A stretch of 64,000 nt of DNA from a virus. Positions 1 through 64,000 of the stretch are shown piece by piece. The stretch lies in the IMG/VR virus record IMGVR_UViG_3300048546_000154, positions 1 to 64,000 of that record; one strand, written 5' to 3'. The notes beneath the pieces are model-generated. The model was not told the origin of the DNA. It saw only the letters and a program-made list of their open reading frames with translations, and did not search any database. The number at the start of each line of letters is the position of its first letter. Position 1 is the stretch's first letter. Made by a program: the position numbers and the translations under genes.

Positions 1-2
1 AT

Positions 3-41
3 GGTGCGTATATGATGTACGCAGTAGTTTACCACAATTAG
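3..41 (+). CDS. C-terminal end of an upstream gene (partial)
   Basis: An open frame enters from the left edge and stops at a TAG; its last residues read GAYMMYAVVYHN. A second frame (2-52) is also open and ends just before the next ribosome binding site, so the frame choice is uncertain. The preceding gene is probably a structural gene, judging by the neighbour downstream. Confidence 0.3.
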   Translation, partial: GAYMMYAVVYHN

Positions 42-62
42 TGGAATTATAGGAGAACAAAA

Positions 63-512
63 ATGGCAGACAAGAAAATTACAGCCCTAGATAACCTAGG
101 CACATCATTGGCAGTAGAGGATTTATTCCATATTGTTGATGACCCTTCAAATACACCAATTAATAAAAAGGTAACAGCGAAAGATGTTTTTAATAACATC
201 CCAACTTTTATCGGATTGACATCAACTAGTGAAGCATTAACTTCTACTAGTACAGCGATTAACACAACATCAGCAATTACAGAAGTAGACCAATCTGGCG
301 GTGCAACAGCACTTTCAATGGCAGATGGTACTAACGGAATGATTAAAACAATTATTGCAGTAGGTACTGGTGGTAACGCCATCACTATTACACCAGATAA
401 TTTAAGAGGATATTCAACTATCTCTTTAGATGGTGAAGGTGAAACGGTAACTTGTTTATTTAAAAATTCTAAATGGAATGTAATTGCACATAATGGTGCT
501 ACACTCGCATAA
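63..512 (+). CDS. small virion structural / fibre-like protein
   Basis: A 149-residue protein opening MADKKITALDNLG, the kind of start seen on many marine phage fibre or head-decoration proteins (recalled family resemblance, not searched). The middle (about residues 50-75) is a Ser/Thr-rich stretch, and the rest alternates short hydrophobic and glycine-rich segments that suggest beta structure. A clear AGGAG lies at 51-55. It is followed by a coiled-coil gene in the same direction. The exact role is unknown. Confidence 0.6.
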   Translation: MADKKITALDNLGTSLAVEDLFHIVDDPSNTPINKKVTAKDVFNNIPTFIGLTSTSEALTSTSTAINTTSAITEVDQSGGATALSMADGTNGMIKTIIAVGTGGNAITITPDNLRGYSTISLDGEGETVTCLFKNSKWNVIAHNGATLA

Positions 513-539
513 TATTAATTAATTTGAGGAGAAATAATT

Positions 540-782
540 ATGGCTATATCACTTGGCGTAGTTGAGAAAGAATATAATCAACTATTTAAAGAAAGAGAAA
601 CACTAACTGAAAGTGTTAACAAACTAGAGAATGAACTAGCAAGTACAAAGTCTCGTTTAAATGCTTTGCACGGTGCAGTACAAGTACTAGAAAAGTTAAT
701 GCGAAAAGCAGATAGCGATTTGACATTAAGAGAAGCAGAAAAAGAGTTAACACCCGCTGTAGAGGAACAACCAAATGGATAA
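540..782 (+). CDS. small coiled-coil protein
   Basis: Eighty residues, with heptad-like Leu/Glu/Lys spacing over about residues 8-60 that predicts one long coiled coil, and an acidic tail. GAGGAGAAAT sits upstream. Its stop overlaps the start of the next small gene (ATGGATAA), so the two are probably translationally coupled. It is unrecognised; a scaffold or accessory virion protein is possible. Confidence 0.6.
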   Translation: MAISLGVVEKEYNQLFKERETLTESVNKLENELASTKSRLNALHGAVQVLEKLMRKADSDLTLREAEKELTPAVEEQPNG

Positions 783-924
783 AATAACTGAAAAGTCAAA
801 TACTTTACAAGAGATTTTAACGGTTAACCCAAACGAGGTTAATACTGAAAATGACCTTAATGAATTTGAAGAAGATTTAGTACCTGGTACTAAAAAAGAT
901 AATAAAAAAGAAAAAGAGGAATAA
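775..924 (+). CDS. small acidic hypothetical protein
   Basis: A 49-residue highly charged protein that starts inside the end of the previous gene and stops directly before the next ATG at 925. The middle is acidic (EFEED) and the end Lys-rich. Tight packing between two genes is the main support. Function unknown. Confidence 0.5.
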   Translation: MDKITEKSNTLQEILTVNPNEVNTENDLNEFEEDLVPGTKKDNKKEKEE

Positions 925-1347
925 ATGAAAACTTTTAAAGAACACATAAAAGAAGACAAGATGGTCGGAACAGCTACATCAAATGCTGCTGAAGATAGTA
1001 ATATCGGTACAGCAAATTTGAAAGACCCTAATGTACTTAAAAGAGTTAACGCATTTGTTGGTTCGGTTGCAGATATGGAATATATCAAACCACAACAAGC
1101 AGTTGATTCATTAAGAGAAAAGTTAATGAGAATTGGTTTAGACATTTCACCTATGAAATTAGAAGGTGACGCTGGAACGGTATCTGGTGAAGTAAAACAA
1201 TTCGGTGGTACATACGGTAAAACAACTGAAACGAAACCTGAAGATGTAGTAGTAGATAATGGTCCTGGTATTGATAACTTAAAATTAGAAGTTAAGTACG
1301 AAACATTGTCTAACGGTTCATCAAAGGTTTACGCTAAATTAAAATAG
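925..1347 (+). CDS. hypothetical small virion-type protein
   Basis: A 140-residue protein beginning MKTFKEHI, a start common to small structural or head-processed proteins of marine T4-like phages (recalled). It has Gly-rich C-terminal beta-like segments and no membrane segment. It directly abuts the upstream gene (TAA then ATG), in the same run of small late genes. Function unknown. Confidence 0.55.
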   Translation: MKTFKEHIKEDKMVGTATSNAAEDSNIGTANLKDPNVLKRVNAFVGSVADMEYIKPQQAVDSLREKLMRIGLDISPMKLEGDAGTVSGEVKQFGGTYGKTTETKPEDVVVDNGPGIDNLKLEVKYETLSNGSSKVYAKLK

Positions 1348-1357
1348 GCGTAAGTTA

Positions 1358-1720
1358 ATGTTCAAACAGATAACCGATAAGAATTGGTTATTATATGCAC
1401 AAAAGCATTATGATAATCCGACATTTGAAACTGAAAAAGAATTTTGGGATGATATAAAGAGATTTAAATATCTCAAAAGATTGTTTCGGAAATATGAAAC
1501 TACGAGCCTATTAAAAATTAGGTTGGTAACAAATCATATTATCGTACTACAAAATGTTTTCGGTACGGATGCCTGTATAACTTTATTGTTATATAAAAAT
1601 GATACGAAGTATTGGCCAATCCTAAAGTCTGTTTTTAAATACCTAAACTATTTGTATCCGTCGGAACTAAATGAACTGACAGAAGACGAATATGTTAAAC
1701 AGGAGTTAGAGAAACTATAA
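1358..1720 (+). CDS. conserved marine T4-like phage hypothetical protein
   Basis: A 120-residue helical protein rich in Trp, Tyr and Phe. The segment NWLLYAQKHYDNP and the later RFKYLKRLFRKY match my memory of a conserved cyanophage/pelagiphage family with no assigned function. It ends TAATGG, sharing its last base with the ATG of the next gene, so the two are co-transcribed. Confidence 0.65.
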   Translation: MFKQITDKNWLLYAQKHYDNPTFETEKEFWDDIKRFKYLKRLFRKYETTSLLKIRLVTNHIIVLQNVFGTDACITLLLYKNDTKYWPILKSVFKYLNYLYPSELNELTEDEYVKQELEKL

Positions 1721-2313
1721 TGGCAAGTAGAGCAGTAGATTTATTAATAGCTTATAGAGTAATTAAATTATTGGTTACTCCGTTTAAGAACCAAGCAGCG
1801 TTTAAAACAGGTATTATAGACGCAGATGGTAAAGTACTTAAACCATATAGACTATTAAAAACAGGTGCAGAAAAATCATCTTACACAATGCTACATAGAT
1901 TTGTATTCAACTTAAAAAGAATACTAGGTAGAGTAGGATTAGGTGGTAAGATAGGTTCATTTGCTGTTGCATTAGGTTTATTACTAAAAGAAGATAAAGA
2001 GTTTGCTTTAGACCAAGGTAAGAACATAGAGAGTACACTTGTTAAGATATTAAAAGAGAAGAACGAATTAGTTTATTCTATGTCTCTTAATGAAGAGTAC
2101 TTTACAGATTCAACTTTAAAAGTTGGAAGTTATCAATTAAAAGAAGAACTATTTACTGGCGAAGAATTTTTACCTAAAGGTACAGATGTCTTTACTTTAG
2201 AAGAACTTACACCTGATTCCACGGTGTTAGGTTTAGATATATATAAGATGAAGTACGGTAAAGATATGCAAGAAATATATGTTCCTGGAGACTATTTAGA
2301 TGAGCGAAGATAA
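1720..2313 (+). CDS. conserved marine T4-like phage protein, probably virion
   Basis: 197 residues. The N-terminus (VDLLIAYRVIKLLVTPF) and the segment GIIDADGKVLK are hallmarks I recall from a conserved cyanophage structural family. A Lys/Gly-rich helix follows, then an acidic C-terminal half. It overlaps both neighbours (one base upstream, 14 bases downstream). Membership of the family is a memory-based match; function is not known. Confidence 0.65.
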   Translation: MASRAVDLLIAYRVIKLLVTPFKNQAAFKTGIIDADGKVLKPYRLLKTGAEKSSYTMLHRFVFNLKRILGRVGLGGKIGSFAVALGLLLKEDKEFALDQGKNIESTLVKILKEKNELVYSMSLNEEYFTDSTLKVGSYQLKEELFTGEEFLPKGTDVFTLEELTPDSTVLGLDIYKMKYGKDMQEIYVPGDYLDERR

Positions 2314-2890
2314 AAAATTAAAAGAATTTAAAGATGTATGGGAAGCTTGTTGGACAGGTTACAAACAAGTCGGCACTAAAAAGAAAGGTGACCGAGTTGT
2401 ACCTAATTGTGTTCCAGAAGAAGCGCCTGCTAATGCAGTTGCACACGGTGGAGTATCTATGCCACCTGACGCTGTACAAGATAAGAAAAAAAAGAAAGAT
2501 GTTCTAACTAGACTTGGTACAAAGATTAAAGAGAACAAAGATAACAATAACGCTGTACTGAATAGTGTATTAGACCAATTAGATAGACTAGATGTTATTG
2601 TAGACGAATTAACATACGGTAAAAACGAACCAGAGTTTGTCGTAGGTGAACAAAAAAAATCAATTTTAGAAAAAGCAAAATTAACTGATAGTGCCTTTGG
2701 TAGTATCGGTCAAGGTTCTTATGGTTCACTTAACCCAATACCAAGTTTAGGAGATACTCCTCCAGTTAGTGCAACACGACCTAGCAGGAAGATTGGTTTA
2801 CAAGCCAACAAGGATCCTAGACACGGAATAAAACAAGATAAGAAAACAAAGAACTTAAAAATAGTTAAACGAGAGGATAACAATGAGTAG
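2300..2890 (+). CDS. conserved phage protein with CWTGYKQVG motif
   Basis: 196 residues. The N-terminal motif WEACWTGYKQVGTKKK followed by VVPNCVP is a recurring signature in marine phage structural or neck-region proteins (recalled). The remainder is a charged linker, a short coiled coil (about 90-110) and a basic tail. It overlaps both neighbours. Possibly a virion protein that is proteolytically processed, but this is unproven. Confidence 0.6.
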   Translation: MSEDKKLKEFKDVWEACWTGYKQVGTKKKGDRVVPNCVPEEAPANAVAHGGVSMPPDAVQDKKKKKDVLTRLGTKIKENKDNNNAVLNSVLDQLDRLDVIVDELTYGKNEPEFVVGEQKKSILEKAKLTDSAFGSIGQGSYGSLNPIPSLGDTPPVSATRPSRKIGLQANKDPRHGIKQDKKTKNLKIVKREDNNE

Positions 2891-3386
2891 TTTTAACGGA
2901 TTATTAGACGCAATATTTTTACCACCAAGAAACTGGGTATTAAATAAAGCGCTAAGGTTTAAATCAGATGATTTAGATAATACAGAAGTAGAAATGTTGA
3001 AAGAATGTAGCGTAGATGTTATTGATAATGGAAAAAATACAGCAACAATTACGGTACCAAAAAATTATATAACAGACCTTGCAAGTGTACCAAGAATATG
3101 TTGGGCATTTATTGCTCCATTTGATGTTGCAAGAGCAGCTGTAATACACGACATTTTATACGAAAAAATTAACGGTGCATTTAAAGAAGGTATCATATCT
3201 ACAAAGAAACAAAGAGAACTATATAGAAGTATAGCAGATAAGATATTCAGACAAGGTATGGAAAATTCAGAACCTTCAGTTCCTAAGTGGAAAATTAAAT
3301 CTGCTTACTATAGTGTGAGAATGTTTGGTCGTTGGGCAATCAACTCAAGCGCTCCACGAGGTGCAAAACCACAGGCGAAAAAATAA
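2883..3386 (+). CDS. DUF1353 family protein
   Basis: 167 residues. The core around residues 60-105, with TDLASVPR and then VIHDILYE, is the DUF1353 signature, a family common in tailed-phage lysis/tail regions whose biochemical activity is not established. The Asp/His residues suggest a possible metal site. It overlaps the upstream gene by eight bases and is followed by two small genes. Confidence 0.8.
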   Translation: MSSFNGLLDAIFLPPRNWVLNKALRFKSDDLDNTEVEMLKECSVDVIDNGKNTATITVPKNYITDLASVPRICWAFIAPFDVARAAVIHDILYEKINGAFKEGIISTKKQRELYRSIADKIFRQGMENSEPSVPKWKIKSAYYSVRMFGRWAINSSAPRGAKPQAKK

Positions 3387-3387
3387 T

Positions 3388-3657
3388 ATGTGGTTCTTTT
3401 TAATAAAATCTGCTATGGGTGCCATAGTAGGACAATCTACTAATGCCTGGTTTAAGAAAACTAAAATGGGTATCTGGTTTTACAAGAAAGTAGATAAGTG
3501 TTATAGTTGGGCAGCCAAGAGATACGATTTAGATGTTCTTTCTAAAGAAGAGAAACTAATACAAAAGTTTCCTATGTTAGTAAAGAAAATTAATAAACTA
3601 GAAGATGAAATAGCAAAAGTGAAAGTAGAACAAGTAAAATTAAGAGGTAAAAAATAA
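3388..3657 (+). CDS. small hypothetical protein with C-terminal coiled coil
   Basis: 89 residues starting MWFFLIKSAMGAIVG, a short hydrophobic N-terminus, and ending in a Lys/Glu coiled coil. The ATG at 3388, just after the previous stop, is preferred to an upstream in-frame GTG that would overlap DUF1353. Its stop shares a base with the next ATG. Function unknown. Confidence 0.6.
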   Translation: MWFFLIKSAMGAIVGQSTNAWFKKTKMGIWFYKKVDKCYSWAAKRYDLDVLSKEEKLIQKFPMLVKKINKLEDEIAKVKVEQVKLRGKK

Positions 3658-3764
3658 TGTTTTTAACAATAGGACTTATAGTTGGTTTTGTTTTAGGTTG
3701 GTATGTAAACGAAAAGTTTGAAGACCTAGCAGAATTAACAAGTAAATTAAAATTCTGGAGATAA
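3657..3764 (+). CDS. single-span membrane microprotein
   Basis: 35 residues with a transmembrane segment (about 2-17, FLTIGLIVGFVLGWYV) and a charged tail ending KLKFWR. The stop and start overlap the gene before (TAATG). It sits just before the spanin pair, so a role in the envelope or lysis is a reasonable guess only. Confidence 0.6.
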   Translation: MFLTIGLIVGFVLGWYVNEKFEDLAELTSKLKFWR

Positions 3765-3768
3765 TAAT

Positions 3769-4242
3769 ATGATATTCGGTGGTGCAAAAATGATTATGGC
3801 AGGTATATTGATTGCAGGACTAGCCGGTGGTGCAGCTTATGTTTATAAGTTGAAAGCAGACAATGAGATATTGAAAGCAAATCAAATCAAGTTAGAAGAA
3901 GCAGTTAACGACCAAAAGGCTGTAATCAAACAACAAAAAGAAGACTTTGGTAAAATACTAGAAGCGAACAAACAAATGAATGTTCTGGTGAGTGCCCTAA
4001 AGAAAGACTTAACCGACCTTGACAAAAGGTTTAATAAAAAACAACGAGACATTGGTAAACTTGCTGTAGAGAAAACAAAAGTAATAGAGAGAATAGTTAA
4101 CAAAGGTAGTGCAAATGCTACTAGATGTATTGAAATCGCTATGGGTTCTCCTCTTACAGACAAGGAAATTAAAGCAACTAAAAAGAGTGAAATTAATTCT
4201 GAATGTCCATCAATAGCGAATCCAAATTATGTACAATATTAA
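3769..4242 (+). CDS. inner-membrane spanin (Rz-like)
   Basis: 157 residues: an N-terminal transmembrane anchor (about 6-26), then a long periplasmic coiled coil (about 28-110) and a two-Cys C-terminal part. This is the layout of an i-spanin, which joins an outer-membrane lipoprotein to fuse the two membranes at the end of lysis. The strongest support is context: the lipoprotein gene at 4229 starts inside its 3-prime end, as in Rz/Rz1 pairs. There is no sequence-level match I can name. Confidence 0.65.
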   Translation: MIFGGAKMIMAGILIAGLAGGAAYVYKLKADNEILKANQIKLEEAVNDQKAVIKQQKEDFGKILEANKQMNVLVSALKKDLTDLDKRFNKKQRDIGKLAVEKTKVIERIVNKGSANATRCIEIAMGSPLTDKEIKATKKSEINSECPSIANPNYVQY

Positions 4243-4594
4243 AAATATACTTTTAGTTTTAATACTTGCAATCGCAGTTAGTGGTTGTTCTTCTGTTAAG
4301 AAGTTAGACATCTTTAAAACAGAAGTAGAAAGAGCAAAACTAAATTTAGATAAACCAACACCACCTGAACTAGAACAGATTAAGTGGATTATTATTACTT
4401 CTGAAAATGCAGAAGAAGTATTTAAGAAGTTAGAAGAAGCAGGTATAGACCCTGTGTTGTTTGGTTTAACAGACGCTGACTATCAACTCATTGCAAAGAA
4501 CTTTGCTCAGATTAGAAATCATATGGTAAAGACTAATAGATTATTAGATGAGTATAAAAAATATTACGAACCTGAAGAGAAAAAAGATAAATAG
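4229..4594 (+). CDS. outer-membrane spanin-type lipoprotein (Rz1-like)
   Basis: 121 residues with a lipoprotein signal peptide and lipobox (AVSGC, Cys about 20), a Pro-rich segment DKPTPPELEQ after the Cys, and a helical C-terminal part. It starts 14 bases inside the preceding coiled-coil membrane gene. Lipoprotein plus overlap suggests the o-spanin half of a pair. It is longer than classical Rz1, so a different envelope role is possible. Confidence 0.65.
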   Translation: MYNIKNILLVLILAIAVSGCSSVKKLDIFKTEVERAKLNLDKPTPPELEQIKWIIITSENAEEVFKKLEEAGIDPVLFGLTDADYQLIAKNFAQIRNHMVKTNRLLDEYKKYYEPEEKKDK

Positions 4595-4654
4595 TAGTAT
4601 CTGAATTGAATTGTACTTTATGACTATAAAACTTTAGCATAAGGTATAAGGACA

Positions 4655-5134
4655 TTGATAGACCCTATTTCTGCCATAGCAATGGCAACATCAGCATACA
4701 AAGCAGTAACCAGAGCAGTCGCATTAGGCCAAGAAGCTGAACATACTTTCAAACAAATGGGAAAGTGGTATACTGCTGTAGCAGATATACGCAAAGCACA
4801 AGAACACAATAAGAAACCTCCTATATTCAAAAAGTTATTTCAGGCAGGTTCTGTAGAAGAAGAATCTCTACAATTACTATTACACGAAAAGAAAATAATG
4901 GAACAAGAGAAAGAGTTGAGAACTCTTTTAAACTTCAGGTTTGGTCCTAATACCTGGAAAGAACTTACGGATATGCGTAGAAAGATAAGAGCTCAAAGAG
5001 AAAAGGAAATCTATGCACAAAAGGAGTTGCAACGCAACATATTAGATGGTATCGCCATCACTTTACTAATACTTCTAGTCGCAGCCACAATAGGTGGTTT
5101 GATATGGTTAGCAATTAGTCAAGGAAAACTCTAG
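4655..5134 (+). CDS. conserved marine T4-like membrane protein, TTG start
   Basis: 159 residues. The start is read as TTG at 4655 because AAGGA precedes it and the protein then opens IDPISAIAMATSAYKAV, a start I recall from a family widespread in T4-like cyanophages. A charged helical middle is followed by one transmembrane helix near the C-terminus (about 132-155). A terminator follows. Function unknown; virion or lysis-associated membrane protein are the options. Confidence 0.65.
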   Translation: MIDPISAIAMATSAYKAVTRAVALGQEAEHTFKQMGKWYTAVADIRKAQEHNKKPPIFKKLFQAGSVEEESLQLLLHEKKIMEQEKELRTLLNFRFGPNTWKELTDMRRKIRAQREKEIYAQKELQRNILDGIAITLLILLVAATIGGLIWLAISQGKL

Positions 5135-5143
5135 TCAAATAAC

Positions 5144-5168
5144 TGACACCTCCCTGTGTCAAATTTTT
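5144..5168 (+). terminator. Rho-independent terminator
   Basis: TGACAC (5144-5149) pairs with GTGTCA (5156-5161) around a six-base loop and is followed by a run of five T (5164-5168). It closes the unit that includes the spanins and is followed by a late promoter. Confidence 0.75.
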
Positions 5169-5202
5169 CCCACGAAAACAACCATTTAGAATGTGCCTTC
5201 TC

Positions 5203-5210
5203 TATAAATA
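5203..5210 (+). promoter_or_regulatory. T4-type late promoter TATAAATA
   Basis: An exact TATAAATA 31 bases upstream of the gene at 5242, directly after a terminator. This is the gp55/gp33-dependent late -10 element known from T4-like phages. Confidence 0.75.
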
Positions 5211-5241
5211 ATAATATAGAACATACTCAAGGACACACACA

Positions 5242-6021
5242 ATGGATAGATTATTTAATCTTTTTATAGTATGTTTCATTATGCTAGGACTCACTACAAG
5301 TCCTGTTTGGTCTGATACGACATCATCTGGAGCGACTACAAATACTCTCTCAAATTCTACGGGAAGTAATACTACAATCACAGGTGGATATTCACAGGAA
5401 GAAACAACTACTTACCAAGATGGTTCGTCTAGTAATACCACAAGTACGACTAACGCAACCACAAACAACAACTCAAACATAAGAGACCAACAGAATACTG
5501 CCTCAGCGCCCTCTATGAGTGCTATGTCGCAAGATGTTTGCGTTATGGGTATGTCTGGTGGGTTACAATATCCTGGTATCGGATTATCACTTGGTGCTCA
5601 CATAAGAGACGAAAATTGTGAACGAATTAAATTAAGTAAAGTCTTAAATGACCTAGGTATGAAGGTCGCTGCTGTTTCTATATTGTGTCAGGATCCTAGA
5701 GTGTTTGAAGCAATGATACATTCCGGAACACCTTGCCCATATCAAGGTAAGATTGGTTCAGAAGCACAAGCACAATGGAACAAATACGATAAGTTAAGAC
5801 CAGACTATGATTTATATGTTGAGAAACTAAAAGTCATAGAGAACAAAGAAAAAGAATTAACAAAGACTAGTGAAAAAGACAAGTCTTTAAATTACCAATT
5901 AACTGAACAAACTGCTATCGCTAATGAGATAAGAAAAGAAAATAAGAAGTTAGACGCATACGCAGATAAACTTGAAAAGAAAGTTGAGAAACTTGAAAAG
6001 AAAGTAAATAAATCAAAATAA
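5242..6021 (+). CDS. secreted Ser/Thr/Asn-rich protein with coiled-coil tail
   Basis: 259 residues with a Sec signal peptide (about 1-25, ending VWSD). A very Ser/Thr/Asn-rich region follows (about 26-90), then a compact Cys-containing domain (about 95-175) and a long Lys/Glu coiled coil to the end. AAGGA lies upstream and a late promoter at 5203. An export signal on a late phage protein points to a periplasmic or outer-surface role; the family is not recognised. Confidence 0.65.
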   Translation: MDRLFNLFIVCFIMLGLTTSPVWSDTTSSGATTNTLSNSTGSNTTITGGYSQEETTTYQDGSSSNTTSTTNATTNNNSNIRDQQNTASAPSMSAMSQDVCVMGMSGGLQYPGIGLSLGAHIRDENCERIKLSKVLNDLGMKVAAVSILCQDPRVFEAMIHSGTPCPYQGKIGSEAQAQWNKYDKLRPDYDLYVEKLKVIENKEKELTKTSEKDKSLNYQLTEQTAIANEIRKENKKLDAYADKLEKKVEKLEKKVNKSK

Positions 6022-6030
6022 GGACACACT

Positions 6031-6144
6031 ATGGAAACATTAATATGGTTAACAATTTATACAGGAGTAATAGTATATGCGTGGTTTAAATGTGATAAAC
6101 TTGCTGACGACCTTAATCCTTATAATTTCCGTAAACGAGATTAA
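6031..6144 (+). CDS. single-span membrane microprotein overlapping the next gene
   Basis: 37 residues (METLIWLTIYTGVIVYAWFK at the start), mostly one transmembrane helix, with AAGGACACACT upstream. The next gene begins in another frame at 6077, so 68 bases are read twice. The ribosome site and tight spacing support it; function unknown. Confidence 0.55.
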   Translation: METLIWLTIYTGVIVYAWFKCDKLADDLNPYNFRKRD

Positions 6145-7864
6145 GGCAGAAACAGCAACAACTGGTAATCTATTACCTAACGCAGGCGATGGACAATCTA
6201 GTTATCAGAATACACAAGACTCTCACACACCTGATAAGGTAGGTAGTGGTTCAGGTTTTACCATTGATAGTGGTATACAAGCATTTCAAAACGAACTAGA
6301 AGCAAAAGGAACTGGTAATATTACTGCCAATGGTTCACTAGTTGGTATAACTACAGAAAAACAAAACGGTGGTCAGTTTAATATAACTGCTGATAGTTTA
6401 GATGGTGGTCTATCACTTAATTCACTTACAGAAGTGCAGAATTGCGAATGGATAGGTTCTAGTAGTCGTTGTGGTTCAGCAACTAACGGACAAGATAGTT
6501 TTTCAACAACATTAAAAATACTAGACGCCAACAACAATGTACTTGCGACTACTTCTATAACTAGAAACAATGACGCCGGTTACGGTTCTAACTCATATAC
6601 ATATAGCGATACAATTACTCACAACGGAACAGGTGCAAGAAATTGGGATTGGAAATGGCAAGGTATAGATGGTAACAACTCTAGTGCAACTGCTTCAGTA
6701 GGACCTAACTTATTAGGTGCAAGTCTAACTGCTACTCTAACAGATATAAATTTTCAACAATTAACAGAAGAACAAACAACTAATATATCATCAGCAAATA
6801 CGCAGATAGAAGAATCACAAACAGCATTGACAGAAGTATTTAAAGAGGTACAACTATTTACACCTGAAGTTAATGTACAAATTGCACCTCCTAGAATACA
6901 AAGAGAAGAAATTAAAATAGAAGAATTTAAAGCACCTGCTATAGAAATGAAGCAACTAGAAACTATGGTAATTGAACAATTTAAACAGATAATCGTAAAG
7001 GAAAATTTAGTACAAGAATTTAATACTGCTCTCGTTGAAGAGAATATAACAGAAGAACAATTTTTTGAAGAAGTAGGTAATATGATGAAGGAGGAACTTA
7101 ATGTTGCTCCAGAACCTAAAGTAAAAGAACCTAAAATGGAGGAAAATAATGTTGTAGCAAAGAAATCTAATTTAGAAGAAGAGACTATCAAAGAGGAACC
7201 TAAACAATCAGGTGAACCTAAAATAGAAAACGAACCTAAACAAGAGGAATCAAATGCAAGTAATTCAAATTCAACTGAACCAAAACCTAATAACACCGAG
7301 ACTACTAAAGAAGATGAGACAAGTAGTGAGAGTGAACCTGAGGCAAGTGAGAACACAGAAGAGAAGTCAACTGAATCTTCTATGGACGAAGATAAGAAAG
7401 CAGAAGGAGAGGAGACGGAGAAGACAAATGAAGAAAAATTGGATGCAGATGAGACTGGCACAACAAAGGAAACAGATGTTGATAGCGGAGATGAGAAGAA
7501 TATCGCAAGCAGCATAAGTGCCAAAGTAGAAAAGATTATTAAGAAATTAGAGAATACATTAATGACGGTAGACCAGAAAGTAAAAGCAGTACAATTTATA
7601 ACACTAAAGGCAATGAGTGATAACGCTCCTGATATGTCTTCATATAAAAATCAGTCCTTTTACTCTTCTACTCAACTTCCTGATGGTAATGTAGATTTCT
7701 TTAATCAACTAAATATAGAACAAACACAAATATATAAAGGTGTAACCTTAGCAAAATATACTGATAACGACCCGCTGACTAGTCAACGAATTGAGTTAGA
7801 CAGAATTAAGACTGAGGAAAACAGACTAAAAATTGAACTAGAACAATTAAGGAAACAACTATGA
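6077..7864 (+). CDS. large secreted protein with beta domain and acidic low-complexity region
   Basis: 595 residues. The signal peptide (about 1-24) ends at KAETATTG, and a Gly/Asn/Thr-rich beta-like domain follows (about 25-230, with GNLLPNAGDG and a WDWKWQG segment). I recall similar ETATTGNLLPNA proteins in SAR11-type phages, none with a known function. Residues about 330-490 are extremely Glu/Lys/Ser/Thr-rich, then comes a helical C-terminus. A role as an exported adhesin-like or envelope protein is inference. Confidence 0.65.
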   Translation: MRGLNVINLLTTLILIISVNEIKAETATTGNLLPNAGDGQSSYQNTQDSHTPDKVGSGSGFTIDSGIQAFQNELEAKGTGNITANGSLVGITTEKQNGGQFNITADSLDGGLSLNSLTEVQNCEWIGSSSRCGSATNGQDSFSTTLKILDANNNVLATTSITRNNDAGYGSNSYTYSDTITHNGTGARNWDWKWQGIDGNNSSATASVGPNLLGASLTATLTDINFQQLTEEQTTNISSANTQIEESQTALTEVFKEVQLFTPEVNVQIAPPRIQREEIKIEEFKAPAIEMKQLETMVIEQFKQIIVKENLVQEFNTALVEENITEEQFFEEVGNMMKEELNVAPEPKVKEPKMEENNVVAKKSNLEEETIKEEPKQSGEPKIENEPKQEESNASNSNSTEPKPNNTETTKEDETSSESEPEASENTEEKSTESSMDEDKKAEGEETEKTNEEKLDADETGTTKETDVDSGDEKNIASSISAKVEKIIKKLENTLMTVDQKVKAVQFITLKAMSDNAPDMSSYKNQSFYSSTQLPDGNVDFFNQLNIEQTQIYKGVTLAKYTDNDPLTSQRIELDRIKTEENRLKIELEQLRKQL

Positions 7865-8193
7865 TAAAACAATTAAAAGATAACTTGGCAAGTGTGGCAG
7901 CTTTAATCGCAGCCGTAGTTGCTATTGGTGGTGGATTCGTTAAATACGGAGAATTGACTACTAAAATGAACGCATTAGAAGAAAGAAAAGGTGTTAATAT
8001 TGCACCTCTACAAGAATCAATTAAAGCATTAGAAATTAAGATTACAGAATTAGAAGGTAATATACCTGCTGATATTTCTGGTAGTGTACAAAAGAACAAA
8101 ACACAAACAAAAGTAAACGAGAAAGAAATTGAAGTCTTAAAACTACAAATCCAAGAACTTAAATTAAAAGCAAAAAATCCGCTAGCGGGTTAA
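7861..8193 (+). CDS. membrane-anchored coiled-coil protein
   Basis: 110 residues with one transmembrane segment (about 10-28, ASVAALIAAVVAIGGG) followed by a coiled coil. It overlaps the large secreted gene by ATGA. One-span plus coiled-coil proteins recur in this phage and might bridge the inner membrane and periplasm. Function unknown. Confidence 0.6.
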   Translation: MIKQLKDNLASVAALIAAVVAIGGGFVKYGELTTKMNALEERKGVNIAPLQESIKALEIKITELEGNIPADISGSVQKNKTQTKVNEKEIEVLKLQIQELKLKAKNPLAG

Positions 8194-8217
8194 TTGACTT
8201 TGGGAGAATAAGTCGCT

Positions 8218-8694
8218 ATGTCTACAACAGGAAACGGTGAAACAAGGGCAACCATAACTTCACTATCTAAAGAAGTGTACGATAACCGTACGAGTATAGA
8301 GGTGTTGAAATCGGAACTTCAACAGAGCAATATGGTACATAAAAGACTAGACACAGCGATTGACAAGTTAACTAATATCAGTAGTGGTATTAAATCAATG
8401 TTAGCTGTACACGAAGAAAAGTTAAACCAAGCAGAAAAATTAGATGAGATTATCTTCTCAAAGTTAAAGGACAGACAAGAAGATACTGAAGCGAGATATA
8501 GACAACTAAAAGATAATATAGATATGACTGAAAAGCGTATTATGAACGAAATACGAAGTATTAAGAACTCTCTAGGAGAAAAGGTAAATATGCTAGAGAA
8601 GTGGAAGTACTTAATAATCGGTGGTTCTATAGTAATAGGTTTCATTTTAGCAAGAAATTTCCCATTAGTTGTAGAATTAATGAAAGTATCATAG
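8218..8694 (+). CDS. coiled-coil protein with C-terminal membrane anchor
   Basis: 158 residues: an amphipathic coiled coil (about 12-125) including MLAVHEEKLNQ, then a transmembrane helix (about 130-150). Similar proteins occur in T4-like cyanophages (recalled). The coiled coil plus C-terminal anchor is also reminiscent of XhlA-type lysis accessory proteins, but this one is longer. GGGAG upstream. Confidence 0.6.
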   Translation: MSTTGNGETRATITSLSKEVYDNRTSIEVLKSELQQSNMVHKRLDTAIDKLTNISSGIKSMLAVHEEKLNQAEKLDEIIFSKLKDRQEDTEARYRQLKDNIDMTEKRIMNEIRSIKNSLGEKVNMLEKWKYLIIGGSIVIGFILARNFPLVVELMKVS

Positions 8695-8698
8695 GTGC

Positions 8699-8727
8699 TT
8701 GACAAATAGCATAAGATATAGTATGAT
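8699..8727 (+). promoter_or_regulatory. early sigma70-type promoter for the primase unit
   Basis: TTGACA (8699-8704), a 17-base spacer and TATGAT (8722-8727), preceded by GTGC. This is the family motif seen fifteen times in the window. It marks the switch from the late left block to the early/middle replication block. Confidence 0.8.
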
Positions 8728-8755
8728 GTGTACTATATTAATTAAAGAGTGCTAA

Positions 8756-9766
8756 ATGTCAAGTTATACAGATTTAAAATTCATCAACGAAATCTCGGCC
8801 CGACTAGGTCATTTTAAGAAAAAAGGTGACTATCTATTTAACTTTAGATGTCCCCATTGTGGTGATAGTCAAAAGTCCAAACTAAAGTCCAGAGGTTATT
8901 TCTACCGTAAGAAAAACGATATGTTTTTCAAATGCCACAATTGTGGTATGGGTCAGAACCTCGCTAACTTTCTAAAACACATAGACCCAAAAGTCTATGA
9001 AAAATATCTATTAGAAAGATATAAGTCGGACGCACCAGCGACACCAAAACCAGAGTTTAAGTTTGATTTTAAACCGAAGTTAAAGATAGAGAATGACTAC
9101 ATATCTGAACTTACGGCAATATCAAATTTAGAAGACAAACATCCAGTACGAGAGTATGTGGAGAAGAGAATGATACCTGAAAAGTATTTTGACAAACTTT
9201 TCTTATGTCATAAGTTTTACGAGTGGGCACACAAAATCGCACCTCGTAAATACAACACTAGTAAGTATGACCATCCAAGACTAGTGATACCGTTCTATGA
9301 TACAGACGGTAAAATATTCGCCTATCAAGGTCGTGCCTTTGGTAAAGAGACACCAAAGTATGTAACCATTAAGTTAGACGAAGACAAAGATAAGATATTC
9401 GGATTAGAAAGAGTAAACTTTGCACAACACATTTATGTTGTAGAAGGTCCTATTGATAGTTTGTTTATTGAAAATAGTATTGCAGCCGGCGGCGCTGATT
9501 TGACGCTAGATAGTAAATATAATCCTGAAAAGGTGACATATATATTTGATAACGAACCGAGAAACAAAGAAATAATTAAACGAATGGAAAAGATAATTGA
9601 TTTAGGTTACAACATTTTTATTTGGCCAGAAGATATACAACTCAAAGATGTTAATGACTTAATTATGACAGGTGTATCTAAAGTACAACTACAAGAGATT
9701 ATAAGTATCAACACATATTCAAAATTATCAGCGAAACAAGTTTTAACAAATTATAGAAAAGCATAG
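8756..9766 (+). CDS. 61: DNA primase subunit gp61
   Basis: 336 residues with an N-terminal zinc-binding module (Cys32-Pro-His-Cys35 and Cys60-His-Asn-Cys63) and a TOPRIM-like core with VVEGPIDSLFI near residues 227-237. This is the organisation of T4 gp61, which makes RNA primers on the lagging strand with the gp41 helicase. gp59, the helicase loader, is encoded at 30955; gp41 is not in the window. It is transcribed from the early promoter just upstream and is followed by the ribonucleotide reductase genes. Confidence 0.92.
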   Translation: MSSYTDLKFINEISARLGHFKKKGDYLFNFRCPHCGDSQKSKLKSRGYFYRKKNDMFFKCHNCGMGQNLANFLKHIDPKVYEKYLLERYKSDAPATPKPEFKFDFKPKLKIENDYISELTAISNLEDKHPVREYVEKRMIPEKYFDKLFLCHKFYEWAHKIAPRKYNTSKYDHPRLVIPFYDTDGKIFAYQGRAFGKETPKYVTIKLDEDKDKIFGLERVNFAQHIYVVEGPIDSLFIENSIAAGGADLTLDSKYNPEKVTYIFDNEPRNKEIIKRMEKIIDLGYNIFIWPEDIQLKDVNDLIMTGVSKVQLQEIISINTYSKLSAKQVLTNYRKA

Positions 9767-9778
9767 TAGGAGAAATAG

Positions 9779-12145
9779 ATGACTGAAAAACAAATTAATG
9801 TTATAAAAAGAAATGGGCGTGGACAAGAGCCTTTGAATATTGACAAGATACACGATATGGTAGAATATGCTTGTGAAGATATAAAAGGTGTTTCATCAAG
9901 TCAAGTTGAAATGAATAGTGGTTTACAATTTTATGATAATATTCCTACAGACCAAATACAACAGATTTTAATTAGGTCTGCTTCAGACTTAATCTCATTA
10001 GAATATCCAAACTATCAATATGTTGCAAGTAGACTTCTTCTTTATAGTTTAAGAAAAAGTATCAATGGTAAACTATGGGACCATCCTCATTTGTTTGCTC
10101 ACACAAAGAAGTGTGTAAAGTTAGGTGTCTATGACGAAGACATTTTAGTACAATATGATGAAGGTGACTTTGATAGAATGAATACTATGATTGACCACGA
10201 TAGAGATTATAATTTTACATATGCTGGATTAAGACAAGTTATGGATAAGTATCTTGTACAAGACAGAAGTAGTGGTACAATCTTTGAGACACCACAATTT
10301 ATGTATATGATGATTGCGGCTACAATCTTTGCGAAGTATCCAAAAAACAAAAGATTATCATATATTAAAAAGTATTACAATGCTATCTCACAATTTAAGA
10401 TAAACATTCCTACGCCTGTTATGGCGGGTGTTAGAACCCCTATGAAACAATATGCTAGTTGTGTACTTGTAGATGTTGCAGATAGTCTTCCTAGTATCTT
10501 TAGCAGTGATACAGCGATTGGTTATTACACAGCACAAAGAGCAGGTATAGGTATCAATGCAGGTCGTATTAGAGGTATCAATAGTAGAATTAGAGGTGGT
10601 GAAGTTGCACATACAGGTGTTGTTCCTTTCTTAAAGAAGTTTGAAGCAACCGTAAAATCTTGTACACAAAACGGTGTAAGAGGTGGTTGTGCTACGGTAC
10701 ACTTTCCTATCTGGCATAAAGAAATAGAAGACATTATTGTTCTAAAGAATAACAAAGGTAGTGAAGATAATAGAGTTAGAAAATTAGATTACTCAATTCA
10801 ATTATCAAAACTATTTTACGAGAGATTTATTAATGATGAAGAAATGACATTATTTTCTCCACACGAAACACCAGGTCTTTATGACGCTTTCGGTACACCA
10901 GAGTTTGATGAGTTGTACAAGAAGTATGAGAAAGATACAAAGATTTTTAGAAAGAAAGTAAGTACACAAAAATTGTTTATGGACTTATTAAAAGAAAGAG
11001 CAGAAACAGGTCGTATGTACATTATGAATATTGACCACGCTAACTCTCACTCTTCTTTTAAAGACAAAGTTAATATGTCTAATCTATGCCAAGAAATTAC
11101 ATTACCTACAGACCCTATTGAACATATAGATGGTGATGGTGAAATCGCATTATGTATTTTAAGTGCAATCAATGTAGGACTATTAAAGAATTTAGATGAG
11201 TTAGAAAGTTTATGCGACTTATCAGTAAGAGCATTAGAAGAGATTATAGACCATCAGAAGTATCCAGTAAGAGCTGCTGAAATCTCTACAAAGGCACGAA
11301 GAAGTTTAGGTATTGGTTATATCGGACTTGCACATTATCTAGCGAAGAAAGGTTTTAATTATGACCAAAAGCTGGCGTGGAAAGAAGTTGATAAACTAAC
11401 AGAAAGTTTCCAATACTACCTGTTGAAAGCAAGTAATGAAATTGCAAAAGAAAAAACAAAGTGTGATTACTTTGACAGGACAAAATATTCAGATGGTATC
11501 TTACCTATTGATACTTACAAAAAAGAAGTTGATGAGATTGTAAATCGTAAACTCAGCTTTGATTGGGAAGCATTAAGAAAAGATATTATGCAATATGGGC
11601 TAAGACACAGCACTCTCTCCGCTCAAATGCCTTCTGAATCATCTAGCGTGGTTTCCAATGCTACAAACGGCATTGAACCACCTAGAGATTATCTATCAGT
11701 TAAGAAGAGTAAGAAAGGTACATTGAAACAAGTTGTACCTGACTATGCAAGACTAAAGAATAACTATACTTTATTATGGGATATGAAGAGTAATGAAGGT
11801 TATATAAATATCGTTGCAGTAATGCAGAAGTATTTTGACCAAGGTATATCAGGTAACTGGTCATACAATCCAGAACTTTTTGAAGAAAACCAAGTTCCTG
11901 TATCTACAATGGCACAAGACTTGTTAAATACATATAAGTATGGTTGGAAAACATCTTACTATCAAAACACTTATGACGGTAAGAAAGAAGATGAACCTAT
12001 GCACCCTATGACTTATGATGAACAAATCGTAGGTAGTGTTAATCTTCAACCAGAGCAAAACAAGAATGTCTTACAAGACACACAAACAGAAGTTTCGGTT
12101 CCTGTCGTAGAAGATGACGGTGAATGTGAAGCTTGTAATATTTAA
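9779..12145 (+). CDS. nrdA: class Ia ribonucleoside-diphosphate reductase, alpha subunit
   Basis: 788 residues, usual length for NrdA. It reduces ribonucleotides to deoxyribonucleotides with NrdB, supplying the burst of phage DNA synthesis. An N-terminal ATP-cone-like segment (about 1-95) is followed by the ten-stranded barrel core with CVLVDVADSLPS, NLCQEITLPT and an MPSESSSVVSNATNG active-site loop. The C-terminus ends in a Cys pair (CEACNI), which relays electrons from glutaredoxin; a glutaredoxin gene lies at 19521. AGGAG upstream. Confidence 0.95.
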   Translation: MTEKQINVIKRNGRGQEPLNIDKIHDMVEYACEDIKGVSSSQVEMNSGLQFYDNIPTDQIQQILIRSASDLISLEYPNYQYVASRLLLYSLRKSINGKLWDHPHLFAHTKKCVKLGVYDEDILVQYDEGDFDRMNTMIDHDRDYNFTYAGLRQVMDKYLVQDRSSGTIFETPQFMYMMIAATIFAKYPKNKRLSYIKKYYNAISQFKINIPTPVMAGVRTPMKQYASCVLVDVADSLPSIFSSDTAIGYYTAQRAGIGINAGRIRGINSRIRGGEVAHTGVVPFLKKFEATVKSCTQNGVRGGCATVHFPIWHKEIEDIIVLKNNKGSEDNRVRKLDYSIQLSKLFYERFINDEEMTLFSPHETPGLYDAFGTPEFDELYKKYEKDTKIFRKKVSTQKLFMDLLKERAETGRMYIMNIDHANSHSSFKDKVNMSNLCQEITLPTDPIEHIDGDGEIALCILSAINVGLLKNLDELESLCDLSVRALEEIIDHQKYPVRAAEISTKARRSLGIGYIGLAHYLAKKGFNYDQKLAWKEVDKLTESFQYYLLKASNEIAKEKTKCDYFDRTKYSDGILPIDTYKKEVDEIVNRKLSFDWEALRKDIMQYGLRHSTLSAQMPSESSSVVSNATNGIEPPRDYLSVKKSKKGTLKQVVPDYARLKNNYTLLWDMKSNEGYINIVAVMQKYFDQGISGNWSYNPELFEENQVPVSTMAQDLLNTYKYGWKTSYYQNTYDGKKEDEPMHPMTYDEQIVGSVNLQPEQNKNVLQDTQTEVSVPVVEDDGECEACNI

Positions 12146-12164
12146 AGAATAAGAGGAAATAAAA

Positions 12165-13268
12165 TTGAGCAATACGGTATTCAATAAAGGAAAATCAATA
12201 GACTACACTAAACAACCTATGTTTTTTGGTGAGGAACTACAGGTTCAAAGATACGATAATATGAAATATCCTATCTTTGATAAACTTACACAACAACAAT
12301 TAGGTTTTTTCTGGAGACCTGAAGAAGTATCTTTGCAGAAAGACAGGTCTGATTGGTCAGCATTAAGACCAGAACAGAAGTTTATCTTTACATCTAATCT
12401 AAAATATCAAACTATGTTAGATAGTGTACAAGGTAGAGGTCCGTGTCTTGCGTTTTTACCTTTCGTATCATTACCAGAACTAGAAGGCTGTATTGTAACC
12501 TGGGACTTTATGGAAACAATTCATAGTAGAAGTTATACATACATTATTAAGAACTTGTATTCAGACCCAGCAGAAATATTTGATACTATTATAACAGATG
12601 AAAAGATTGAACGAAGAAGTAAATCAGTAACCAATGCCTATGATGACTTTATCACTACAGGTATGAAACATCAATTAGGTAATAAAGTTGATGAGTATGA
12701 TTTAAAAGAAAAACTATGGAGAACACTTGTAACCGTAAACATATTAGAAGGTTTAAGATTTTATGTTTCTTTTGCTTGTAGTTTTGCATTTGGTGAACTA
12801 AAACTTATGGAAGGTAGTGCAAAGATTATCTCTTTTATTGCTAGAGACGAATCACAACACCTTGCCGTATCACAAAGAATTATTAATAACTATCGTGGTC
12901 CTGAAAACGATAAGGTTATGAATAAGGTTATAAAAAATAATGAAAAGTTTGTTGAACAAATGTACAAAGACGCAGTAGAAGAAGAGAAGCGTTGGGCAAC
13001 ATATCTATTCTCAAAAGGTTCTATGGTAGGACTTTCTGAAAAGTTATTACACAATTATGTAGAATGGACAGCAAACAAAAGAATGAAAGCAATTGGTATT
13101 AAACCAATCTATGAACAAGGTAATGCTAATCCTTTACCGTGGACTGAACATTGGTTTAACAGCAGAAGTTTACAAAACGCACCACAAGAGACAGAAATAG
13201 AAAGTTATGTTATCGGTGGTATCAAACAAGATGTTGAAAAAGACCAGTTTAAGAAATTTAAATTATAA
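12165..13268 (+). CDS. nrdB: class Ia ribonucleoside-diphosphate reductase, beta subunit
   Basis: 367 residues, the di-iron/tyrosyl-radical partner of NrdA. Iron-ligand motifs include WDFMETIHSRSY and DESQHL, in the expected order. The start is read as TTG at 12165, preceded by AGAGGAAAT, because the protein then opens SNTVFNKGKSIDY and fills the space after nrdA. It is an iron consumer, relevant to the iron-sulfur genes further right. The stop overlaps the next ATG. Confidence 0.94.
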   Translation: MSNTVFNKGKSIDYTKQPMFFGEELQVQRYDNMKYPIFDKLTQQQLGFFWRPEEVSLQKDRSDWSALRPEQKFIFTSNLKYQTMLDSVQGRGPCLAFLPFVSLPELEGCIVTWDFMETIHSRSYTYIIKNLYSDPAEIFDTIITDEKIERRSKSVTNAYDDFITTGMKHQLGNKVDEYDLKEKLWRTLVTVNILEGLRFYVSFACSFAFGELKLMEGSAKIISFIARDESQHLAVSQRIINNYRGPENDKVMNKVIKNNEKFVEQMYKDAVEEEKRWATYLFSKGSMVGLSEKLLHNYVEWTANKRMKAIGIKPIYEQGNANPLPWTEHWFNSRSLQNAPQETEIESYVIGGIKQDVEKDQFKKFKL

Positions 13269-13438
13269 TGGAAAAAGCAAAATACGAATGTCCTCATTGC
13301 GAAGAGGAGTTTACAATATCGTGGAAAAATGACGAACTGGAACCAATAACTTGTCCGTTTTGTGGAGGCTCAATAGACGAACCTGAAGATGATGTTTTAA
13401 CAGAGGATACCACAGATGACGAAGATAATTGGAATTGA
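13268..13438 (+). CDS. zinc-ribbon microprotein
   Basis: 56 residues with two CxxC pairs (Cys8/Cys11 and Cys29/Cys32) and an acidic tail, a classic zinc ribbon. Start and stop are coupled to nrdB (TAATG), and the RuvC-like gene begins inside its 3-prime end. The location between nrdB and a nuclease suggests a DNA-metabolism role; no function is assigned. Confidence 0.7.
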   Translation: MEKAKYECPHCEEEFTISWKNDELEPITCPFCGGSIDEPEDDVLTEDTTDDEDNWN

Positions 13439-13994
13439 TTACTCATTAACTTGTCCTGCTGTATGTGTTGTTGATGAACGACCATTAGTAGACGACCCAT
13501 TACAGAATTGTAAGTTTTACTACTTAACAACCGTTAAGAAATATGAAGGTGTATTTTTAGATGGTAAGATAGTAGGAAATCTTATGCCTGAATGGAATAC
13601 TGAACAAGAACGACACGATAAAATTAGTGATTGGGTATTCAGTAAGAGTGTAGGACATACAATAAATCCTAGAGTGTTTATTGAAGATTACTCATTTGGT
13701 AGTAAAGGTAGAGTATTTAACCTTGCAGAAAATACTGGTTTATTAAAACATAAGTTATACAAGAAAGGTATCAAGTTTGATACCGTAGTGCCTAGCGTAG
13801 TAAAGAAACTTGCTACAGGTAAAGGAAACGCAGACAAAGAGAAAATGTACGATAAGTTTTACGAGGAAACAGGTGTAAATCTTATGGAACATTTAGACCA
13901 ACAAACTCTCAAAAATCCTGTTACCGACATAGTAGATAGTTATTTTATAGTGAGGGGCGGCTATGACCAGTATATGGAAAAAGATAAAAAATAA
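13416..13994 (+). CDS. RuvC-like Holliday junction resolvase / RNase H-fold nuclease
   Basis: 192 residues. The N-terminal GIDYSLTCPAV carries the first acidic residue of an RNase H-fold nuclease, FIEDYSFGSKG in the middle carries the acidic pair, and a C-terminal Asp cluster (PVTDIVDSY) completes the pattern. I recall this family as RuvC-like in T4-like marine phages, where it may stand in for the gp49 endonuclease VII that resolves branched DNA before packaging. It overlaps both neighbours. Confidence 0.75.
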   Translation: MTKIIGIDYSLTCPAVCVVDERPLVDDPLQNCKFYYLTTVKKYEGVFLDGKIVGNLMPEWNTEQERHDKISDWVFSKSVGHTINPRVFIEDYSFGSKGRVFNLAENTGLLKHKLYKKGIKFDTVVPSVVKKLATGKGNADKEKMYDKFYEETGVNLMEHLDQQTLKNPVTDIVDSYFIVRGGYDQYMEKDKK

Positions 13995-14208
13995 AGACAG
14001 GTGGATAGGACTTGCAATCGCAGTTTCTTCCGTATTCATCTTATCAGAAGCAAATGTAGACACACAATGGCTAGGTTGGTTTTTATCAATTATAGCGTGT
14101 ATGATGTGGGTCTGGTTTGGATATAGAGATAAAGATTATCCTAGAGCATTGATGGAATTGATGTATTTACTACTATCTATGAGAGCAATGTACAACTGGC
14201 TTATCTAA
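13963..14208 (+). CDS. small multi-span membrane protein
   Basis: 81 residues with three predicted transmembrane helices and a short GYRDKDYPR loop. It starts 32 bases inside the RuvC-like gene. The arrangement slightly resembles small transporter-like phage proteins, but I do not recognise it. Confidence 0.55.
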   Translation: MTSIWKKIKNKDRWIGLAIAVSSVFILSEANVDTQWLGWFLSIIACMMWVWFGYRDKDYPRALMELMYLLLSMRAMYNWLI

Positions 14209-14257
14209 AAAGTCAGTAAAATCAACAAAAAAACTTCAAAAATAACCAAAAAAGTGC

Positions 14258-14286
14258 TTGACATACTATTAAAAGTATGGTATTAT
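14258..14286 (+). promoter_or_regulatory. early promoter, predicted leaderless start
   Basis: TTGACA (14258-14263), 17-base spacer, TATTAT (14281-14286), with GTGC before the -35. The predicted +1 is 14293, the A of the next ATG. Confidence 0.8.
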
Positions 14287-14292
14287 GTATAT

Positions 14293-14535
14293 ATGATGAA
14301 AAAACACACTATACAAAACACACTAAAATGGTTAGGAACCTTCACTTTGATACTTGGAACAGGTATTAATTCACTTGGAATATACCCTTTAGGCCCTCTA
14401 GTAATGGTGCTAGGAGGGTTGATATGGTGTATCGTAGGTATTATGTGGAAAGAACTATCCTTAATAATCACAAATTTGACACTTTCTATCGTTTCAATCG
14501 TTGGAATATGTTATAAATTAGGGTATTTATTTTAA
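14293..14535 (+). CDS. small membrane protein, paralogue of the gene at 31563
   Basis: 80 residues with three hydrophobic helices. The pattern KW-LILGT-IYPLG-LGGLIW-IVGIMW matches the gene at 31563, and both resemble what I recall as the DUF6552 family of T4-like marine phages. An in-frame GTG at 14254 is rejected because it lies in the promoter -35 box. The ATG sits on the predicted transcription start and has no ribosome binding site, so the mRNA is probably leaderless. Confidence 0.65.
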   Translation: MMKKHTIQNTLKWLGTFTLILGTGINSLGIYPLGPLVMVLGGLIWCIVGIMWKELSLIITNLTLSIVSIVGICYKLGYLF

Positions 14536-14554
14536 TAATATGCTCGTTTTTTGC

Positions 14555-14583
14555 TTGACAATGATTGCGAAATGATGTATTAT
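14555..14583 (+). promoter_or_regulatory. early promoter
   Basis: TTGACA (14555-14560), 17-base spacer, TATTAT (14578-14583), with TTGC before the -35. The predicted +1 is 14590, again the A of an ATG (short leader peptide). Confidence 0.8.
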
Positions 14584-14589
14584 ATGAGT

Positions 14590-14643
14590 ATGAATAAGAC
14601 AAAAGAACAATTAAATAACAAAGGAGAACCACACTATGAGTAA
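14590..14643 (+). CDS. possible 17-residue leader peptide
   Basis: MNKTKEQLNNKGEPHYE, starting on the predicted +1 of the 14555 promoter and ending ATGAGTAA across the start of the next gene at 14636. It contains the AAAGGAGA ribosome site of that gene. It could couple translation, or just be a chance frame. Confidence 0.35.
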   Translation: MNKTKEQLNNKGEPHYE

Positions 14644-14842
14644 AGTAATGCAATACTATTGGGACGAAGCTGAAAAAGCAGTAGACAAACTTTTAGAGAA
14701 ATATACTAAAGGTGATATTGACTACAACAAATGTAAATCTGAAATCTTAAAAACAGATGGTATTGACTTGATGTCAATTGATGAGTACAATGTTGATGAA
14801 GTAATAGAAACTGCTGAAAACAATTCAGGTTTATTCGCTTAA
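14636..14842 (+). CDS. small acidic hypothetical protein
   Basis: 68 residues, helical and acidic (YYWDEAEKAVDKLLEKY), with a strong AAAGGAG ribosome site and its own early promoter. The stop shares a base with the next ATG. A small early protein made in quantity may target a host function, but nothing identifies which. Confidence 0.65.
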   Translation: MSKVMQYYWDEAEKAVDKLLEKYTKGDIDYNKCKSEILKTDGIDLMSIDEYNVDEVIETAENNSGLFA

Positions 14843-14982
14843 TGAAAAATTATAAAGATAAAAAAAGAAATAAATTTGAGAGAAAACTAGACGAATACAA
14901 TCACACTATGGAATTTATTAGAACTATCATACCGATTGCAATTTTAGTTTTACAAGTAATAATCTTGGTGAGGTTGACTTAA
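14842..14982 (+). CDS. small tail-anchored membrane protein
   Basis: 46 residues: a very basic, hydrophilic first half and one transmembrane helix at the end (IIPIAILVLQVIILV). It is joined to both neighbours by TAATG overlaps. Function unknown. Confidence 0.55.
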   Translation: MKNYKDKKRNKFERKLDEYNHTMEFIRTIIPIAILVLQVIILVRLT

Positions 14983-15056
14983 TGATTACTAGTTTTTTTA
15001 TAATGATGTTTACAATGATGACTATAATAATACTATTGAGAAAGGTACTATCATAA
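14982..15056 (+). CDS. 24-residue membrane peptide
   Basis: An all-hydrophobic Met/Ile/Phe-rich peptide (MITSFFIMMFTMMTIIILL, then RKVLS), one transmembrane helix. It is bounded by TAATG overlaps on both sides, which argues that it is translated. Confidence 0.45.
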   Translation: MITSFFIMMFTMMTIIILLRKVLS

Positions 15057-15487
15057 TGATGACAAAAGGTTCTAGTTTAAATTTAGTTTACGGTATTGAA
15101 TACTATGATGAAGAAGATATGGAATACTTCCACATCTATCACACTATCTTTAGAAATGTTCCTTTAAGTCAGTTGAATAGACTAAACGACAAAGAATTTC
15201 AAAAAAGAATTAAAACCTATTGCGACAAACACTATACAGAAAGTGCTGTAAACGCTACAGGTAGTAGTAAAGTTGAAATGATACACGGCGACAAGTATTA
15301 TGAAACTTACGAAGATGTATTTGGTGAAGATGTTGTTATAGATAAAGACAACGCTTTATTTAACGATTATGGTCAACTATGGAATGGTAGACAATTCTTT
15401 AAATACGATTTTGCACCAATGTTAACACAACAATATGAACACAAACATTTGAATAAACTAGTAGGAGGATATAAGAATGATAATTAA
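15056..15487 (+). CDS. hypothetical protein
   Basis: 143 residues, rich in Tyr, Asp and Glu, without a membrane segment or a recognised motif. It overlaps the start of the next gene by 11 bases. It belongs to the operon started at 14555. I do not recognise the family. Confidence 0.55.
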   Translation: MMTKGSSLNLVYGIEYYDEEDMEYFHIYHTIFRNVPLSQLNRLNDKEFQKRIKTYCDKHYTESAVNATGSSKVEMIHGDKYYETYEDVFGEDVVIDKDNALFNDYGQLWNGRQFFKYDFAPMLTQQYEHKHLNKLVGGYKNDN

Positions 15488-15767
15488 TGTAGGAGATACA
15501 ATTTTAGGTAATCACGGAAGAACTGGCGAGATAATTAATATCGGTATCGCAACAGAAAAAACTGATATTGCGGCTGAGAACGACACAAGTTTGAATGCCC
15601 AAACATATGATACAGATTTAAACTATACAGGTGCTGTTACCTATTCAGGAGAGACAGGAACACACTGGTGTTATTTTAGTCAGATTGAAGACAACCTGAC
15701 CGAGAAGAATAAGAGTGATATAGATATTAGTATCAATTTAGAAAACGATAGCAAAGAGGGTAAGTAG
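15477..15767 (+). CDS. hypothetical protein
   Basis: 96 residues. The N-terminus INVGDTILGNHGRTGEIINIG looks like a small SH3/KOW-type barrel strand pair, and GTHWCYFSQIEDN follows; the end is acidic. GTAGGAGG precedes the start. A barrel protein that binds nucleic acid or protein is a guess. Confidence 0.5.
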   Translation: MIINVGDTILGNHGRTGEIINIGIATEKTDIAAENDTSLNAQTYDTDLNYTGAVTYSGETGTHWCYFSQIEDNLTEKNKSDIDISINLENDSKEGK

Positions 15768-15772
15768 AAAAA

Positions 15773-15985
15773 ATGATTGATGTAATGACGGTCATTGAAG
15801 AACTAAAAGAAATCAAAGACCAACTTCAAAGTGGCAATGTACCAATGGCCATTAAGAAGGTTGATGAAGGTATTGCATATAGAGAAAAAGAAGTCGCAGA
15901 CTTTGAAGCTGAATATGCACCAAAAGACACTAACAAAATGCCATTAGGAGATTTAGCAAATGATCCTTTTGACGATATAAGATAA
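15773..15985 (+). CDS. small helical hypothetical protein
   Basis: 70 residues, a helical hairpin-like acidic protein (VIEELKEIKDQLQSGNVPMAIKK ... abbreviated) ending PFDDIR. It sits in the same operon, six bases after the preceding gene, and is followed by an AAGGAG site for the next. Function unknown. Confidence 0.55.
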   Translation: MIDVMTVIEELKEIKDQLQSGNVPMAIKKVDEGIAYREKEVADFEAEYAPKDTNKMPLGDLANDPFDDIR

Positions 15986-15994
15986 GGAGACAAT

Positions 15995-16234
15995 ATGCAA
16001 GACGCTATGTTTACAATCATATTACTTTCTATTGTAGGAGGCGGTATGGTTTATATGCTCATTGAGTTATCATCTTGTAGAAAGATATGTAATAACTTAA
16101 TGAAGAATATTAAGAGTTATATTAGAAAATCTGAAAAGAATAGTCAGATGGAATTACCTCTTAAATTTAAAAAGAAACAGCAAGTACATTACTTGACTGG
16201 AAAAAGAAAGAAGAAGAAAAGTGCAAAAAAGTAG
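15995..16234 (+). CDS. membrane protein with basic C-terminus
   Basis: 79 residues: one N-terminal transmembrane helix (about 4-24), then a strongly basic cytoplasmic tail (GKRKKKKSAKK). AAGGAG upstream. The tail might contact nucleic acid or membrane lipid. It is the last gene of this operon. Confidence 0.55.
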   Translation: MQDAMFTIILLSIVGGGMVYMLIELSSCRKICNNLMKNIKSYIRKSEKNSQMELPLKFKKKQQVHYLTGKRKKKKSAKK

Positions 16235-16343
16235 TAAAATCCCAATGAGCAATCATACACGGGACTATCCCAAACCCTCTACAGCGCCCTCTAGGCCCCT
16301 CGTTTTTCCTAAAAATAGTGTAAAATGTGGGTTTATTGGCAGC

Positions 16344-16372
16344 TTGACAACTAATCAGGTTTGTGATACTAT
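16344..16372 (+). promoter_or_regulatory. early promoter
   Basis: TTGACA (16344-16349), 17-base spacer, TACTAT (16367-16372), with AGC before the -35. It sits in a gene-free gap (16235-16405) that also holds an unusually C-rich stretch. The transcript has a normal leader with GGGAGG before 16406. Confidence 0.75.
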
Positions 16373-16405
16373 TATATCAATTAATGAAAATGGGAGGACT
16401 TAATT

Positions 16406-16720
16406 ATGTTTACATACACAAAAGAAATGATGTTTAGTGAATTTAAGACGGCGACAATCAAAGACCAAAAAGGTAAGAAAGAGAAATACGACAATCGTAT
16501 TGCTTTCTTAAAAGAAATGAAATCATTGAAGAAAGAACATCCTTCTTCTATGAGAAATATAGGTATCAAACAAACACAATTTGATAATTTGATACTTGCA
16601 TATCAGGCACCTAATCCTAGAGACCACTTCTATTTAAAAGTGTTTGGTAAAACTTATGCAGAACAAAAAGCATTTGAGAGTAAACAATATGGCAAAGACA
16701 AAAGCGACTTACTTAACTAA
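16406..16720 (+). CDS. hypothetical protein
   Basis: 104 residues, basic and helical, with GGGAGG upstream and its own early promoter. The next gene starts within its last 32 bases. The family is not recognised; the high Lys content is compatible with nucleic-acid binding, but no fold is evident. Confidence 0.55.
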   Translation: MFTYTKEMMFSEFKTATIKDQKGKKEKYDNRIAFLKEMKSLKKEHPSSMRNIGIKQTQFDNLILAYQAPNPRDHFYLKVFGKTYAEQKAFESKQYGKDKSDLLN

Positions 16721-17012
16721 AGATATGCGAAACCAGATAGCAAGAACAAAACATTTGAAATGGTTGAAGTCTATCGGAGTTAAGTTAGATAGTCAAGGTA
16801 GAGTGATTAACGAGTTTAAAGGTTATCCTTTTCCTGACTATTCAGTAAGACCTTCAATACCTTGTAGTAATAATATTATTGCAGGTGCTACGAAGAGAGA
16901 GGTATTGAAACCTAAATTACCTGCAGGAAAAACAATTAGTATTGCATACAACAAAGGTAACTACCAAGTTGTAGACATTGCTGATATTAAAACAATGGGA
17001 AGGAAAGTATGA
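16689..17012 (+). CDS. conserved phage hypothetical protein
   Basis: 107 residues opening MAKTKATYLTKDMRNQIART, a basic start I recall from a family in marine T4-like phages. An upstream in-frame start at 16644 is rejected because it lies deep in the preceding gene, whereas ATG 16689 gives the recognisable N-terminus. It shares ATGA with the next gene. Function unknown. Confidence 0.6.
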   Translation: MAKTKATYLTKDMRNQIARTKHLKWLKSIGVKLDSQGRVINEFKGYPFPDYSVRPSIPCSNNIIAGATKREVLKPKLPAGKTISIAYNKGNYQVVDIADIKTMGRKV

Positions 17013-17254
17013 ACAAGATACTTATATTATGCGTAATCGTATTTGGCATATCAAGTGCCAATGCGAATGAGACAAAGACTATAACACCACAAGAGTTTGG
17101 TAATGCAGTAGTTGAAATGCCAGGCAAAGTAGTCGTTTTCTTAACTAACGAAGTTGAGAAGACAAAAGAATATCAAGCTGAAAGTTGGGCAAATGCAAAA
17201 CAGCAAACTGCTCAAAATTGGGCACAACTTAAATCGTTGTTTGGAGTTAAGTAG
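17009..17254 (+). CDS. small secreted protein
   Basis: 81 residues with a signal peptide (about 1-19, ending SSANA), leaving a 60-residue helical periplasmic protein with TNEVEKTKEYQAESW. It is start-stop coupled to the gene before. It belongs to a run of exported early proteins; no function is assigned. Confidence 0.6.
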   Translation: MNKILILCVIVFGISSANANETKTITPQEFGNAVVEMPGKVVVFLTNEVEKTKEYQAESWANAKQQTAQNWAQLKSLFGVK

Positions 17255-17258
17255 TCAG

Positions 17259-17465
17259 ATGGATTTTCATCTAACTTCTGCCAATGACGGCACTTTCTTA
17301 ATCAGACCTATAACAGCGAGAGCTGAGGTCTGGTGGAAAGATAATGATATGAGAAAAAAATATGTAGTTGATAATACGGCACAAGACTTCTGTATTATTG
17401 ATAGTAAAAACCAAAGAAAGGTATGTGATGAAATTAGAAAAAATAATTTTGATTTTAGTAATTAG
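17259..17465 (+). CDS. small hypothetical protein (HLTSANDGTF motif)
   Basis: 68 residues opening MDFHLTSANDGTFLIRP, with AEVWW a little further on. I recall short proteins with a similar start in many T4-like marine phages. The ATG at 17259 directly follows the previous stop; longer in-frame starts overlap that gene. The lipoprotein gene at 17428 begins inside it. Confidence 0.6.
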   Translation: MDFHLTSANDGTFLIRPITARAEVWWKDNDMRKKYVVDNTAQDFCIIDSKNQRKVCDEIRKNNFDFSN

Positions 17466-17946
17466 TTTTACACTTGGTGCCTGTAGTACAAAACACCAAG
17501 ATGTGAACAACACTAAAGGATTTAATTTTAACAGAAGTCATTTAGGTGCAGTAGTCGGTGGTACTACAGGTGCTATGACTTGTGTAGAACTTTTATCACA
17601 AGACCCTTATGTGGCGGCTGCGTGTGCTGTAGTAGGTGCATTTGCCGGTGCTGAATTACTATATGATAGTGATTATGATTTACACAATGCAGTATTTGTA
17701 GACCATTTAAACAATGGTCCTGGTAGTGCAAGTTATAGTAATTGGTTAAATAGTAAAACAGGTAGTAATGGTACTATAAAGATTAACAGAAGTTATGCAC
17801 AAGGTCCTATTATCTGTAAAGAGTACGAAAGTAGTTTTAATATTAAGAACTCTTGGCCTGTTGTTGGTATCGCAAACAATGATATTGATACAAGGTTTGG
17901 AGTTGTATGCCAAATGCCTGATGGTAGATGGGTGGAGAAACGATAA
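17428..17946 (+). CDS. outer-membrane lipoprotein, 17 kDa surface-antigen-like
   Basis: 172 residues. A lipoprotein signal peptide with lipobox LGAC (Cys about 20) is followed by a Gly/Ala-rich hydrophobic hairpin (about 40-75, resembling a glycine-zipper pair). The C-terminal domain has CKEYESSF and, 40 residues later, CQMPDGRWVEK. This order matches the alphaproteobacterial 17 kDa surface antigen family (CREY ... CRQPDGSW). In a phage it may modify the host surface, for example against superinfection; that is inference. Confidence 0.65.
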   Translation: MKLEKIILILVISFTLGACSTKHQDVNNTKGFNFNRSHLGAVVGGTTGAMTCVELLSQDPYVAAACAVVGAFAGAELLYDSDYDLHNAVFVDHLNNGPGSASYSNWLNSKTGSNGTIKINRSYAQGPIICKEYESSFNIKNSWPVVGIANNDIDTRFGVVCQMPDGRWVEKR

Positions 17947-18158
17947 TGGCAAAGCAAGTTTATTCTTCACACGACTGGAGAAAAAATACAGATGACGCCG
18001 TTGTTGTTGATGAACACGGAACAATAATAAGACCTGTTAATGATTTGAAAGTCAAATTTACAGACCCTAAAAGTTTTAAACCATACGAAGTAGATGTATC
18101 AAGGCTTATTAGAGTATTTGTAAACAATCAAACAGAAATGAGAAAGAGTATAAAATGA
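17946..18158 (+). CDS. small hypothetical protein
   Basis: 70 residues, with a conserved-looking VVVDEHGTIIRPVNDL segment and no membrane helix, coupled to the lipoprotein gene by TAATG and to the next gene by ATGA. A cytoplasmic early protein of unknown function. Confidence 0.55.
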   Translation: MAKQVYSSHDWRKNTDDAVVVDEHGTIIRPVNDLKVKFTDPKSFKPYEVDVSRLIRVFVNNQTEMRKSIK

Positions 18159-18739
18159 TGACACCTTTGAGAATAACTTTATATATGACTATGATTGCAT
18201 TAGTTGTATTTTTTACAAACATTGCATATGCAGTAGATGAAGATTTGTTTGTTAAAGAAATCTTACCTAAACCTATTACTTACAAAGAAGAGAGCCAAGT
18301 AAATAGTGCTCCTGTAGACAAAGTATATATATCTGATACACACGAAAAGGTAGAACAGAAATTAAAAGAATGGAAACACAATGAAGACAATGGTATACTT
18401 TCTTCAAAAGTTTTAGATAGATTTGAAAGAGACGGTCAATGGTGTTTCATTAAGATTGTTATAAGAGAATTAGACGATAAGACTATTGTAAAAGAAGAAA
18501 TTATGGAATGTGCTGATACTGAACACGGTAGAACAGACAAAGAAAGAATTAAAGAACTGGAGAAAATGATAGAGTTAGAGAAAGCAAAGAAACCTGGTTA
18601 TTGGGAACTATTTGCAGCTTTCTATTATAAAGATATGAATGCTCCAGAATATTGTAGGTTGTATTCTCAACCTTCACACGCCTTCAAATCCTTCGGAAGA
18701 GCGTGTTTAACAAATGAGGGTAATTGGGAGAGAAGATAA
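18155..18739 (+). CDS. secreted hypothetical protein
   Basis: 194 residues with a signal peptide (about 1-25, ending NIAYA). The mature part has several Cys residues (QWCFIK, MECAD, EYCRLY, RACLT) and a helical Lys/Glu stretch, so a disulfide-stabilised periplasmic protein is likely. Start and stop overlap both neighbours. I do not recognise the family. Confidence 0.6.
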   Translation: MMTPLRITLYMTMIALVVFFTNIAYAVDEDLFVKEILPKPITYKEESQVNSAPVDKVYISDTHEKVEQKLKEWKHNEDNGILSSKVLDRFERDGQWCFIKIVIRELDDKTIVKEEIMECADTEHGRTDKERIKELEKMIELEKAKKPGYWELFAAFYYKDMNAPEYCRLYSQPSHAFKSFGRACLTNEGNWERR

Positions 18740-18894
18740 TGATTAAAAATATAATCATATTAGGCCTCCTTTTTATGTTAATAACAGGTATGTCTACAAC
18801 GGATGTTGTTGCATATGTTGAGGAAAACCAGCTTATTGACAAGTTGAGTGAAATGTTATATAATGTAGTTAGGAGTGTGAAAAACAATGTATAA
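18739..18894 (+). CDS. small secreted or membrane-anchored protein
   Basis: 51 residues, with a hydrophobic N-terminus (IIILGLLFMLITG) that could be a signal peptide or anchor, then a short amphipathic helix. An early promoter is embedded in its 3-prime half, and the lipoprotein gene at 18887 starts inside it. Confidence 0.5.
   Translation: MIKNIIILGLLFMLITGMSTTDVVAYVEENQLIDKLSEMLYNVVRSVKNNV
18836..18864 (+). promoter_or_regulatory. early promoter inside a coding region
   Basis: TTGACA (18836-18841), 17-base spacer, TATAAT (18859-18864): a perfect consensus, but without the GCTTGACA extension. It would transcribe the LPP20-like lipoprotein, glutaredoxin and the gene after them, with AGGAG before 18887. 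Confidence 0.75.
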
Positions 18895-19537
18895 AAACAT
18901 AATGAAGATAGGACTTTTAGGCGTTCTAATAATTGGCCTAAATGCTTGTTCGTCAAAGACTTATAAAATTAAGCAAGAGACAGACAAGTTAGTTAACGAA
19001 GTGCCGTCTTGGTATATGGCGGACTTTGATAATGCTAAACATTGCGACATATCTATGTGGGCAAACAATGGCATTGTCAAAACAGATGATGATGAGAAGA
19101 CTTGTATCTTCGGAGTTGGTACTAGTGTATCACCATCATTAGAACTTGCGATTGAGAAAGCGAAGTTGATTGCGAAAGCAGAAATGGCTGATATTGTTGC
19201 AGGTGAAATGAACAAGAAGGCGAAAATCTTTGTAACCGAAATAGGTAAAACAAATGTTAAGACCGTGGTTACAGAAGTAGAAACAGCGATGGTAAATGTC
19301 ATTGCGAATACACCAGTGAGAGGATATGAAATCTTTGCACAAGAGGTAACTAGAACAAAGAACGGTTACTATAGAGCGTGGATAGGTTTAAGACTACCAC
19401 TTGGTGAGTTTAATAAAATGTACGATTACACAATTGCAGAAATTGTTGATAGTCATAAACTTAAACTAAAAGCTGCTGAAGCCTTCAAAAGTGTTGAAGA
19501 CACAGCAAAGGCAAAAAAAGATGGCAAAAGCGAATAG
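18887..19537 (+). CDS. LPP20-like lipoprotein
   Basis: 216 residues. The lipobox is LNAC (Cys about 21). The mature protein has VPSWY near its start and then GVGTSVSPSLELAIEKAK, the arrangement of the LPP20/LppX-type lipoprotein domain (often annotated LPP20 family). It probably sits in the outer membrane facing the periplasm. It is driven by the internal promoter at 18836. Family assignment is from memory of the motif order. Confidence 0.6.
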   Translation: MYKNIMKIGLLGVLIIGLNACSSKTYKIKQETDKLVNEVPSWYMADFDNAKHCDISMWANNGIVKTDDDEKTCIFGVGTSVSPSLELAIEKAKLIAKAEMADIVAGEMNKKAKIFVTEIGKTNVKTVVTEVETAMVNVIANTPVRGYEIFAQEVTRTKNGYYRAWIGLRLPLGEFNKMYDYTIAEIVDSHKLKLKAAEAFKSVEDTAKAKKDGKSE

Positions 19538-19799
19538 TATAGTTGTCTACACAAAAGACAATTGTCCATTTTGTGTTAAAGCTAAGGCCTTAATTAAAGG
19601 CCTTGGTTTCAAATATGAAGAAAAAAACTTGAAAGAGTTTGAAAGTCCTGAGGCAATGATAAAAGACATAGGTAAAAATGTTAGGTCAATGCCTCAAATT
19701 AAAATCAATGACGAGTTAGTTGGCGGTTATAATCAGTTGATAGAACATTATAACAAGCAAGGACTTGTTGACTTCAAAGGGAATAAGATTAGTGAGTGA
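19521..19799 (+). CDS. glutaredoxin
   Basis: 92 residues of thioredoxin fold with the dithiol active site Cys15-Pro-Phe-Cys18, a SMPQIKIND cis-Pro segment and GGYNQL glutathione site. It probably reduces the phage ribonucleotide reductase NrdA. The dithiol (not CGFS) motif makes an iron-sulfur delivery role less likely. The ATG at 19521 is chosen because it gives the normal glutaredoxin N-terminus; it overlaps the lipoprotein gene by 17 bases. Confidence 0.9.
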   Translation: MAKANSIVVYTKDNCPFCVKAKALIKGLGFKYEEKNLKEFESPEAMIKDIGKNVRSMPQIKINDELVGGYNQLIEHYNKQGLVDFKGNKISE

Positions 19800-20358
19800 T
19801 GATAAAAAGAATGATTATGAGAATGTAATTTTATTTCCAGAAAATAAGATGGCAAAGAAGCGTGTTGATGTTGACCCAAAGGCACAAGAGAAAATGCGAG
19901 ACTATCAAGCTGCAAAGTTTGTAGAAACAGCGACAGATGAAATCGGATTAGATTTGATAAGAAGATTTGTACAAATGGGATTAGATACTAAACAAGATGT
20001 ATTTACAAAAGACCTTGCAATGTCAATGGACGCTGTACGAGGTCTCTTGTACAGACAATTTAATATAGCACACCCTATTCAAAAGGTAGTAGACTATGCT
20101 GTTAAATTGAAGATGAATAAGAAAGGTGTGGTTACTGCTCGTATTGAATATGCGAATATGTCAGATGAGATAACAATGACTACCAGACCTCTAAACAAAG
20201 ATGTATCAGATGAACTAAACGATAGGAACAATGGTATGTTCCAGTTTACAGAAAATTTTGATTTTACACCAGATTACCCAGGACAAGAAGGACCGGAAGA
20301 TGATGACGATTTACACGGCGATTTTCCAGACCCGGATCCTGAAGGACCACAGAAGTAA
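19792..20358 (+). CDS. conserved T4-like marine phage protein, GTG start
   Basis: 188 residues. Start read as GTG at 19792, with AAGGGA about ten bases before, giving MSDDKKNDYENVILFP. The core (ETATDEIGLDLIRRFVQMG, then AMSMDAVRGLLYRQF) matches a family I recall from T4-like cyanophages with no function. The C-terminus is Pro/Asp-rich and very acidic, like a DNA mimic or protein-binding tail. It overlaps glutaredoxin by eight bases. Confidence 0.6.
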   Translation: MSDDKKNDYENVILFPENKMAKKRVDVDPKAQEKMRDYQAAKFVETATDEIGLDLIRRFVQMGLDTKQDVFTKDLAMSMDAVRGLLYRQFNIAHPIQKVVDYAVKLKMNKKGVVTARIEYANMSDEITMTTRPLNKDVSDELNDRNNGMFQFTENFDFTPDYPGQEGPEDDDDLHGDFPDPDPEGPQK

Positions 20359-20370
20359 TGAATTTAGTGC

Positions 20371-20399
20371 TTGACAAGCTATACGAGTTAGTGTATAAT
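20371..20399 (+). promoter_or_regulatory. early promoter, perfect consensus
   Basis: GTGC then TTGACA (20371-20376), 17-base spacer, TATAAT (20394-20399). Both boxes match consensus exactly. It drives the small gene at 20424 and the winged-helix gene at 20509. Confidence 0.85.
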
Positions 20400-20423
20400 G
20401 AGTACTTAATAAGGAATTTGTCT

Positions 20424-20516
20424 ATGGAATACCATTATAATGCGATAGACCATAGCAAGTTGTCAGACAAGACATTAAAATCAAACTTGAAAAGGAGGTT
20501 AAACAATTATGTTTAA
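20424..20516 (+). CDS. 30-residue hypothetical peptide
   Basis: MEYHYNAIDHSKLSD and a basic end. AAGGAATTTG lies before the ATG, just downstream of a perfect promoter. Its stop overlaps the next start (ATGTTTAA), and it contains the strong AAAAGGAGG of that gene, so translation coupling is likely. Confidence 0.45.
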   Translation: MEYHYNAIDHSKLSDKTLKSNLKRRLNNYV

Positions 20517-20811
20517 CATTTTTAAATTATCTAAAGGAGATAAAACTATGGCTAGAACTAAGCTATCAAAAACAGAAAAGATTAGAAATCTTTTCAACAA
20601 AGGTTCAGATGTTTCTTGGAAACAATTGAGAAACACATACGACCTTAAATCACCGGCTGCAATGGTTGGTAAATTAAGAAACGAAGGTTTAATGATTTAT
20701 GAAAATAGGTCATCTAAAGGCGTTTCATATAGAGTTGGTACACCATCAAAAGCAGTAATCGCTGCTGGTATCAATGCTGTATTCGGCAAACAAGTCGCTT
20801 ACACAGCATAA
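20509..20811 (+). CDS. winged-helix-type DNA-binding protein, two possible starts
   Basis: 100 residues from 20509, or 87 from the in-frame ATG at 20548; each start has its own strong ribosome site (AAAAGGAGG and AAAGGAG). The domain KIRNLFNKGSDVSWKQLRNT, then PAAMVGKLRNEG and YRVGTPSKAVIAAG, matches a helix-turn-helix family I recall in T4-like marine phages. A promoter- or DNA-binding regulator made early is likely. It is followed by two hairpins. Confidence 0.65.
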   Translation: MFNIFKLSKGDKTMARTKLSKTEKIRNLFNKGSDVSWKQLRNTYDLKSPAAMVGKLRNEGLMIYENRSSKGVSYRVGTPSKAVIAAGINAVFGKQVAYTA

Positions 20812-20813
20812 TG

Positions 20814-20900
20814 AACTCAATAGTAAGATTACCTAGCGGGATGCTTACATAGAGTTGTGTGAGGCGAGGAAAGCGAGAGTGGAACTCGCCTCCACATTTT
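20814..20900 (+). ncRNA. candidate structured 3-prime RNA with two hairpins
   Basis: Hairpin 1 pairs AACTC (20814-20818) with GAGTT (20852-20856) and GTAAG (20823-20827) with CTTAC (20844-20848), separated by small internal loops. Hairpin 2 (20858-20896) is the terminator stem. The gap has no gene, and its base composition is much more GC-rich than its surroundings. It could be a stable small RNA processed from the upstream mRNA or only a terminator region. Confidence 0.35.
20858..20900 (+). terminator. Rho-independent terminator
   Basis: TGTGAGGCGAG (20858-20868) pairs with CTCGCCTCCACA (20885-20896), with one bulged base, followed by TTTT. It closes the winged-helix gene transcript. Confidence 0.65.
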
Positions 20901-20917
20901 AACTTAAAAAGGAATAT

Positions 20918-21121
20918 ATGACAGACGATAATTCAGTTGACAAATCTTTTGAGAATGAAGTACCAGCACCTAGTCCTATGGTGCAGATACCATTAAAAGA
21001 ATATGATAAACTAAAAGAGAAACAGCATTACATAACAGATAAAACATTAATTGAATACATTGACAAGGTAGAATTTTTTGTAAAAGAATTGAGAAAACAT
21101 ATAGTAAGGACGGATATATAA
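20918..21121 (+). CDS. small hypothetical protein
   Basis: 67 residues, an acidic Pro-containing start (VPAPSPMVQIP) followed by a Lys-rich amphipathic helix. AAGGA upstream. Its stop is followed directly by the next ATG at 21122. No promoter is visible in the gap, so it may rely on read-through or RNA processing. Function unknown. Confidence 0.55.
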   Translation: MTDDNSVDKSFENEVPAPSPMVQIPLKEYDKLKEKQHYITDKTLIEYIDKVEFFVKELRKHIVRTDI

Positions 21122-21388
21122 ATGGCAAAAATGAGAATATTTAAGTTTTGGAATGAAGCAGGTGACGAAAAAGAAAAAGAAGCAATGAGTTTGAAGAAGG
21201 CAACTATGTCTGTTCAAAACGACTTCAAAGACAGAATGATAAGTGTTGAATATATCAGTAAAAAAGGTAAAGAAATGTGTCATAGTATTATGATACCTAT
21301 TGGTAGAAAAGTAAGACAAGCTCTTAAAATAGAAAAGAAGAGAGCAGCTGCAAAAGCAAAATTAGAAGCAAGTAGAAGAAGTGCATAA
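21122..21388 (+). CDS. small basic hypothetical protein
   Basis: 88 residues: a short beta-like N-terminal half (MRIFKFWNEAGDEKEKEAMS) and a strongly basic helical end (KKRAAAKAKLEASRR). Coupled to RNase H by TAATG. Possibly a nucleic-acid-binding accessory protein; not recognised. Confidence 0.55.
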   Translation: MAKMRIFKFWNEAGDEKEKEAMSLKKATMSVQNDFKDRMISVEYISKKGKEMCHSIMIPIGRKVRQALKIEKKRAAAKAKLEASRRSA

Positions 21389-22251
21389 TGATTATAGTTG
21401 ATTTACACCAAGTGCTTATTAGTAATCTGATGGCACAAATGAGTAGAGTATCTTACCAGAAAGGCAATCAACAAGGTATTGCCAACAAAGAAATGGTTAG
21501 ATATATGGTATGTAATTCAATTAAAGGATACATTAGAAAGTTTAGTAGTGAATACGGAAAAGATTTAGTACTTGCTTGTGATAGTGGTAATCCTTGGAGA
21601 CGAGACTTCTTTCCTCAATACAAAGCAAGTCGTAAGACAAGTAGAGAAGAGAGTACAAACGATTGGGATAACCTATTTAATCTCATATGGGAAATCAAAG
21701 AAGAATTAAAAGAGAACTTTCCTTACAAAGTAATCGCTATTGACAATGCAGAAGCAGATGATATTATCGCTACCATTGTTAAAATGCAGACAGAAGACAA
21801 GTATCTAATTATATCAGGCGATAAAGACTTCAAACAATTACAGAAGTATAGTAATGTAAGTCAATATAGTCCAATACAGAAACATATGGTTGTTGAAGAT
21901 AATCCAACTAGATACTTACACGAACAGATTATCAAAGGCGATAGGTCAGACGGAATACCTAATATCCTATCAGCAGATGATGTCTTTATTACAAAGACAA
22001 AACAAAGTCCTATTACAAAGAAGAAACTAGAAGAGTGGTCGCAGATTGACGATATACCACTAGGTTCAGAAACAAAGAAATATTACAATAGGAATAAGAA
22101 GTTGATAGACCTAGACCAGATACCTAACGCTATGGTAGAATCTATTATAAATAGCTATAACGACTATGAAGTACCAAGTAGGTCCAAACTACTACCTTAC
22201 TTTATAGATAATAAACTGAAATCGTTGATTGAACACATTAATGATTTTTAA
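21388..22251 (+). CDS. rnh: RNase H / 5-prime to 3-prime flap exonuclease (T4 Rnh type)
   Basis: 287 residues. It removes RNA primers from lagging-strand fragments. Metal-binding acidic motifs appear in the order VDLHQ, LACDSGNPWRRDFFPQYKAS, AEADDI and SGDKDFKQLQ, then the helical clamp KGDRSDGIPN, all typical of T4 RNase H (a FEN1 relative). It is part of the replication set with gp61, gp59 and gp32 in this window. Confidence 0.92.
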   Translation: MIIVDLHQVLISNLMAQMSRVSYQKGNQQGIANKEMVRYMVCNSIKGYIRKFSSEYGKDLVLACDSGNPWRRDFFPQYKASRKTSREESTNDWDNLFNLIWEIKEELKENFPYKVIAIDNAEADDIIATIVKMQTEDKYLIISGDKDFKQLQKYSNVSQYSPIQKHMVVEDNPTRYLHEQIIKGDRSDGIPNILSADDVFITKTKQSPITKKKLEEWSQIDDIPLGSETKKYYNRNKKLIDLDQIPNAMVESIINSYNDYEVPSRSKLLPYFIDNKLKSLIEHINDF

Positions 22252-22277
22252 TATTGCAATATTAAGAGGAAAATGAA

Positions 22278-22778
22278 ATGGCAAATGAAAATATAAATCA
22301 AAGTATGAAAATGGCAGCAATGTCTTCTTCATCTATGGCTCTCACTTACCACGAAATCCTAACTAAAGTTAACAATGCAAAAGACAAGGCAAAGAAGACA
22401 GAAATCCTACGCCAGTATGATAGTGTCTCTTTGAGACAAATACTAAAAGGTGCATTTGACCCGAAAATACAATGGGACTTACCAAAAGGTAACCCACCAT
22501 ATCTTCCAAATGAAGCGCCTGTAGGTACTGAACACACTTTCCTTGATTCCGAAGCAAAGAGACTTTGGCATTTCGTAAAAGGTGCAGACCAAAATCTATC
22601 CAAAGTAAAAAAAGAAACTTTGTTTATTCAAATTTTAGAAGGTTTACATCAAACAGAAGCAGAATTGCTTATTGCTGTAAAAGAGAAGAAGTTAAATAAT
22701 ATGTACAAAGGTCTAACGGCTAATCTTGTAAAAGAAGCGTTTGGGTGGAATGACGATTTTGTTAAGCTAGAAGCATAA
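22278..22778 (+). CDS. conserved T4-like phage protein (DUF6433-like)
   Basis: 166 residues. LTYHEILTKVNNAKDKAKK at the start, KGAFDPKIQWDLPKG in the middle and KGLTANLVKEAFGWND at the end match the family I remember as DUF6433, conserved next to RNase H in T4-like cyanophages. Its function is unknown. GAGGAAAATG gives the ribosome site. Confidence 0.75.
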   Translation: MANENINQSMKMAAMSSSSMALTYHEILTKVNNAKDKAKKTEILRQYDSVSLRQILKGAFDPKIQWDLPKGNPPYLPNEAPVGTEHTFLDSEAKRLWHFVKGADQNLSKVKKETLFIQILEGLHQTEAELLIAVKEKKLNNMYKGLTANLVKEAFGWNDDFVKLEA

Positions 22779-22794
22779 CAATACAACGGTTTTA

Positions 22795-22820
22795 GGGTAT
22801 TTTCCATACTAAAAATACCC
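22795..22820 (+). terminator. hairpin, probable terminator
   Basis: GGGTATTTT (22795-22803) pairs perfectly with AAAATACCC (22812-22820). The T-run after it is poor (ATATTTCCCC), so it may terminate weakly or act as an RNA end. Confidence 0.5.
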
Positions 22821-22850
22821 ATATTTCCCCAAAATAAGCTCATTTTTTGC

Positions 22851-22879
22851 TTGACAATGTACCTAGGAAGTGATAGAAT
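22851..22879 (+). promoter_or_regulatory. early promoter
   Basis: TTGC then TTGACA (22851-22856), 17-base spacer, TAGAAT (22874-22879). The leader has GAAAGG before the ATG at 22911. Confidence 0.8.
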
Positions 22880-22910
22880 AAATAATATTAATGATTGAGA
22901 AAGGTATATA

Positions 22911-23234
22911 ATGAAAAGCTTGATAAAAACGATAGTATATGTACTTGCATTTTTGTATTTGTCTGGTGTAGCATTACACTTAACTATGCAGAAAGCAAAG
23001 GCAGATGACTATGTTGTGGCGACTAGTGCCCACATCATAAAAGAAACGGTTAACGGTAACATTGACCATAGTGCTGTGTTGAAGTCTGAACTTGAAAGAT
23101 TAACACACTCAATGGCAATAGAAATGACTTTTGTATTACAGAAGCATTTACCAAATATATTAGAGAGCATTGCTTCTGATATTAGAGTTAACGGTATAGA
23201 TAAAGTGTACAAAGAAAGTCAAACAAAGGAGTAG
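22911..23234 (+). CDS. membrane-anchored or secreted protein
   Basis: 107 residues with an N-terminal hydrophobic helix (about 5-25) that ends KAKADDY and could be cleaved after AKA. The mature part is a helical domain (ATSAHIIKETVNGNIDHSA). First gene of an operon that leads to a protease-like and a glucosaminidase-like gene. Not recognised. Confidence 0.6.
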   Translation: MKSLIKTIVYVLAFLYLSGVALHLTMQKAKADDYVVATSAHIIKETVNGNIDHSAVLKSELERLTHSMAIEMTFVLQKHLPNILESIASDIRVNGIDKVYKESQTKE

Positions 23235-23235
23235 T

Positions 23236-23397
23236 ATGTTAGAAAACTTAATTTACTCAATGGCTGACTTGGTTTCTCTTATGAAGACCTTGGCGCCGAT
23301 TGAACTATGGGTGATTATACTTGGTGGTATAACATCATTTTTGATTATGGAGTATAGTGATAGAAAAAGACAAAGAGACGAAAAAATCAAAAGATAG
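23236..23397 (+). CDS. single-span membrane microprotein
   Basis: 53 residues: one transmembrane helix (about 23-41, LWVIILGGITSFLIM) and a basic cytoplasmic tail. AAAGGAG overlaps the previous stop. It lies just upstream of the SprT-like and glucosaminidase-like genes, so a lysis accessory role is possible, without direct evidence. Confidence 0.6.
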   Translation: MLENLIYSMADLVSLMKTLAPIELWVIILGGITSFLIMEYSDRKRQRDEKIKR

Positions 23398-23412
23398 GGA
23401 GAACAAACACCA

Positions 23413-23838
23413 GTGCCGAAAGAAACTAAACCTAAATCAGTTAGGTATGCAACTTTAAAGAAGAGAGTAAAGGCAGAATATGAGCATACTAGACAATACA
23501 AGACTACCTATAAAGACATTAAGAAAGTCTTTCAATGGATAAATGAGGCAGTCTTTGACGCCAAACTTGCACCGTTTAATGAGATAACGATACGAGATTT
23601 GAGACCGATAAAATGTTTTGGTCAGGTTACACAATGGGAGTGGAAAAGAAAAGGTACACAATCGTTTCATTTAGAAATGGCAGACAAGTATAAGAATAAA
23701 AAAGAATTCATTAGTACATTGGCACACGAAATGGTCCATTTGTATCAAATGAGAAACGCAGGAGATAGTGGTAATCATAATGCTCTATTCTATTCATTTA
23801 AGAAACCAATGAGTAGAGCAGGCATAGATATGATTTAA
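23413..23838 (+). CDS. SprT-like zinc metalloprotease domain protein
   Basis: 141 residues, GTG start with GGGAGAAC upstream. STLAHEMVHLYQM holds the HExxH zinc motif, and NHNALFYSFKK supplies a third His at the expected distance. SprT-like proteins occur in many T4-like marine phages; related cellular proteins process DNA-protein crosslinks, so a protease acting near DNA is plausible. No C-terminal zinc ribbon is present. Confidence 0.8.
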   Translation: MPKETKPKSVRYATLKKRVKAEYEHTRQYKTTYKDIKKVFQWINEAVFDAKLAPFNEITIRDLRPIKCFGQVTQWEWKRKGTQSFHLEMADKYKNKKEFISTLAHEMVHLYQMRNAGDSGNHNALFYSFKKPMSRAGIDMI

Positions 23839-23852
23839 ACTAATATAACATT

Positions 23853-24542
23853 ATGGTGAGAAAAGTGAAAATAGACTACAAAGAGAAAATCCGTATAACT
23901 AAATTATGGATTAAAAGAGTATTAGGTGTATCAATGTTATTCTTAATAACATATGTAATAGGTACATTTAATCCTAATACACACTCTACAAACAAATTAG
24001 CAAAAGAATACGAAACAAAATACCTAGAACGACTAAAAGAGTTAGATTTAAGAGAACCAGAATTTACATACAAAAATGATATACAATTTGTTAGGGCAAC
24101 TCATAAATGTATTGACTTCTTAAACTTCTCACAACCAGATGTGTTTAGAGTACCATACGAAATGATAACAGCACAGGCTGCTTTAGAGAGTGGTTGGGGT
24201 ACAAGTAGATTTGCAGTTGATGGTAATAATCTATTTGGTATTAGAGTATTCAACAAAGACTATCCACATATGTTACCATTAGGTATGCCAAAGTGGAAAG
24301 GTTGGGGTGTAAGAATATTTGCTACGAAGTGTGAAAGTGTAAAAGAATATGTTAGGTTGATGAATGAACACCCAGCCTATGAGAAATTCCGTAAGTTGAG
24401 ACTAAAACAACTTGCAGAAGACGGCGAAATGGATCCAATAGAGTTAATTAAGACATTGGATAAATTTAGCACAACGCCTGATTATGCAGCTCGTGTAATC
24501 AGTATTATTAAAAAAGTGAGAAAATTAGAGGAGAGTAAATAA
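23853..24542 (+). CDS. membrane-anchored glucosaminidase (GH73/Bax-like), probable endolysin
   Basis: 229 residues: an N-terminal transmembrane or signal-anchor helix (about 25-42), a linker, and a peptidoglycan hydrolase domain with ITAQAALESGWGTSRFA and NNLFGIR, where the Glu in LESGWG is the likely catalytic acid. This is the signature of Bax/GH73 N-acetylglucosaminidases. The anchor suggests Sec export with a signal-anchor-release endolysin or a membrane-bound hydrolase. It overlaps the next gene by one base. Confidence 0.8.
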   Translation: MVRKVKIDYKEKIRITKLWIKRVLGVSMLFLITYVIGTFNPNTHSTNKLAKEYETKYLERLKELDLREPEFTYKNDIQFVRATHKCIDFLNFSQPDVFRVPYEMITAQAALESGWGTSRFAVDGNNLFGIRVFNKDYPHMLPLGMPKWKGWGVRIFATKCESVKEYVRLMNEHPAYEKFRKLRLKQLAEDGEMDPIELIKTLDKFSTTPDYAARVISIIKKVRKLEESK

Positions 24543-24853
24543 TGGCACGACCAAACAATTGGGAAGACGAAAGTTATAATAATATCAAAGAAGATAACAG
24601 ACCGTATATGGATCCGTATCTGAAAGATATGATTGAGAAAGCATTTAAAATTTTTGATACATTGCAGAAAGGTAAAGCAAAAGTCTACTTCACAGGTTTC
24701 TGGGCAGCAGATGTAATGCGTTGTTTTCCTGGTAGGCAATCAAATAAAATATTTAAGAAAATGCAAGTAGCATTAAACAGAAGTGACCTACAATTCTTTC
24801 AAAAGAAGTTAGAGTATGTAGAAGGCTTTGAATATATAGTAAAGAGAAAGTAA
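24542..24853 (+). CDS. hypothetical protein
   Basis: 103 residues, helical, with YFTGFWAADVMRCFPG in the middle and a basic end. It overlaps the glucosaminidase gene by one base. I do not recognise the family; it has no membrane segment or catalytic motif that I can see. Confidence 0.55.
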   Translation: MARPNNWEDESYNNIKEDNRPYMDPYLKDMIEKAFKIFDTLQKGKAKVYFTGFWAADVMRCFPGRQSNKIFKKMQVALNRSDLQFFQKKLEYVEGFEYIVKRK

Positions 24854-24854
24854 T

Positions 24855-25922
24855 ATGGGTATATTAGCATTTTTATCAGCGATTAGTATATCAAGCGTAG
24901 CTGCTTTGTATAGTATATTAGGACTTGCAGCCATTTTTAGTGGTGCAAAGATACCTATTATGATTATGGGTGGTGTGTTAGAGGTAGGTAAACTTGTTAC
25001 CGCCTCTTGGTTATATCAAAACTGGAAGAACAAAGACTTACCTATAACAATTAAATACTACTTGACAACTTCTGTAGTTGTGTTAGTGTTTGTTACCTCT
25101 ATGGGTATATTCGGTTATCTATCAAAGGCACACCTAGACCAGGTTGTACCTACTTCATCTAATACAGCGAAAGTTGAATTGATTGATAAACGAATACTAC
25201 AAGAAGAACGAATAATAGAACGAGCAGAAAATACCTTATTGCAGTTAGATAAATCTATTGAAGTATATCTAAAGAATGACTATGCGACAAGAGGTTTAAG
25301 AGAACGAAGAAAACAAGAAGAAGAAAGAAACGAACTTAAACTTACAATAGATACAGCGATGACTAACATAGACAAATATATGTTAGAGAAGAATACATTT
25401 GAATTAGAACAATCAAAAATAGAAGCAGAAGTAGGTCCTCTAAAATATATTGCTGAACTGATATATGGAGACAATGCAAAAGACCACTTTGATGAAGCCG
25501 TAAGGTGGGTAATCATTGTATTGATATTTGTATTTGACCCTCTTGCAGTATTACTATTGATTGCAGCCAACATATCTCTAGCACAATGGTCTTCAGGTAG
25601 AAAGAAGAAAAAAGACATATCATTGAGACAACTTGATTTGAAACTTGCAAAAGAGAATGCTAAACATAAAGAAGCAAAGAAACAGATTGACAACTATAAA
25701 GACTTCTTTACGAAGTTAGCAGGTAAACAATTATCAAATGAAGACTATGAGAAGTTTTTTAAGATACTAGGTCATAAAGAATTAAGAGAAATGGGTCTGG
25801 ATCCTGATGAGATTCGTATTAAAATGGACCAAGTATTAGACTGGAATGCTACCGAAGTAAAGGAAATGCCTTCAAAAAACGACAAAACATTAGTGAAATC
25901 AATGCTTGACAAAGATAACTAG
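24855..25922 (+). CDS. multi-span membrane protein with coiled coil
   Basis: 355 residues. Three N-terminal hydrophobic segments (about 4-28, 32-52, 72-95), a long coiled coil (about 108-185), another membrane helix (about 213-240, VIIVLIFVFDPLAVLLLI), and a charged helical cytoplasmic end. I recall relatives in marine T4-like phages with no function. The next early promoter lies in its last 20 bases. A role in membrane remodelling or exclusion is a guess. Confidence 0.65.
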   Translation: MGILAFLSAISISSVAALYSILGLAAIFSGAKIPIMIMGGVLEVGKLVTASWLYQNWKNKDLPITIKYYLTTSVVVLVFVTSMGIFGYLSKAHLDQVVPTSSNTAKVELIDKRILQEERIIERAENTLLQLDKSIEVYLKNDYATRGLRERRKQEEERNELKLTIDTAMTNIDKYMLEKNTFELEQSKIEAEVGPLKYIAELIYGDNAKDHFDEAVRWVIIVLIFVFDPLAVLLLIAANISLAQWSSGRKKKKDISLRQLDLKLAKENAKHKEAKKQIDNYKDFFTKLAGKQLSNEDYEKFFKILGHKELREMGLDPDEIRIKMDQVLDWNATEVKEMPSKNDKTLVKSMLDKDN

Positions 25923-25934
25923 GAGTGATATAAT
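25906..25934 (+). promoter_or_regulatory. early promoter, perfect consensus, predicted leaderless start
   Basis: TTGACA (25906-25911), 17-base spacer, TATAAT (25929-25934), inside the end of the membrane protein gene. The predicted +1 is 25941, the A of an ATG. Confidence 0.85.
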
Positions 25935-25940
25935 ATGACT

Positions 25941-26081
25941 ATGATTTACACAAAAAAGAGACAAGAAGAACTTGTCGCAAATGCAGCTAAAATGATGAAC
26001 AATGCTACCAATAAATGGGCAACTATGTTCTGGACTGGCGTCTGGAAACAATTGTGTATTAAATTCGGAAAGGTTAACTAG
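25941..26081 (+). CDS. small early protein, leaderless mRNA
   Basis: 46 residues (MIYTKKRQEELVANAAKMM start). The ATG at 25935 is in frame but precedes the predicted +1; the ATG at 25941 is on it. There is no ribosome binding site for either. An amphipathic helix with a Trp-rich end. Its stop overlaps the GTG of the next gene. Function unknown. Confidence 0.6.
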   Translation: MIYTKKRQEELVANAAKMMNNATNKWATMFWTGVWKQLCIKFGKVN

Positions 26082-26671
26082 TGAATATATTTGTATTAGA
26101 TAAAGACCCTGTAATTGCAGCCAAGATGAGTTGTGATAAACATATTGTAAAGATGATACTAGAAAGCGCTCAAATGCTATGTACAGCAAAAAGAGTTGCA
26201 GACGGTGAATTGTATATTGCAAAAACAAAGAACGGTAGAGACATCAAAAGATGGCGACTACCTAATTCTAACGAAGAGGCAATTATCTACAAGGCAGGTT
26301 GGTTAGGTCACCCTAGTACTAAATGGGTAATGGAATCTGCTTACAATTATACTTGGTTGTACAGACACTTCAAAGCATTGAACGAAGAATTTATGGAAAG
26401 ATTTCCTAAAAACAAACCATTAGGTCATAAGTCTTTTCAGTTGCTAGGTGATATTCTAAAAGAACCACCTCTTAATGCAACACTAAACAAAATTGCAACA
26501 CTACCAACACCTGCTATGCCTGAAGAATGTAAAGTCTTCAATGAAGGTGTTATTGATGTAGTTGCAAGTTACCGTAAATATTATATTATGAAAAAAGTAG
26601 ACTTTGCTAGATGGTCACATCCTGGTAAAGCACCTGAATGGTTTACAGAAGGAGTTGCTAATGCAAGTTGA
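26081..26671 (+). CDS. conserved marine T4-like phage protein (CDKHIVKM motif), GTG start
   Basis: 196 residues. FVLDKDPVIAAKMSCDKHIVKMILESAQ (shown in parts) is a strongly conserved N-terminal pattern in cyanophages, followed by GHPSTKWV and a C-terminal YRKYY-ARW-APEWF pattern. Some annotations place this type near pyrimidine-dimer glycosylases, which I cannot confirm. The GTG start overlaps the previous stop, with AAAGG upstream. Confidence 0.65.
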   Translation: MNIFVLDKDPVIAAKMSCDKHIVKMILESAQMLCTAKRVADGELYIAKTKNGRDIKRWRLPNSNEEAIIYKAGWLGHPSTKWVMESAYNYTWLYRHFKALNEEFMERFPKNKPLGHKSFQLLGDILKEPPLNATLNKIATLPTPAMPEECKVFNEGVIDVVASYRKYYIMKKVDFARWSHPGKAPEWFTEGVANAS

Positions 26672-26822
26672 GTATGGTTTACTCTTTTTTGTAATCGGTA
26701 TGACGGTTACGATTGTAGGTTTCTTTATAGCCTTTCTTGTTGCGACATACAAACCAAAGAAAGCAACAGATGAAGATAACGCTTTAACACAATATCATAA
26801 AGATATTATAAATAAAAAATAG
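26661..26822 (+). CDS. single-span membrane microprotein
   Basis: 53 residues with one long transmembrane helix (about 5-28) and a charged tail ending in KKA...INKK. AAGGAG before ATG 26661 supports this start over a longer upstream frame. It overlaps the previous gene by 11 bases. Confidence 0.55.
   Translation: MQVEYGLLFFVIGMTVTIVGFFIAFLVATYKPKKATDEDNALTQYHKDIINKK
26807..26814 (+). promoter_or_regulatory. possible late promoter TATAAATA
   Basis: Exact TATAAATA in the last codons of the membrane microprotein, 22 bases before the ATG of the ferritin-like gene at 26837, with AAGGA in between. It may be real or chance in AT-rich sequence. Confidence 0.35.
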
Positions 26823-26836
26823 AATAAGGAACAATT

Positions 26837-27223
26837 ATGATGATAGAAACATTAGTAGGAAAAACAATTGTACATTTAAATAATATACAATTGAGCCATT
26901 GGCAAACAAAAAGTTATAGTGAACACGAAGGACTTGGTGAATACTATACAAAATTAAATACTCTAAACGATAGACTTGTAGAAACATACCAAGGTAATGC
27001 AAATACAAGAATACACATTGAAAGCGGTCAACACACATTACAAAATTATCAATCGTGTGACCATACGGTATCTGAAATCGTACAATACGGACAAGATTTA
27101 GCGAAAGCGTCTTATGACTTATCGCAAAAGAATGAATTAAACCAGTACGAAGATTTACTTTCTATACTTGAAGATATGGCAGAAGCAGTATCACAAGTAC
27201 AATTTCACTTGACATTGAAGTAG
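26837..27223 (+). CDS. ferritin/Dps-like fold protein (DUF5856-like)
   Basis: 128 residues, all helical. TIVHLNNIQLSHWQTKSYSEHEGLG recalls the Dps/ferritin-like phage family that I remember as DUF5856; the His/Glu-rich first helix pair (HWQTKSYSEHE) is like the metal-binding face. A four-helix bundle is expected. It might bind iron or DNA, but catalytic ferroxidase residues cannot be confirmed by eye. Confidence 0.7.
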   Translation: MMIETLVGKTIVHLNNIQLSHWQTKSYSEHEGLGEYYTKLNTLNDRLVETYQGNANTRIHIESGQHTLQNYQSCDHTVSEIVQYGQDLAKASYDLSQKNELNQYEDLLSILEDMAEAVSQVQFHLTLK

Positions 27224-27229
27224 AACATA

Positions 27230-27538
27230 ATGCCAACATATTCGTTTAAAAACACAAAAACAGGTGAAGAATTTACTGAATTAATGGGTATTTCTGAAAA
27301 AGAGAAGTACCTAAAGAAGAATAAACATATTCAGCAGATGGTCACTTCTATAAATATCATTAGTGGAACAGGATATAGTAGTAGACTTAAAAACGATAGT
27401 GGATGGAAAGAACTTCAATCAAAGATTGCAGAAAGAAATCCTGGTACCAACTTCTCAGCCGAACACGGCAAAAGGTCTATCAAAGAAATAAAGACGAGAC
27501 AAGTATTACAAAAACATAAAATATTACCGAAAGATTAA
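27230..27538 (+). CDS. conserved phage protein, MPTYSFKN type
   Basis: 102 residues opening MPTYSFKNTKTGEEFTE, like the FmdB-type small ribbon start but without its Cys residues, followed by a basic helical part. Relatives occur in many T4-like phages (recalled). The next gene starts immediately after the stop. Confidence 0.6.
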   Translation: MPTYSFKNTKTGEEFTELMGISEKEKYLKKNKHIQQMVTSINIISGTGYSSRLKNDSGWKELQSKIAERNPGTNFSAEHGKRSIKEIKTRQVLQKHKILPKD

Positions 27539-27769
27539 ATGAACAAGTTATTACTAATATTGCTATTCGTCCTTACTACTGGTTGTAGTGCAAACCTATC
27601 AAGTTTGTTTACGGTAGGTGGTATGACTAGTGCAGTTGCAAGTAAGAATAGTGCAAGTATGGCGTATAGTGCTTTTGACTTGGGTGTTATGGCGACAACA
27701 GACAAGAACATTAGAGAACACGCTTTAATAAAACTTGAAGAGAGTAAAAAGGAGGACCTTGATGACTAA
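27539..27769 (+). CDS. small lipoprotein
   Basis: 76 residues with a lipoprotein signal and lipobox TTGC (Cys about 16), then a Ser/Ala-rich region and an acidic end. It directly abuts the preceding stop and overlaps the next gene. One of at least six phage lipoproteins in this window; function unknown. Confidence 0.65.
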   Translation: MNKLLLILLFVLTTGCSANLSSLFTVGGMTSAVASKNSASMAYSAFDLGVMATTDKNIREHALIKLEESKKEDLDD

Positions 27770-28157
27770 AGACATACCAGATTATATGCGAGGGTTTGAT
27801 TTAAATGACGAGAGTTGGGGTGTAGGACCTGCTGTTGCAGAAGTACCTAAATCTGAACCAGGCATTGACCCAAAGAAAATAGATAGTCAATCTGCTGAAC
27901 TATCTAATATTAAAAATGATGTATCATCTATAAAGTCAGCGATGAATGAAATTATGCAGATAGTTGCTGAAAAAGATACTATAACAAAAGAACTAACAGA
28001 TGAAGATGTTGCGAAGAGATTTAAAGATTTAGAGAAAATCGTTTTACCTTTTCTATACAACTTATCTAAAACGGAGGAACCTTATATTCATTGGCCAAAT
28101 AGAGGACCAATTATTAAGGCACAGATTGAGAAGATACTAAAACTAACAAGGGGGTAA
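27762..28157 (+). CDS. conserved marine T4-like phage protein
   Basis: 131 residues. ATG 27762 has AAAAGGAGG upstream, giving MTKDIPDYMRGFD. The C-terminal EEPYIHWPNRGPIIKAQIEK motif is well conserved in marine T4-like phages as I recall. A coiled-coil segment lies at about 50-85. Function unknown. Confidence 0.65.
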   Translation: MTKDIPDYMRGFDLNDESWGVGPAVAEVPKSEPGIDPKKIDSQSAELSNIKNDVSSIKSAMNEIMQIVAEKDTITKELTDEDVAKRFKDLEKIVLPFLYNLSKTEEPYIHWPNRGPIIKAQIEKILKLTRG

Positions 28158-28160
28158 TTT

Positions 28161-28316
28161 ATGTCCAGTAAAATGGCACACAAAGAACTGAAAAAGGAAG
28201 TGAATGTATTAGAACAAGTAAGAAATAATGATAGAAGTTTTGAGACTTGGAAACAACTCAAAGAAGGTAAGAAACTTAAATTAAAGGCAAAGGAAAAATT
28301 AAATGAAATTAAGTAA
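28161..28316 (+). CDS. small basic helical protein
   Basis: 51 residues, Lys-rich (WKQLKEGKKLKLKAKEKL), probably one amphipathic helix. GGGGGTAATTT precedes the start. The peptidase gene at 28303 begins inside its 3-prime end, so they are likely coupled. Function unknown. Confidence 0.5.
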   Translation: MSSKMAHKELKKEVNVLEQVRNNDRSFETWKQLKEGKKLKLKAKEKLNEIK

Positions 28317-28773
28317 GAATTTTAGTCTGAAGGAACTAACTGCTTCGCAAACAGCGGAACGGAAAGGTATTAATAACAATCCTAATGACGACCAAATTAC
28401 TGCTATGCAAAAGTTATGTGAAAACATCTTACAACCAGTAAGAGACCATTACGCTACACCGGTAACGGTATCAAGTGGATTCCGAAGTGAGGAATTATGT
28501 GTATCTATTGGAAGTAGTGTTAACTCACAGCACGCCAAAGGTCAAGCGGCCGATTTTGAAATTTTTGGGGTACCGAATGCTGAACTAGCAAAATGGATAT
28601 CTGAAAATTTAGATTTTGACCAATTGATATTGGAGTACCATAAGACAGACGAACCTAACAGCGGTTGGATTCATTGCTCATATAAGTCTACTACAGACAA
28701 TAGAAAACAGACTTTAAGAGCATTTAGAAACGACCAAGGTAAGACACAATACGAAGAATACAAACCTGCTTGA
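28303..28773 (+). CDS. M15-family peptidase (D-Ala-D-Ala carboxypeptidase / endopeptidase type)
   Basis: 156 residues. SQHAKGQAADFE carries the SxHxxGxAxD zinc motif of M15 peptidases and GWIHCSY supplies the final WxH. SGFRSEEL precedes it, as usual. It cleaves peptidoglycan peptides, probably in lysis. There is no signal peptide, so a holin would be needed for export. It is the second peptidoglycan hydrolase in the window besides the glucosaminidase at 23853. Confidence 0.88.
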   Translation: MKLSKNFSLKELTASQTAERKGINNNPNDDQITAMQKLCENILQPVRDHYATPVTVSSGFRSEELCVSIGSSVNSQHAKGQAADFEIFGVPNAELAKWISENLDFDQLILEYHKTDEPNSGWIHCSYKSTTDNRKQTLRAFRNDQGKTQYEEYKPA

Positions 28774-28834
28774 GCGCTTGGTGAGTTTTCTAAAGACGAT
28801 ATAATTAATATGTACGCTAAAAAAGGTTAGGTGC

Positions 28835-28863
28835 TTGACAAATGTATCGTGTGATGATATAAT
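28835..28863 (+). promoter_or_regulatory. early promoter, perfect consensus
   Basis: GTGC then TTGACA (28835-28840), 17-base spacer, TATAAT (28858-28863). It drives the exonuclease at 28897, with AAGGA in a normal leader. Confidence 0.85.
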
Positions 28864-28896
28864 AAGTGATAATTAAATAAGATAAGGATTAATATA

Positions 28897-29586
28897 ATGG
28901 CTAAAGAATTTAAGTTTGTTGATTTGAACAAAGACCTACTACCAAAGACAAAAGGTCGTAGACAAAACGGTGTTCGTTTTTACGAAGTTGACGGACAGAA
29001 TTATCCTTCTGTAACCTCTATTTTAGGTATCAGAAAAACAGAAGGTCTAAAGAAGTGGCGAGAAAGTATCGGTGAAGATGTCGCCAACTTTGAAATGCGA
29101 AGAGCCGCAAATCGTGGTAAAGCAACTCACAATCTAGTAGAGAACTATATCAAAGGTGAAACACCTAGTGAAAGAGGTGTACTACCTCTTGGTCTATTCA
29201 GGTTAATGAGACCCTACCTAGAGAACATTGGTGATGTACACTTGATTGAAGAGATTATGTACTCTAAAGAGTTAACACTTGCAGGTCAAGTTGATTGTAT
29301 CGCTCAATATAGAGACAAACTTTCAGTAATTGATTTCAAAACTGCCAACAAAGAAAAGATTGAAGAGTGGATTGATAATTACTTTTTACAGACAACTGCC
29401 TATGCAATTATGTATGAAGAGATATTCGGTACACCGATAGAACAAATCGTCATATTAATCGCAGGAGAAGATGGTTCTATGCAAGAGTGGATTAAGAAAC
29501 CAGAAGATTACAAACCACAATTGAAAGAATCAATTGAAAACTTTTATAAATATTACGAGAACAAAAAGTTAGAGACAGCGAAATAA
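28897..29586 (+). CDS. PD-(D/E)XK exonuclease (MGME1/RecB-like)
   Basis: 229 residues. VTSILGIRKTEGLKKWRE is a helical cap motif; ANRGKATHNLVE supplies the His/Glu; GQVDCIAQYRDKLSVIDFKTA is the D-x-DFK-type catalytic core; Gln-rich strand FLQTTAYAIMYEE follows. This order fits the Cas4/RecB/MGME1 superfamily and a common T4-like cyanophage exonuclease. Only one Cys is present, so it has no iron-sulfur cluster of the Cas4/AddB kind. Confidence 0.85.
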   Translation: MAKEFKFVDLNKDLLPKTKGRRQNGVRFYEVDGQNYPSVTSILGIRKTEGLKKWRESIGEDVANFEMRRAANRGKATHNLVENYIKGETPSERGVLPLGLFRLMRPYLENIGDVHLIEEIMYSKELTLAGQVDCIAQYRDKLSVIDFKTANKEKIEEWIDNYFLQTTAYAIMYEEIFGTPIEQIVILIAGEDGSMQEWIKKPEDYKPQLKESIENFYKYYENKKLETAK

Positions 29587-29620
29587 ATTACATTAATTGT
29601 TTCTAAAACAAAAGGAAACA

Positions 29621-29950
29621 ATGAAAAAATTATTACTCGTTATTATGTTTTTGATGACAAGTAATTATGTAAGTGCCGATAACAATATATTCTATAACAG
29701 CCAAGCACCTATGTTGTGTACTACTGCCGTTCAAATGAATGAGTTTTTAGACGCAAATAAAATGAAACCACATAGTGTTGGGTTTGGAAGAAATGGTGGC
29801 ACTAAAGATGGTGATATAGTTTATGCTATATCTCATTGGATAAACGAAGATGGTCAGTTAATGGCCATTATTGAGACACCAGCACAAGGAGAAAAGTGCA
29901 TAGTGTACGGAATATTTAATTATAAGGAAGTAAATGTACAAACTGATTAG
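29621..29950 (+). CDS. secreted hypothetical protein
   Basis: 109 residues with a signal peptide (about 1-19, ending VSADN). The mature part has two Cys (MLCTTA, EKCIVYG) and alternating beta-like strands. AAAGGAAAC before ATG 29621 favours this start. It overlaps the next lipoprotein gene. Function unknown. Confidence 0.6.
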   Translation: MKKLLLVIMFLMTSNYVSADNNIFYNSQAPMLCTTAVQMNEFLDANKMKPHSVGFGRNGGTKDGDIVYAISHWINEDGQLMAIIETPAQGEKCIVYGIFNYKEVNVQTD

Positions 29951-30128
29951 TATTATTTTTATTGCAAGTTTAATAAGTGCTTGTAGTATAAAGGAACCAA
30001 GAGTTTCTTTCGGTAAGAAATGTATAGAGAAAGGCAATAGCATTGCATACTCATATGTTTGGTTATACGACAAAGAGACTGGTCTTTATGCTGACGAGAA
30101 TACTTGCGATAAGATTAAAAAGGATTAA
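29934..30128 (+). CDS. small lipoprotein
   Basis: 64 residues with lipobox ISAC (Cys about 17). The mature part has two more Cys (KKCIEK, NTCDKIK) that could form a disulfide. It overlaps the preceding secreted-protein gene by 17 bases and is followed by the tmRNA. Function unknown. Confidence 0.65.
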   Translation: MYKLISIIFIASLISACSIKEPRVSFGKKCIEKGNSIAYSYVWLYDKETGLYADENTCDKIKKD

Positions 30129-30130
30129 TT

Positions 30131-30427
30131 GTTGATGGTGGTGTAAGAACCGGACTGGACTCGGGTGCAACTCCCGACACCTCCACCATAAACACACTAG
30201 TAGAAGGAGAACTGCTATGTTAAAGTATTGGTTATATCTGTGGCGTAAGTATCGCTAGTGTTTTTATGGGGGGTGTGTTAGGATTGACAGACGCAGATGA
30301 CCCATTGGAGATTAATAGTTGGCGAACTCAAACGCAATTTTAAATGGCGAAGCAAATTTTGCCCTTGCTGCCTAGTTAATAGGTAACGGAGTTTGAGAGG
30401 TACTTGGCAACAGAAACTTCTCGTTTT
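30131..30427 (+). ncRNA. ssrA: permuted two-piece tmRNA (alphaproteobacterial type)
   Basis: tmRNA rescues stalled ribosomes and tags the unfinished protein for destruction. Here the acceptor part comes first: T-stem TCGGG/CCCGA (30161-30165, 30173-30177) around loop TGCAACT, then CACCTCC (30178-30184), A and CCA (30186-30188). After an intervening segment the coding part begins: GGGGGTG (30269-30275) pairs with CACCTCC (one G-U), then TTAGGATTGACAGACG like the tmRNA D-region. A frame from GCG 30322 to TAG 30373 encodes ANSNAILNGEANFALAA, ending in the degradation signal ALAA. The exact resume codon and 5-prime end are uncertain. Confidence 0.85.
30395..30427 (+). terminator. terminator-like hairpin at the tmRNA 3-prime end
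   Basis: GAGAGGT (30395-30401) pairs with ACTTCTC (30416-30422), one G-U, followed by GTTTT. It ends the tmRNA coding piece and lies just before the next gene's AAAGGAG. Confidence 0.5.
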
Positions 30428-30441
30428 CAAAGGAGAGATAA

Positions 30442-30714
30442 ATGAAAACGGTATTTTTAATTGTAGCAATTCTGCTGAACGCAGAAGGAGAAACTTTTCC
30501 TAGACATCACGCTGCTTATAAGTTTGATAGTCTACCAGAATGTATGAGTTTTGTTAATCAAAATCATAATGGTTTATATGGTGGTCTTATGTACAAATTA
30601 AGAGAAGAAGGTGATACTTCACAGGTAATCAACATAGGTTGTGCTGAAATGCCTGAAGAAGACGCAAAAGATTTTATGGAAGAATATGAAATTAAACCTG
30701 GTATTGGTGCTTGA
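30442..30714 (+). CDS. small protein with hydrophobic N-terminus
   Basis: 90 residues. A hydrophobic start (MKTVFLIVAILLNAEG) resembles a short signal peptide, then a compact acidic domain with two Cys (PECMSF, IGCAEM). AAAGGAGAG upstream. Its stop codon TGA lies inside the -35 box of the next promoter (GGTGCTTGACA). Function unknown. Confidence 0.6.
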   Translation: MKTVFLIVAILLNAEGETFPRHHAAYKFDSLPECMSFVNQNHNGLYGGLMYKLREEGDTSQVINIGCAEMPEEDAKDFMEEYEIKPGIGA

Positions 30715-30739
30715 CAAACCCCTTTAGTTATAGTATAGT
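30711..30739 (+). promoter_or_regulatory. early promoter of gp33, predicted leaderless
   Basis: GTGC then TTGACA (30711-30716), 17-base spacer, TATAGT (30734-30739). The predicted +1 is 30746, the A of the gp33 ATG. The TTGACA holds the stop of the preceding gene. Confidence 0.8.
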
Positions 30740-30745
30740 GAGAAT

Positions 30746-30955
30746 ATGAATAGTAAACAATTTAGTTTAGAAATAGAAGCCTTCAAAAAAGAGAAGAAAA
30801 CATCTTATATGGATGCTATCGTTCTTTATTGCGAAGAAAGAGAGATTGACACAGCTACGGTCGGTCCATTAATTAACAAAGCATTAAAAGAGAAGGTTGC
30901 TTTAGAGTGTCAGAAGTTAAATCTGTTACCTAAAACAAGCGAACTACCTGTATAA
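30746..30955 (+). CDS. 33: late transcription co-activator gp33
   Basis: 69 residues. TSYMDAIVLYCEEREIDTATVG and INKALKEKVALECQKLN match the small gp33 of T4-like cyanophages. In T4, gp33 bridges RNA polymerase and the gp45 sliding clamp so that gp55-polymerase fires late TATAAATA promoters, which are plentiful in this window. The ATG sits on the predicted transcription start, so the mRNA is probably leaderless. It overlaps gp59 by one base. Confidence 0.82.
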   Translation: MNSKQFSLEIEAFKKEKKTSYMDAIVLYCEEREIDTATVGPLINKALKEKVALECQKLNLLPKTSELPV

Positions 30956-31560
30956 TGTATGGAGGATTTGATGTATTTAAAATTTGGTTGGGTATTAAAC
31001 TTCACTTTACTACCGAAACATATGACTATATCACATATGGAGGTAAAGTCAATTGCAAATTAGAAACATTTACAAAACGAAATGACAAATACTTCTTTCA
31101 CAAACTTTCTAAAAAATATAACGCAGAAGAAGCAGTTGACTTCTTTGTGTCAAACTTTCTACACCAAGATAAAGCCTGGATTGGCAATCTTGCTAAGTCT
31201 GATGGCCACGATATATACTTTGATTACAAGAAGCGTAAAGATAGTTTTACTTATCAGTTTAGGAATGAGTGTAATAGTATTAGGAATAATATGGATAATA
31301 AGCGCTTGTCTTTTGATGACCTTTTTGTGGTTAATGGAGGTCAACATCCAATCTTTTTCAAACTTCTACTATCTAAACAAATATGTTATGAAACTTTTGT
31401 GGTCTTTGAAGAGTTATTGGGATTCACTAGAAAATGGAATAAAGAAATTGAGGAAAAAGTAGTTTGGCCTATCTATGCTAAACGACTAAAGAAATTTGCA
31501 CCGTTCTTACGGTACAATAGAACAGAAACAAAACTGATTATGAAAGAGATATTTAATTGA
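30955..31560 (+). CDS. 59: gp59 helicase loader
   Basis: 201 residues. MYGGFDVFKIWLGIKLHFT at the start, LETFTKRNDKYFFHKLSKKY and the helical second half match T4-type gp59, which loads the gp41 helicase onto gp32-coated forked DNA. Neighbours gp33 and gp32 give the familiar T4 order 33-59-32. All-helical two-domain length is as expected. Confidence 0.9.
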   Translation: MYGGFDVFKIWLGIKLHFTTETYDYITYGGKVNCKLETFTKRNDKYFFHKLSKKYNAEEAVDFFVSNFLHQDKAWIGNLAKSDGHDIYFDYKKRKDSFTYQFRNECNSIRNNMDNKRLSFDDLFVVNGGQHPIFFKLLLSKQICYETFVVFEELLGFTRKWNKEIEEKVVWPIYAKRLKKFAPFLRYNRTETKLIMKEIFN

Positions 31561-31562
31561 GT

Positions 31563-31874
31563 ATGACAGAAGTATACAAGAAGAAACTTGATGATAAGAT
31601 TAAAGAATTAAATAGTACCAGAGTATTTAAAAAGATAACACCAAAAGGTGATTTATCGTGGTACATTAAATGGATTTCTAGTGTTATTATTCTCACTGGA
31701 ATGGTTCTAACGGCAACTAATATACACCCTTTGAACCTCGTATTTCACTTTTTAGGTGTTGTAGGTTGGTTCATAGTAGGTATGCTATGGCACGATAGAG
31801 CATTAATTATGTTAAATGCAGTTGCGGCTGTGATATTTGCTATGGGTATGATAAATTCCTATACAGGTGCTTGA
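31563..31874 (+). CDS. small membrane protein, paralogue of the gene at 14293
   Basis: 103 residues: a charged N-terminal helix and three hydrophobic segments (WYIKWISSVIILTGM, HPLNLVFHFLG, VGWFIVGMLWHD). It shares the KW, HPL/YPL, LG, W-IVG-W pattern with the 14293 gene and resembles the DUF6552 family as I remember it. A TTG two codons earlier overlaps the gp59 stop and could be the start. Its TGA stop lies in the next promoter's -35 box. Confidence 0.65.
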   Translation: MTEVYKKKLDDKIKELNSTRVFKKITPKGDLSWYIKWISSVIILTGMVLTATNIHPLNLVFHFLGVVGWFIVGMLWHDRALIMLNAVAAVIFAMGMINSYTGA

Positions 31875-31899
31875 CAAAAGGATAAAGAAAGTGTATAAT
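31871..31899 (+). promoter_or_regulatory. early promoter, perfect consensus, near-leaderless
   Basis: GTGC then TTGACA (31871-31876), 17-base spacer, TATAAT (31894-31899). The next ATG is 31907, eight bases after the -10. It may also serve gp32 at 32126. Confidence 0.85.
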
Positions 31900-31906
31900 G
31901 AGACTT

Positions 31907-32056
31907 ATGTTTGATAAAATTGTTTATGGTATTTTAGATACTATTGTAAAAACTGCTGAAACTTTACGAACTTGTTATAGGGAAAGAAGACTTCCTAAAC
32001 AATGTAGAGAAAATTGGGCAAAAGGTTATAATGAGTGGAAAAAGAAGCATAAATAA
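31907..32056 (+). CDS. small basic early protein
   Basis: 49 residues (MFDKIVYGILDTIVKTAETL, then a basic Trp/Tyr-containing end NEWKKKHK). The ATG lies on or one base past the predicted +1 and has no ribosome site. An amphipathic helix with basic end. Function unknown. Confidence 0.55.
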   Translation: MFDKIVYGILDTIVKTAETLRTCYRERRLPKQCRENWAKGYNEWKKKHK

Positions 32057-32125
32057 TAACATATATTATTATACATACAAATATACAACAATACAAATAC
32101 GAAATACATACAAGGAGAATAAACT
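32057..32125 (+). promoter_or_regulatory. unstructured leader of gp32, candidate autoregulatory site
   Basis: The 69 bases before gp32 are nearly free of G and contain repeated ATACAAAT/ATACAACAATAC units (about 32071-32112) leading into AAGGAG. In T4, gp32 represses its own translation by coating an unstructured A/U-rich leader. This leader has the right composition; a pseudoknot nucleation site is not evident. Confidence 0.45.
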
Positions 32126-33028
32126 ATGGATTTTGAAAATCTAAAAAATAGTCAAAGTAATTTTGACAAATTGACGAAACAAATAGAAGCAAACCTCAAT
32201 CCTGAGGACAATGCTAAAACTAAAAACAAATACCAAGACGACAGATTGTGGAAACCTGAACTAGATAAAACTGGTAATGGTTATGCTGTGTTAAGATTTT
32301 TACCAGCACCTCAAAAAGAAGAAATGCCGTGGGCAAGAGTATGGTCTCACGCTTTTCAAGGACCTGGCGGATGGTATATTGAAAACTCTCTAACTACATT
32401 AGGTCAGAAAGACCCTGTGTCAGAAGAGAATACTATATTATGGAACACAGGTGTAGATAGTGATAAAGAAATTGCTCGTAAGAGAAAAAGAAAATTATCA
32501 TACTACTCAAACATCTATGTTGTGAGTGATCCTAAGCATCCTGAAAACGAAGGCAAAGTTTTCTTATTTAAATTCGGTAAAAAGATTTTTGATAAGATTA
32601 CAGAAGCAATGCAGCCAGCGTTTGAAGATGAAAAACCAATTAACCCATTTGATTTCTGGACAGGTGCAAACTTTAAACTGAAAATCAGAAAAGTTGATGG
32701 TTTCTGGAATTACGATAAATCTGAATTTGAGGCTGTTAGTCCAATTACTACAGATGATGAAGTCATCAAAGGTATCTGGAATAAACAATATCCTCTTAAA
32801 CCATTCCTAGAAGCAGCAAATTTTAAATCTTATGATGAACTTAAAGAGAAGTTTAATCGTGTGGTTGCTGGTTCAAAGAATACCGAGACTGCTAGTGAGA
32901 TAGACCTCCCACCTACTACTAGTAGAGCACCTGCAACAGCAGCTGCTTCGGTTCAAAGTAATGAGGCGTCTAGCGTTGAAGATGATGATACATTATCTTA
33001 CTTTTCAAAACTCGCTGAAGACGAATAA
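32126..33028 (+). CDS. 32: single-stranded DNA-binding protein gp32
   Basis: 300 residues. It coats single-stranded DNA in replication, repair and recombination. The core has LRFLPAP, WARVWSHAFQGPGGWYIENS, RKRKLSYYSNIYVV and GKVFLFKFGKKIFDKI, all conserved in T4-like gp32. The acidic C-terminal tail (VEDDDTLSYFSKLAEDE) is the protein-interaction part. There is no Cys in the whole protein, so the T4 zinc site is absent. Strong AAGGAG; a terminator follows. Confidence 0.93.
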   Translation: MDFENLKNSQSNFDKLTKQIEANLNPEDNAKTKNKYQDDRLWKPELDKTGNGYAVLRFLPAPQKEEMPWARVWSHAFQGPGGWYIENSLTTLGQKDPVSEENTILWNTGVDSDKEIARKRKRKLSYYSNIYVVSDPKHPENEGKVFLFKFGKKIFDKITEAMQPAFEDEKPINPFDFWTGANFKLKIRKVDGFWNYDKSEFEAVSPITTDDEVIKGIWNKQYPLKPFLEAANFKSYDELKEKFNRVVAGSKNTETASEIDLPPTTSRAPATAAASVQSNEASSVEDDDTLSYFSKLAEDE

Positions 33029-33060
33029 TCTCTCTCTTTCCACATTACTTTAATGGCATT

Positions 33061-33087
33061 GGGGTCCTTTCTGGACCCCTTTGTTCT
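33061..33087 (+). terminator. Rho-independent terminator after gp32
   Basis: GGGGTCC (33061-33067), loop TTTCT, GGACCCC (33073-33079), then TTTGTTCTT. A strong hairpin that separates the early block from the late block. Confidence 0.85.
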
Positions 33088-33095
33088 TATAAATA
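33088..33095 (+). promoter_or_regulatory. late promoter TATAAATA
   Basis: Exact TATAAATA just after the gp32 terminator, 60 bases upstream of the gene at 33156. It opens the long late block. Confidence 0.75.
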
Positions 33096-33155
33096 CTTCT
33101 AAACAAACCACTACATTATTCTACATCACATATTGAATTGCATTAAAAGGAACTT

Positions 33156-33470
33156 ATGCAATTAACAGATTTACTCAAAAAGAACATAGTAATGATACCA
33201 GTCGTTGCCTCAATATTAGTTGGGTCATTTACAGGTATCAAATATGTAATTAATCTTACAGATACTATAAACGCAAATTCATCAGCATTAACTAACTTAC
33301 AAAGAGACTTAAAAGTTGTTAAGGACTCAAATACAGATTTAAAACAGCGTCTATCCAGAGCAGAAGGTACTTGGGAGATGGCAGAAAATCTATATAGAGA
33401 ACTAGCAGAAAAAGTTAGAGACCAGGCGTGGGACATCAAAGACCTTAACCGTGATGTGAACGGTAACTAA
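33156..33470 (+). CDS. membrane-anchored coiled-coil protein
   Basis: 104 residues with an N-terminal transmembrane helix (about 11-33) and a long coiled coil. AAAAGGAAC upstream and a late promoter. It follows the same one-span plus coiled-coil layout as genes at 7861 and 37125. Function unknown. Confidence 0.6.
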   Translation: MQLTDLLKKNIVMIPVVASILVGSFTGIKYVINLTDTINANSSALTNLQRDLKVVKDSNTDLKQRLSRAEGTWEMAENLYRELAEKVRDQAWDIKDLNRDVNGN

Positions 33471-33471
33471 T

Positions 33472-34041
33472 ATGGAAGTGCTGAGGATGGACTTACGGTT
33501 CACTTTTTTACTTCTTGCCCTATTAACGCTTATGGCTGTGTTTATGAAACCAGCACAAGCAAGAAATGAATACCTAAACTCTTATTCTAATAGTTGTAGA
33601 TACGGCGATGTGGATGTTCGTATAGAAACAGATAGAGGTGATACTGATTACATTTATGGCGATAGTGATTATGAACAAGAAAATAATAGATTATCATTAA
33701 CCTTTCGTAAGTATCTCGGTGTATCTAAAAAGATGTGTGATGAACAAAACAAAATATTATTAGAGAATGAAAATTTAAGACAAGAACTAGAAATGCTTAA
33801 AGTTTGTCAAAGATATGCAGACAGACCTCTACCACCACAATTTGCAACGGTAGAAAAACATTGTAAAGGTTTAAGAGCACGACCTGAAAGAACAAAATCA
33901 GATAAAACTATGTGGGATGAAATGAAGAAAGATTACCTTGAAGATAATCCAGACGCTAACATCTACAATGGCAAAAAATCTACACTTAAAATGCCACCAG
34001 AAGATTTTATATTACCGATACCTAAACCAAAAAGCGATTAA
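33472..34041 (+). CDS. secreted protein with coiled-coil middle
   Basis: 189 residues with a signal peptide (ending about residue 30, KPAQARN). The mature part has Asp/Tyr-rich repeats (DRGDTDYIYGDSDYEQ), a short coiled coil and four Cys. A second ATG at 33487 has GGAAG at a better distance and may be the true start; both keep the signal. Late, envelope-directed; not recognised. Confidence 0.55.
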   Translation: MEVLRMDLRFTFLLLALLTLMAVFMKPAQARNEYLNSYSNSCRYGDVDVRIETDRGDTDYIYGDSDYEQENNRLSLTFRKYLGVSKKMCDEQNKILLENENLRQELEMLKVCQRYADRPLPPQFATVEKHCKGLRARPERTKSDKTMWDEMKKDYLEDNPDANIYNGKKSTLKMPPEDFILPIPKPKSD

Positions 34042-34048
34042 CAAATCG

Positions 34049-34056
34049 TATAAATA
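34049..34056 (+). promoter_or_regulatory. late promoter TATAAATA
   Basis: Exact TATAAATA only nine bases before the ATG at 34065. The predicted +1 would then lie at about the ATG, so this transcript may be leaderless, or may serve the genes further on. Confidence 0.6.
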
Positions 34057-34064
34057 TAGATGTT

Positions 34065-34616
34065 ATGGCAATATCTATATTAGACCCATTAGTACAAAAA
34101 CAAGGCAACACCCGAAAATCCGGTGCGTGGTATCGTAAGGCTGTCGGCAGTATAGCTGACAAAACACAGGCAAGAGCATTAATGAGAGCAGGTAACTTAA
34201 TCAGTAGACCTTCTCAAGGACGATTAAATCTATTTTTTTATGACCCGAAATTTAAGAAAACACTACCTTATTACGACACATTCCCTTTAGTATTACCATT
34301 AGAACCAATCCCAGGAGGATTTATTGGAATGAATTTCCATTACTTACCACCTGCAATGAGATTTACCTTACTAGCAAGAATGGATAAATTTCTGTCTGGC
34401 GATATGATAAGACCTAATACGAAATACCAAGTATCTTATGATAGTGTGAAGAATATACCTATGGTTAAACCAACTCTTCATAAATATCTTTATAGTAATG
34501 TGAGAAGTCAGTTTTTGCGTATCAATGCGTCTGAAGCTGCGGTTGCAGTATACTTGCCAGTACAACAATTTAGAAAACAACCAGCGACTACCGTTTGGCG
34601 TAGAAGCACAAGATAA
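34065..34616 (+). CDS. gp2-like DNA end protector family protein
   Basis: 183 residues. FYDPKFKKTLPYYDTFPLVLPLE and GGFIGMNFHYLPP form the pattern annotated in T4-like cyanophages as DNA end protector (gp2). If correct, it binds the ends of packaged DNA and completes the head. The assignment is by recalled motif; the family name in cyanophages is itself only weakly tied to T4 gp2. Head-completion gp4 lies 6 kb downstream. Confidence 0.65.
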   Translation: MAISILDPLVQKQGNTRKSGAWYRKAVGSIADKTQARALMRAGNLISRPSQGRLNLFFYDPKFKKTLPYYDTFPLVLPLEPIPGGFIGMNFHYLPPAMRFTLLARMDKFLSGDMIRPNTKYQVSYDSVKNIPMVKPTLHKYLYSNVRSQFLRINASEAAVAVYLPVQQFRKQPATTVWRRSTR

Positions 34617-34653
34617 CAGAGGACTTTTATGATGAGTAAGAGTAATAAGGTAA

Positions 34654-34806
34654 ATGGCAAGAAGAAGTTTATGGCGAGTTGCAATCGTCAAATTAAGAAT
34701 GTGGTATTGTGATATAAGAGGACATCACGGACACAAATGGAATTATGAACCAGGTGAACACTATTTAGGAATGAGAAGAAGTAGACATTGGAAAGATAAA
34801 CATTAA
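34654..34806 (+). CDS. small basic His-rich protein
   Basis: 50 residues, very basic (MARRSLWRVAIVKLRMWYCD start) with a GHHGHKW segment. AATAAGG lies before the ATG. Another frame (34629-34712) overlaps, but this one is longer and fills the space up to IscU. Possibly a DNA- or metal-binding small protein; not recognised. Confidence 0.45.
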   Translation: MARRSLWRVAIVKLRMWYCDIRGHHGHKWNYEPGEHYLGMRRSRHWKDKH

Positions 34807-34820
34807 ATCAGGAGTAGATT

Positions 34821-35198
34821 ATGGCTTATTCAGATAAAGTAATTGACCATTACGAAAACCCTCGTAATGTAGGCACGATGGACAAAGATAGTCCTAATGT
34901 TGGTACAGGTCTAGTAGGGGCACCTGCTTGTGGTGATGTTATGAAGTTGCAGATTGAAGTTAAAGATAATACTATTACAGACGCTTGTTTTAAAACATTT
35001 GGTTGTGGTAGTGCAATTGCCTCATCATCATTGTTAACAGAATGGGTAAAAGGTAGAACTTTAGATAGTGCAGTAGAGATTAAGAATACAGACATTGCTG
35101 AAGAACTTGCGTTACCACCAGTTAAGATACATTGTAGTGTGTTGGCTGAAGACGCAATAAAGGCAGCGATAGAAAATTATAAAAGTAAGGATAACTAA
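34821..35198 (+). CDS. iscU: iron-sulfur cluster scaffold IscU
   Basis: 125 residues, close to bacterial IscU over the full length (MAYSDKVIDHYENPRNVG start). All key residues are present: Cys37, Asp39, Cys62, His104 and Cys105, and the LPPVK motif (98-102) recognised by the HscA chaperone. It assembles [2Fe-2S] clusters from sulfur supplied by a cysteine desulfurase, here presumably the host IscS. AGGAG upstream; its stop overlaps the baseplate gene gp54 (TAATG), so both are late. Confidence 0.95.
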   Translation: MAYSDKVIDHYENPRNVGTMDKDSPNVGTGLVGAPACGDVMKLQIEVKDNTITDACFKTFGCGSAIASSSLLTEWVKGRTLDSAVEIKNTDIAEELALPPVKIHCSVLAEDAIKAAIENYKSKDN

Positions 35199-36157
35199 TG
35201 GCAATATTACGAGGCGGTAAAAGAATAGGTGGTATGGATATCAGAATTGGTATTCCTAGAGACCGTTCTATGGATAATATCAACCGAGACCCAAGGTTCA
35301 GAGCAAAAGCAGGTGCAAATCCTGAAACTACAATGGGTAGATTTCAATCCTATGTAAATGAATCAGAAGGTTTTGCTCGTAAGGCTAGATACTATGTTGT
35401 CTTTGAACTACCAACAGGTGGTAAGATGGCAGGTGGTTTTGATTTTGGTGGTGCAGTACCTGGTGGTGATGGTATGGTACACGGTAGTGAAATAAGAAGA
35501 TACGCTAATGAAGCAAACTTACAAAGAAGAGTACAAGCGTTTGTATCAGAAGTGAATATGCCTGCTAGAACAATGAAGACTAAATCAGTAAAACACAATG
35601 GTCCACCAAGACACATTGTTTATGATTATGAAATGGCTGATGTATCAATGACATTTTACACAGACAAATATATGAGAGAAAGAATATTTTTTGAATTGTG
35701 GCAAAAGACTGCCTTTTCAAATATAACTCACAACTATGCGTACTATGATGAGTATGTAGCACCAATTAATATATTACAATTAGGTTCTGACCCAGGAGCA
35801 CAAGAACGAGACGGTGCAACATATGGTGTTAGATTGTGGGAAGCATATCCAGTTTCAGTAGGTGATGTATCGTATGCTGCCGGTTCAAATGAAGTACAGA
35901 CATTTACGGTACAATTTAAATATAGATACTGGTTAAACTTTGCAATAGACCAACAAAACAAATTTCAGATTGGTCAATCGCAATTTAATAATCCTATCGT
36001 TAAAGAAGGCGATAGTGGATTTTTAAGTAAATTACCACCTGAATTGAGAAGAGCAGGTGAAGGTGTACTGAATAACTTGAAGAGGTCGTTTCCAATCGGT
36101 AAGATTACTGGTGGAAGAGTTATGCCTCCGTTTAAATTCGGACCCCTAAATATATAA
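35198..36157 (+). CDS. 54: baseplate tail-tube initiator gp54
   Basis: 319 residues. The protein has the tail-tube-like pattern MPARTMKTK ... YEMADVSMTFYTD ... WEAYPVSVGDVSY ... VQFKYRYW, as in T4-like gp54, which sits on the baseplate hub and starts tail-tube polymerisation. gp48 (40737) has the related role of cap. The N-terminal 45 residues are basic and Arg-rich. It overlaps IscU by one base. gp48/gp54 swap is the main alternative. Confidence 0.72.
   Translation: MAILRGGKRIGGMDIRIGIPRDRSMDNINRDPRFRAKAGANPETTMGRFQSYVNESEGFARKARYYVVFELPTGGKMAGGFDFGGAVPGGDGMVHGSEIRRYANEANLQRRVQAFVSEVNMPARTMKTKSVKHNGPPRHIVYDYEMADVSMTFYTDKYMRERIFFELWQKTAFSNITHNYAYYDEYVAPINILQLGSDPGAQERDGATYGVRLWEAYPVSVGDVSYAAGSNEVQTFTVQFKYRYWLNFAIDQQNKFQIGQSQFNNPIVKEGDSGFLSKLPPELRRAGEGVLNNLKRSFPIGKITGGRVMPPFKFGPLNI
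36145..36152 (+). promoter_or_regulatory. possible late promoter variant CCTAAATA
   Basis: CTAAATA is a late-promoter form known in T4-like cyanophages. Here it overlaps the last codons of gp54, 33 bases before gp26, with AAGGAG in between. Weaker support than the TATAAATA sites. Confidence 0.4.
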
Positions 36158-36185
36158 TAGTAAATAATAAGGAGATGATAACAAT

Positions 36186-36920
36186 ATGGCTTTACCAAAA
36201 ATTGAAGTCCCAACATATAAGTTAACTCTACCAAGTGAAGACACGGTAGTAGAGTTTAGACCATTTCTGGTCAAAGAAGAGAAGATATTAATGCTAGCGA
36301 TGGAAGAGAAGAATGACGCTCAAATGAAAGCCGCCGTTAGAGATTTAATTAACTCTTGTACTTTCGGAAAATTAGAAGTAACCAAACTACCACTATTTGA
36401 CATAGAATATTTGTTTTTAAATATTCGTGCAAAGTCAGTAGGTGAGATTGCGTCTTTTAAAGTTTTCTGTCCAGAAGATAAGGTTACACTTATACCTGTT
36501 GATGTAGACTTAACAAAGGTTGAGGTACAGGTTGATGACGAACACACAAATAAGATAGTATTAGACGAAGAAAGAAATCTTGGTATTAGTATGAACTATC
36601 CTAACATTGACACTATTCCATTGGGCGTAGATGAAGATATGAATACAGAAGCAATTTTTAAAACAATTGTTGAATGTATTGACTACATCTATGAGGGGGA
36701 ACAAGTGCATAAAGCGAAAGATAGTACAAAGGCTGAACTAATTGATTTTTTCAATAATTTAAATACCAATCAATTTAAACTAATCAGAAAATTCTTTGAC
36801 ACAATGCCGAAGTTAAGGCACGAAGTCAAGGTTATAAATCCTAAAACAAAGAAAGAGAGTGTGGTTACACTCCAAGGACTATCTGATTTTTTCGTATCTG
36901 CCTCTCCCACAACAACCTAG
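36186..36920 (+). CDS. 26: gp26 baseplate hub / tail assembly protein
   Basis: 244 residues. FRPFLVKEEKILMLAMEEK and the later FDIEYLFLNIRAKSVGE match the T4-type gp26 family of myoviruses. In T4 it is needed to build the baseplate hub and is now thought of as an assembly chaperone. Near the end the gene carries TTTTTTC, and an overlapping -1 frame continues to 37096. This suggests a short form (244) and a frameshifted long form (about 303 residues). Confidence 0.85.
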   Translation: MALPKIEVPTYKLTLPSEDTVVEFRPFLVKEEKILMLAMEEKNDAQMKAAVRDLINSCTFGKLEVTKLPLFDIEYLFLNIRAKSVGEIASFKVFCPEDKVTLIPVDVDLTKVEVQVDDEHTNKIVLDEERNLGISMNYPNIDTIPLGVDEDMNTEAIFKTIVECIDYIYEGEQVHKAKDSTKAELIDFFNNLNTNQFKLIRKFFDTMPKLRHEVKVINPKTKKESVVTLQGLSDFFVSASPTTT

Positions 36921-37096
36921 AGGCGTACTTTGAGACTAACTTTGCATTAATGCAACATCATAAGTATAGTCTAACAGAATTGGATTCTCTATTTCCTTGG
37001 GAAAAAGAGGTTTATGTTTCTTTACTGGTTAAACACATTAAAGAAGAAAAAGAAAAAGCAAGAAGAGATAATATGGGCAAACCTGGTACTAAATAA
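36893..37096 (+). CDS. -1 frame extension of gp26 (programmed frameshift product)
   Basis: Slip site T-TTT-TTC at 36887-36893, in the correct phase of gp26. The -1 frame has a TGA at 36884-36886 immediately before it and no ATG until far inside, so it cannot be started independently in full. After the slip it encodes 67 residues including LMQHHKYSLTELDSLFPWEK, a conserved segment found after gp26 in T4-like phages (recalled, sometimes called gp51-like). The layout equals the G/GT tail chaperones of lambda. Confidence 0.75.
   Translation, partial: RICLSHNNLEAYFETNFALMQHHKYSLTELDSLFPWEKEVYVSLLVKHIKEEKEKARRDNMGKPGTK
37088..37095 (+). promoter_or_regulatory. possible late promoter variant ACTAAATA
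   Basis: CTAAATA type motif across the stop of the gp26 extension, 29 bases before the gene at 37125, with AAAAGGA between. Chance cannot be ruled out. Confidence 0.35.
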
Positions 37097-37124
37097 TAGC
37101 AGGTGAGTTATAACAAAAGGATTT

Positions 37125-37586
37125 ATGAGCAAAGATGAATTAAGAGTATCAGATAATACTGCTATCAGTATGCCTATGAGGAACTTGTTAGCTATAATAG
37201 CAGCAGTTTCAGTTGGTGTTTGGGCATACTTTGGAGTATTAGAAAGATTAAATCGTATAGAAACTAACGAAGAGTTATTAAGAAAAGACCTTGAAGGAAG
37301 TACATTACGAATAGAGACAGAATTAAATAAGAATAGTGAGTTTAGAATTAAGTGGCCAAGAGGTGAATTAGGTTCACCACCTGCTGATTCCGAACAATAT
37401 ATGCTTATTGAACACATTGCTGGACAATTAGATGAACTAGATGAGAGAATGAATAAAATGTTGAACAATGGTGTTAATATAACAAGACTACAAGAGGATG
37501 TAAAAATCCTTAGAGAAGATGTAGAAAAATTAAAAGATAGTAATAGAAGTATTATCTATCAAAATGGAAACGGTAAGAAGGAATAA
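37125..37586 (+). CDS. membrane-anchored coiled-coil protein, conserved in marine T4-like phages
   Basis: 153 residues: a transmembrane helix (about 20-38), a coiled coil, the conserved segment IKWPRGELGSPPADSEQYML, and a second coiled coil. I recall this WPRGE-PADSEQY motif from cyanophage virion-region proteins. Start-stop overlap with the next gene (TAATG). Function unknown. Confidence 0.65.
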   Translation: MSKDELRVSDNTAISMPMRNLLAIIAAVSVGVWAYFGVLERLNRIETNEELLRKDLEGSTLRIETELNKNSEFRIKWPRGELGSPPADSEQYMLIEHIAGQLDELDERMNKMLNNGVNITRLQEDVKILREDVEKLKDSNRSIIYQNGNGKKE

Positions 37587-37891
37587 TGAAAAACATTTTA
37601 GCAATAATATTTGTTGTCTTACTTGTACCTAGTGTGTATGCAGCCAAGTTATATACTGGCGGTGAGAAATACGAACAAGATAAAGTTGTTGCGTTAACAC
37701 TTACTCTAAACGGTAAGTTAATAGAATGGGTTTACAAAGAAAATATAGGTCAATGCTTAAAATCTAAAAGAGTAGCGGCTAGAGAAGTAGGTGGCGAAAG
37801 AGTTATATTTGAATGTAGACTAGTAAAAGCATTATTACAAGAAGATAAACAAGCAAAATACGGAATAAGATTACTTAAAATTTTAGACTAA
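37586..37891 (+). CDS. secreted protein, related to the next gene
   Basis: 101 residues with a signal peptide (about 1-20, ending VYAAK). The mature part has IGQCLKSKRVAAREV and FECRLVKA, a spacing of two Cys that recurs in the next gene, so the two may be paralogues. Late, exported, not recognised. Confidence 0.6.
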   Translation: MKNILAIIFVVLLVPSVYAAKLYTGGEKYEQDKVVALTLTLNGKLIEWVYKENIGQCLKSKRVAAREVGGERVIFECRLVKALLQEDKQAKYGIRLLKILD

Positions 37892-37898
37892 AGGATTT

Positions 37899-38354
37899 AT
37901 GAACAAACTATTAACAATAGCATTTTTATTTTTGATGATGTACGCCCCAGCATATGCTGATTGCACAGGTTGTGGTGATGACGGACACCAAGTTTGTCCT
38001 ATTGAAAAGAAACATACACATATTACGGTGATGACAGAAGAACATAAAACTTCATCATCAACTCCTGAAGAAGGTGTCGTATTCGCAGTATGTATTTTTG
38101 AAATAGATGAAGCTACAGGTGAAAGAAAACTAATTGACCACAGAGCAAGTGATAATTTAATGGACTGCTTGAAGAATAAAAGACAAGCAGAAAAAGATTA
38201 TAGAGAGAAAAAAGACAAATCAGGTGGTGTATTTAATATGACTTGCGATAAAGTTAACGCAAAAGTAGAAGTACAAACAGACGGCTCTTGGAAGATATTA
38301 GAGATTACAGGCAGACACGAACAAGCATATATTAGAAAAAAAGTTTACGAATAA
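37899..38354 (+). CDS. secreted Cys-rich protein
   Basis: 151 residues with a signal peptide (about 1-20, ending AYADC). The mature part opens CTGCGDDGHQVCP, a Cys/His cluster that could bind metal or form disulfides, and later has LMDCLKNKRQAEKDY and MTCDKVNAKVE, like the preceding gene. Late and exported. Function unknown. Confidence 0.6.
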   Translation: MNKLLTIAFLFLMMYAPAYADCTGCGDDGHQVCPIEKKHTHITVMTEEHKTSSSTPEEGVVFAVCIFEIDEATGERKLIDHRASDNLMDCLKNKRQAEKDYREKKDKSGGVFNMTCDKVNAKVEVQTDGSWKILEITGRHEQAYIRKKVYE

Positions 38355-38369
38355 TCGTAGGAGTTAAAA

Positions 38370-38693
38370 ATGGCTGAAGAGATAAAAAAAGAAGTTAAGG
38401 TTGCAGAACCTAAACAGAAAATACAAGTTGATTTAGAAGTAGATACTTCAATCAAAGACCTAGGTATTAATCCATATGCAAAGATAATTCATATGGCAAG
38501 AGCAGTTGACGCTTGGAGAATATTTCCAAGATTGTTTTTGACCGTTTATATTGTTTTATTATACAAATGTGTAATTTGGTATATGGACTTACAGGCACCT
38601 ACTATGGAACAAAGTGGGTTAATCAGTATCGTTGTTGGTGCTGGTGCAGCTTGGTTTGGTCTATATACTGGTTCAAGTAAAAATAAGAAATAG
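38370..38693 (+). CDS. two-span membrane protein, holin candidate
   Basis: 107 residues: a charged N-terminal 45 residues, then two hydrophobic helices (about 52-72, RLFLTVYIVLLYKCVIWY; about 83-101, LISIVVGAGAAWFGLY) and a basic end. I recall a conserved family in T4-like marine phages with this layout. Size and topology allow a holin role, but there is no direct evidence; no other holin is obvious here. Confidence 0.55.
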   Translation: MAEEIKKEVKVAEPKQKIQVDLEVDTSIKDLGINPYAKIIHMARAVDAWRIFPRLFLTVYIVLLYKCVIWYMDLQAPTMEQSGLISIVVGAGAAWFGLYTGSSKNKK

Positions 38694-38703
38694 GAAATAA
38701 GAA

Positions 38704-40260
38704 ATGGCTGCCACTACACTTTCAAACGCTACACAAGACGAACTACTTTCCATATTCAAAGTAATATCAAAGAAGTCTATCCAATCAGTTGATGGACTAG
38801 TTAAGTCAACTCAGCCTAAATTAAACAAACTTGTTGCAGAAACTATTGACGCATTTAGAGATACACCTAGAAGTGTAAATGATGTGATGAATAAACTTGT
38901 TAATAGAATGGGTGAATTAAACTATTCTGTTGAAGACTTGACAAGAGGTATGGAAAAGGCAGACATATCAGAAGATATGAAATCTCTACAAGACGCATTG
39001 CGTAATAGAGAACAGATGATTGTTGTTGCAGAAAAAGAAGCAAGTGAATTAAGAAAACAAGGTGTAGCAGTACAAGTAAAGATGACCGAAGATGGTGCAA
39101 AGGCAGTTGTACTATCAACAAAACAATTGCAGATGGAACAAGAAAAACTTGTACAATCTGAAAAGAGAATAGTATCAAACGAACAAGAACTATTAAAGAA
39201 AACAAAGAATTTACACAAACTAGATGAAACTAGTAGACAAAAAGAAGAAACGCTTATCAAAGAGAAGTCAGTACTACTAACAAAAGAACGAGAAGATTTA
39301 GACGCAAAAAGAGAAGCACTTGGTGGCGATACTTCTGATAACTTTGGTGGTCAAGGTGGTGATATGATAGACCCACGAGGTATGTTTGCTGGTATATCTG
39401 ATACCTTTATGGGTATCAAAGATAGTATTACAGGACCATTTGTAGAACTTGGCGATATGGCAAAAAGAATGGGTACTTCATTTATGAACTTCGGTAAAGC
39501 AATGAAGACACCAATCAAATCATTAAAACTATTTGGTGCAAGTCTTATGATTTCAGTTGTACCTATGTTGTTATGGGCACTTGGTATATTAGCATTGATT
39601 GCTGTAATTGCAATTGCAATATTTAAATTTCACGCAATCAAAGACGCTATCATAGACGCATATAACTATCTAGGAGATGTCTTTAGAAAGTTTGGTGAAT
39701 ACTTAATGGAGAAATGGAATGCGTTTGTAGGTTATATAGGTGGACTAAAAGATTCATTAATGGAGAAGTGGGATAACTTTACACAAGGTATATCTGATAT
39801 GGTTGATTATGTAAGTACTCTAGGAAGTAGAATATGGGATAGTATTAAAAGTGCATTTGGTAGTATCGGTGATTATATATCAGACATATTTAAAAGAATC
39901 TATAATGGTTTCGTAGATAAGTTTGGTAAGTATATAGGTATGGAAAAAGTTGCATTGTCAAGTGATAAGGCAACAATGACAGAACCTAAAAGTATAGAAG
40001 GTGAAGCACAAAAAGCAGAAATACCTGAAGAGAAAAAGAAATACTTTAGTGGCACAGATAAGGCAGACCAAACAGGTAATGCAAAAGCACTAAAAGAAGC
40101 AGGTGATACAAATACAGCAAACTCATCTAACAATGTTGGTATAACACAAGACAACAAACAAATTATAACCACAAACAATGCAGAATCACAATTTGTAGGT
40201 AGTGGTAATAGAAATCCAGACCCAGCGTCTAAATGGGAAAGACTAACAGCAACAACTTAA
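38704..40260 (+). CDS. tail tape measure / gp29-like hub protein
   Basis: 518 residues: an N-terminal helical domain, a long coiled coil (about 85-215), a strongly hydrophobic block (about 278-308, MISVVPMLLWALGILALI) and amphipathic helical repeats with Trp (EKWNAF, EKWDNF, SRIWDSI). Hydrophobic plus coiled-coil composition and position between gp26 and gp48 fit the T4 gp29/tape-measure slot. It sets tail length and passes into the host membrane. It is short, suggesting a short tail if this is the whole tape measure. Confidence 0.65.
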   Translation: MAATTLSNATQDELLSIFKVISKKSIQSVDGLVKSTQPKLNKLVAETIDAFRDTPRSVNDVMNKLVNRMGELNYSVEDLTRGMEKADISEDMKSLQDALRNREQMIVVAEKEASELRKQGVAVQVKMTEDGAKAVVLSTKQLQMEQEKLVQSEKRIVSNEQELLKKTKNLHKLDETSRQKEETLIKEKSVLLTKEREDLDAKREALGGDTSDNFGGQGGDMIDPRGMFAGISDTFMGIKDSITGPFVELGDMAKRMGTSFMNFGKAMKTPIKSLKLFGASLMISVVPMLLWALGILALIAVIAIAIFKFHAIKDAIIDAYNYLGDVFRKFGEYLMEKWNAFVGYIGGLKDSLMEKWDNFTQGISDMVDYVSTLGSRIWDSIKSAFGSIGDYISDIFKRIYNGFVDKFGKYIGMEKVALSSDKATMTEPKSIEGEAQKAEIPEEKKKYFSGTDKADQTGNAKALKEAGDTNTANSSNNVGITQDNKQIITTNNAESQFVGSGNRNPDPASKWERLTATT

Positions 40261-40688
40261 AATTTACCTAAATCGTCTTCTGTAAATATTTTAAACTCCC
40301 AACCTTGCATTTCGCAATAACGAACAGCGGCACCCCATTTAGCTCTATTTTTAATATATGCTAAACTCTCATTGATATATGCTCTAGTCTTACGAGCTCT
40401 AGGTTTAGGTTTCTTTGTGAAGGCCTTAGGTTTGATTTCAATTATATACTTACCTTTGTTGGTAACTATGAAGAAATCAGGAAAGTAATTATGTAATTTC
40501 TTGGTCACAGGATTACGATAACGAATAGCAATCTCTTCACTACCCCAATGTGTGATACCTTCATTACGGTCGCAGTAAACCATAAATCTTCTCTCCCAAT
40601 TAGAACGATAGACGACTTTATCAGGATTACCTAGATATTTGTCTTTGTTTTGAGGTTTGTATCTACCTTTATAACTTGCTGTTGCCAT
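40257..40688 (-). CDS. 4: head completion protein gp4
   Basis: 143 residues on the minus strand. YKGRYKPQNKDKYLGNPDKV, then VYRSNWERRFMVYCDRNE, YFPDFFIVTNKGKYIIEIKPK: the last part is a PD-(D/E)XK nuclease-like core (PDF...EIKPK), as in T4 gp4/gp50, needed to finish the packaged head. It has its own leftward late promoter at 40728-40735 and AGGAAA before its ATG. It ends four bases inside the tape-measure gene. Confidence 0.9.
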   Translation of the reverse strand: MATASYKGRYKPQNKDKYLGNPDKVVYRSNWERRFMVYCDRNEGITHWGSEEIAIRYRNPVTKKLHNYFPDFFIVTNKGKYIIEIKPKAFTKKPKPRARKTRAYINESLAYIKNRAKWGAAVRYCEMQGWEFKIFTEDDLGKF

Positions 40689-40700
40689 TACTATTTCCTG

Positions 40701-40708
40701 TATAAATA
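40701..40708 (+). promoter_or_regulatory. late promoter TATAAATA for gp48
   Basis: Exact TATAAATA 28 bases before the gp48 ATG, with AAGGA between. It overlaps the leader of the leftward gp4 transcript. Confidence 0.75.
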
Positions 40709-40727
40709 TTAGTATAATTCATAAGGA

Positions 40728-40735
40728 TATTTATA
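40728..40735 (-). promoter_or_regulatory. late promoter TATAAATA for gp4 (minus strand)
   Basis: TATTTATA on the plus strand is TATAAATA read leftwards, 39 bases before the gp4 ATG. It lies between the gp48 ribosome site and the gp48 ATG, so the two late promoters face away across each other's leaders. Confidence 0.7.
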
Positions 40736-40736
40736 T

Positions 40737-41921
40737 ATGGGATATACAAACAAAATAAGCTCTGTTATCAAAGGTCGTATTAATTCAGGAACAAATGCTG
40801 TAAAAGGTTTTGTTGATGGTCTTGCAGGCGATATAACATCACAAATAGACAACTTCAGCAATCAGTTTACTGGTGCAGAAAATACAGAAGCGACAAAAGC
40901 AAAAGCACGACAGATTTTAAACCAATCACCACTAGAGATAGGTTCAGGTGACGCAATGCAAGGTAGAGTCCGTTCCAGAATTAGTTGGGGGCAGATATAT
41001 TATCCAGAAGAAACAGGTATGTTAGATGAAGGTCATTATGTTATATTTGATATTATTGAAAACAGAAAAACATCTTATGGTAGTAATATGAAGAGAATAA
41101 TAGAAGTACCAGCAGATGATGACGCAGAAGCAAATCGTAATGCTTTTGCAACAGCAGATTCAGCACCTGCTCCAAAGACAACGACAACTAGAAAGGCAAG
41201 AGAAATGTCTTCTGGTATTGGTCAAGGTGGTTCACATACACATACAAGAATTAGTGATACGGTGTGTTTATATACACCTGCCGAAGCTGCAAAATTCTCA
41301 TACAAAGCAAACTATGAAAACTTAGCAACTGGTCTTGCCGGTCTTATGGCGTCTAGTATGGAAGCAGGTAAAGATATGTCTTTCAAAGAAGCAATGATTG
41401 ACGGTGGTGGTGCTATGATAGAAAGAGTATTAGGAGGTGCAGTAACCGAGATTGCAAGTGCATTGCCTGGTGTTGGTGATGTAAGAGGTGCAATAGACAA
41501 GTCAATGGGTAGAGCATTAAATCCATTTAACGAACAAGTGTTTAGAAGTGTACCATTTAGAGAGTTTAGTTTTCCATTTACATTTGCACCAAAGAACCAA
41601 AAAGAAATGTTAAATGTAGAAAAGATTATCAAGTTATTTAAATTTCATATGTTACCTGAATTTAGTAATAAAACTAAATCAGCATTTTTATCGCCATCTG
41701 AATTTCAAATAACTTATTACTATCGTGGTAAGTCAAACGATTATATACCACAGATTTCTCGTTGTGTAATGACAGGTATGGATGTAGACTATGCAACAGA
41801 AGGAACATTCCATACATTTAGAGAAGATGATAGAGGAGCTGCACCTATTACAACAACAATGACTTGTACATTTGCAGAAACAGAAATTATGACTAAAGAA
41901 ACAATCGCTAAAGGATATTAA
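40737..41921 (+). CDS. 48: baseplate tail-tube cap gp48
   Basis: 394 residues. The segment WGQIYYPEETGMLDEGHYVIFDI is the gp48 pattern (edge strand before a tail-tube-like domain), followed by a Gly/Ala-rich membrane-like middle (about 185-250) and the tube-fold end PFREFSFPFTFAPKNQKEM, GMDVDYATEG. It caps the hub and joins the first tail-tube ring, together with gp54. Confidence 0.8.
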   Translation: MGYTNKISSVIKGRINSGTNAVKGFVDGLAGDITSQIDNFSNQFTGAENTEATKAKARQILNQSPLEIGSGDAMQGRVRSRISWGQIYYPEETGMLDEGHYVIFDIIENRKTSYGSNMKRIIEVPADDDAEANRNAFATADSAPAPKTTTTRKAREMSSGIGQGGSHTHTRISDTVCLYTPAEAAKFSYKANYENLATGLAGLMASSMEAGKDMSFKEAMIDGGGAMIERVLGGAVTEIASALPGVGDVRGAIDKSMGRALNPFNEQVFRSVPFREFSFPFTFAPKNQKEMLNVEKIIKLFKFHMLPEFSNKTKSAFLSPSEFQITYYYRGKSNDYIPQISRCVMTGMDVDYATEGTFHTFREDDRGAAPITTTMTCTFAETEIMTKETIAKGY

Positions 41922-41924
41922 TAG

Positions 41925-42434
41925 ATGTATTTTTCAAGTTTTCCACTTATACTATATGATATGAAAGGTGACCAGAAATCAAAACTGGCAACTAACATAA
42001 TCAAAAGAGTAAAGGTAAGAGAGAAAGTATTAGACGCAGCTATGCTGTATCAAAAATACTTTGTACAACCAGGTGAGAGACCAGAAGATGTAGCATTTAA
42101 CCACTTTGGTAAATCAGAATATCACTGGATTATATTGTTGACAAATGGTATATCAGACGCATACTATGGTTGGCCTATGAACTATAATGAATTTGAAACC
42201 TTTATCAAAGACAAGTATACAAATTCAGAAGCAATACATCATTACGAAAAGAAACAAACAAGTGGACCTACAGATGTCCATATAGAATGTATGAGTACAG
42301 ATGTAGGTGCTGTATCTGTATCAAATAGAGAGTACGAACAAAGAATACAAAACGATATAAGCGAAATTAAGTTGTTAGACCAAGGATATCTATCAACATT
42401 TTTAGATGAGTTTGATAAACTGATAGGTGAATAA
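41925..42434 (+). CDS. 53: baseplate wedge subunit gp53
   Basis: 169 residues. MYFSSFPLILYDMKGDQKSK at the start and EYHWIILLTNGISDAYYGWPM are hallmarks of T4-like gp53, which links the wedges of the baseplate and has a LysM-like start. Length is close to the family. It directly follows gp48 and overlaps the hub gene by one base. Confidence 0.9.
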   Translation: MYFSSFPLILYDMKGDQKSKLATNIIKRVKVREKVLDAAMLYQKYFVQPGERPEDVAFNHFGKSEYHWIILLTNGISDAYYGWPMNYNEFETFIKDKYTNSEAIHHYEKKQTSGPTDVHIECMSTDVGAVSVSNREYEQRIQNDISEIKLLDQGYLSTFLDEFDKLIGE

Positions 42435-43885
42435 TGTACAGCAAATTAAAAACCGATGACTTGAAAAAGGCCGGTGACTATACACTATCTGAAATAGTAG
42501 TGCATAGTAGAAAGTCTTTTGATGGTTCAAGTAAAGCAAAGAAGACGGACATCACAAGTCTTGTCGCAGAAATTAATATTTACGAAGATATAAACGAGAA
42601 GAACTTATCTGGTCAGTTAGTTATATCTGATAGTACAGGTCTTCCTAATCATATGCCATTAACTGGCAATGAACTCTTATCATTTAAACTAGGTACACCA
42701 GGTTCAACTCGTTATTACGACTTTGAAAAACATCCTATGGTTATCTATAAGATAGGTAGTAAACAACCACATAATCCTAGGTCACAATTCTATGTACTAT
42801 ATTTCTGTAGTAAAGAACAAATTACAAATCAAACCTGTAAGGTAGAGAGACCATTTGCTGGTGCAATATCTGATATGATATCCTCTATTGCATTGTCTGA
42901 ATTAGGAACAAGTAAAGACATTATAATAGAAGGAACAAAGAGTAGTCGTAAGTTAATTGTGCCAAGATTTAGACCATTTAAGGCAATAGAATTTTTATGT
43001 GCTCAAGCAGAATCTGCTACATTTAATAACACAGGATTTAAATGGTACGAGACAGCAGATGGATTTCATTGTCGTAGTTATGAAAATATGATGGCAGTTG
43101 GAATAGATAGTACAAGACCAAACAATGGTTACTTTAAACCTACAATGGCAGGTACAACAAGAAACAAAGGTGACCGTGATGTTACCCACGAAATGCAGAC
43201 TATTTCTCATTATGAAGTCATAGAACAATTTAATCTTATGCAACTATTAGGTATGGGTGGTGTCGCAAGTAGAGTATTAAAGACAGACTTGTTTAATAAA
43301 ACATTTTCAACTTCCGACTTTGATTACGAAGAAAATTATAGTAAATCTCACCATACTGAACACGATGGTAATGGCCAGAGACAAGGCGATAAGAAGATAT
43401 TACCTGATTATCCATTTAGAGATAACAAACCATTAACAGCATTTGCAGACGGAACATTTTTTAACTCTTCTGAAACAAGTATGCAGTATGATGGATATGA
43501 ATCCGTATCGCCAGAAAACGCAATGCAAAATAGAATAGCACAAGAAGTAGCATTAGAATCATTTAAGGTAAGAATAGAAGTACCTGGTTACACAGGATTA
43601 TCAGTAGGAGAAATGATAGGACTAGAGATACCTAGATATGAAAGTATAAGTGTTGGTGATAAAGACCAAGACCAAGCATTAAGTGGCAGATACCTAGTAA
43701 GTAGTATTATTCATAAAGTAATGCCTGGTAGAAGTTACCACTCAATGACGGTTGAATGTATGAAAGATAGCGTGAAGACGCCATACTATAATGAAACAAT
43801 TAAAGTAGAAGAAGGTAAGACTGAAAAAGGCAAAGTATTTGAACAAGAGAAATTAGATGAAGGTATCTTTGGGATATTATCGTAG
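42434..43885 (+). CDS. baseplate hub protein, gp27-like
   Basis: 483 residues. VAEINIYEDINEKNLSGQLVI, RPFAGAISDMISSIA, and the later IEVPGYTGLSVGEMIGLEIP, then YLVSSIIHKV are the strands of the gp27/gpD-type hub barrel. It forms the trimeric ring that holds gp5. In cyanophages the same protein is often annotated only as structural. After it the base composition changes. Confidence 0.72.
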   Translation: MYSKLKTDDLKKAGDYTLSEIVVHSRKSFDGSSKAKKTDITSLVAEINIYEDINEKNLSGQLVISDSTGLPNHMPLTGNELLSFKLGTPGSTRYYDFEKHPMVIYKIGSKQPHNPRSQFYVLYFCSKEQITNQTCKVERPFAGAISDMISSIALSELGTSKDIIIEGTKSSRKLIVPRFRPFKAIEFLCAQAESATFNNTGFKWYETADGFHCRSYENMMAVGIDSTRPNNGYFKPTMAGTTRNKGDRDVTHEMQTISHYEVIEQFNLMQLLGMGGVASRVLKTDLFNKTFSTSDFDYEENYSKSHHTEHDGNGQRQGDKKILPDYPFRDNKPLTAFADGTFFNSSETSMQYDGYESVSPENAMQNRIAQEVALESFKVRIEVPGYTGLSVGEMIGLEIPRYESISVGDKDQDQALSGRYLVSSIIHKVMPGRSYHSMTVECMKDSVKTPYYNETIKVEEGKTEKGKVFEQEKLDEGIFGILS

Positions 43886-44062
43886 TTTATTCATTTGACA
43901 ACTACTAGAGAGAAACATAGAGAATCGCCCTCCGAAACGCCCCTCCAAGAGGTCTAAAGGGCATACATTAGGGGTTCTCAAAGCACTCTCCACTCTATAC
44001 GCTGACAATCAGACCAGAACAAATGAGAACAGAATGAGAACAAAACACATAGAAAAAGAGAT
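43886..44062 (+). other. gene-free gap with C-rich segment and direct repeats
   Basis: Contains a TTGACA at 43895-43900 whose -10 (TAGAGA, 43918-43923) is poor, a C-rich stretch (43926-43950), and AATGAGAACA repeated at 44022-44031 and 44033-44042 (11-base period). It has no gene I can support. Composition differs from the surrounding AT-rich sequence. Confidence 0.45.
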
Positions 44063-44314
44063 ATGAAACAATTAAACAACCCTTTACGCAACACATTAGA
44101 AACCATACGCAACACCTACGAGGATGCTCTGTATAGAAGTCATTTACAAAGGTTTTTCAAAGGTACATACGCATTTGACGAACTCAATCATAAAGTCGGC
44201 GTACTAGAGAGAATGACCATACGCATAGCAATATATACAAAACTAATCAAAGATATGCCACTAGCGTGTCATTTGCGTAGGTTTAGAATAAATAGAAAGA
44301 ATAATATAATCTAG
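44063..44314 (+). CDS. small basic hypothetical protein
   Basis: 83 residues, strongly basic and Arg-rich (HLRRFRINRKNN end), helical. Codons such as CGC are used more than elsewhere in the window. AAAGAGATATG upstream. It sits just before gp5 in the atypical segment. Not recognised; possibly acquired with gp5. Confidence 0.5.
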   Translation: MKQLNNPLRNTLETIRNTYEDALYRSHLQRFFKGTYAFDELNHKVGVLERMTIRIAIYTKLIKDMPLACHLRRFRINRKNNII

Positions 44315-44348
44315 TGTTATCTAAAAGGTACAAGTATCGGAAGAAATT

Positions 44349-45407
44349 ATGAGCAAGTATATACATTTTACAGGAATAGTTGAAGACAGGCAAGACCCAC
44401 ACAAGGTTGGCCGTGTGCGAGTACGGTGTTTAGGTTACCATAGTGATAACATTTACACATTACCTACAGCAGACTTGCCGTGGGCACAATGCGCTTTACC
44501 TACGACTGCCGGAGGCATATCAGGCCTGGGTCAGTCGCCAACCTTTTTGGTAAAAGGAACTTGGGTACACGGATTCTTTAGAGATGGAGAGCAGGCGCAA
44601 CAACCAGTTGTTCTTGGCGTACTCCCAGGAAGGCCTACCGAGTATTCTTCAAGGTATTACTCAAAGGCAGGCTATGATGGCTCGGGTATCTATCCTAAGT
44701 ATATTAATGAAACAGATACAAATAGGCTAGCGTCTAGTATAACAGATAATCCGTCTCTTGTCAACTTAATTCGTACAGATACAGAAATAAAAGATGTGGC
44801 GACTGCTGACTTTAACAGCAGAACCAATGCGGACAATAGTGTAATGGCGGCGTCTGACGGAGATACTTGGTCACAACCGACTCTTGCATACGCTGCTCAG
44901 TATCCATATAATAAGGTAACTGAAACGGAAAGTGGACATATACAAGAGTTTGACGATACGCCGGCCGCTGAGCGAATACACTTTCGCCATAAGGTAGGTA
45001 CATCACTAGAGTGGACAGCAGACGGTAATCAGATTAATATAATAAAAGGCCACTCATATAGAATGGCCGTTGGTTCAGATAAGACTTACATAGAAGGCAA
45101 TAGTGATATAACAATAGACGGACGCCATAAGATATACATTAACAAGTCTGCTACATTAAACAACCACTATGATATACAAGTAGGTGCTAATGCAAGCCTT
45201 AATATACAAGTAGATACTGGCGATGTCAATGTAGTGACCAGAGTAGGTAAAGTCAATGTCAATGCAGGTGGTGATTACAACCTCAAAGTAGGTGGTAACT
45301 ATACGCTAAGTGTAGATGGTTCGCATAGTGAAACAATCGCAGGTACTCGTACAGAAACGGTAACAGGCGATAACACAAAGACCGGCAAGACAATCAATCT
45401 AAACTAA
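44349..45407 (+). CDS. 5: baseplate central spike gp5 (no lysozyme domain)
   Basis: 352 residues: an N-terminal OB-fold (about 1-110, with GIVEDRQDPHKVGRVRVR and WVHGFFRDGE), a linker, and a C-terminal triple beta-helix (about 225-352) with repeats such as GSHSETIAGTRTETVTGDN. T4 gp5 has a lysozyme between these; here the linker is about 100 residues with no lysozyme motif. A separate PAAR tip is encoded at 49874. Codon use is visibly more GC-rich than in gp53 or gp6. Confidence 0.85.
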   Translation: MSKYIHFTGIVEDRQDPHKVGRVRVRCLGYHSDNIYTLPTADLPWAQCALPTTAGGISGLGQSPTFLVKGTWVHGFFRDGEQAQQPVVLGVLPGRPTEYSSRYYSKAGYDGSGIYPKYINETDTNRLASSITDNPSLVNLIRTDTEIKDVATADFNSRTNADNSVMAASDGDTWSQPTLAYAAQYPYNKVTETESGHIQEFDDTPAAERIHFRHKVGTSLEWTADGNQINIIKGHSYRMAVGSDKTYIEGNSDITIDGRHKIYINKSATLNNHYDIQVGANASLNIQVDTGDVNVVTRVGKVNVNAGGDYNLKVGGNYTLSVDGSHSETIAGTRTETVTGDNTKTGKTINLN

Positions 45408-45509
45408 AAGGCCTACCGACTTCTCAAAAACCTGTAGCTAAAAGGGCCTATTATATCCAGGTCTTGGCTCTTAATCTATAAATGCAATAGACTATACTAA
45501 ATATATTTT

Positions 45510-45689
45510 ATGATATTTAACCTATATAAGAAACGGCCGACTTCAGGAGGACGCTCATACAAAGAACTTATTAAGTCTGTATGGTGGTTGTTCTTTACAT
45601 TTCAACTAGCAAAGGGTCTTCTGTGGATCCTAGTGATTTATCTAGGCTTTGACTTTGTGAATTTTTTTCGGAGTTTTTTTTCGGGATAG
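45510..45689 (+). CDS. possible small membrane protein (antisense overlap)
   Basis: 59 residues with one or two hydrophobic helices (SVWWLFFTFQLAKGLLWILV) and a basic start. No clear ribosome site. Its last 95 bases are antisense to the leftward gene at 45595-45786. A TATAAATG lies 34 bases upstream. Either it or the leftward gene may be the real one. Confidence 0.35.
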   Translation: MIFNLYKKRPTSGGRSYKELIKSVWWLFFTFQLAKGLLWILVIYLGFDFVNFFRSFFSG

Positions 45690-45786
45690 AGTCGTCTATC
45701 TTATTCACTCTTATAGATAGGTTCATTATGTCGTTAGCGATTTCATCTAACTTCTGCATTACATCATCATTATTATAATACGCCAT
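45595..45786 (-). CDS. small early protein, leftward
   Basis: 63 residues, hydrophilic: a short coiled coil (about 8-35, VMQKLDEIANDIMNLSIRV) and a Ser/Lys/Asn-rich tail. It has a consensus early promoter (45823-45851) and GAAAGGAAAT before the ATG, which is good support. An early gene isolated in the late block. Function unknown. Confidence 0.6.
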   Translation of the reverse strand: MAYYNNDDVMQKLDEIANDIMNLSIRVNKIDDSIPKKNSEKNSQSQSLDKSLGSTEDPLLVEM

Positions 45787-45822
45787 AGTGTTGTATTTCC
45801 TTTCATTGGTTATTATAAGTCT

Positions 45823-45851
45823 ATTGTACTACATTGTCGGATACTTGTCAA
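45823..45851 (-). promoter_or_regulatory. early promoter, leftward
   Basis: On the minus strand: GTGC, TTGACA (45851-45846), 17-base spacer, TACAAT (45828-45823). The leader of about 30 bases has a ribosome site. Confidence 0.8.
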
Positions 45852-46162
45852 GCACTTTCTTTTTACGCTAGCGTTTGACAATCTTATACATAAGTGTGTG
45901 AAAACTCCAGAGAATGCTATAGAGTCAGCGTGGCGACACATTTAAAAACATAGAGAACATTTAGAGAACACTCATAGACTAATCTTACCAGGGAGAGGGC
46001 GACTCTTTGTATCGGAGTTATAGGGGCGAATCTCTATGTTATCTCTTTGTTTAGTTTTATGTAAGTCTCTTGTATAAATATTAGTATTCGTTCAACCAAC
46101 AATGGTCGGAAGTAAGGCAATCGCCTGAAGGAACGCACCTAACTTTAATCAAGGAGGGTGTT
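45852..46162 (+). other. gene-free gap with palindrome and repeated elements
   Basis: Holds the perfect palindrome ACGCTAGCGT (45865-45874), TAGAGAACA repeated at 45951-45959 and 45962-45970 (11-base period), two related GGGCGA-TCT elements (about 45997-46008 and 46024-46036), and the late promoter at 46073. A TTGACA at 45875 lacks a -10. No gene is supported. Confidence 0.5.
46073..46080 (+). promoter_or_regulatory. late promoter TATAAATA
   Basis: Exact TATAAATA followed by TTAGTA, as at 40701 and 50164, 82 bases before the gene at 46163. It is the only visible promoter for the A-type iron-sulfur carrier downstream. Confidence 0.7.
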
Positions 46163-46357
46163 ATGAATAGACATACTTATTTACTCTCCACTTATAGAAA
46201 GAAGAAAGACATAGAGCGAAAAGAAAAGGCTCTTGCGTCTTCTCGTATAGAAGTGGATATAAATGGTAAAGGTACTTCTGGTTACACTATCAACAATGGT
46301 GTTAACAAAGGCAAAGTACTTGGACATAAAGTAATAAAATCTACCGATAATTGGTAA
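46163..46357 (+). CDS. small basic hypothetical protein
   Basis: 64 residues: a basic helical start (YRKKKDIERKEKALASS) and a glycine-rich end (NGKGTSGYTINNGVNKGK). AAGGAGGG upstream. It is followed by a hairpin and then the A-type carrier. Function unknown. Confidence 0.55.
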   Translation: MNRHTYLLSTYRKKKDIERKEKALASSRIEVDINGKGTSGYTINNGVNKGKVLGHKVIKSTDNW

Positions 46358-46364
46358 TAGTTTG

Positions 46365-46382
46365 GGGGAGTTAAATCTCCCC
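46365..46382 (+). terminator. hairpin between the small gene and IscA
   Basis: GGGGAG (46365-46370), loop TTAAAT, CTCCCC (46377-46382). The sequence after it (TAAATAAT) is not a T-run, so it may be an mRNA-protecting or weakly terminating hairpin. It lies 11 bases before the next ATG and hides where a ribosome site would be. Confidence 0.4.
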
Positions 46383-46393
46383 TAAATAATAAT

Positions 46394-46720
46394 ATGAGTA
46401 ATTTAATAAACTTAACAGATAACGCAATAACACATTTACAATCTTTAGCAAAAGAACATAGCAAAAAATATGTTCGTTTAGAAGTTAAAGGTGGTGGTTG
46501 TGCTGGTTTTAAGTACGACTGGAAGTTTGAAGATGAAGCAGACAACAATGATGAGGTTATCTTACACGATAACTTTACATTATTAGTTGATAAGTCTAGC
46601 ATATTAATGTTAGCAGGTATGACTATAGAATATCGTAAGGAGATATTTGGGTCATTTTTAGAATTAAAAAATCCCAACGCAACAAGTAGTTGTGGTTGTG
46701 GAGAAAGTTTTGGAGTATAA
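46394..46720 (+). CDS. A-type iron-sulfur carrier (IscA/ErpA family)
   Basis: 108 residues. GGGCAGFKYDW with Cys36 and SCGCGESF with Cys100 and Cys102 give the three-Cys signature of A-type carriers, at almost the same positions as bacterial IscA. It receives clusters from a scaffold such as IscU (encoded at 34821) and passes them to target enzymes. Whether it is IscA, SufA or ErpA cannot be told by eye. No clear ribosome site precedes it. Confidence 0.93.
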   Translation: MSNLINLTDNAITHLQSLAKEHSKKYVRLEVKGGGCAGFKYDWKFEDEADNNDEVILHDNFTLLVDKSSILMLAGMTIEYRKEIFGSFLELKNPNATSSCGCGESFGV

Positions 46721-46721
46721 A

Positions 46722-46964
46722 ATGAATTATGATAGAGTAGAACAAGAAACAGACCTCTATAATCGTGTTCCTGAAAGTAAAGATTATCAGTATCAAATGG
46801 AGTTGTTAAAGAAACAATTACAAATGATATTAGATGATGAAAGAGGAACAAGTGATTTAGATAAGAAGATTGCAATATTAGAAAAACAAAATAAATTATT
46901 ACAATTAAAAAATGAGTTTCTTTTACACACATTAAAAGAACACAGCATATTGACACTAGATTAA
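46722..46964 (+). CDS. small coiled-coil protein
   Basis: 80 residues: a short N-terminal segment, then two Leu/Lys/Glu helices (about 28-75) that predict a coiled coil. TTGGAG before ATG 46722 supports this start. It lies two bases after the A-type carrier, so they are co-transcribed. The next early promoter lies in its last codons. Function unknown. Confidence 0.6.
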   Translation: MNYDRVEQETDLYNRVPESKDYQYQMELLKKQLQMILDDERGTSDLDKKIAILEKQNKLLQLKNEFLLHTLKEHSILTLD

Positions 46965-46978
46965 ACTTATTGTATAAT
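46950..46978 (+). promoter_or_regulatory. early promoter for the oxygenase/Nfu unit
   Basis: TTGACA (46950-46955), 17-base spacer, TATAAT (46973-46978): exact consensus, without the GCTTGACA extension. It gives the Nfu gene early expression although it lies in the late block. Confidence 0.8.
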
Positions 46979-46998
46979 AAGTGTGTAAGGAAAACAGA

Positions 46999-47796
46999 AT
47001 GACAAAGTATAGAGATAAAACCGTATTACCACAAATGGTTCACTCGTCTATTAATGGCGAAGTATTATATCCATTTGGTCCACCAGTCTATCGTTGTGAA
47101 CTAGACGAAAAGATTGTTGATATGTTGATTGAAGAAGGTCAGCGTACAAGAGACGATAAAAAATTAGACCATAGACATCAACTTGCTGGCAATATGAAGC
47201 AAGGAACTAGCGTTCTTTATCCGTTTAATAACGGTAATAACAAAATTAGAAATCAAGCAGACCAAGCAATCGTACAAAAAGTATTTGAATTTTTTGAAAT
47301 ACTACAATCTAACTATGGTGAAGGTTGGCCTAACATATCAAAAATGATGATGGGACAATCTGGTGGTATGGGTGCATTACGATTACAACAACTATGGATT
47401 AACTTTCAACAAGCAGGTGATTTTAATCCTTTACACGACCACGGTGGTCTTTTTAGTTTTGTTGTGTTTGGTGATATAGATGATAAGATATTTACAGAAG
47501 GCGTACCTACAACTAACGCCAATTCAGCAGGTCAACTAGTATTTCATTATGGTGAAAAGATAACTCAATTACAAATGAATAGTTTTGCTGTTAAACCATA
47601 TAAAGGTTTGATGTTTGTTTTCCCAGCTGCATTAGAACATCAAGTAGCACCTTATTGGAAACAATACGAAAGAATTAGTATAAGTGGTAACTATGTACTA
47701 GAACATAATCAACCACAAGCAAATATCAATCCTGTTAAATTAGATTTACAAGATGATAAGATACCAGATATGATGATGAAAGACCCAACTCAATGA
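46999..47796 (+). CDS. putative 2-oxoglutarate/Fe(II)-dependent oxygenase
   Basis: 265 residues. The cupin-like core has NPLHDHGGLFSFVVFGDI (His146 and His148), then GQLVFHYGE, and HQVAPYWKQYERISISGNYVL, whose His and Arg fit the distal iron ligand and 2-oxoglutarate anchor. This type is common in T4-like marine phages; substrates are unknown. ATG 46999 has AAGGA upstream and follows an early promoter. It lies between two iron-sulfur genes, which may be meaningful. Confidence 0.75.
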   Translation: MTKYRDKTVLPQMVHSSINGEVLYPFGPPVYRCELDEKIVDMLIEEGQRTRDDKKLDHRHQLAGNMKQGTSVLYPFNNGNNKIRNQADQAIVQKVFEFFEILQSNYGEGWPNISKMMMGQSGGMGALRLQQLWINFQQAGDFNPLHDHGGLFSFVVFGDIDDKIFTEGVPTTNANSAGQLVFHYGEKITQLQMNSFAVKPYKGLMFVFPAALEHQVAPYWKQYERISISGNYVLEHNQPQANINPVKLDLQDDKIPDMMMKDPTQ

Positions 47797-47981
47797 TAAA
47801 AGAATATCTAAAAATTATAGGTCTTGGTTTACTTGCAATAATATTTCATTGGAAGACTATTGCATTTTATCTATTTACAGCAGGTGCTGTTGTCTTAATG
47901 TTTTTTGACCAAGGTATAGGACCAGCACTTATGGTTATACCAATAATGTATTTTTTAAGATTTATAGGAAAATTTTTATGA
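47793..47981 (+). CDS. small two-span membrane protein
   Basis: 62 residues, almost wholly hydrophobic, with two to three short helices (IIGLGLLAIIFHWKTIAFYLF). Overlaps both neighbours by ATGA. Located between the oxygenase and Nfu. Function unknown. Confidence 0.6.
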   Translation: MIKEYLKIIGLGLLAIIFHWKTIAFYLFTAGAVVLMFFDQGIGPALMVIPIMYFLRFIGKFL

Positions 47982-48274
47982 CAACTACAACTGAAACACA
48001 CGAAGAAACAATTAGAAAAATTAAATTTCATTTAGATGATAAAGTAGCACCTAGTGTTGCAGCTCACAATGGTAAGATTGAGTTTATTTCGTTTGATGAA
48101 GATGGCACATTAAAGTTATTAATGGCAGGAAGTTGTGCTGGGTGTGCAATGTCTCAACTTACTTTAAAACAAGGAGTTGAAAGTATGATGAAACATTATT
48201 GTCCAGAAGTTAAAACTATAATATCAGAAGATGATACTACAGCTGCCGAACAAGGTTACACACCATTTGCATAA
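47978..48274 (+). CDS. Nfu-type iron-sulfur cluster protein (NifU C-terminal domain)
   Basis: 98 residues. The domain has HNGKIEFISFDEDGTLKLLM then GSCAGCAMSQLTLKQGVE with the CxxC at Cys53/Cys56, the signature of Nfu/NfuA C-terminal domains, which carry a [4Fe-4S] cluster to targets. There is no A-type-like N-terminal half as in NfuA, so it is a single-domain Nfu. It completes a set with IscU and the A-type carrier. It overlaps the membrane gene by ATGA. Confidence 0.9.
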   Translation: MTTTTETHEETIRKIKFHLDDKVAPSVAAHNGKIEFISFDEDGTLKLLMAGSCAGCAMSQLTLKQGVESMMKHYCPEVKTIISEDDTTAAEQGYTPFA

Positions 48275-48309
48275 TTAGAAAATACCTGGTATACAGGTCA
48301 AGTCTTCTG

Positions 48310-48342
48310 ACACAGCACAGCCAAATAAGGCAACTGCTGTGT
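48310..48342 (+). terminator. two-stem hairpin between convergent genes
   Basis: ACACAGCA (48310-48317) pairs with TGCTGTGT (48335-48342), with an inner GCC/GGC stem around AAATAA. It lies between the rightward Nfu gene and the leftward cluster, so a two-way terminator is likely, although no T-run follows. Confidence 0.5.
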
Positions 48343-48390
48343 ACACGATAAGAAAAGTAAACATCCTATCTCTTTCAATTAAGGTTAATA

Positions 48391-48669
48391 TTAAGAAGCA
48401 AGTTTCATTAGAGAATAAGGCACGGTCCATTTACCACGACCTTCTTCCATAACAACTGCTTTCTTCGGATTGCATTTAACAATCACACCAAAGTGCTTTG
48501 CACCTCGTGGACGACCAAACACAACTTTTGTACCTATACTAAATTGGTCTAAAGATACCTGATTTGCTTTTGCAATCGCAGCCTCCAAGATGTATAGATG
48601 TTCTTTATGAGAAGGTTCTCGTATCCATTCAAGTACCTTATTCATATCGTTAAATTTCAATGCTGTCAT
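48391..48669 (-). CDS. small barrel-type conserved phage protein, leftward
   Basis: 92 residues. The C-terminal half IGTKVVFGRPRGAKHFGVIVK and CNPKKAVVMEEGRGKWTVPYSL looks like an SH3/KOW barrel and matches a family I recall in T4-like marine phages, possibly RNA- or protein-binding. Last gene of the leftward early operon. Confidence 0.65.
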   Translation of the reverse strand: MTALKFNDMNKVLEWIREPSHKEHLYILEAAIAKANQVSLDQFSIGTKVVFGRPRGAKHFGVIVKCNPKKAVVMEEGRGKWTVPYSLMKLAS

Positions 48670-48687
48670 AATATAGTCTCCTATTGG

Positions 48688-49050
48688 TTATTTTAAATAT
48701 AAAGGTCCTGTCCATCTAATTGGAAAGTTTCCAGAAAGAACATTACCTCTAGGTTGATTTAAAGCAGGTGCATTGTAACCAGCAGGTTTCAATACATCAC
48801 CTTTTTTAAAATGTTTAAAATCTGTTTTACAGATAAAAGCAAAGACAGAATTATCTCGTACAATCTTAATGTACTTTTGTCCTTCTTTAACTTTAATTTT
48901 AGAATCCCACTCTTCAAGTTGTTGTTGAGAATAAGAAGAGATACTTTCTTTACCAGTAGATGACCAACTAAAGTAGTCTTCTTTGGCAGCAGCCATCATA
49001 TTTGTAATACCGTCTTGTAGTGTTTCGGCAGTTTTAGTAATCATAGTCAT
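48688..49050 (-). CDS. conserved marine phage hypothetical protein, leftward
   Basis: 120 residues: a helical start (ETLQDGITNMMAAAKEDYF) and a beta-rich second half (GQKYIKIVRDNSVFAFICK, then FKKGDVLKPAGYNAPA and ending RWTGPLYLK). AAGGA before the ATG and a consensus promoter at 49083-49111. Relatives are common in marine T4-like phages (recalled). Function unknown. Confidence 0.65.
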   Translation of the reverse strand: MTMITKTAETLQDGITNMMAAAKEDYFSWSSTGKESISSYSQQQLEEWDSKIKVKEGQKYIKIVRDNSVFAFICKTDFKHFKKGDVLKPAGYNAPALNQPRGNVLSGNFPIRWTGPLYLK

Positions 49051-49051
49051 A

Positions 49052-49228
49052 TTATTGTCCTTCTTTTTGTGTTAATAGAGTTATTATACCAGATATTATC
49101 ATTGTTGTCAAGCAAATAAAAAACATTTTCCAGTTTTCTTGTCCTAGACAATGTCCTCCACAATCTTCAATTGAACCAACTGCCATTACAGCAGAAAGTA
49201 TCGTTATCATTGCAAAAAAAGTACTCAT
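49052..49228 (-). CDS. small two-span membrane protein, leftward
   Basis: 58 residues with two hydrophobic helices separated by DCGGHCLGQ, a CGGHC motif that could bind metal or form a disulfide. Start at 49228 with GAGAGGAAAA upstream; a longer frame to 49282 is rejected because it runs through the promoter -10. First gene of the leftward operon. Confidence 0.6.
   Translation of the reverse strand: MSTFFAMITILSAVMAVGSIEDCGGHCLGQENWKMFFICLTTMIISGIITLLTQKEGQ
49083..49111 (-). promoter_or_regulatory. early promoter, leftward, perfect consensus
   Basis: On the minus strand: TTGC, TTGACA (49111-49106), 17-base spacer, TATAAT (49088-49083). It lies inside the membrane-protein gene and serves the gene at 48688-49050. 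Confidence 0.8.
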
Positions 49229-49266
49229 AGTGTTTTTTCCTCTCGTTTTTGTTAACTTATACATAC

Positions 49267-49295
49267 ATAATACATCAATCATTAATCAATGTCAA
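49267..49295 (-). promoter_or_regulatory. early promoter, leftward
   Basis: On the minus strand: TTGC, TTGACA (49295-49290), 17-base spacer, TATTAT (49272-49267). First promoter of the leftward operon; it abuts the rightward lipoprotein gene at 49303. Confidence 0.8.
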
Positions 49296-49302
49296 GCAAA
49301 AA

Positions 49303-49503
49303 ATGAGCAAAATTGCAAAAAAACCACATTTTTCTTACTTTTTTTTAATTTGTTCGCTTTTTGTTCTTACAAATTGCTCAATTCAATTAGAAAAATGTAA
49401 ATTTCAACCCGATTACGAAAAAATTGGCGAATCAATTGAAAACGGAGTGCGAAATAACGAAAATATTGAAGTAAGAGCGGGCAATATTGAGTGTCCTTTT
49501 TAA
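49303..49503 (+). CDS. small lipoprotein
   Basis: 66 residues with a basic start, hydrophobic core and lipobox LTNC (Cys about 25). The mature part has two more Cys. No clear ribosome site, since its upstream sequence is the leftward promoter. ATG 49303 gives a normal lipoprotein signal; the longer frame does not. Function unknown. Confidence 0.55.
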   Translation: MSKIAKKPHFSYFFLICSLFVLTNCSIQLEKCKFQPDYEKIGESIENGVRNNENIEVRAGNIECPF

Positions 49504-49509
49504 AAACCA

Positions 49510-49517
49510 ACTAAATA
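49510..49517 (+). promoter_or_regulatory. possible late promoter variant ACTAAATA
   Basis: CTAAATA type motif 19 bases before the basic small gene at 49537, with AAAAGGA between. The baseplate genes PAAR and gp25 follow. Confidence 0.45.
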
Positions 49518-49536
49518 TAGTTAACAAAAGGATTTT

Positions 49537-49686
49537 ATGGCATTACAGAAGCAGGGTGCGAGTGGTTACAATAAACCTAAGGGAAAAAAGTCTTCCCAAG
49601 GGGTTAGAAAAAAGATGATTAAGAAATCATCAATGAATAAAAGTAGAAAAAGAAGTTGGAAAGCATATAAAGGTCAAGGAAAATAG
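49537..49686 (+). CDS. small very basic protein
   Basis: 49 residues, about a third Lys/Arg, with SMNKSRKRSWKAYKGQGK at the end, a motif I recall from short proteins in T4-like marine phages. It probably binds nucleic acid or is packaged. AAAAGGA upstream; its TAG overlaps the GTG of the next gene. Confidence 0.6.
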   Translation: MALQKQGASGYNKPKGKKSSQGVRKKMIKKSSMNKSRKRSWKAYKGQGK

Positions 49687-49895
49687 TGGAAGGTAAATTT
49701 GTTGTAAAAATTAACAATAAACTTCACATCTATACTCAATATGATGAAATTCCTAATGAGATAGGTGCGGTTATATCTTTTGAGCCTAATTATCCTAGTC
49801 CACCACATACAGAAGAACAACATAATTACATAGAAACCTTTAACGACAAATTAAAACTATTAATGGAGAGAGAATGCCTGCGGTTACGAGGATAG
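49686..49895 (+). CDS. small hypothetical protein, GTG start
   Basis: 69 residues with a beta-like first half (KFVVKINNKLHIYTQYDEIP), a Pro-rich turn and an amphipathic helix. The GTG overlaps the previous stop, and the PAAR gene starts 22 bases before its end. Possibly a chaperone for the PAAR tip; that is a guess from position. Confidence 0.55.
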   Translation: MEGKFVVKINNKLHIYTQYDEIPNEIGAVISFEPNYPSPPHTEEQHNYIETFNDKLKLLMERECLRLRG

Positions 49896-50161
49896 GAGAC
49901 GCTGATGTTGCTCATTGTTCAGGAATGACAAGAGCAGTTGGTAGTCCAAATGTTAATGCAAACGGGATACCAGTAAGTAGACAAGGAGATGTTAATACAA
50001 CTCACTTACTACCAGGTGTACCTTGCCCAGCACACGCTGCCCCTATTGCAACTGGTTCAAGTACGGTCTTTATAAATGGTAAAGGTTGTGGTCGTGTCGG
50101 TGACGGTATTTCAGGTTGTACGAGTGTAGCAGCAGGAAGTCCAAATGTCTTTGCCGGTTAG
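49874..50161 (+). CDS. PAAR-motif spike tip protein (gp5.4-like)
   Basis: 95 residues of PAAR repeat: MPAVTRIGDADVAHCSG, then GSPNVNANGIPVSRQGD, THLLPGVPCPAH, and a repeat GSSTVFINGKGCGRVGD. Conserved His and Cys (AHC, THL, PAH) can hold the iron ion found in PAAR tips. It caps the gp5 spike and pierces the outer membrane. It fits the gp5 at 44349. Confidence 0.9.
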   Translation: MPAVTRIGDADVAHCSGMTRAVGSPNVNANGIPVSRQGDVNTTHLLPGVPCPAHAAPIATGSSTVFINGKGCGRVGDGISGCTSVAAGSPNVFAG

Positions 50162-50163
50162 TG

Positions 50164-50171
50164 TATAAATA
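50164..50171 (+). promoter_or_regulatory. late promoter TATAAATA for gp25
   Basis: Exact TATAAATA then TTAGTA, 19 bases before the gp25 ATG, with AAAGGAAAG between. Confidence 0.75.
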
Positions 50172-50190
50172 TTAGTACAAAGGAAAGACT

Positions 50191-50616
50191 ATGGCATTCT
50201 ACGATTCAAAAGCAAGTACAAGTAAGAAAAGAGTAAACAGGATTTATTCTGATTTAGACCTTGATTTCACAAGAAATCCGGTTACAGGAGATGTGGTTAA
50301 ACTTGTTGATGTAGACGCTGTTAAAAGAAGTGTAAAGAATTTAATACAGACAAATCATTATGAGAGACCTTTTCATCCTGAAATAGGTAGTGATGTAAGA
50401 GCATTGTTGTTTGAAAATATGACACCTTTGACTGCTCTTAATTTAGAAAGAAAAGTTGCTGAGGTTCTAGTTAATTTTGAACCAAGAGCAAGTATAGAAA
50501 GTATCGTTGCGGCTCCAGATATTGACGCAAATAGATACCATTTACAAATCAGTTTTTATGTTGTTGGTATTCAATCACCAATTATTGTAGAAACATTTTT
50601 ACAGAGGTTAAGATAA
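50191..50616 (+). CDS. 25: baseplate wedge subunit gp25
   Basis: 141 residues. DLDLDFTRNPVTGDVVKLVD, SVKNLIQTNHYERPFHPEIGSD and FENMTPLTALNLE are the GPW/gp25 family pattern. It connects baseplate wedge to sheath and is the platform for the first sheath ring. It overlaps the next gene by one base. Confidence 0.95.
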   Translation: MAFYDSKASTSKKRVNRIYSDLDLDFTRNPVTGDVVKLVDVDAVKRSVKNLIQTNHYERPFHPEIGSDVRALLFENMTPLTALNLERKVAEVLVNFEPRASIESIVAAPDIDANRYHLQISFYVVGIQSPIIVETFLQRLR

Positions 50617-50852
50617 TGGCTTGGGTAACGGTACCAGGAAGTAATTCAATATGGCAATATGAAAATACTGCTACGGCTGCAAACACATATCCTAATTCAG
50701 CAGACGGTGCTAATTCAGTAATCGCAAATGGAATTAGAACATATACTAAACCAGGTACGAGTGATACCGTACAAGTTTATATCAGATGTAGAAAAGCAGG
50801 CGAAACAATAGAGCGTGGTGAGTTATCAAAAACTTACTATGACGCACAATAG
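50616..50852 (+). CDS. small virion-type protein
   Basis: 78 residues, beta-like, with WVTVPGSNSIWQYENTATA at the start and YTKPGTSDTVQVYIRCRKAG further on. I recall similar proteins between gp25 and gp6 in marine T4-like phages. Start-stop coupled to gp25. Probably a small structural protein. Confidence 0.6.
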   Translation: MAWVTVPGSNSIWQYENTATAANTYPNSADGANSVIANGIRTYTKPGTSDTVQVYIRCRKAGETIERGELSKTYYDAQ

Positions 50853-50862
50853 GAAATAAAAA

Positions 50863-52719
50863 ATGGCAAGTACCAAACTAGATATTACGGAACTGGATTT
50901 TGACCAGATAAAAACAAATTTAAAAGTATTCTTACAATCACAACCTGAATTTTCAGACTACAACTTTGAAGGTAGTGGTTTTGCTGTATTATTAGATTTA
51001 CTTGCTTACAATACACACTATCTAGGTTTCAATGCTAATATGTTAGCAAACGAAATGTATTTGGATTCTGCTGATGTTAGAGCAAACATTGTTTCATTAG
51101 CAAAGATGTTAGGTTACACACCTTCTAGTGCAAAAGCACCAACTGCTTCAATTGACATTGTAGTTAATGACGCAAAAGGTACAACACTAACTATGAACAA
51201 AGGTTCTGTATTTACTTCTTCTGTAGACGGAACAACTTATAACTTTATTACTAATACAGATACAACAACTTCACCTGTTGATGGTATTTACAAATTTTCT
51301 AGTGTACCAATTTCAGAAGGTACACCTGTAACCTTTAGATATACGGTTGACACACTAGACCCAGACCAAAAATATTTAATACCTAGTATTGACGCTGATA
51401 CTACTACATTACAAATCAAAGTACAAAAAAGTTTAACAGATACAACTTCTGAAACATACACAAGCGTTTCTGGATTATTAAATTTAAATAACGAAAGTCA
51501 AATATACTTCTTATCAGAAACAGATACAGGTAAGTTTGAAGTTAAATTTGGTGACGGTATTATTGGTAAGAAATTAGAACACGGTAATATTATTATTATG
51601 GATTATATTGTAACCAATAAATTAGAAGCAAATGGTGCAAACTTATTTAATCCTGCAGGTAACATTGGTGGTTTCTCTAACATAACGGTTACGACCGTAT
51701 CAGAAGCACAAGGTGGTTCACTACCTGAAACAAAAGAGAGTATTCGTTTCAATGCACCTTTACAATATACAGCACAAGACAGAGCGGTTACTACTTCTGA
51801 TTACGAAACAAAAGTAATGTCAATTTATCCTAATACACAATCAGTTAGTGCTTGGGGTGGTGAAGATGATGAGACACCTGTTTATGGTATTGTAAAAATT
51901 GCAATCAAACCTATGAGCGGTTCTTCATTAACAACACAAACTAAAGCAGATATTGTAAAACAATTAAAAGAATATAATGTAGCTTCAGTTTCACCTGTTA
52001 TTGTGGATCCTGAAATTACAAGTATAGTTATAAATTCAACTGCAAAGTATGATGAAAGAGCAACAACAAAAGACGCCAATACAATTAAAGCAGATATTAT
52101 TAATACATTAGGTACTTACAATGTATCTACACTACAAAAATTTGATAGTATGTTTAGACATTCTAAAGTCGTTAAATTAATTGACGATACAGACAATAGT
52201 ATACTATCTAACATAACAACATTAAAAATAAGAAAATCATTCATACCTACTTTAAATTCATCTTTGAAGTATAGTGTATTCTTTAGAAACGCTGTTTACA
52301 ATCCACATACTGGTCATAACTCAACTGCTGGTGGTGTGGTTACATCATCTGGTTTTAAAGTACAAGGTTCTATCACTAACGAACAATTTTTAGATGATGA
52401 CGGTAATGGTAACATAAGAAGATATTATCTATCAGGTGCAACTAGAGTTTATACTAACTCAACGCAAGGTACGATTAATTACACGAATGGTGAAATTACA
52501 ATTAATTCACTACAGATTACAGAAATTTCAAATATAAGAGGGAGTGCTTCAACGGTAATAGAACTGACCGTGCAACCTGCTTCAAATGACATTGTTCCTG
52601 TTAGAGACCAAATTTTAGAGTTAGATATTCCTAATTCAACAATTTTGGTTGAGAAGGATTCCTTTGTTGGCGGAAGCTCGGATGCCGGTGTTGGTTATAC
52701 TACTACTTCAGCATATTAA
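50863..52719 (+). CDS. 6: baseplate wedge subunit gp6
   Basis: 618 residues. LDITELDFDQIKTNLKVFL, FEGSGFAVLLDLLAYNTHYLGF, and NEMYLDSADVRANIVSLAKMLGYTP are the gp6 (baseplate J-like) N-terminal pattern. The middle has the typical ETKESIRFNAPLQYTAQDRAVTTSDYE region. It forms the ring of wedge dimers in the baseplate. Confidence 0.93.
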   Translation: MASTKLDITELDFDQIKTNLKVFLQSQPEFSDYNFEGSGFAVLLDLLAYNTHYLGFNANMLANEMYLDSADVRANIVSLAKMLGYTPSSAKAPTASIDIVVNDAKGTTLTMNKGSVFTSSVDGTTYNFITNTDTTTSPVDGIYKFSSVPISEGTPVTFRYTVDTLDPDQKYLIPSIDADTTTLQIKVQKSLTDTTSETYTSVSGLLNLNNESQIYFLSETDTGKFEVKFGDGIIGKKLEHGNIIIMDYIVTNKLEANGANLFNPAGNIGGFSNITVTTVSEAQGGSLPETKESIRFNAPLQYTAQDRAVTTSDYETKVMSIYPNTQSVSAWGGEDDETPVYGIVKIAIKPMSGSSLTTQTKADIVKQLKEYNVASVSPVIVDPEITSIVINSTAKYDERATTKDANTIKADIINTLGTYNVSTLQKFDSMFRHSKVVKLIDDTDNSILSNITTLKIRKSFIPTLNSSLKYSVFFRNAVYNPHTGHNSTAGGVVTSSGFKVQGSITNEQFLDDDGNGNIRRYYLSGATRVYTNSTQGTINYTNGEITINSLQITEISNIRGSASTVIELTVQPASNDIVPVRDQILELDIPNSTILVEKDSFVGGSSDAGVGYTTTSAY

Positions 52720-52723
52720 TTAA

Positions 52724-55288
52724 ATGAAGTTTAATAAAAAAATTACAAACCTTTTACAAGGTCAAGTACCTGATTTTGTAATTGAAGAGCATCCTAAATT
52801 TTTAGAGTTTGTAAAAACTTATTTTCAATTAATGGAAGCCGCTGAGCTTTCTATTTCATCTTCTCAATCAACAGATGGTATATTACTTGAAACAGAAACA
52901 GGTCAATCTAATACTTTATTATTAGACGCAAGTAGACTTGGTTCAGAAGCAACTCAAATAGACGCAGGTTCTAAAATCTTACAAGAACAATCATCATTTG
53001 GTAAATTCACAACTGGTGAAACTATTAAAGGTGAAACTTCTAATGCGACAGCAGTAATACTTACAGAAGATTTAATAAACGGAAGATTATTCATTACAGC
53101 AGAAGATAAATTTATAGAAGGTGAAACGGTCACTGGAGTTTCTTCTGGTGCGTCTGGTGTATCAGGAAAGTATAGACCTAATCCAGTAAAAACAATACAA
53201 GACTTATTATCGTTTAGAGATCCTGATAAAGTTATCTCACACTTCTTATCACAATTTAGAAATGAAGTATTATCTACTATACCAGAAAATTTAACAGATG
53301 GTCTAAACAAAAGAGAATTAATTAAAAGAGTAAAATCTTTATATCGTACTAAAGGTACTGCAAAAGGACACGAATTATTTTTTAGATTACTATTTGGTAT
53401 TGCTTCTGAAACATTTTATCCTAAAGAACAAATGCTTAGAGTATCAGATGGTGAGTTTACATCAAACACAATATTAAGATGTATTAACTCAATCGGTGAT
53501 ACAGGTAAATTACTTGGTAGACAAATTACAGGTATAACTTCTGGTGCAACTGCAATTGTAGAAAACATATCTCGTTTCCAAATATCAAGTGAAGTCGTAT
53601 CAGAATTTTTATTAAACCAAGAAAGTATTACAGGCACATTCCAAGTTGGTGAAACTATTAGAGGTACTGCAAGTGATACAGATGACTTATATATTAAATC
53701 AGATGTTACCGGTATACCTGGTAAATTTACAATTACTAATGATGGTTCACTTTTCACAAATAACGAACAAGTTGATTTAGTAGGTGGCGGTGGTGGTGCA
53801 AACTGCCAAGTTGGTGAAATAGGTGCAGGTGGTATTTCAGAATTTTATATTAATGCAAACGGTTCACAATATCAAATTGGAGACCAACTTGTTTTCAATA
53901 ACGCAAACACAAACGGTGCTGGTGCTGTAGCAGAAGTTGCTGTAGTTAACGGTGCGATAGCAGGTGAGAGTGGTAGTGGTTATGACCATATCGTATTTGA
54001 AGACGCAACAAGTAAGAATGACATCAACCCTGGTGATAAAATAGTTTTAGAAAGTGGTCTTGGTGATATTACAGATATTAGATTAATTAAAAGTGGTTCA
54101 GGTTATACAAGTTTACCTACGGTTACGGTTACAAGTGATAATGGTTTATCTGCTGAGATATACGCATATGGAACTGAAATTGGAAAACTTTTAGGTATTA
54201 CTACAATTGAATCTGGTCTTAAACACGATTTAAGTCCATCTCCACCAACGGTTAAATTACCACAAGCAATTCTTATATTAGGTCATACAGGTAATTATGT
54301 TGCAGGAGAAACGATTACTGGTGGCACATCAAGTAATACTGGTGTAGTTTTATCTTGGGATAGTAGTAGAGGTCTATTAAGATTAAAAGATATTACAGGT
54401 GCATTTGTTGGACACGAAGTAATGACAGGTAGTATTTCAGGTGTTACCGGTCTAATGGCAAAAACAGATTTAGCAACTGCAACGGTTGAAGTTGTAGGTA
54501 CTTCTACAAGTGAAGGTAAATATATTTCAGAAGATGGTCACTTATCAGAAACAACAATGAAAGTACAAGATAGTTTATACTATCAGGACTTCTCGTATGT
54601 AATTAAAGTAGGTCGTACAATTGACTTATGGAGAGACGCATTTAAAAAGACAATGCACCCTGCTGGTTTCTACTTTACTGCACAAGTAAACATTGAAAGT
54701 AGACTTAATGCAAAAAATAGAATGCCTGTTGTTGGACGGGTTACTGGTATTGTGGCAAGTCCATTTATTTCTGTATTGAATACATTGTTTGGTACAATCT
54801 TTGGAAGAAGATTAGGTACCGTAGATGATGGTACTACATTAAGAGCAAGTGGTTCTAACGCATTACAACTAGGTATCGCAGCTGATGTTGTACAAAGTGC
54901 AAAATCGCCTTTTGCAACAGATACAAGAGATTTAACTTTACATAGAACAAAGATTGCTTTCTCGTTTCAGTTTAAACCGTTTTATAACTTTAGAACGGTC
55001 AATACAAACTTTGGGTCTGTATATGCAGGACCACGATTAAGAAGTTTCAATAAATACTTTCAACAATCTATGGCTGCTTCTTCAATGAATTGGGCTAGAG
55101 TAGCAGAATTAAAGGCAATGGGTACAAATACTGCAGCTGATGGTACAGACTTGCAATATGGAGATATAACTACTATTGCAAAGACTTATATTACATACCC
55201 TGCAACAATACTTGTTCCTCAAGGTAGATTTAGTAATACACAGAAAAAATTTAGTAGTGGAACGGCGAAGTTTAGCTCAACTGCATAA
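52724..55288 (+). CDS. large baseplate/virion structural protein (gp7 position)
   Basis: 854 residues. FLEFVKTYFQLME, FRDPDKVISHFLSQFRNEVLSTIPENL and LYRTKGTAKGHELFFRLLFG are the conserved N-terminal part. Beta modules with GETI-G-TS units recur (about residues 95-145, 300-330, 525-560). It sits between gp6 and gp8, where T4 has gp7, so a wedge role is likely, though homology to T4 gp7 is not visible. Confidence 0.7.
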   Translation: MKFNKKITNLLQGQVPDFVIEEHPKFLEFVKTYFQLMEAAELSISSSQSTDGILLETETGQSNTLLLDASRLGSEATQIDAGSKILQEQSSFGKFTTGETIKGETSNATAVILTEDLINGRLFITAEDKFIEGETVTGVSSGASGVSGKYRPNPVKTIQDLLSFRDPDKVISHFLSQFRNEVLSTIPENLTDGLNKRELIKRVKSLYRTKGTAKGHELFFRLLFGIASETFYPKEQMLRVSDGEFTSNTILRCINSIGDTGKLLGRQITGITSGATAIVENISRFQISSEVVSEFLLNQESITGTFQVGETIRGTASDTDDLYIKSDVTGIPGKFTITNDGSLFTNNEQVDLVGGGGGANCQVGEIGAGGISEFYINANGSQYQIGDQLVFNNANTNGAGAVAEVAVVNGAIAGESGSGYDHIVFEDATSKNDINPGDKIVLESGLGDITDIRLIKSGSGYTSLPTVTVTSDNGLSAEIYAYGTEIGKLLGITTIESGLKHDLSPSPPTVKLPQAILILGHTGNYVAGETITGGTSSNTGVVLSWDSSRGLLRLKDITGAFVGHEVMTGSISGVTGLMAKTDLATATVEVVGTSTSEGKYISEDGHLSETTMKVQDSLYYQDFSYVIKVGRTIDLWRDAFKKTMHPAGFYFTAQVNIESRLNAKNRMPVVGRVTGIVASPFISVLNTLFGTIFGRRLGTVDDGTTLRASGSNALQLGIAADVVQSAKSPFATDTRDLTLHRTKIAFSFQFKPFYNFRTVNTNFGSVYAGPRLRSFNKYFQQSMAASSMNWARVAELKAMGTNTAADGTDLQYGDITTIAKTYITYPATILVPQGRFSNTQKKFSSGTAKFSSTA

Positions 55289-55294
55289 AACGGT

Positions 55295-55302
55295 TATAAA
55301 TA
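55295..55302 (+). promoter_or_regulatory. late promoter TATAAATA
   Basis: Exact TATAAATA then TTAGGATAGG, 21 bases before the fibre gene at 55324. Confidence 0.75.
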
Positions 55303-55323
55303 TTAGGATAGGAAGATAAAAAT

Positions 55324-56943
55324 ATGGCAAAACAAAGTATAGGATTAGGAACTACAGCGAATGATGGTACAGGTGATAACCTGCGTGTTGGTGGTGATAA
55401 AGTTAACGATAACTTTGATGAAATCTACACAGCATTAGGTGATGGTTCTGCATTACAGATAACAACCGCTGGTGCTTCATCTAACCAAGTACTTCAATGG
55501 TCTACAACAAATAGTAGATTTGAACCAACTGCTTCAGCAGCTGCTGGTGATATATCTGTAGATACAACTCCACAACTTGGTGGGAATTTAGATGTAAATG
55601 GACACGATATTGTTTCTACATCAAGTGGCGATATTAATATCATACCTCAAGGTACAGGTAGACTTAAATTTGGTTCATTAAGATTTCCAAGTAGTGCTGG
55701 TACATCAACATATGTACTTGCAACAGACGGTGCTGCCGATATGTACTGGAAACAAGTAGGTTCTGTAATTAATCTATCTGCTGACGCAGGAGCAAATGAC
55801 GCTTACACGGTAGGTGATGTTCTTAACTTTGCAGGTGGTACAGGATTAACTTCAACGGTTTTAGACGACACAATTAGATTTGATATTGACTCAAATGTCG
55901 TAACCTTAGCAGATACACAAACTTTATCAAACAAAACTTTAGACAATGTTGCTCTTACTGGAACAACTTCTGGTAATGTTCAATTAAGATGTCAAACAAT
56001 AGGTTCTTATATTGCACAAGGTGGTAATGCTCTTGCAGGATTTGAAAGTGCAACAACTTATGCTGGTGCATTTGCTGTTGATACAACATCTTATAAATCT
56101 TACTATGCAGCTAACGGAACTTGGAACGAAATTTTATCATCAACTTCATCTATAGATGTTTTAAATGATGTTGATACAACTACACAAGCGCCTACGAGTG
56201 GACAAGCACTAATATGGAATGCAGGTTCTTCAAATTGGAGACCACAATCAATTTCAACTAGTGTTGTAACCGATACAGCACCAAGTCTTGGTGGTAACCT
56301 TGATACTTCAGGATTTACAATTCAAGGAACTGGTAAAATATCATTAAGTGGTTCTGGTTCAATTGTAAAATCAGATTTTACTAATACGGCAAGTTTTCCA
56401 AATGGGTCTGCAAGTGCAGGTGCTTTTGCTGTTGCAACAAGTACAATAAAAGCATACTATGCTACTGCTTCAGGTTGGATTAACTTATTATCAGAAAATG
56501 ATTCAATTGATTTACTTTCAGATGTAGACACATCAACTACTGCTCCTGCATATGGACAAGTATTAGTATATACAAATGTAGCAGGTACTGGTCAATGGAA
56601 ACCTAATGATTATACTCCTGCAACAAGAGTATCAGCACAATTTACGGTAACTTCAAGTGGTTCAAGTGATTATGTATTTAATGGTGATGGTTTTCCATCA
56701 GCACAAAATGATCCAGTTTTATATTTAAAGAAAGCACATACTTATCAATTTGTGATAAATGCGTCTTCTCACCCATTTGAAATTAGAACTGCGTCAGGTG
56801 GTTCTGCATACGGTTTTGGGGTAACGAATAACGCAACTGGAAGTGGAACGGTTACATTTACGGTGCCAATGAACGCACCTTCAACTTTATATTATCAATG
56901 TACTTCACATAGTGGTATGGGCGGAGTAATTAATATAGCATAA
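55324..56943 (+). CDS. tail-fibre-like protein with C-terminal cupredoxin-like domain
   Basis: 539 residues. The start IGLGTTANDGTGDNLRVGGDKVNDNFDEIYTAL (in parts) is common to marine phage fibres. Two repeats follow, each with GAFAV-YYA-GW and DVDT-AP-GQ-L segments (about 235-310 and 355-425). The last about 110 residues form a beta domain with SSHPFEI (His483) and YYQCTSHSGMGG (Cys526, His529, Met532), the ligand set of a type 1 copper site. Late promoter upstream. Confidence 0.7.
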   Translation: MAKQSIGLGTTANDGTGDNLRVGGDKVNDNFDEIYTALGDGSALQITTAGASSNQVLQWSTTNSRFEPTASAAAGDISVDTTPQLGGNLDVNGHDIVSTSSGDINIIPQGTGRLKFGSLRFPSSAGTSTYVLATDGAADMYWKQVGSVINLSADAGANDAYTVGDVLNFAGGTGLTSTVLDDTIRFDIDSNVVTLADTQTLSNKTLDNVALTGTTSGNVQLRCQTIGSYIAQGGNALAGFESATTYAGAFAVDTTSYKSYYAANGTWNEILSSTSSIDVLNDVDTTTQAPTSGQALIWNAGSSNWRPQSISTSVVTDTAPSLGGNLDTSGFTIQGTGKISLSGSGSIVKSDFTNTASFPNGSASAGAFAVATSTIKAYYATASGWINLLSENDSIDLLSDVDTSTTAPAYGQVLVYTNVAGTGQWKPNDYTPATRVSAQFTVTSSGSSDYVFNGDGFPSAQNDPVLYLKKAHTYQFVINASSHPFEIRTASGGSAYGFGVTNNATGSGTVTFTVPMNAPSTLYYQCTSHSGMGGVINIA

Positions 56944-56953
56944 CAAGAAGATG

Positions 56954-56961
56954 TATAAATA
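56954..56961 (+). promoter_or_regulatory. late promoter TATAAATA for gp8
   Basis: Exact TATAAATA 25 bases before the gp8 ATG. Confidence 0.75.
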
Positions 56962-56986
56962 TATCAAAGAACATAGGAATTAAACA

Positions 56987-58447
56987 ATGCCAGCAATTAT
57001 AACAAGCAAATTTAGAAGAAATAATGCTCAACAATTTGAGGAATCATTTGGTGAAGCAACTCCTAATATCTATTATCTAGGTATTGGAAAACCTACTGCA
57101 TATGGTACTAAAACTAGACCAGATGGTAGAACAGAAAACATTGGAACAGATAGTGCTCCAGTAACCCCAGCAGATTCAGTACAAGACGAATATGATGTAT
57201 TTGATGACTTACTTGCTGCTAAGAGGGTAACAAGCTCAGATGTATCTTTTGCGTGTCCAAGAATTAACTGGACAACAGGTACAACTTACGATATTTACAG
57301 ACACGATTATGGTAACAGAATTACAGGAACTACTAATGTTCAAGCTGCTCATAGTGGTGCAACGAATTTATATGACGCAAACTTCTATGTTCTTAATTCC
57401 AACTTTGAAGTTTACAAATGTTTAGATAACGATAACAATACACCATCAACGATAGAACCGACTGGCGCTTCTATTCTTATTTTAGAAACTTCTGATGGTT
57501 ACAAGTGGAAATATATGTACACTATGTCTGCTGCTCAACAAGCAAACTTTTTATCAACAGACTTTATGGGTATCTCAACAAATAGTACAACAACGAATAA
57601 TGCTAAAGATGGTGCAATAGATATTATCAAAATTAAAACTGCTGGTACTGGTGGTACTGCAGGAACATTTACTAATATTCCTATAAGAGGAGATGGTACA
57701 AACGGAACTTGTACGGTTACGATTTCAAGTGGTTCGGTTACTTCTGTTCTTCCAACAGGAACACCGTTAGGATATACTTTTGCAAATGTAAGAGTAGCAG
57801 ATATTAATGCCGCTTCTGGTGGTGCATTAACTGGTGCTGAACTAGATTGTATTATCGGTCCAAAAGGTGGTCACGGATTTGACCCACACGAAGAACTAGG
57901 TGGTTTCTTTGTAATTCTTAATACTTCATTTGAAGGTGCTGAAACAGCAAACTCTGGTGACTTTACAACTGCAAACGATTTTAGAAGAGTTGCATTAATT
58001 AGAGACCCAAAATCTGCTGGTGCAGCTGTAAGTACACCAACATTAAGAGCAACAAAAGCAGTTAGATTAAATTCTGGTGCTGGTACATTTCAATCAGATG
58101 AAATAATTACACAAACGAATACAGGTGCTGTAGGTAAAGTAGTACAATTTGATACTGCAAACAATTTATTATTCTACACACAAACAAGATATAATGATGA
58201 AGGTGTTGACGCAACAGGAAATGGAACTGCATTTAGTGGAGTAAATGTCATAACAGGTTCTACTTCAAGTGCAACAGGAACACCAACTGGTAATACTGAA
58301 ACGGTTAATAATGTTTCTTTAGTTTCTGGTTATGCAACTTCTGAACTTGACCAGGACTCTGGCGATGTAATGTACATTGAGAATAGAGCACCAGTTAACA
58401 GAAGTGTTGACCAAACGGAGAATGTTAAGTTAATCATAGAATTTTAA
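56987..58447 (+). CDS. 8: baseplate wedge subunit gp8
   Basis: 486 residues. MPAIITSKFRRNNAQQFEESF, YYLGIGKPTAYGTKTRPDG, NFYVLNSNFEVYKCLDN and ETSDGYKWKYMYTMSAAQQANFL are typical of T4-like gp8. The C-terminal half is Gly/Thr-rich beta sequence, longer than in T4. It dimerises in the wedge beside gp6 and the gp7-like protein. Confidence 0.92.
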   Translation: MPAIITSKFRRNNAQQFEESFGEATPNIYYLGIGKPTAYGTKTRPDGRTENIGTDSAPVTPADSVQDEYDVFDDLLAAKRVTSSDVSFACPRINWTTGTTYDIYRHDYGNRITGTTNVQAAHSGATNLYDANFYVLNSNFEVYKCLDNDNNTPSTIEPTGASILILETSDGYKWKYMYTMSAAQQANFLSTDFMGISTNSTTTNNAKDGAIDIIKIKTAGTGGTAGTFTNIPIRGDGTNGTCTVTISSGSVTSVLPTGTPLGYTFANVRVADINAASGGALTGAELDCIIGPKGGHGFDPHEELGGFFVILNTSFEGAETANSGDFTTANDFRRVALIRDPKSAGAAVSTPTLRATKAVRLNSGAGTFQSDEIITQTNTGAVGKVVQFDTANNLLFYTQTRYNDEGVDATGNGTAFSGVNVITGSTSSATGTPTGNTETVNNVSLVSGYATSELDQDSGDVMYIENRAPVNRSVDQTENVKLIIEF

Positions 58448-58459
58448 AGAGGAAAATAA

Positions 58460-61400
58460 ATGCCAAGTCCAACTGACTTTAACCTCTCGCCGTACTATGA
58501 CGATTTCTCGGAAGATAAAAGCTTTCATAGAATATTGTTTAGACCAGCATTTGCTGTACAGGCTAGAGAACTAACACAATCGCAAACTATATTACAAAAC
58601 CAATTTGAAAAAATGGGTAACCATATCTTTGAGCAAGGTGCTCAAATGATTCCTGGTGAGATTACTTACGACTTGGAATACTATGCGATTAAGTTAACAT
58701 CATTTACAGGTACAACTACTCTAGCAGACTTTGTTGGATTAGAAGTAACCGGTCAAACATCTGGTGTTGTTGCAAAAGTAATTAATTCAGATGTTGCAAC
58801 TTCTACTGACCCTGCAACTCTTTATGTAAAATATACTAAAACAGGAACTGGAAATCAAACACCAGACTTTGTTGCTGGTGAAACAATTTTAGGTGTACTT
58901 AATGGTAGTACAAATATTAGTGGAGTGGTTACAAGTGCTGAAACTGGTTCTGCCGCTTCAATTGCTCAAGGTACTTATTACATTAACGGTTATGCTGTTA
59001 ATGTTGCAAAACAATCAATTGTATTAGACAAGTATACAAACACACCATCTTATAGAGTAGGTCTAACGGTTACTGAAAGTTTTGTAACCCCTAACCTAGA
59101 TCCTGACCTTGTAGACAATGCAGCTGGTTCATCAAACGCAAATGCTCCAGGTGCTCACAGATTTAAAATAGATTTAACGCTATCTAAACTTACAAACACT
59201 TCTGTTGAAGATTCAAGCTTCATAGAGTTATTAAGACTAGATAACGGTACTCTCCAAAATAGGGTTAGAACAACTGAATACTCTATTTTGGAAGACACAT
59301 TAGCAAGAAGAACTGCTGACGAAAGTGGTGATTACACAATCAGACCATTTGATTTAGATATTAGAGAACATTTAGATAATACTGCTGGCAATAGAGGTAT
59401 CTATACTGCTGCCGCTGGTGGTGACGCTAACAAACTTGCATTAGGTTTATCTCCTGGTAAAGCATATGTAAGAGGTTATGAAGTTGATAAAATTGGAACA
59501 ACTTTTGTAGATGTTGATAAACCAAAAAGTACTGGAACTGAAAATGGTTTCAATACTATCTTTGATGTTGGTAACTTCATCAATGTATCAAACGCTTATA
59601 ACTCTCCAGACATTAACTTTGTAACCGGTAAGACAGAAGCGTTTAAAGGATTACAATTAAAACTTGCTAGTGAAGCATATACTGCTGGTAATATATCAAC
59701 AAATGTTGAAAACAAAGTAAAAGACATTGGTCGTGCAAAATCTAAAGGTTATGAATTTAACGCAACGACAGGTCCTGGTATTTCAACTGCGTCAAATATA
59801 TCTCCTTCTTCAAGTAATATATTCAAACATTATTTGTTTGATGTAGAAATGTTTAGTCATATAAAAATTCCAACAAATGTAGTATTTACAGATGGTGAAA
59901 CAATCACTGGTACTACTTCAGGTGCTAACGGTATTAAAGAAAGTGTTTCAACAAATACAACAGCTGCAATCACTTCATCAACAGCTGCAAATCCAGTAGA
60001 GATTACATTATCTGCTGATGTAGAACTTTCTGATGGTGACGCAATTACGATAACAGGTGTCGCTACGCAAGTAGAATTAAATGACAATGTTTATTATGTA
60101 AGACAAAAAATTGGTGGTGTTGCAAAAAGAGAATTTGAATTGTATGACGCTGATGATGTTGCCGTTGATGGTACAGGACATTCTGGTGCAGGTGCCGGTG
60201 GTACTATCTCAACATCTTGTATAGTATTATCAAGTGTACAAGGTGAATTTATACCAGGTGAAACAATCACTGGTGGTACTTCATCTAATACTGCTGTAGT
60301 AAAAGCAAATGTATTTGGTAATCTAGGTTTCACACATTACGGTTCAAGTGATGTAAAAGAAATTACAATGGCAGGAAGTCCAGTATATACTTCTCAAGCT
60401 GATTTATCTGGAACATACGGAGAAAATAAAACATTATCTGGTAATATTTCCATTAGTGCTTCATCTTCTGATGTAACCGGTTTCAATACGCAATTTTTAA
60501 CAGAATTAAAAATAGGAGATAGTGTTCAGTTTGCGACAACGGCTGGTACTATTTTAACTAGAACGGTAATTAATATTATCAATTCATCTTCAATTAGACT
60601 TGATAGTGCAATTTCTACAACTGCCGTTTCAAACTCATTGATTATAAGAAGAAGAGGAAAATTACAAGACGCAAGTAAAAACATTTCATTGTTCTCTTTA
60701 CCTTACTCAACAATTAAAACATTAAAAACAGCAGACAACTCTGGTATTTCTGATACATCATTTGTTGTAAGAAAAACATTTGTAGGTTCTTTATCTTCAA
60801 CTGGTGACATTACAATTACTGCAAACACAGGTGAAACTTTTGTTGCCCAACAAGAATTAGATTATTCGGTAACTATTATGTCAGCAGGTGGTTCATCTTC
60901 TGCTGGTACAGCAGGTGACAGACTATCTACAACAGGTAATAACCACGAAGGTAATGCTTGTTTCACATTAGGTGGTTCTCCAGTAGGTCGTTCATTAACT
61001 TTAGATTTTGGTGCTAATCATTCTGACCACGAAGTAAAAATTATTGCGACTATATCTAAATCTGCACAAAACGAAAAATCAAAAAATTTAGTATCAAACG
61101 CAACAACAACTATTACAACTTCAGGAGCTGCAACTGCAAATCATATCTCATTAGGTGTTGCTGACGGATATCAATTAGTATCTGTTAAAATGGCTGCTGA
61201 CTTTAGTACAACACCAACTGCAAGTGATACAGATATTACAGATAGATTTACACTTGATAGTGGACAAAGAGATAACTTCTATGATATTGCAAGAATAGTT
61301 AGAAAAGAAAATAGTTTAGCTCCAACAGGACAATTATTAATTACATTTAATCATTTTACACACGGTTCTGGTGACTTCTTTAGTGTAGATAGTTATTCAG

Positions 61401-64000
61401 GTATTATTGATTACGAAGATATACCTAGTTATACTTCTGATACTTCAGGAGAAACTTACCAATTAAGAGATACATTAGACTTTAGACCTAGAGTAGCTGA
61501 CTCAAGTACAATTAACTCTGGTACACAAGATAGAACTTATCCTGCAACGGCTTCAATTGAAGTTGTTAAGTTTAAAACAAATGTAACCACAGACCACGAA
61601 TTTTACAAAGGAAGAGTTGATAAACTATTCTTAAATAAAGAAGGTACTTTTGAAGTACTTAAAGGTGCTGAAGATAGTATACCACAAGAACCAGGTTCTA
61701 TTGATAACGCAATGCACCTATACACTATTTCTTTACCACCTTATACATTGTCTCCAGATGATGTATCATATGAGACGGTAGAAAATAGAAGATATACAAT
61801 GAGAGATATTGGTGCCATTGATAAGAAAATTGATAGAATTGAATATTACACTCAATTGTCTTTATTAGAAAGTGCGGCTCAATCTTTACAGATACAAGAC
61901 GCTGATGGTTTTGATAGATTTAAAAATGGATTTGTTGTAGATAACTTTAACGGTCACGGTATCGGTGAAGTAACCAACGGTTCATACAGATGTTCTATTG
62001 ATTATGCAAAAGGTGAATTAAGACCTTTGTTTAACCAAGACGCTGTAAAATTAGAAGAGATTGACGAAGATGGTACAACACTAGTTGCTACTGATAGAGC
62101 AGCTGCAAACTACCAAAAAACTGGTGATGTATTAACTTTACCATATACAGAAGTAGATTTAATAAATCAACCTTTTGCTTCTAAAGCAATTAATGTTAAC
62201 CCATTTGCAATTTTCAGTTGGATGGGAACAATAGAATTAACACCATCAAGTGATGAATGGAGAGAAACACAAAGAACTCCTGATTTAGTAGTTAACTCAA
62301 CTACAGGTGCGTGGGACCAATTACAAAGACAAAGTGGTATCACAAATCAAAATGAAATCTCACTTGGAACGGTATGGAATGAATGGCAAACTAACTGGAC
62401 TGGAAGAGCATTAACATCTTCGGTTACAGGTACTGGTGGAACATTTAGAAGTGGTCGTGCTGTTGTACAAAGAACAGAAATTACTTCTATCAACCAAGTT
62501 AACCAAAGTAGGTCAGGTATTACAACAACTGCCGTACCTCAAACGATAAGAACATCTATGGGAGATAGAGTTGTTAGTGTTGCATTTGTACCATTTATCA
62601 GAAGCCGTGATGTTGCATTTAAAGCTACAAGATTAAAACCAAATACAAGAGTATTTCCATTCTTTGATAATGTAAGTATTGCTTCTTATTGTACACCAGA
62701 TGGTGGTTCAGTTGGAGGTAACTTAATTACTGACGGTTCTGGTTCTGTTGAAGGAGTATTCACAATACCGGATCCTAAATTAAATACAAATCCTAGATGG
62801 AGAACTGGAGAAAGAACATTTAGATTAACTTCTTCTTCAACTAACTCTACAGACGCAGCTGCTGTTGCTACTGCGGCTAATGCTGAATATATTGCAAGAG
62901 GATTATTAAATACCGTTAGAGACACAATTGTTTCTACAAGAGAATTTAGAGGTGTACAACAAACGGTTACAGATACACAAACCGTTTTACAAACAAGTAC
63001 AAGACAAGGTACAAGAATTATTGGTTGGGTTGATCCGTTATCTCAAACATTTATGTCAGATGAACCTGGTGGAGTATTCATATCTTCTGTTGATTTATTC
63101 TTTTCAACAAAAGACGCAAACATTCCTGTAACCGTTCAAATTAGAAATACGGTTAATGGTTATCCTGGAAGTAAAGTACTACCATTTGGTGAAGTTTCAA
63201 TTAACCCTAGTGCTGTAAATACAAGTGCTGATGGTTCAGTTAAAACAACATTTACATTCCCTGCGCCTATTTACATACAAGATAAAGTTGAATATGCAAT
63301 GACGGTATTATCTAACTCAAATGATTACAATATGTATGTAGGTAGATTAGGAGAAACAAATATCGGTTCTAATAGAACAATATCTAAACAACCATATGCT
63401 GGTGTTATGTTCAAATCTCAAAACGGTTCAACTTGGACTGCTGAACAAAACGAAGATATGAAATTCACAATGAAAAGATGTGAGTTTAGTAATGTTGTAG
63501 GTACGGTTCATTTAGGAAGTAAAGAACTACCGGCACAAAATATTAGACAAAACGGATTAAGAACAACAAACGCTTCAAGTGTAATTAGAGTTTTCTTTCC
63601 AAATCACAATTTACACGATACAAATTCTGTGGTTACTATCTCTGGTGTTCCTAATGGTACACACAATGGTATTGCACATACAGATATAAACGGAACATAT
63701 AATTCTATTTCTAATATAACATTAGATAGTTTTGATATTACATCAGCAGGAACTGCAAATACTGATGGTGATATTGGAGGTACAGGAGTACTTGTTACCG
63801 GTAATAAACAATTTGATGTATTAAACCTAGGTGGTCTACAAACTATGACCGTTCCTGGTACAGGTATTGAACCATTTATTAGAACAACATCTAGTAAATC
63901 ACTTCACGGTTCTCAAACACCATATTCATTAGTTGCTGAAGGTAATAGACAATCGGTTACATTAGTAGACGATATTTACTTTACTGCGCCACAAGCAGTT
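58460..64000 (+). CDS. very large virion protein, DUF4815-like (partial at right edge)
   Basis: At least 1847 residues; the frame stays open to the window edge. The start PSPTDFNLSPYYDDFSEDKSF and RPAFAVQARELTQSQTILQNQ match the DUF4815 family of T4-like marine phages, located after gp8. GET-I-G modules occur (about residues 470-490 and 600-620). A later GRTxxF-type region with IGWVDPLSQTFM is typical of these proteins. It is probably a baseplate-to-fibre protein in the gp10 position. GAGGAAAAT upstream. Confidence 0.85.
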   Translation, partial: MPSPTDFNLSPYYDDFSEDKSFHRILFRPAFAVQARELTQSQTILQNQFEKMGNHIFEQGAQMIPGEITYDLEYYAIKLTSFTGTTTLADFVGLEVTGQTSGVVAKVINSDVATSTDPATLYVKYTKTGTGNQTPDFVAGETILGVLNGSTNISGVVTSAETGSAASIAQGTYYINGYAVNVAKQSIVLDKYTNTPSYRVGLTVTESFVTPNLDPDLVDNAAGSSNANAPGAHRFKIDLTLSKLTNTSVEDSSFIELLRLDNGTLQNRVRTTEYSILEDTLARRTADESGDYTIRPFDLDIREHLDNTAGNRGIYTAAAGGDANKLALGLSPGKAYVRGYEVDKIGTTFVDVDKPKSTGTENGFNTIFDVGNFINVSNAYNSPDINFVTGKTEAFKGLQLKLASEAYTAGNISTNVENKVKDIGRAKSKGYEFNATTGPGISTASNISPSSSNIFKHYLFDVEMFSHIKIPTNVVFTDGETITGTTSGANGIKESVSTNTTAAITSSTAANPVEITLSADVELSDGDAITITGVATQVELNDNVYYVRQKIGGVAKREFELYDADDVAVDGTGHSGAGAGGTISTSCIVLSSVQGEFIPGETITGGTSSNTAVVKANVFGNLGFTHYGSSDVKEITMAGSPVYTSQADLSGTYGENKTLSGNISISASSSDVTGFNTQFLTELKIGDSVQFATTAGTILTRTVINIINSSSIRLDSAISTTAVSNSLIIRRRGKLQDASKNISLFSLPYSTIKTLKTADNSGISDTSFVVRKTFVGSLSSTGDITITANTGETFVAQQELDYSVTIMSAGGSSSAGTAGDRLSTTGNNHEGNACFTLGGSPVGRSLTLDFGANHSDHEVKIIATISKSAQNEKSKNLVSNATTTITTSGAATANHISLGVADGYQLVSVKMAADFSTTPTASDTDITDRFTLDSGQRDNFYDIARIVRKENSLAPTGQLLITFNHFTHGSGDFFSVDSYSGIIDYEDIPSYTSDTSGETYQLRDTLDFRPRVADSSTINSGTQDRTYPATASIEVVKFKTNVTTDHEFYKGRVDKLFLNKEGTFEVLKGAEDSIPQEPGSIDNAMHLYTISLPPYTLSPDDVSYETVENRRYTMRDIGAIDKKIDRIEYYTQLSLLESAAQSLQIQDADGFDRFKNGFVVDNFNGHGIGEVTNGSYRCSIDYAKGELRPLFNQDAVKLEEIDEDGTTLVATDRAAANYQKTGDVLTLPYTEVDLINQPFASKAINVNPFAIFSWMGTIELTPSSDEWRETQRTPDLVVNSTTGAWDQLQRQSGITNQNEISLGTVWNEWQTNWTGRALTSSVTGTGGTFRSGRAVVQRTEITSINQVNQSRSGITTTAVPQTIRTSMGDRVVSVAFVPFIRSRDVAFKATRLKPNTRVFPFFDNVSIASYCTPDGGSVGGNLITDGSGSVEGVFTIPDPKLNTNPRWRTGERTFRLTSSSTNSTDAAAVATAANAEYIARGLLNTVRDTIVSTREFRGVQQTVTDTQTVLQTSTRQGTRIIGWVDPLSQTFMSDEPGGVFISSVDLFFSTKDANIPVTVQIRNTVNGYPGSKVLPFGEVSINPSAVNTSADGSVKTTFTFPAPIYIQDKVEYAMTVLSNSNDYNMYVGRLGETNIGSNRTISKQPYAGVMFKSQNGSTWTAEQNEDMKFTMKRCEFSNVVGTVHLGSKELPAQNIRQNGLRTTNASSVIRVFFPNHNLHDTNSVVTISGVPNGTHNGIAHTDINGTYNSISNITLDSFDITSAGTANTDGDIGGTGVLVTGNKQFDVLNLGGLQTMTVPGTGIEPFIRTTSSKSLHGSQTPYSLVAEGNRQSVTLVDDIYFTAPQAV

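Follow-up and report, generated by a model that had tools for sequence, protein, structure and literature searches.

Which proteins would a phage supply with iron-sulfur (Fe-S) clusters when it carries three genes for Fe-S assembly? The question is raised by the viral record IMGVR_UViG_3300048546_000154, of which we analysed a 64,000-nucleotide stretch (positions 1 to 64,000, hereafter the window) along with the remainder of its 99,489-base contig. A preliminary description of the window had recognized an IscU scaffold, an A-type carrier and an Nfu, and had proposed that they either maintain host Fe-S enzymes or mature a cluster-bearing virion protein.

Three intact Fe-S proteins under purifying selection

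The contig belongs to a marine T4-like virus of bacteria, and all three Fe-S ORFs are intact. Their positions and those of their neighbours are as follows.

34065..34616, + strand: gene flanking the IscU insertion site on the left; 94-95% identity beside empty sites in relatives
34821..35198, + strand: IscU scaffold, 125 aa; passed the IscU equivalog model TIGR01999 (221.4 bits, cut-off 192.4), key residues present; optional insert between the 34065-34616 gene and the tail tube gene
35198..36157, + strand: tail tube gene, flanking the IscU insertion site on the right; phrog_45, 124.8 bits
46394..46720, + strand: A-type Fe-S carrier, 108 aa; passed PF01521 (70.1, cut-off 26.3) and TIGR00049 (109.9, cut-off 58.8)
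46692..46964, + strand: small ORF within the carrier-Nfu block; no family match; relatives have the ORF
46981..47796, + strand: 2OG-Fe(II) oxygenase between carrier and Nfu; PF13759, 44.3 bits, and phrog_81
47978..48274, + strand: single-domain Nfu, 98 aa; passed PF01106 (76.8 bits, cut-off 27)

The residues by which the proteins had been recognized were all present: C37, D39, C62, H104 and C105 in IscU, C36, C100 and C102 in the carrier, and the CxxC cysteines C53 and C56 in Nfu. In IscU, we take C37, C62 and C105 to be the cluster cysteines and Asp39 to be a further functional residue. The protein also contains the sequence LPPVK, presumably the HscA-binding motif. The carrier scored below the equivalog cut-offs for ErpA (96.3 against 117), SufA (93.4 against 136.2) and IscA (74.9 against 150.6). 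The Nfu is not an NfuA, as it reached 58.6 of the 269.35 bits required by TIGR03341 and has no carrier-like N-domain.

The IscU residues and LPPVK are conserved in 80/80 viral relatives (the best 80 listed), the three carrier cysteines in 79/79, 80/80 and 80/80 scored relatives (again the best 80 listed), and the Nfu cysteines in 20/20 scored relatives (21 were fetched, one locus being partial). Purifying selection acts on all three genes, with pairwise dN/dS values of 0.26 for IscU (one pair, two further pairs being saturated and giving no value), 0.14-0.27 for the carrier and 0.16-0.25 for Nfu (three pairs each). We found no cysteine desulfurase, and hence no complete ISC system, on the 99,489-base contig, which may be a fragment; the sole PF00266 match lay in an ALA synthase gene. 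A heme oxygenase and a ferredoxin-dependent bilin reductase are also encoded on the contig.

The carrier and Nfu are retained together, and IscU is optional

The genes around the trio encode T4-like tail and baseplate proteins, gp32 and RNase H. IscU precedes the tail tube gene and lies 11-13 kb from the carrier and Nfu, so the three genes do not form one cluster. In seven close relatives IscU is absent at the same site with the neighbours intact, and the carrier and Nfu remain. These empty sites make IscU optional; the trio is therefore not a unit, and a single operon or a conserved trio is ruled out. On the other hand, Nfu was present in 8/8 clade contigs that hold the gene for the tailed protein described below and reach at least about 19 kb upstream of it, and the carrier in 7/8, the eighth contig (G031) beginning at Nfu. 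The A-type carrier and Nfu are jointly retained in this clade. Thus co-occurrence in relatives, suggested earlier as a check, failed for the trio and held for the carrier-Nfu pair. Likewise, the scaffold-to-carrier route proposed at the outset fits each protein, but the set does not behave as one. Matches to the T4-type late promoter TATAAATA were uninformative (14 against 11.6 expected).

In viral contigs at large we confirmed at least 594 relatives of IscU and at least 591 of the carrier, and a carrier lies within 2 kb of IscU in 59 of the best 80 IscU loci listed. In a 162-tip tree, on which 9 switches between phage and bacterial labels are required, the window IscU falls among phage proteins (with support of 0.979 for grouping with L003-L005 and 0.803 with two more). 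A single donor could not be named, as the best 80 bacterial matches listed were mostly Gammaproteobacteria at 75-84% with none singled out. Outside the clade the carrier mostly occurs without Nfu: PF01521 was matched in 29/33 records and PF01106 in 6/33, the records having been chosen mostly for their Fe-S genes and many being fragments. In the same records, with the same share of fragments, PF04055 had no match in 14/33 and none above the cut-off in 17/33. In G003 and G004, nearly identical stretches from another lineage, three ORFs overlap end to end, encoding IscU, a protein resembling radical-SAM enzymes (26.4 bits, under the cut-off) and the carrier.

Excerpts of Nishimura 2017 (PMC5332604) describe IscU and A-type carriers, and radical SAM genes too, in marine T4-like phages, and reach the same general conclusion, that the Fe-S genes serve viral Fe-S proteins. 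Those of PMC9038755 describe IscU/A-type-carrier auxiliary genes in HMO-2011-type phages, and in both sources iscU and an A-type carrier appear among several Fe-S genes within one phage. That a phage should hold several Fe-S genes is thus not unheard of. The combination had been called unusual; IscU beside a carrier is common and published, but a trio that includes Nfu was not found in PubMed Central full text, in searches that did not query Nfu in phages by name.

A radical-SAM cassette and a protein with a conserved tail

Just past the end of the window, the same contig encodes four radical-SAM (rSAM) proteins, a cupin and a protein with a characteristic C-terminal tail. Some 20 kb separates the rSAM genes from Nfu, and they do not share an operon with it. 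PF04055 gave four matches on the window contig and on each of the four relatives that reach this region (G021, G022, G023 and G031). On the window contig, rSAM3 exceeded the cut-off of 29.5 bits (30.5), and rSAM1 (23.3), rSAM2 (22.2) and rSAM4 (26.0) stayed below it; all four matched phrog_1802 with 114-229 bits. Together they are predicted to hold about 11 [4Fe-4S] clusters. rSAM1 passed TIGR04085 (33.2, cut-off 27). SPASM domains have the cysteine pattern CX9-15GX4C...CX2CX5CX3C...C, and rSAM1 contains CxxxCxxC and both SPASM cysteine groups, invariant in 21/21 aligned relatives. A model of the G023 rSAM1, 95.2% identical to that of the window contig (pLDDT 86.9, pTM 0.86), matched anSME first, followed by the sactipeptide enzyme 5why (which we take to be CteB), ChlB, TigE and SkfB, with viperin and PqqE as weaker, later matches.

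The adjacent protein ends in CHSSCHSSCHGSRGRR. The motif is CHxSCHxSCHxxRxRR, with three Cys and three His at fixed spacing, and it was strictly C-terminal in 144/144 in-frame matches in viral contigs. Radical-SAM genes were found near the tail in 111/116 loci and in 0/120 control loci, which points to covalent modification of the tail. The tailed proteins range from 124 to 309 aa, and the three that were tested matched no NCBIfam family even at E 10. A predicted structure had a pLDDT of 37.3 and was not used. The tailed protein of Atu_ph07 is gp170 (numbering checked), the first number of the CDS 170-215 cluster, for which excerpts of PMC6102473 report many virion proteins found by mass spectrometry. 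The tailed protein is probably a virion protein, and is more likely an rSAM substrate than a cluster holder. We found no description of such a tail system or of radical SAM modification of virions in PubMed Central full text, and this system, rather than the Fe-S genes, is the more surprising discovery.

We then asked how far the cassette and the Fe-S genes travel together. The 80 tailed loci listed (39 further loci lay outside) included 32 distinct contigs of at least 50 kb, of which 28 from outside the clade were compared here, Atu_ph07 and the clade contigs G023, G031 and G034 being searched separately. Controls were the 21 contigs of at least 17 kb among 80 gp23 loci listed; neither set was chosen for Fe-S genes. 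PF04055 was matched in 28/28 tail-bearing contigs and 1/21 controls. The carrier was found in 5/28 against 0/21 and IscU in 2/28 against 0/21, comparisons that are weak because the gp23 contigs are shorter, and Nfu in 0/28. Four complete jumbo phages with the cassette had no Nfu or carrier match, and were absent from the IscU matches in the phage collection. In the best 80 + 80 viral loci listed for the carrier and IscU, no rSAM of the cassette was present up to 10 kb to either side.

A proposed role for the Fe-S proteins

We propose, with a probability of about 0.5, that the trio loads the phage's own rSAM enzymes and that these in turn probably act on a virion protein by modifying its tail. 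Judging from their sequences, the three proteins would be working helpers of Fe-S cluster traffic, presumably late in infection. The phage IscU would build clusters with host IscS and HscA/HscB, and the carrier and Nfu would hand on [4Fe-4S] clusters, mainly to the four rSAM enzymes, which without these helpers would compete with the host for clusters. With four radical enzymes and a tailed protein encoded in the same genome, the probable recipients of the clusters are the protein-modifying enzymes of the virus itself. These rSAMs, with the cupin and 2OG-oxygenase-like proteins, would then modify the tail of the adjacent protein; we infer the modification, its chemistry and the role of the tail in the particle. 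Excerpts of PMC9585516 report that Nfu restores the auxiliary cluster of lipoyl synthase, itself a radical SAM enzyme.

In favour of rSAM enzymes as clients are the intact, constrained proteins, the four rSAMs, the carrier-Nfu retention, the G003/G004 overlap, the rSAM1 cysteines and fold, the lipoyl synthase result and the conclusion of Nishimura 2017. Against it are the jumbo-phage cassettes without Nfu or carrier, the low counts of carrier, IscU and Nfu in the 28 tail-bearing contigs, the carrier usually lacking Nfu outside the clade, the Fe-S records (many of them fragments) with no PF04055 match, the absence of cassette rSAMs around the listed carrier and IscU loci, and the gap of about 20 kb between the rSAM genes and Nfu. 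The two purposes suggested in the preliminary description had overlooked the best candidates, the four rSAM proteins, and the virion idea survives in modified form.

It is somewhat unlikely that the trio instead keeps host respiration and ferredoxin enzymes running during infection, with the rSAM link a coincidence of gene-rich large phages. Such upkeep would explain why IscU and the carrier are so widespread without a cassette nearby. The heme oxygenase, bilin reductase and ALA synthase of the contig would depend on ferredoxin and tetrapyrroles from the host, and LPPVK, as an HscA-binding motif, implies use of host chaperones. Host upkeep leaves unexplained that all tested clade contigs spanning both regions combine Nfu, and the carrier where covered, with four rSAMs, and that the ORFs overlap in G003/G004. 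Maturation of a cluster-bearing virion protein is improbable. The tail, with its fixed Cys and His, might itself hold metal or a cluster, lambda gpL is a precedent for a cluster in a phage tail, and gp170 opens a region rich in virion proteins; the rSAM homologues beside the tail favour covalent modification instead, and tail-bearing jumbo phages manage without Nfu and carrier. That the three are passenger or moron genes acquired separately without a joint role, as gain and loss of IscU at its site and the label changes in its tree might suggest, is very improbable given the conserved residues, the dN/dS values well under 1 and the retained carrier-Nfu pair.

We think it slightly favoured by the evidence that many large phages, from marine T4-like phages to jumbo phages infecting Agrobacterium, Sinorhizobium, Burkholderia and Pseudomonas, possess an rSAM cassette modifying the C-terminal tail of a virion protein, some with their own Fe-S genes, as a RiPP-like particle-building system. 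Phage Fe-S genes were previously described as aiding host metabolism or, generally, viral Fe-S proteins; in this phage candidate clients can be named, namely the four rSAM enzymes whose cassette includes the conserved tailed protein. Modification of the tail, if real, would mean that phages finish their particles by radical chemistry, which is undescribed in the PubMed Central full text searched, and scanning viral sequences for CHxSCHxSCHxxRxRR would then be an easy way to find such systems.

Comparison with known systems

Compared with the auxiliary Fe-S genes in excerpts of PMC5332604 and PMC9038755, the families are the same and likewise patchy among close relatives; here Nfu is added, the carrier and Nfu stay paired in the clade with IscU apart, and possible rSAM clients are narrowed to one cassette that includes the tailed protein. 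The cyanophages P-SSM2 and P-SSM5 likewise carry an Nfu domain (labelled nifU or NifU domain), with only about 35% identity to the window Nfu over 62 residues, and neither appeared among the IscU and carrier matches listed for the phage collection. Scaffold, carrier and late donor are shared with the bacterial ISC system, NfuA and A-type carriers. Here, however, no IscS was found, Nfu is without the N-terminal carrier-like domain of NfuA, and the carrier is under the IscA, SufA and ErpA equivalog cut-offs.

The CxxxCxxC motif, SPASM cysteines and predicted fold of rSAM1 resemble those of the radical SAM/SPASM peptide maturases anSME, CteB and ChlB. In contrast to these, the phage enzymes occur several per cassette, reach no NCBIfam equivalog cut-off, and have as presumed substrate a phage protein rather than a short peptide. 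The His-Xaa-Ser (Hxs) system also has His-x-Ser repeats adjoining several radical SAM enzymes. Cassette matches to HxsB (32.0 bits, cut-off 370) and HxsC (30.5, cut-off 267.9) were weak, which places the cassette outside that system; in the phage tail each His follows a Cys, and the repeats are strictly C-terminal with an Arg-rich end.

Identification of the iron-sulfur assembly genes

The window comprises the first 64,000 bases of the 99,489-base IMG/VR viral record G000, and its gene content is T4-like, with homologues of gp32, RNase H, gp5, gp6, gp9/10, the baseplate hub and the tail tube. Genes for IscU (34821-35198), an A-type carrier (46394-46720) and Nfu (47978-48274) were found where the preliminary description had placed them, and all three exceed their family cut-offs. 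Every residue named there for the three proteins was present, and the key residues were kept in all scored relatives among those fetched. Pairwise dN/dS was 0.26 for IscU (one pair; two more were saturated), 0.14-0.27 for the A-type carrier and 0.16-0.25 for Nfu. Judging from these low values and the kept residues, the three genes are under constraint. We also observed both subunits of ribonucleotide reductase, large (PF02867) and small (PF00268), at 9779-13268, a gene with a TnsA-like endonuclease domain (40257-40688, minus strand; PF08722 66.1 bits) set among baseplate genes of the other strand, and a PAAR-motif protein, perhaps a tail spike tip (49874-50161; PF05488 36.4 bits, cut-off 27).

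A radical SAM cassette beyond the window

On G000, past the end of the window, we found a cassette with four radical SAM proteins (rSAM1-rSAM4).

Features of the cassette (coordinates of G000, continuing the window's numbering)
66109-66588, plus strand, cupin (PF07883 30.4 bits, cut-off 27.2)
66561-67619, plus strand, rSAM1 (phrog_1802; SPASM domain model passed)
67613-68386, plus strand, tailed protein, 257 aa, with C-terminal tail
70177-71229, plus strand, rSAM2 (phrog_1802)
71767-72873, plus strand, rSAM3 (phrog_1802; PF04055 passed)
72863-73315, plus strand, weakly 2OG-Fe(II) oxygenase-like (PF13640 19.2 bits, below cut-off 27)
73281-73826, plus strand, weakly 2OG-Fe(II) oxygenase-like (PF13640 25.5 bits, below cut-off 27)
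74379-75350, plus strand, rSAM4 (phrog_1802)

All four proteins matching phrog_1802 (radical SAM) are Cys-rich and contain CxxxCxxC; apart from PF04055 in rSAM3 and the SPASM domain in rSAM1, scores for these two models were below cut-off. From the motifs, approximately eleven clusters are predicted in total, of which two belong to rSAM4 and three to each of the other proteins; rSAM3 deviates by one residue from the Cys pattern used for the count. A structure model built from rSAM1 of the relative G023 (95.2% identical) was closest to anSME (E 2.7e-13, TM 0.72 by query length). Peptide maturases, among them those of sactipeptides, came next, and viperin and PqqE ranked lower. Four radical SAM matches apiece were present in the relatives G021, G022, G023 and G031. 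Many more were observed in two other viral contigs, 22 in L134 (G029, 328 kb) and 15 in L063 (G013, 83 kb).

A conserved C-terminal tail accompanies rSAM1

The 257-aa product encoded directly after rSAM1 has the C-terminus CHSSCHSSCHGSRGRR, of the pattern CHxSCHxSCHxxRxRR, and the same ending is found in 17/17 viral relatives of the protein, Ser/Gly exchanges aside. Queries with rSAM1 and rSAM3 retrieved an identical set of 7 records among the 50,697 of an annotated phage collection. In four jumbo phages examined, rSAM1 is likewise followed by a gene whose product differs in size but shares the terminal pattern. Alignment of seven tails (three of the clade, four from jumbo phages) showed no variation at C, H, S, C, H, S, C, H and R.

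A scan of viral contigs with the tail DNA pattern gave at least 119 stretches. Among the matches listed, the protein pattern is in frame in 116 of 119, a stop codon follows immediately in all 144 in-frame tail matches, and an rSAM homologue is present in 112 of the 119 stretches and in 111 of the 116 in-frame ones. As for the other three stretches, the tail of L365 is cut by the stretch end, L303 has no in-frame reading, and L316, without an in-frame tail pattern, was rejected as a chance match. The same rSAM queries gave no match in 120 gp23, 78 hub, 80 IscU and 80 carrier loci. The tail stretches are not independent draws, as they include near-identical contigs and clade members and some queries came from jumbo-phage cassettes, but the contrast with the control loci is still extreme. 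We also noticed a second layout (L282, L298, L313 and others) in which two tailed proteins of ~124-140 aa are encoded in tandem; a more distant rSAM often lies ~140 bases away.

The tailed protein of jumbo phage Atu_ph07 is gp170. As this falls within CDS 170-215, a range described in PMC6102473 as rich in virion proteins by mass spectrometry, the tailed protein probably belongs to the virion. rSAM1 and the cupin fall in that range as well, and the numbering given in that report agrees with the Atu_ph07 record for gp181, gp198, gp204 and gp215.

The three genes are not a single unit

IscU is flanked by a gene at 34065-34616 and the tail tube gene (35198-36157). It is absent, with both neighbours intact, from seven close relatives (L183, L184, L185, L186, L187, G019 and G020), where the neighbours are ~205-215 bases apart; in four of these the alignment gives a clean empty site. 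IscU was found in L003 (proteins identical), L004 and L188. In L188 (7940-8640) two extra small ORFs precede IscU at the same site, which may thus be an insertion hot spot; one looks by eye like window gene 37125-37586.

At 11-13 kb from IscU lies a block made up of the A-type carrier gene, Nfu and, between them, a small ORF and a 2OG oxygenase gene (46981-47796); it is complete in L186 and partial in G019 and G020. In viral contigs generally, an A-type carrier lies within 2 kb of IscU in 59 of the best 80 IscU loci. With the window's Nfu as query, a scan that detects no more than close relatives, 21 loci were retrieved. The clade's tailed gene occurs in 18 contigs (17 relatives and G000), eight of which extend ~19 kb upstream, enough to show Nfu; Nfu is present in 8/8 and the A-type carrier in 7/8, the eighth contig, G031, beginning at Nfu. 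Outside the clade the carrier mostly occurs without Nfu (PF01521 in 29/33 records, PF01106 in 6/33). Judged by this distribution, the three genes are not one unit, and IscU is optional. The genes of the iron-sulfur set initially proposed are real, but their interpretation has to be changed to known auxiliary genes with an optional IscU.

Possible clients of the assembly proteins

The iron-sulfur genes most likely serve the phage's own radical SAM enzymes. This idea draws on the present clade, on contigs G014 and G070, which have IscU, carrier and tail, and on G003 and G004, where the IscU, radical-SAM-like and A-type carrier ORFs overlap; the radical-SAM-like protein scores 26.4 bits against PF04055, which is below cut-off. 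According to PMC9585516, lipoyl synthase, itself a radical SAM enzyme, has its auxiliary cluster restored by Nfu proteins. On the other side, neither Nfu nor the A-type carrier was matched in the four complete jumbo genomes bearing the cassette. Among the matches listed, the 28 tail-bearing contigs of at least 50 kb outside the clade included five with the A-type carrier, two with IscU and none with Nfu; neither carrier nor IscU was found in 21 gp23 contigs, which are shorter. PF04055 was unmatched in 14 of 33 records picked mostly for iron-sulfur genes, and the cassette rSAM family was not found within 10 kb of IscU or carrier in 80 + 80 loci. The cassette thus does not need the iron-sulfur genes everywhere.

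Sulfur would come from host IscS, and the phage IscU would be handled by host HscA/HscB via LPPVK. Gene position and family roles suggest that, late in infection, the A-type carrier and Nfu would pass [4Fe-4S] clusters on to the radical SAM enzymes of the phage. rSAM1-rSAM4, together with the cupin and the 2OG-like proteins, would modify the tail; the change might be oxidation of Cys of the anSME type, thioether linkage of the sactipeptide type or a different cross-link. The tail and cassette would be the part most surprising to a specialist.

Comparison with known systems

Iron-sulfur genes in phages are of an already known kind. Nishimura 2017 (PMC5332604) describes an A-type carrier in 14 environmental viral genomes and IscU in six, some also with radical SAM genes, reports that the iron-sulfur genes are missing from many close relatives, and suggests that both host proteins and those encoded by the virus are served by the assembly proteins. 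HMO-2011-type phages are described as carrying iscU and erpA (PMC9038755), and a Nfu-like domain is found in cyanophages P-SSM2 and P-SSM5 and four marine single-cell virus records. As far as we have seen, in literature not queried for the trio by name, IscU, A-type carrier and Nfu together are apparently a new combination. Farther along G000, at 95149-97686 (L182:14150-16684), also beyond the window, we observed a heme oxygenase (PF01126 80.6 bits), a ferredoxin-dependent bilin reductase (PF05996 73.3 bits) and an ALA synthase (TIGR01821 570.6, cut-off 338.55), which resemble the three-gene hemO, pcyA/X, valaS cassette as described in PMC11480375.
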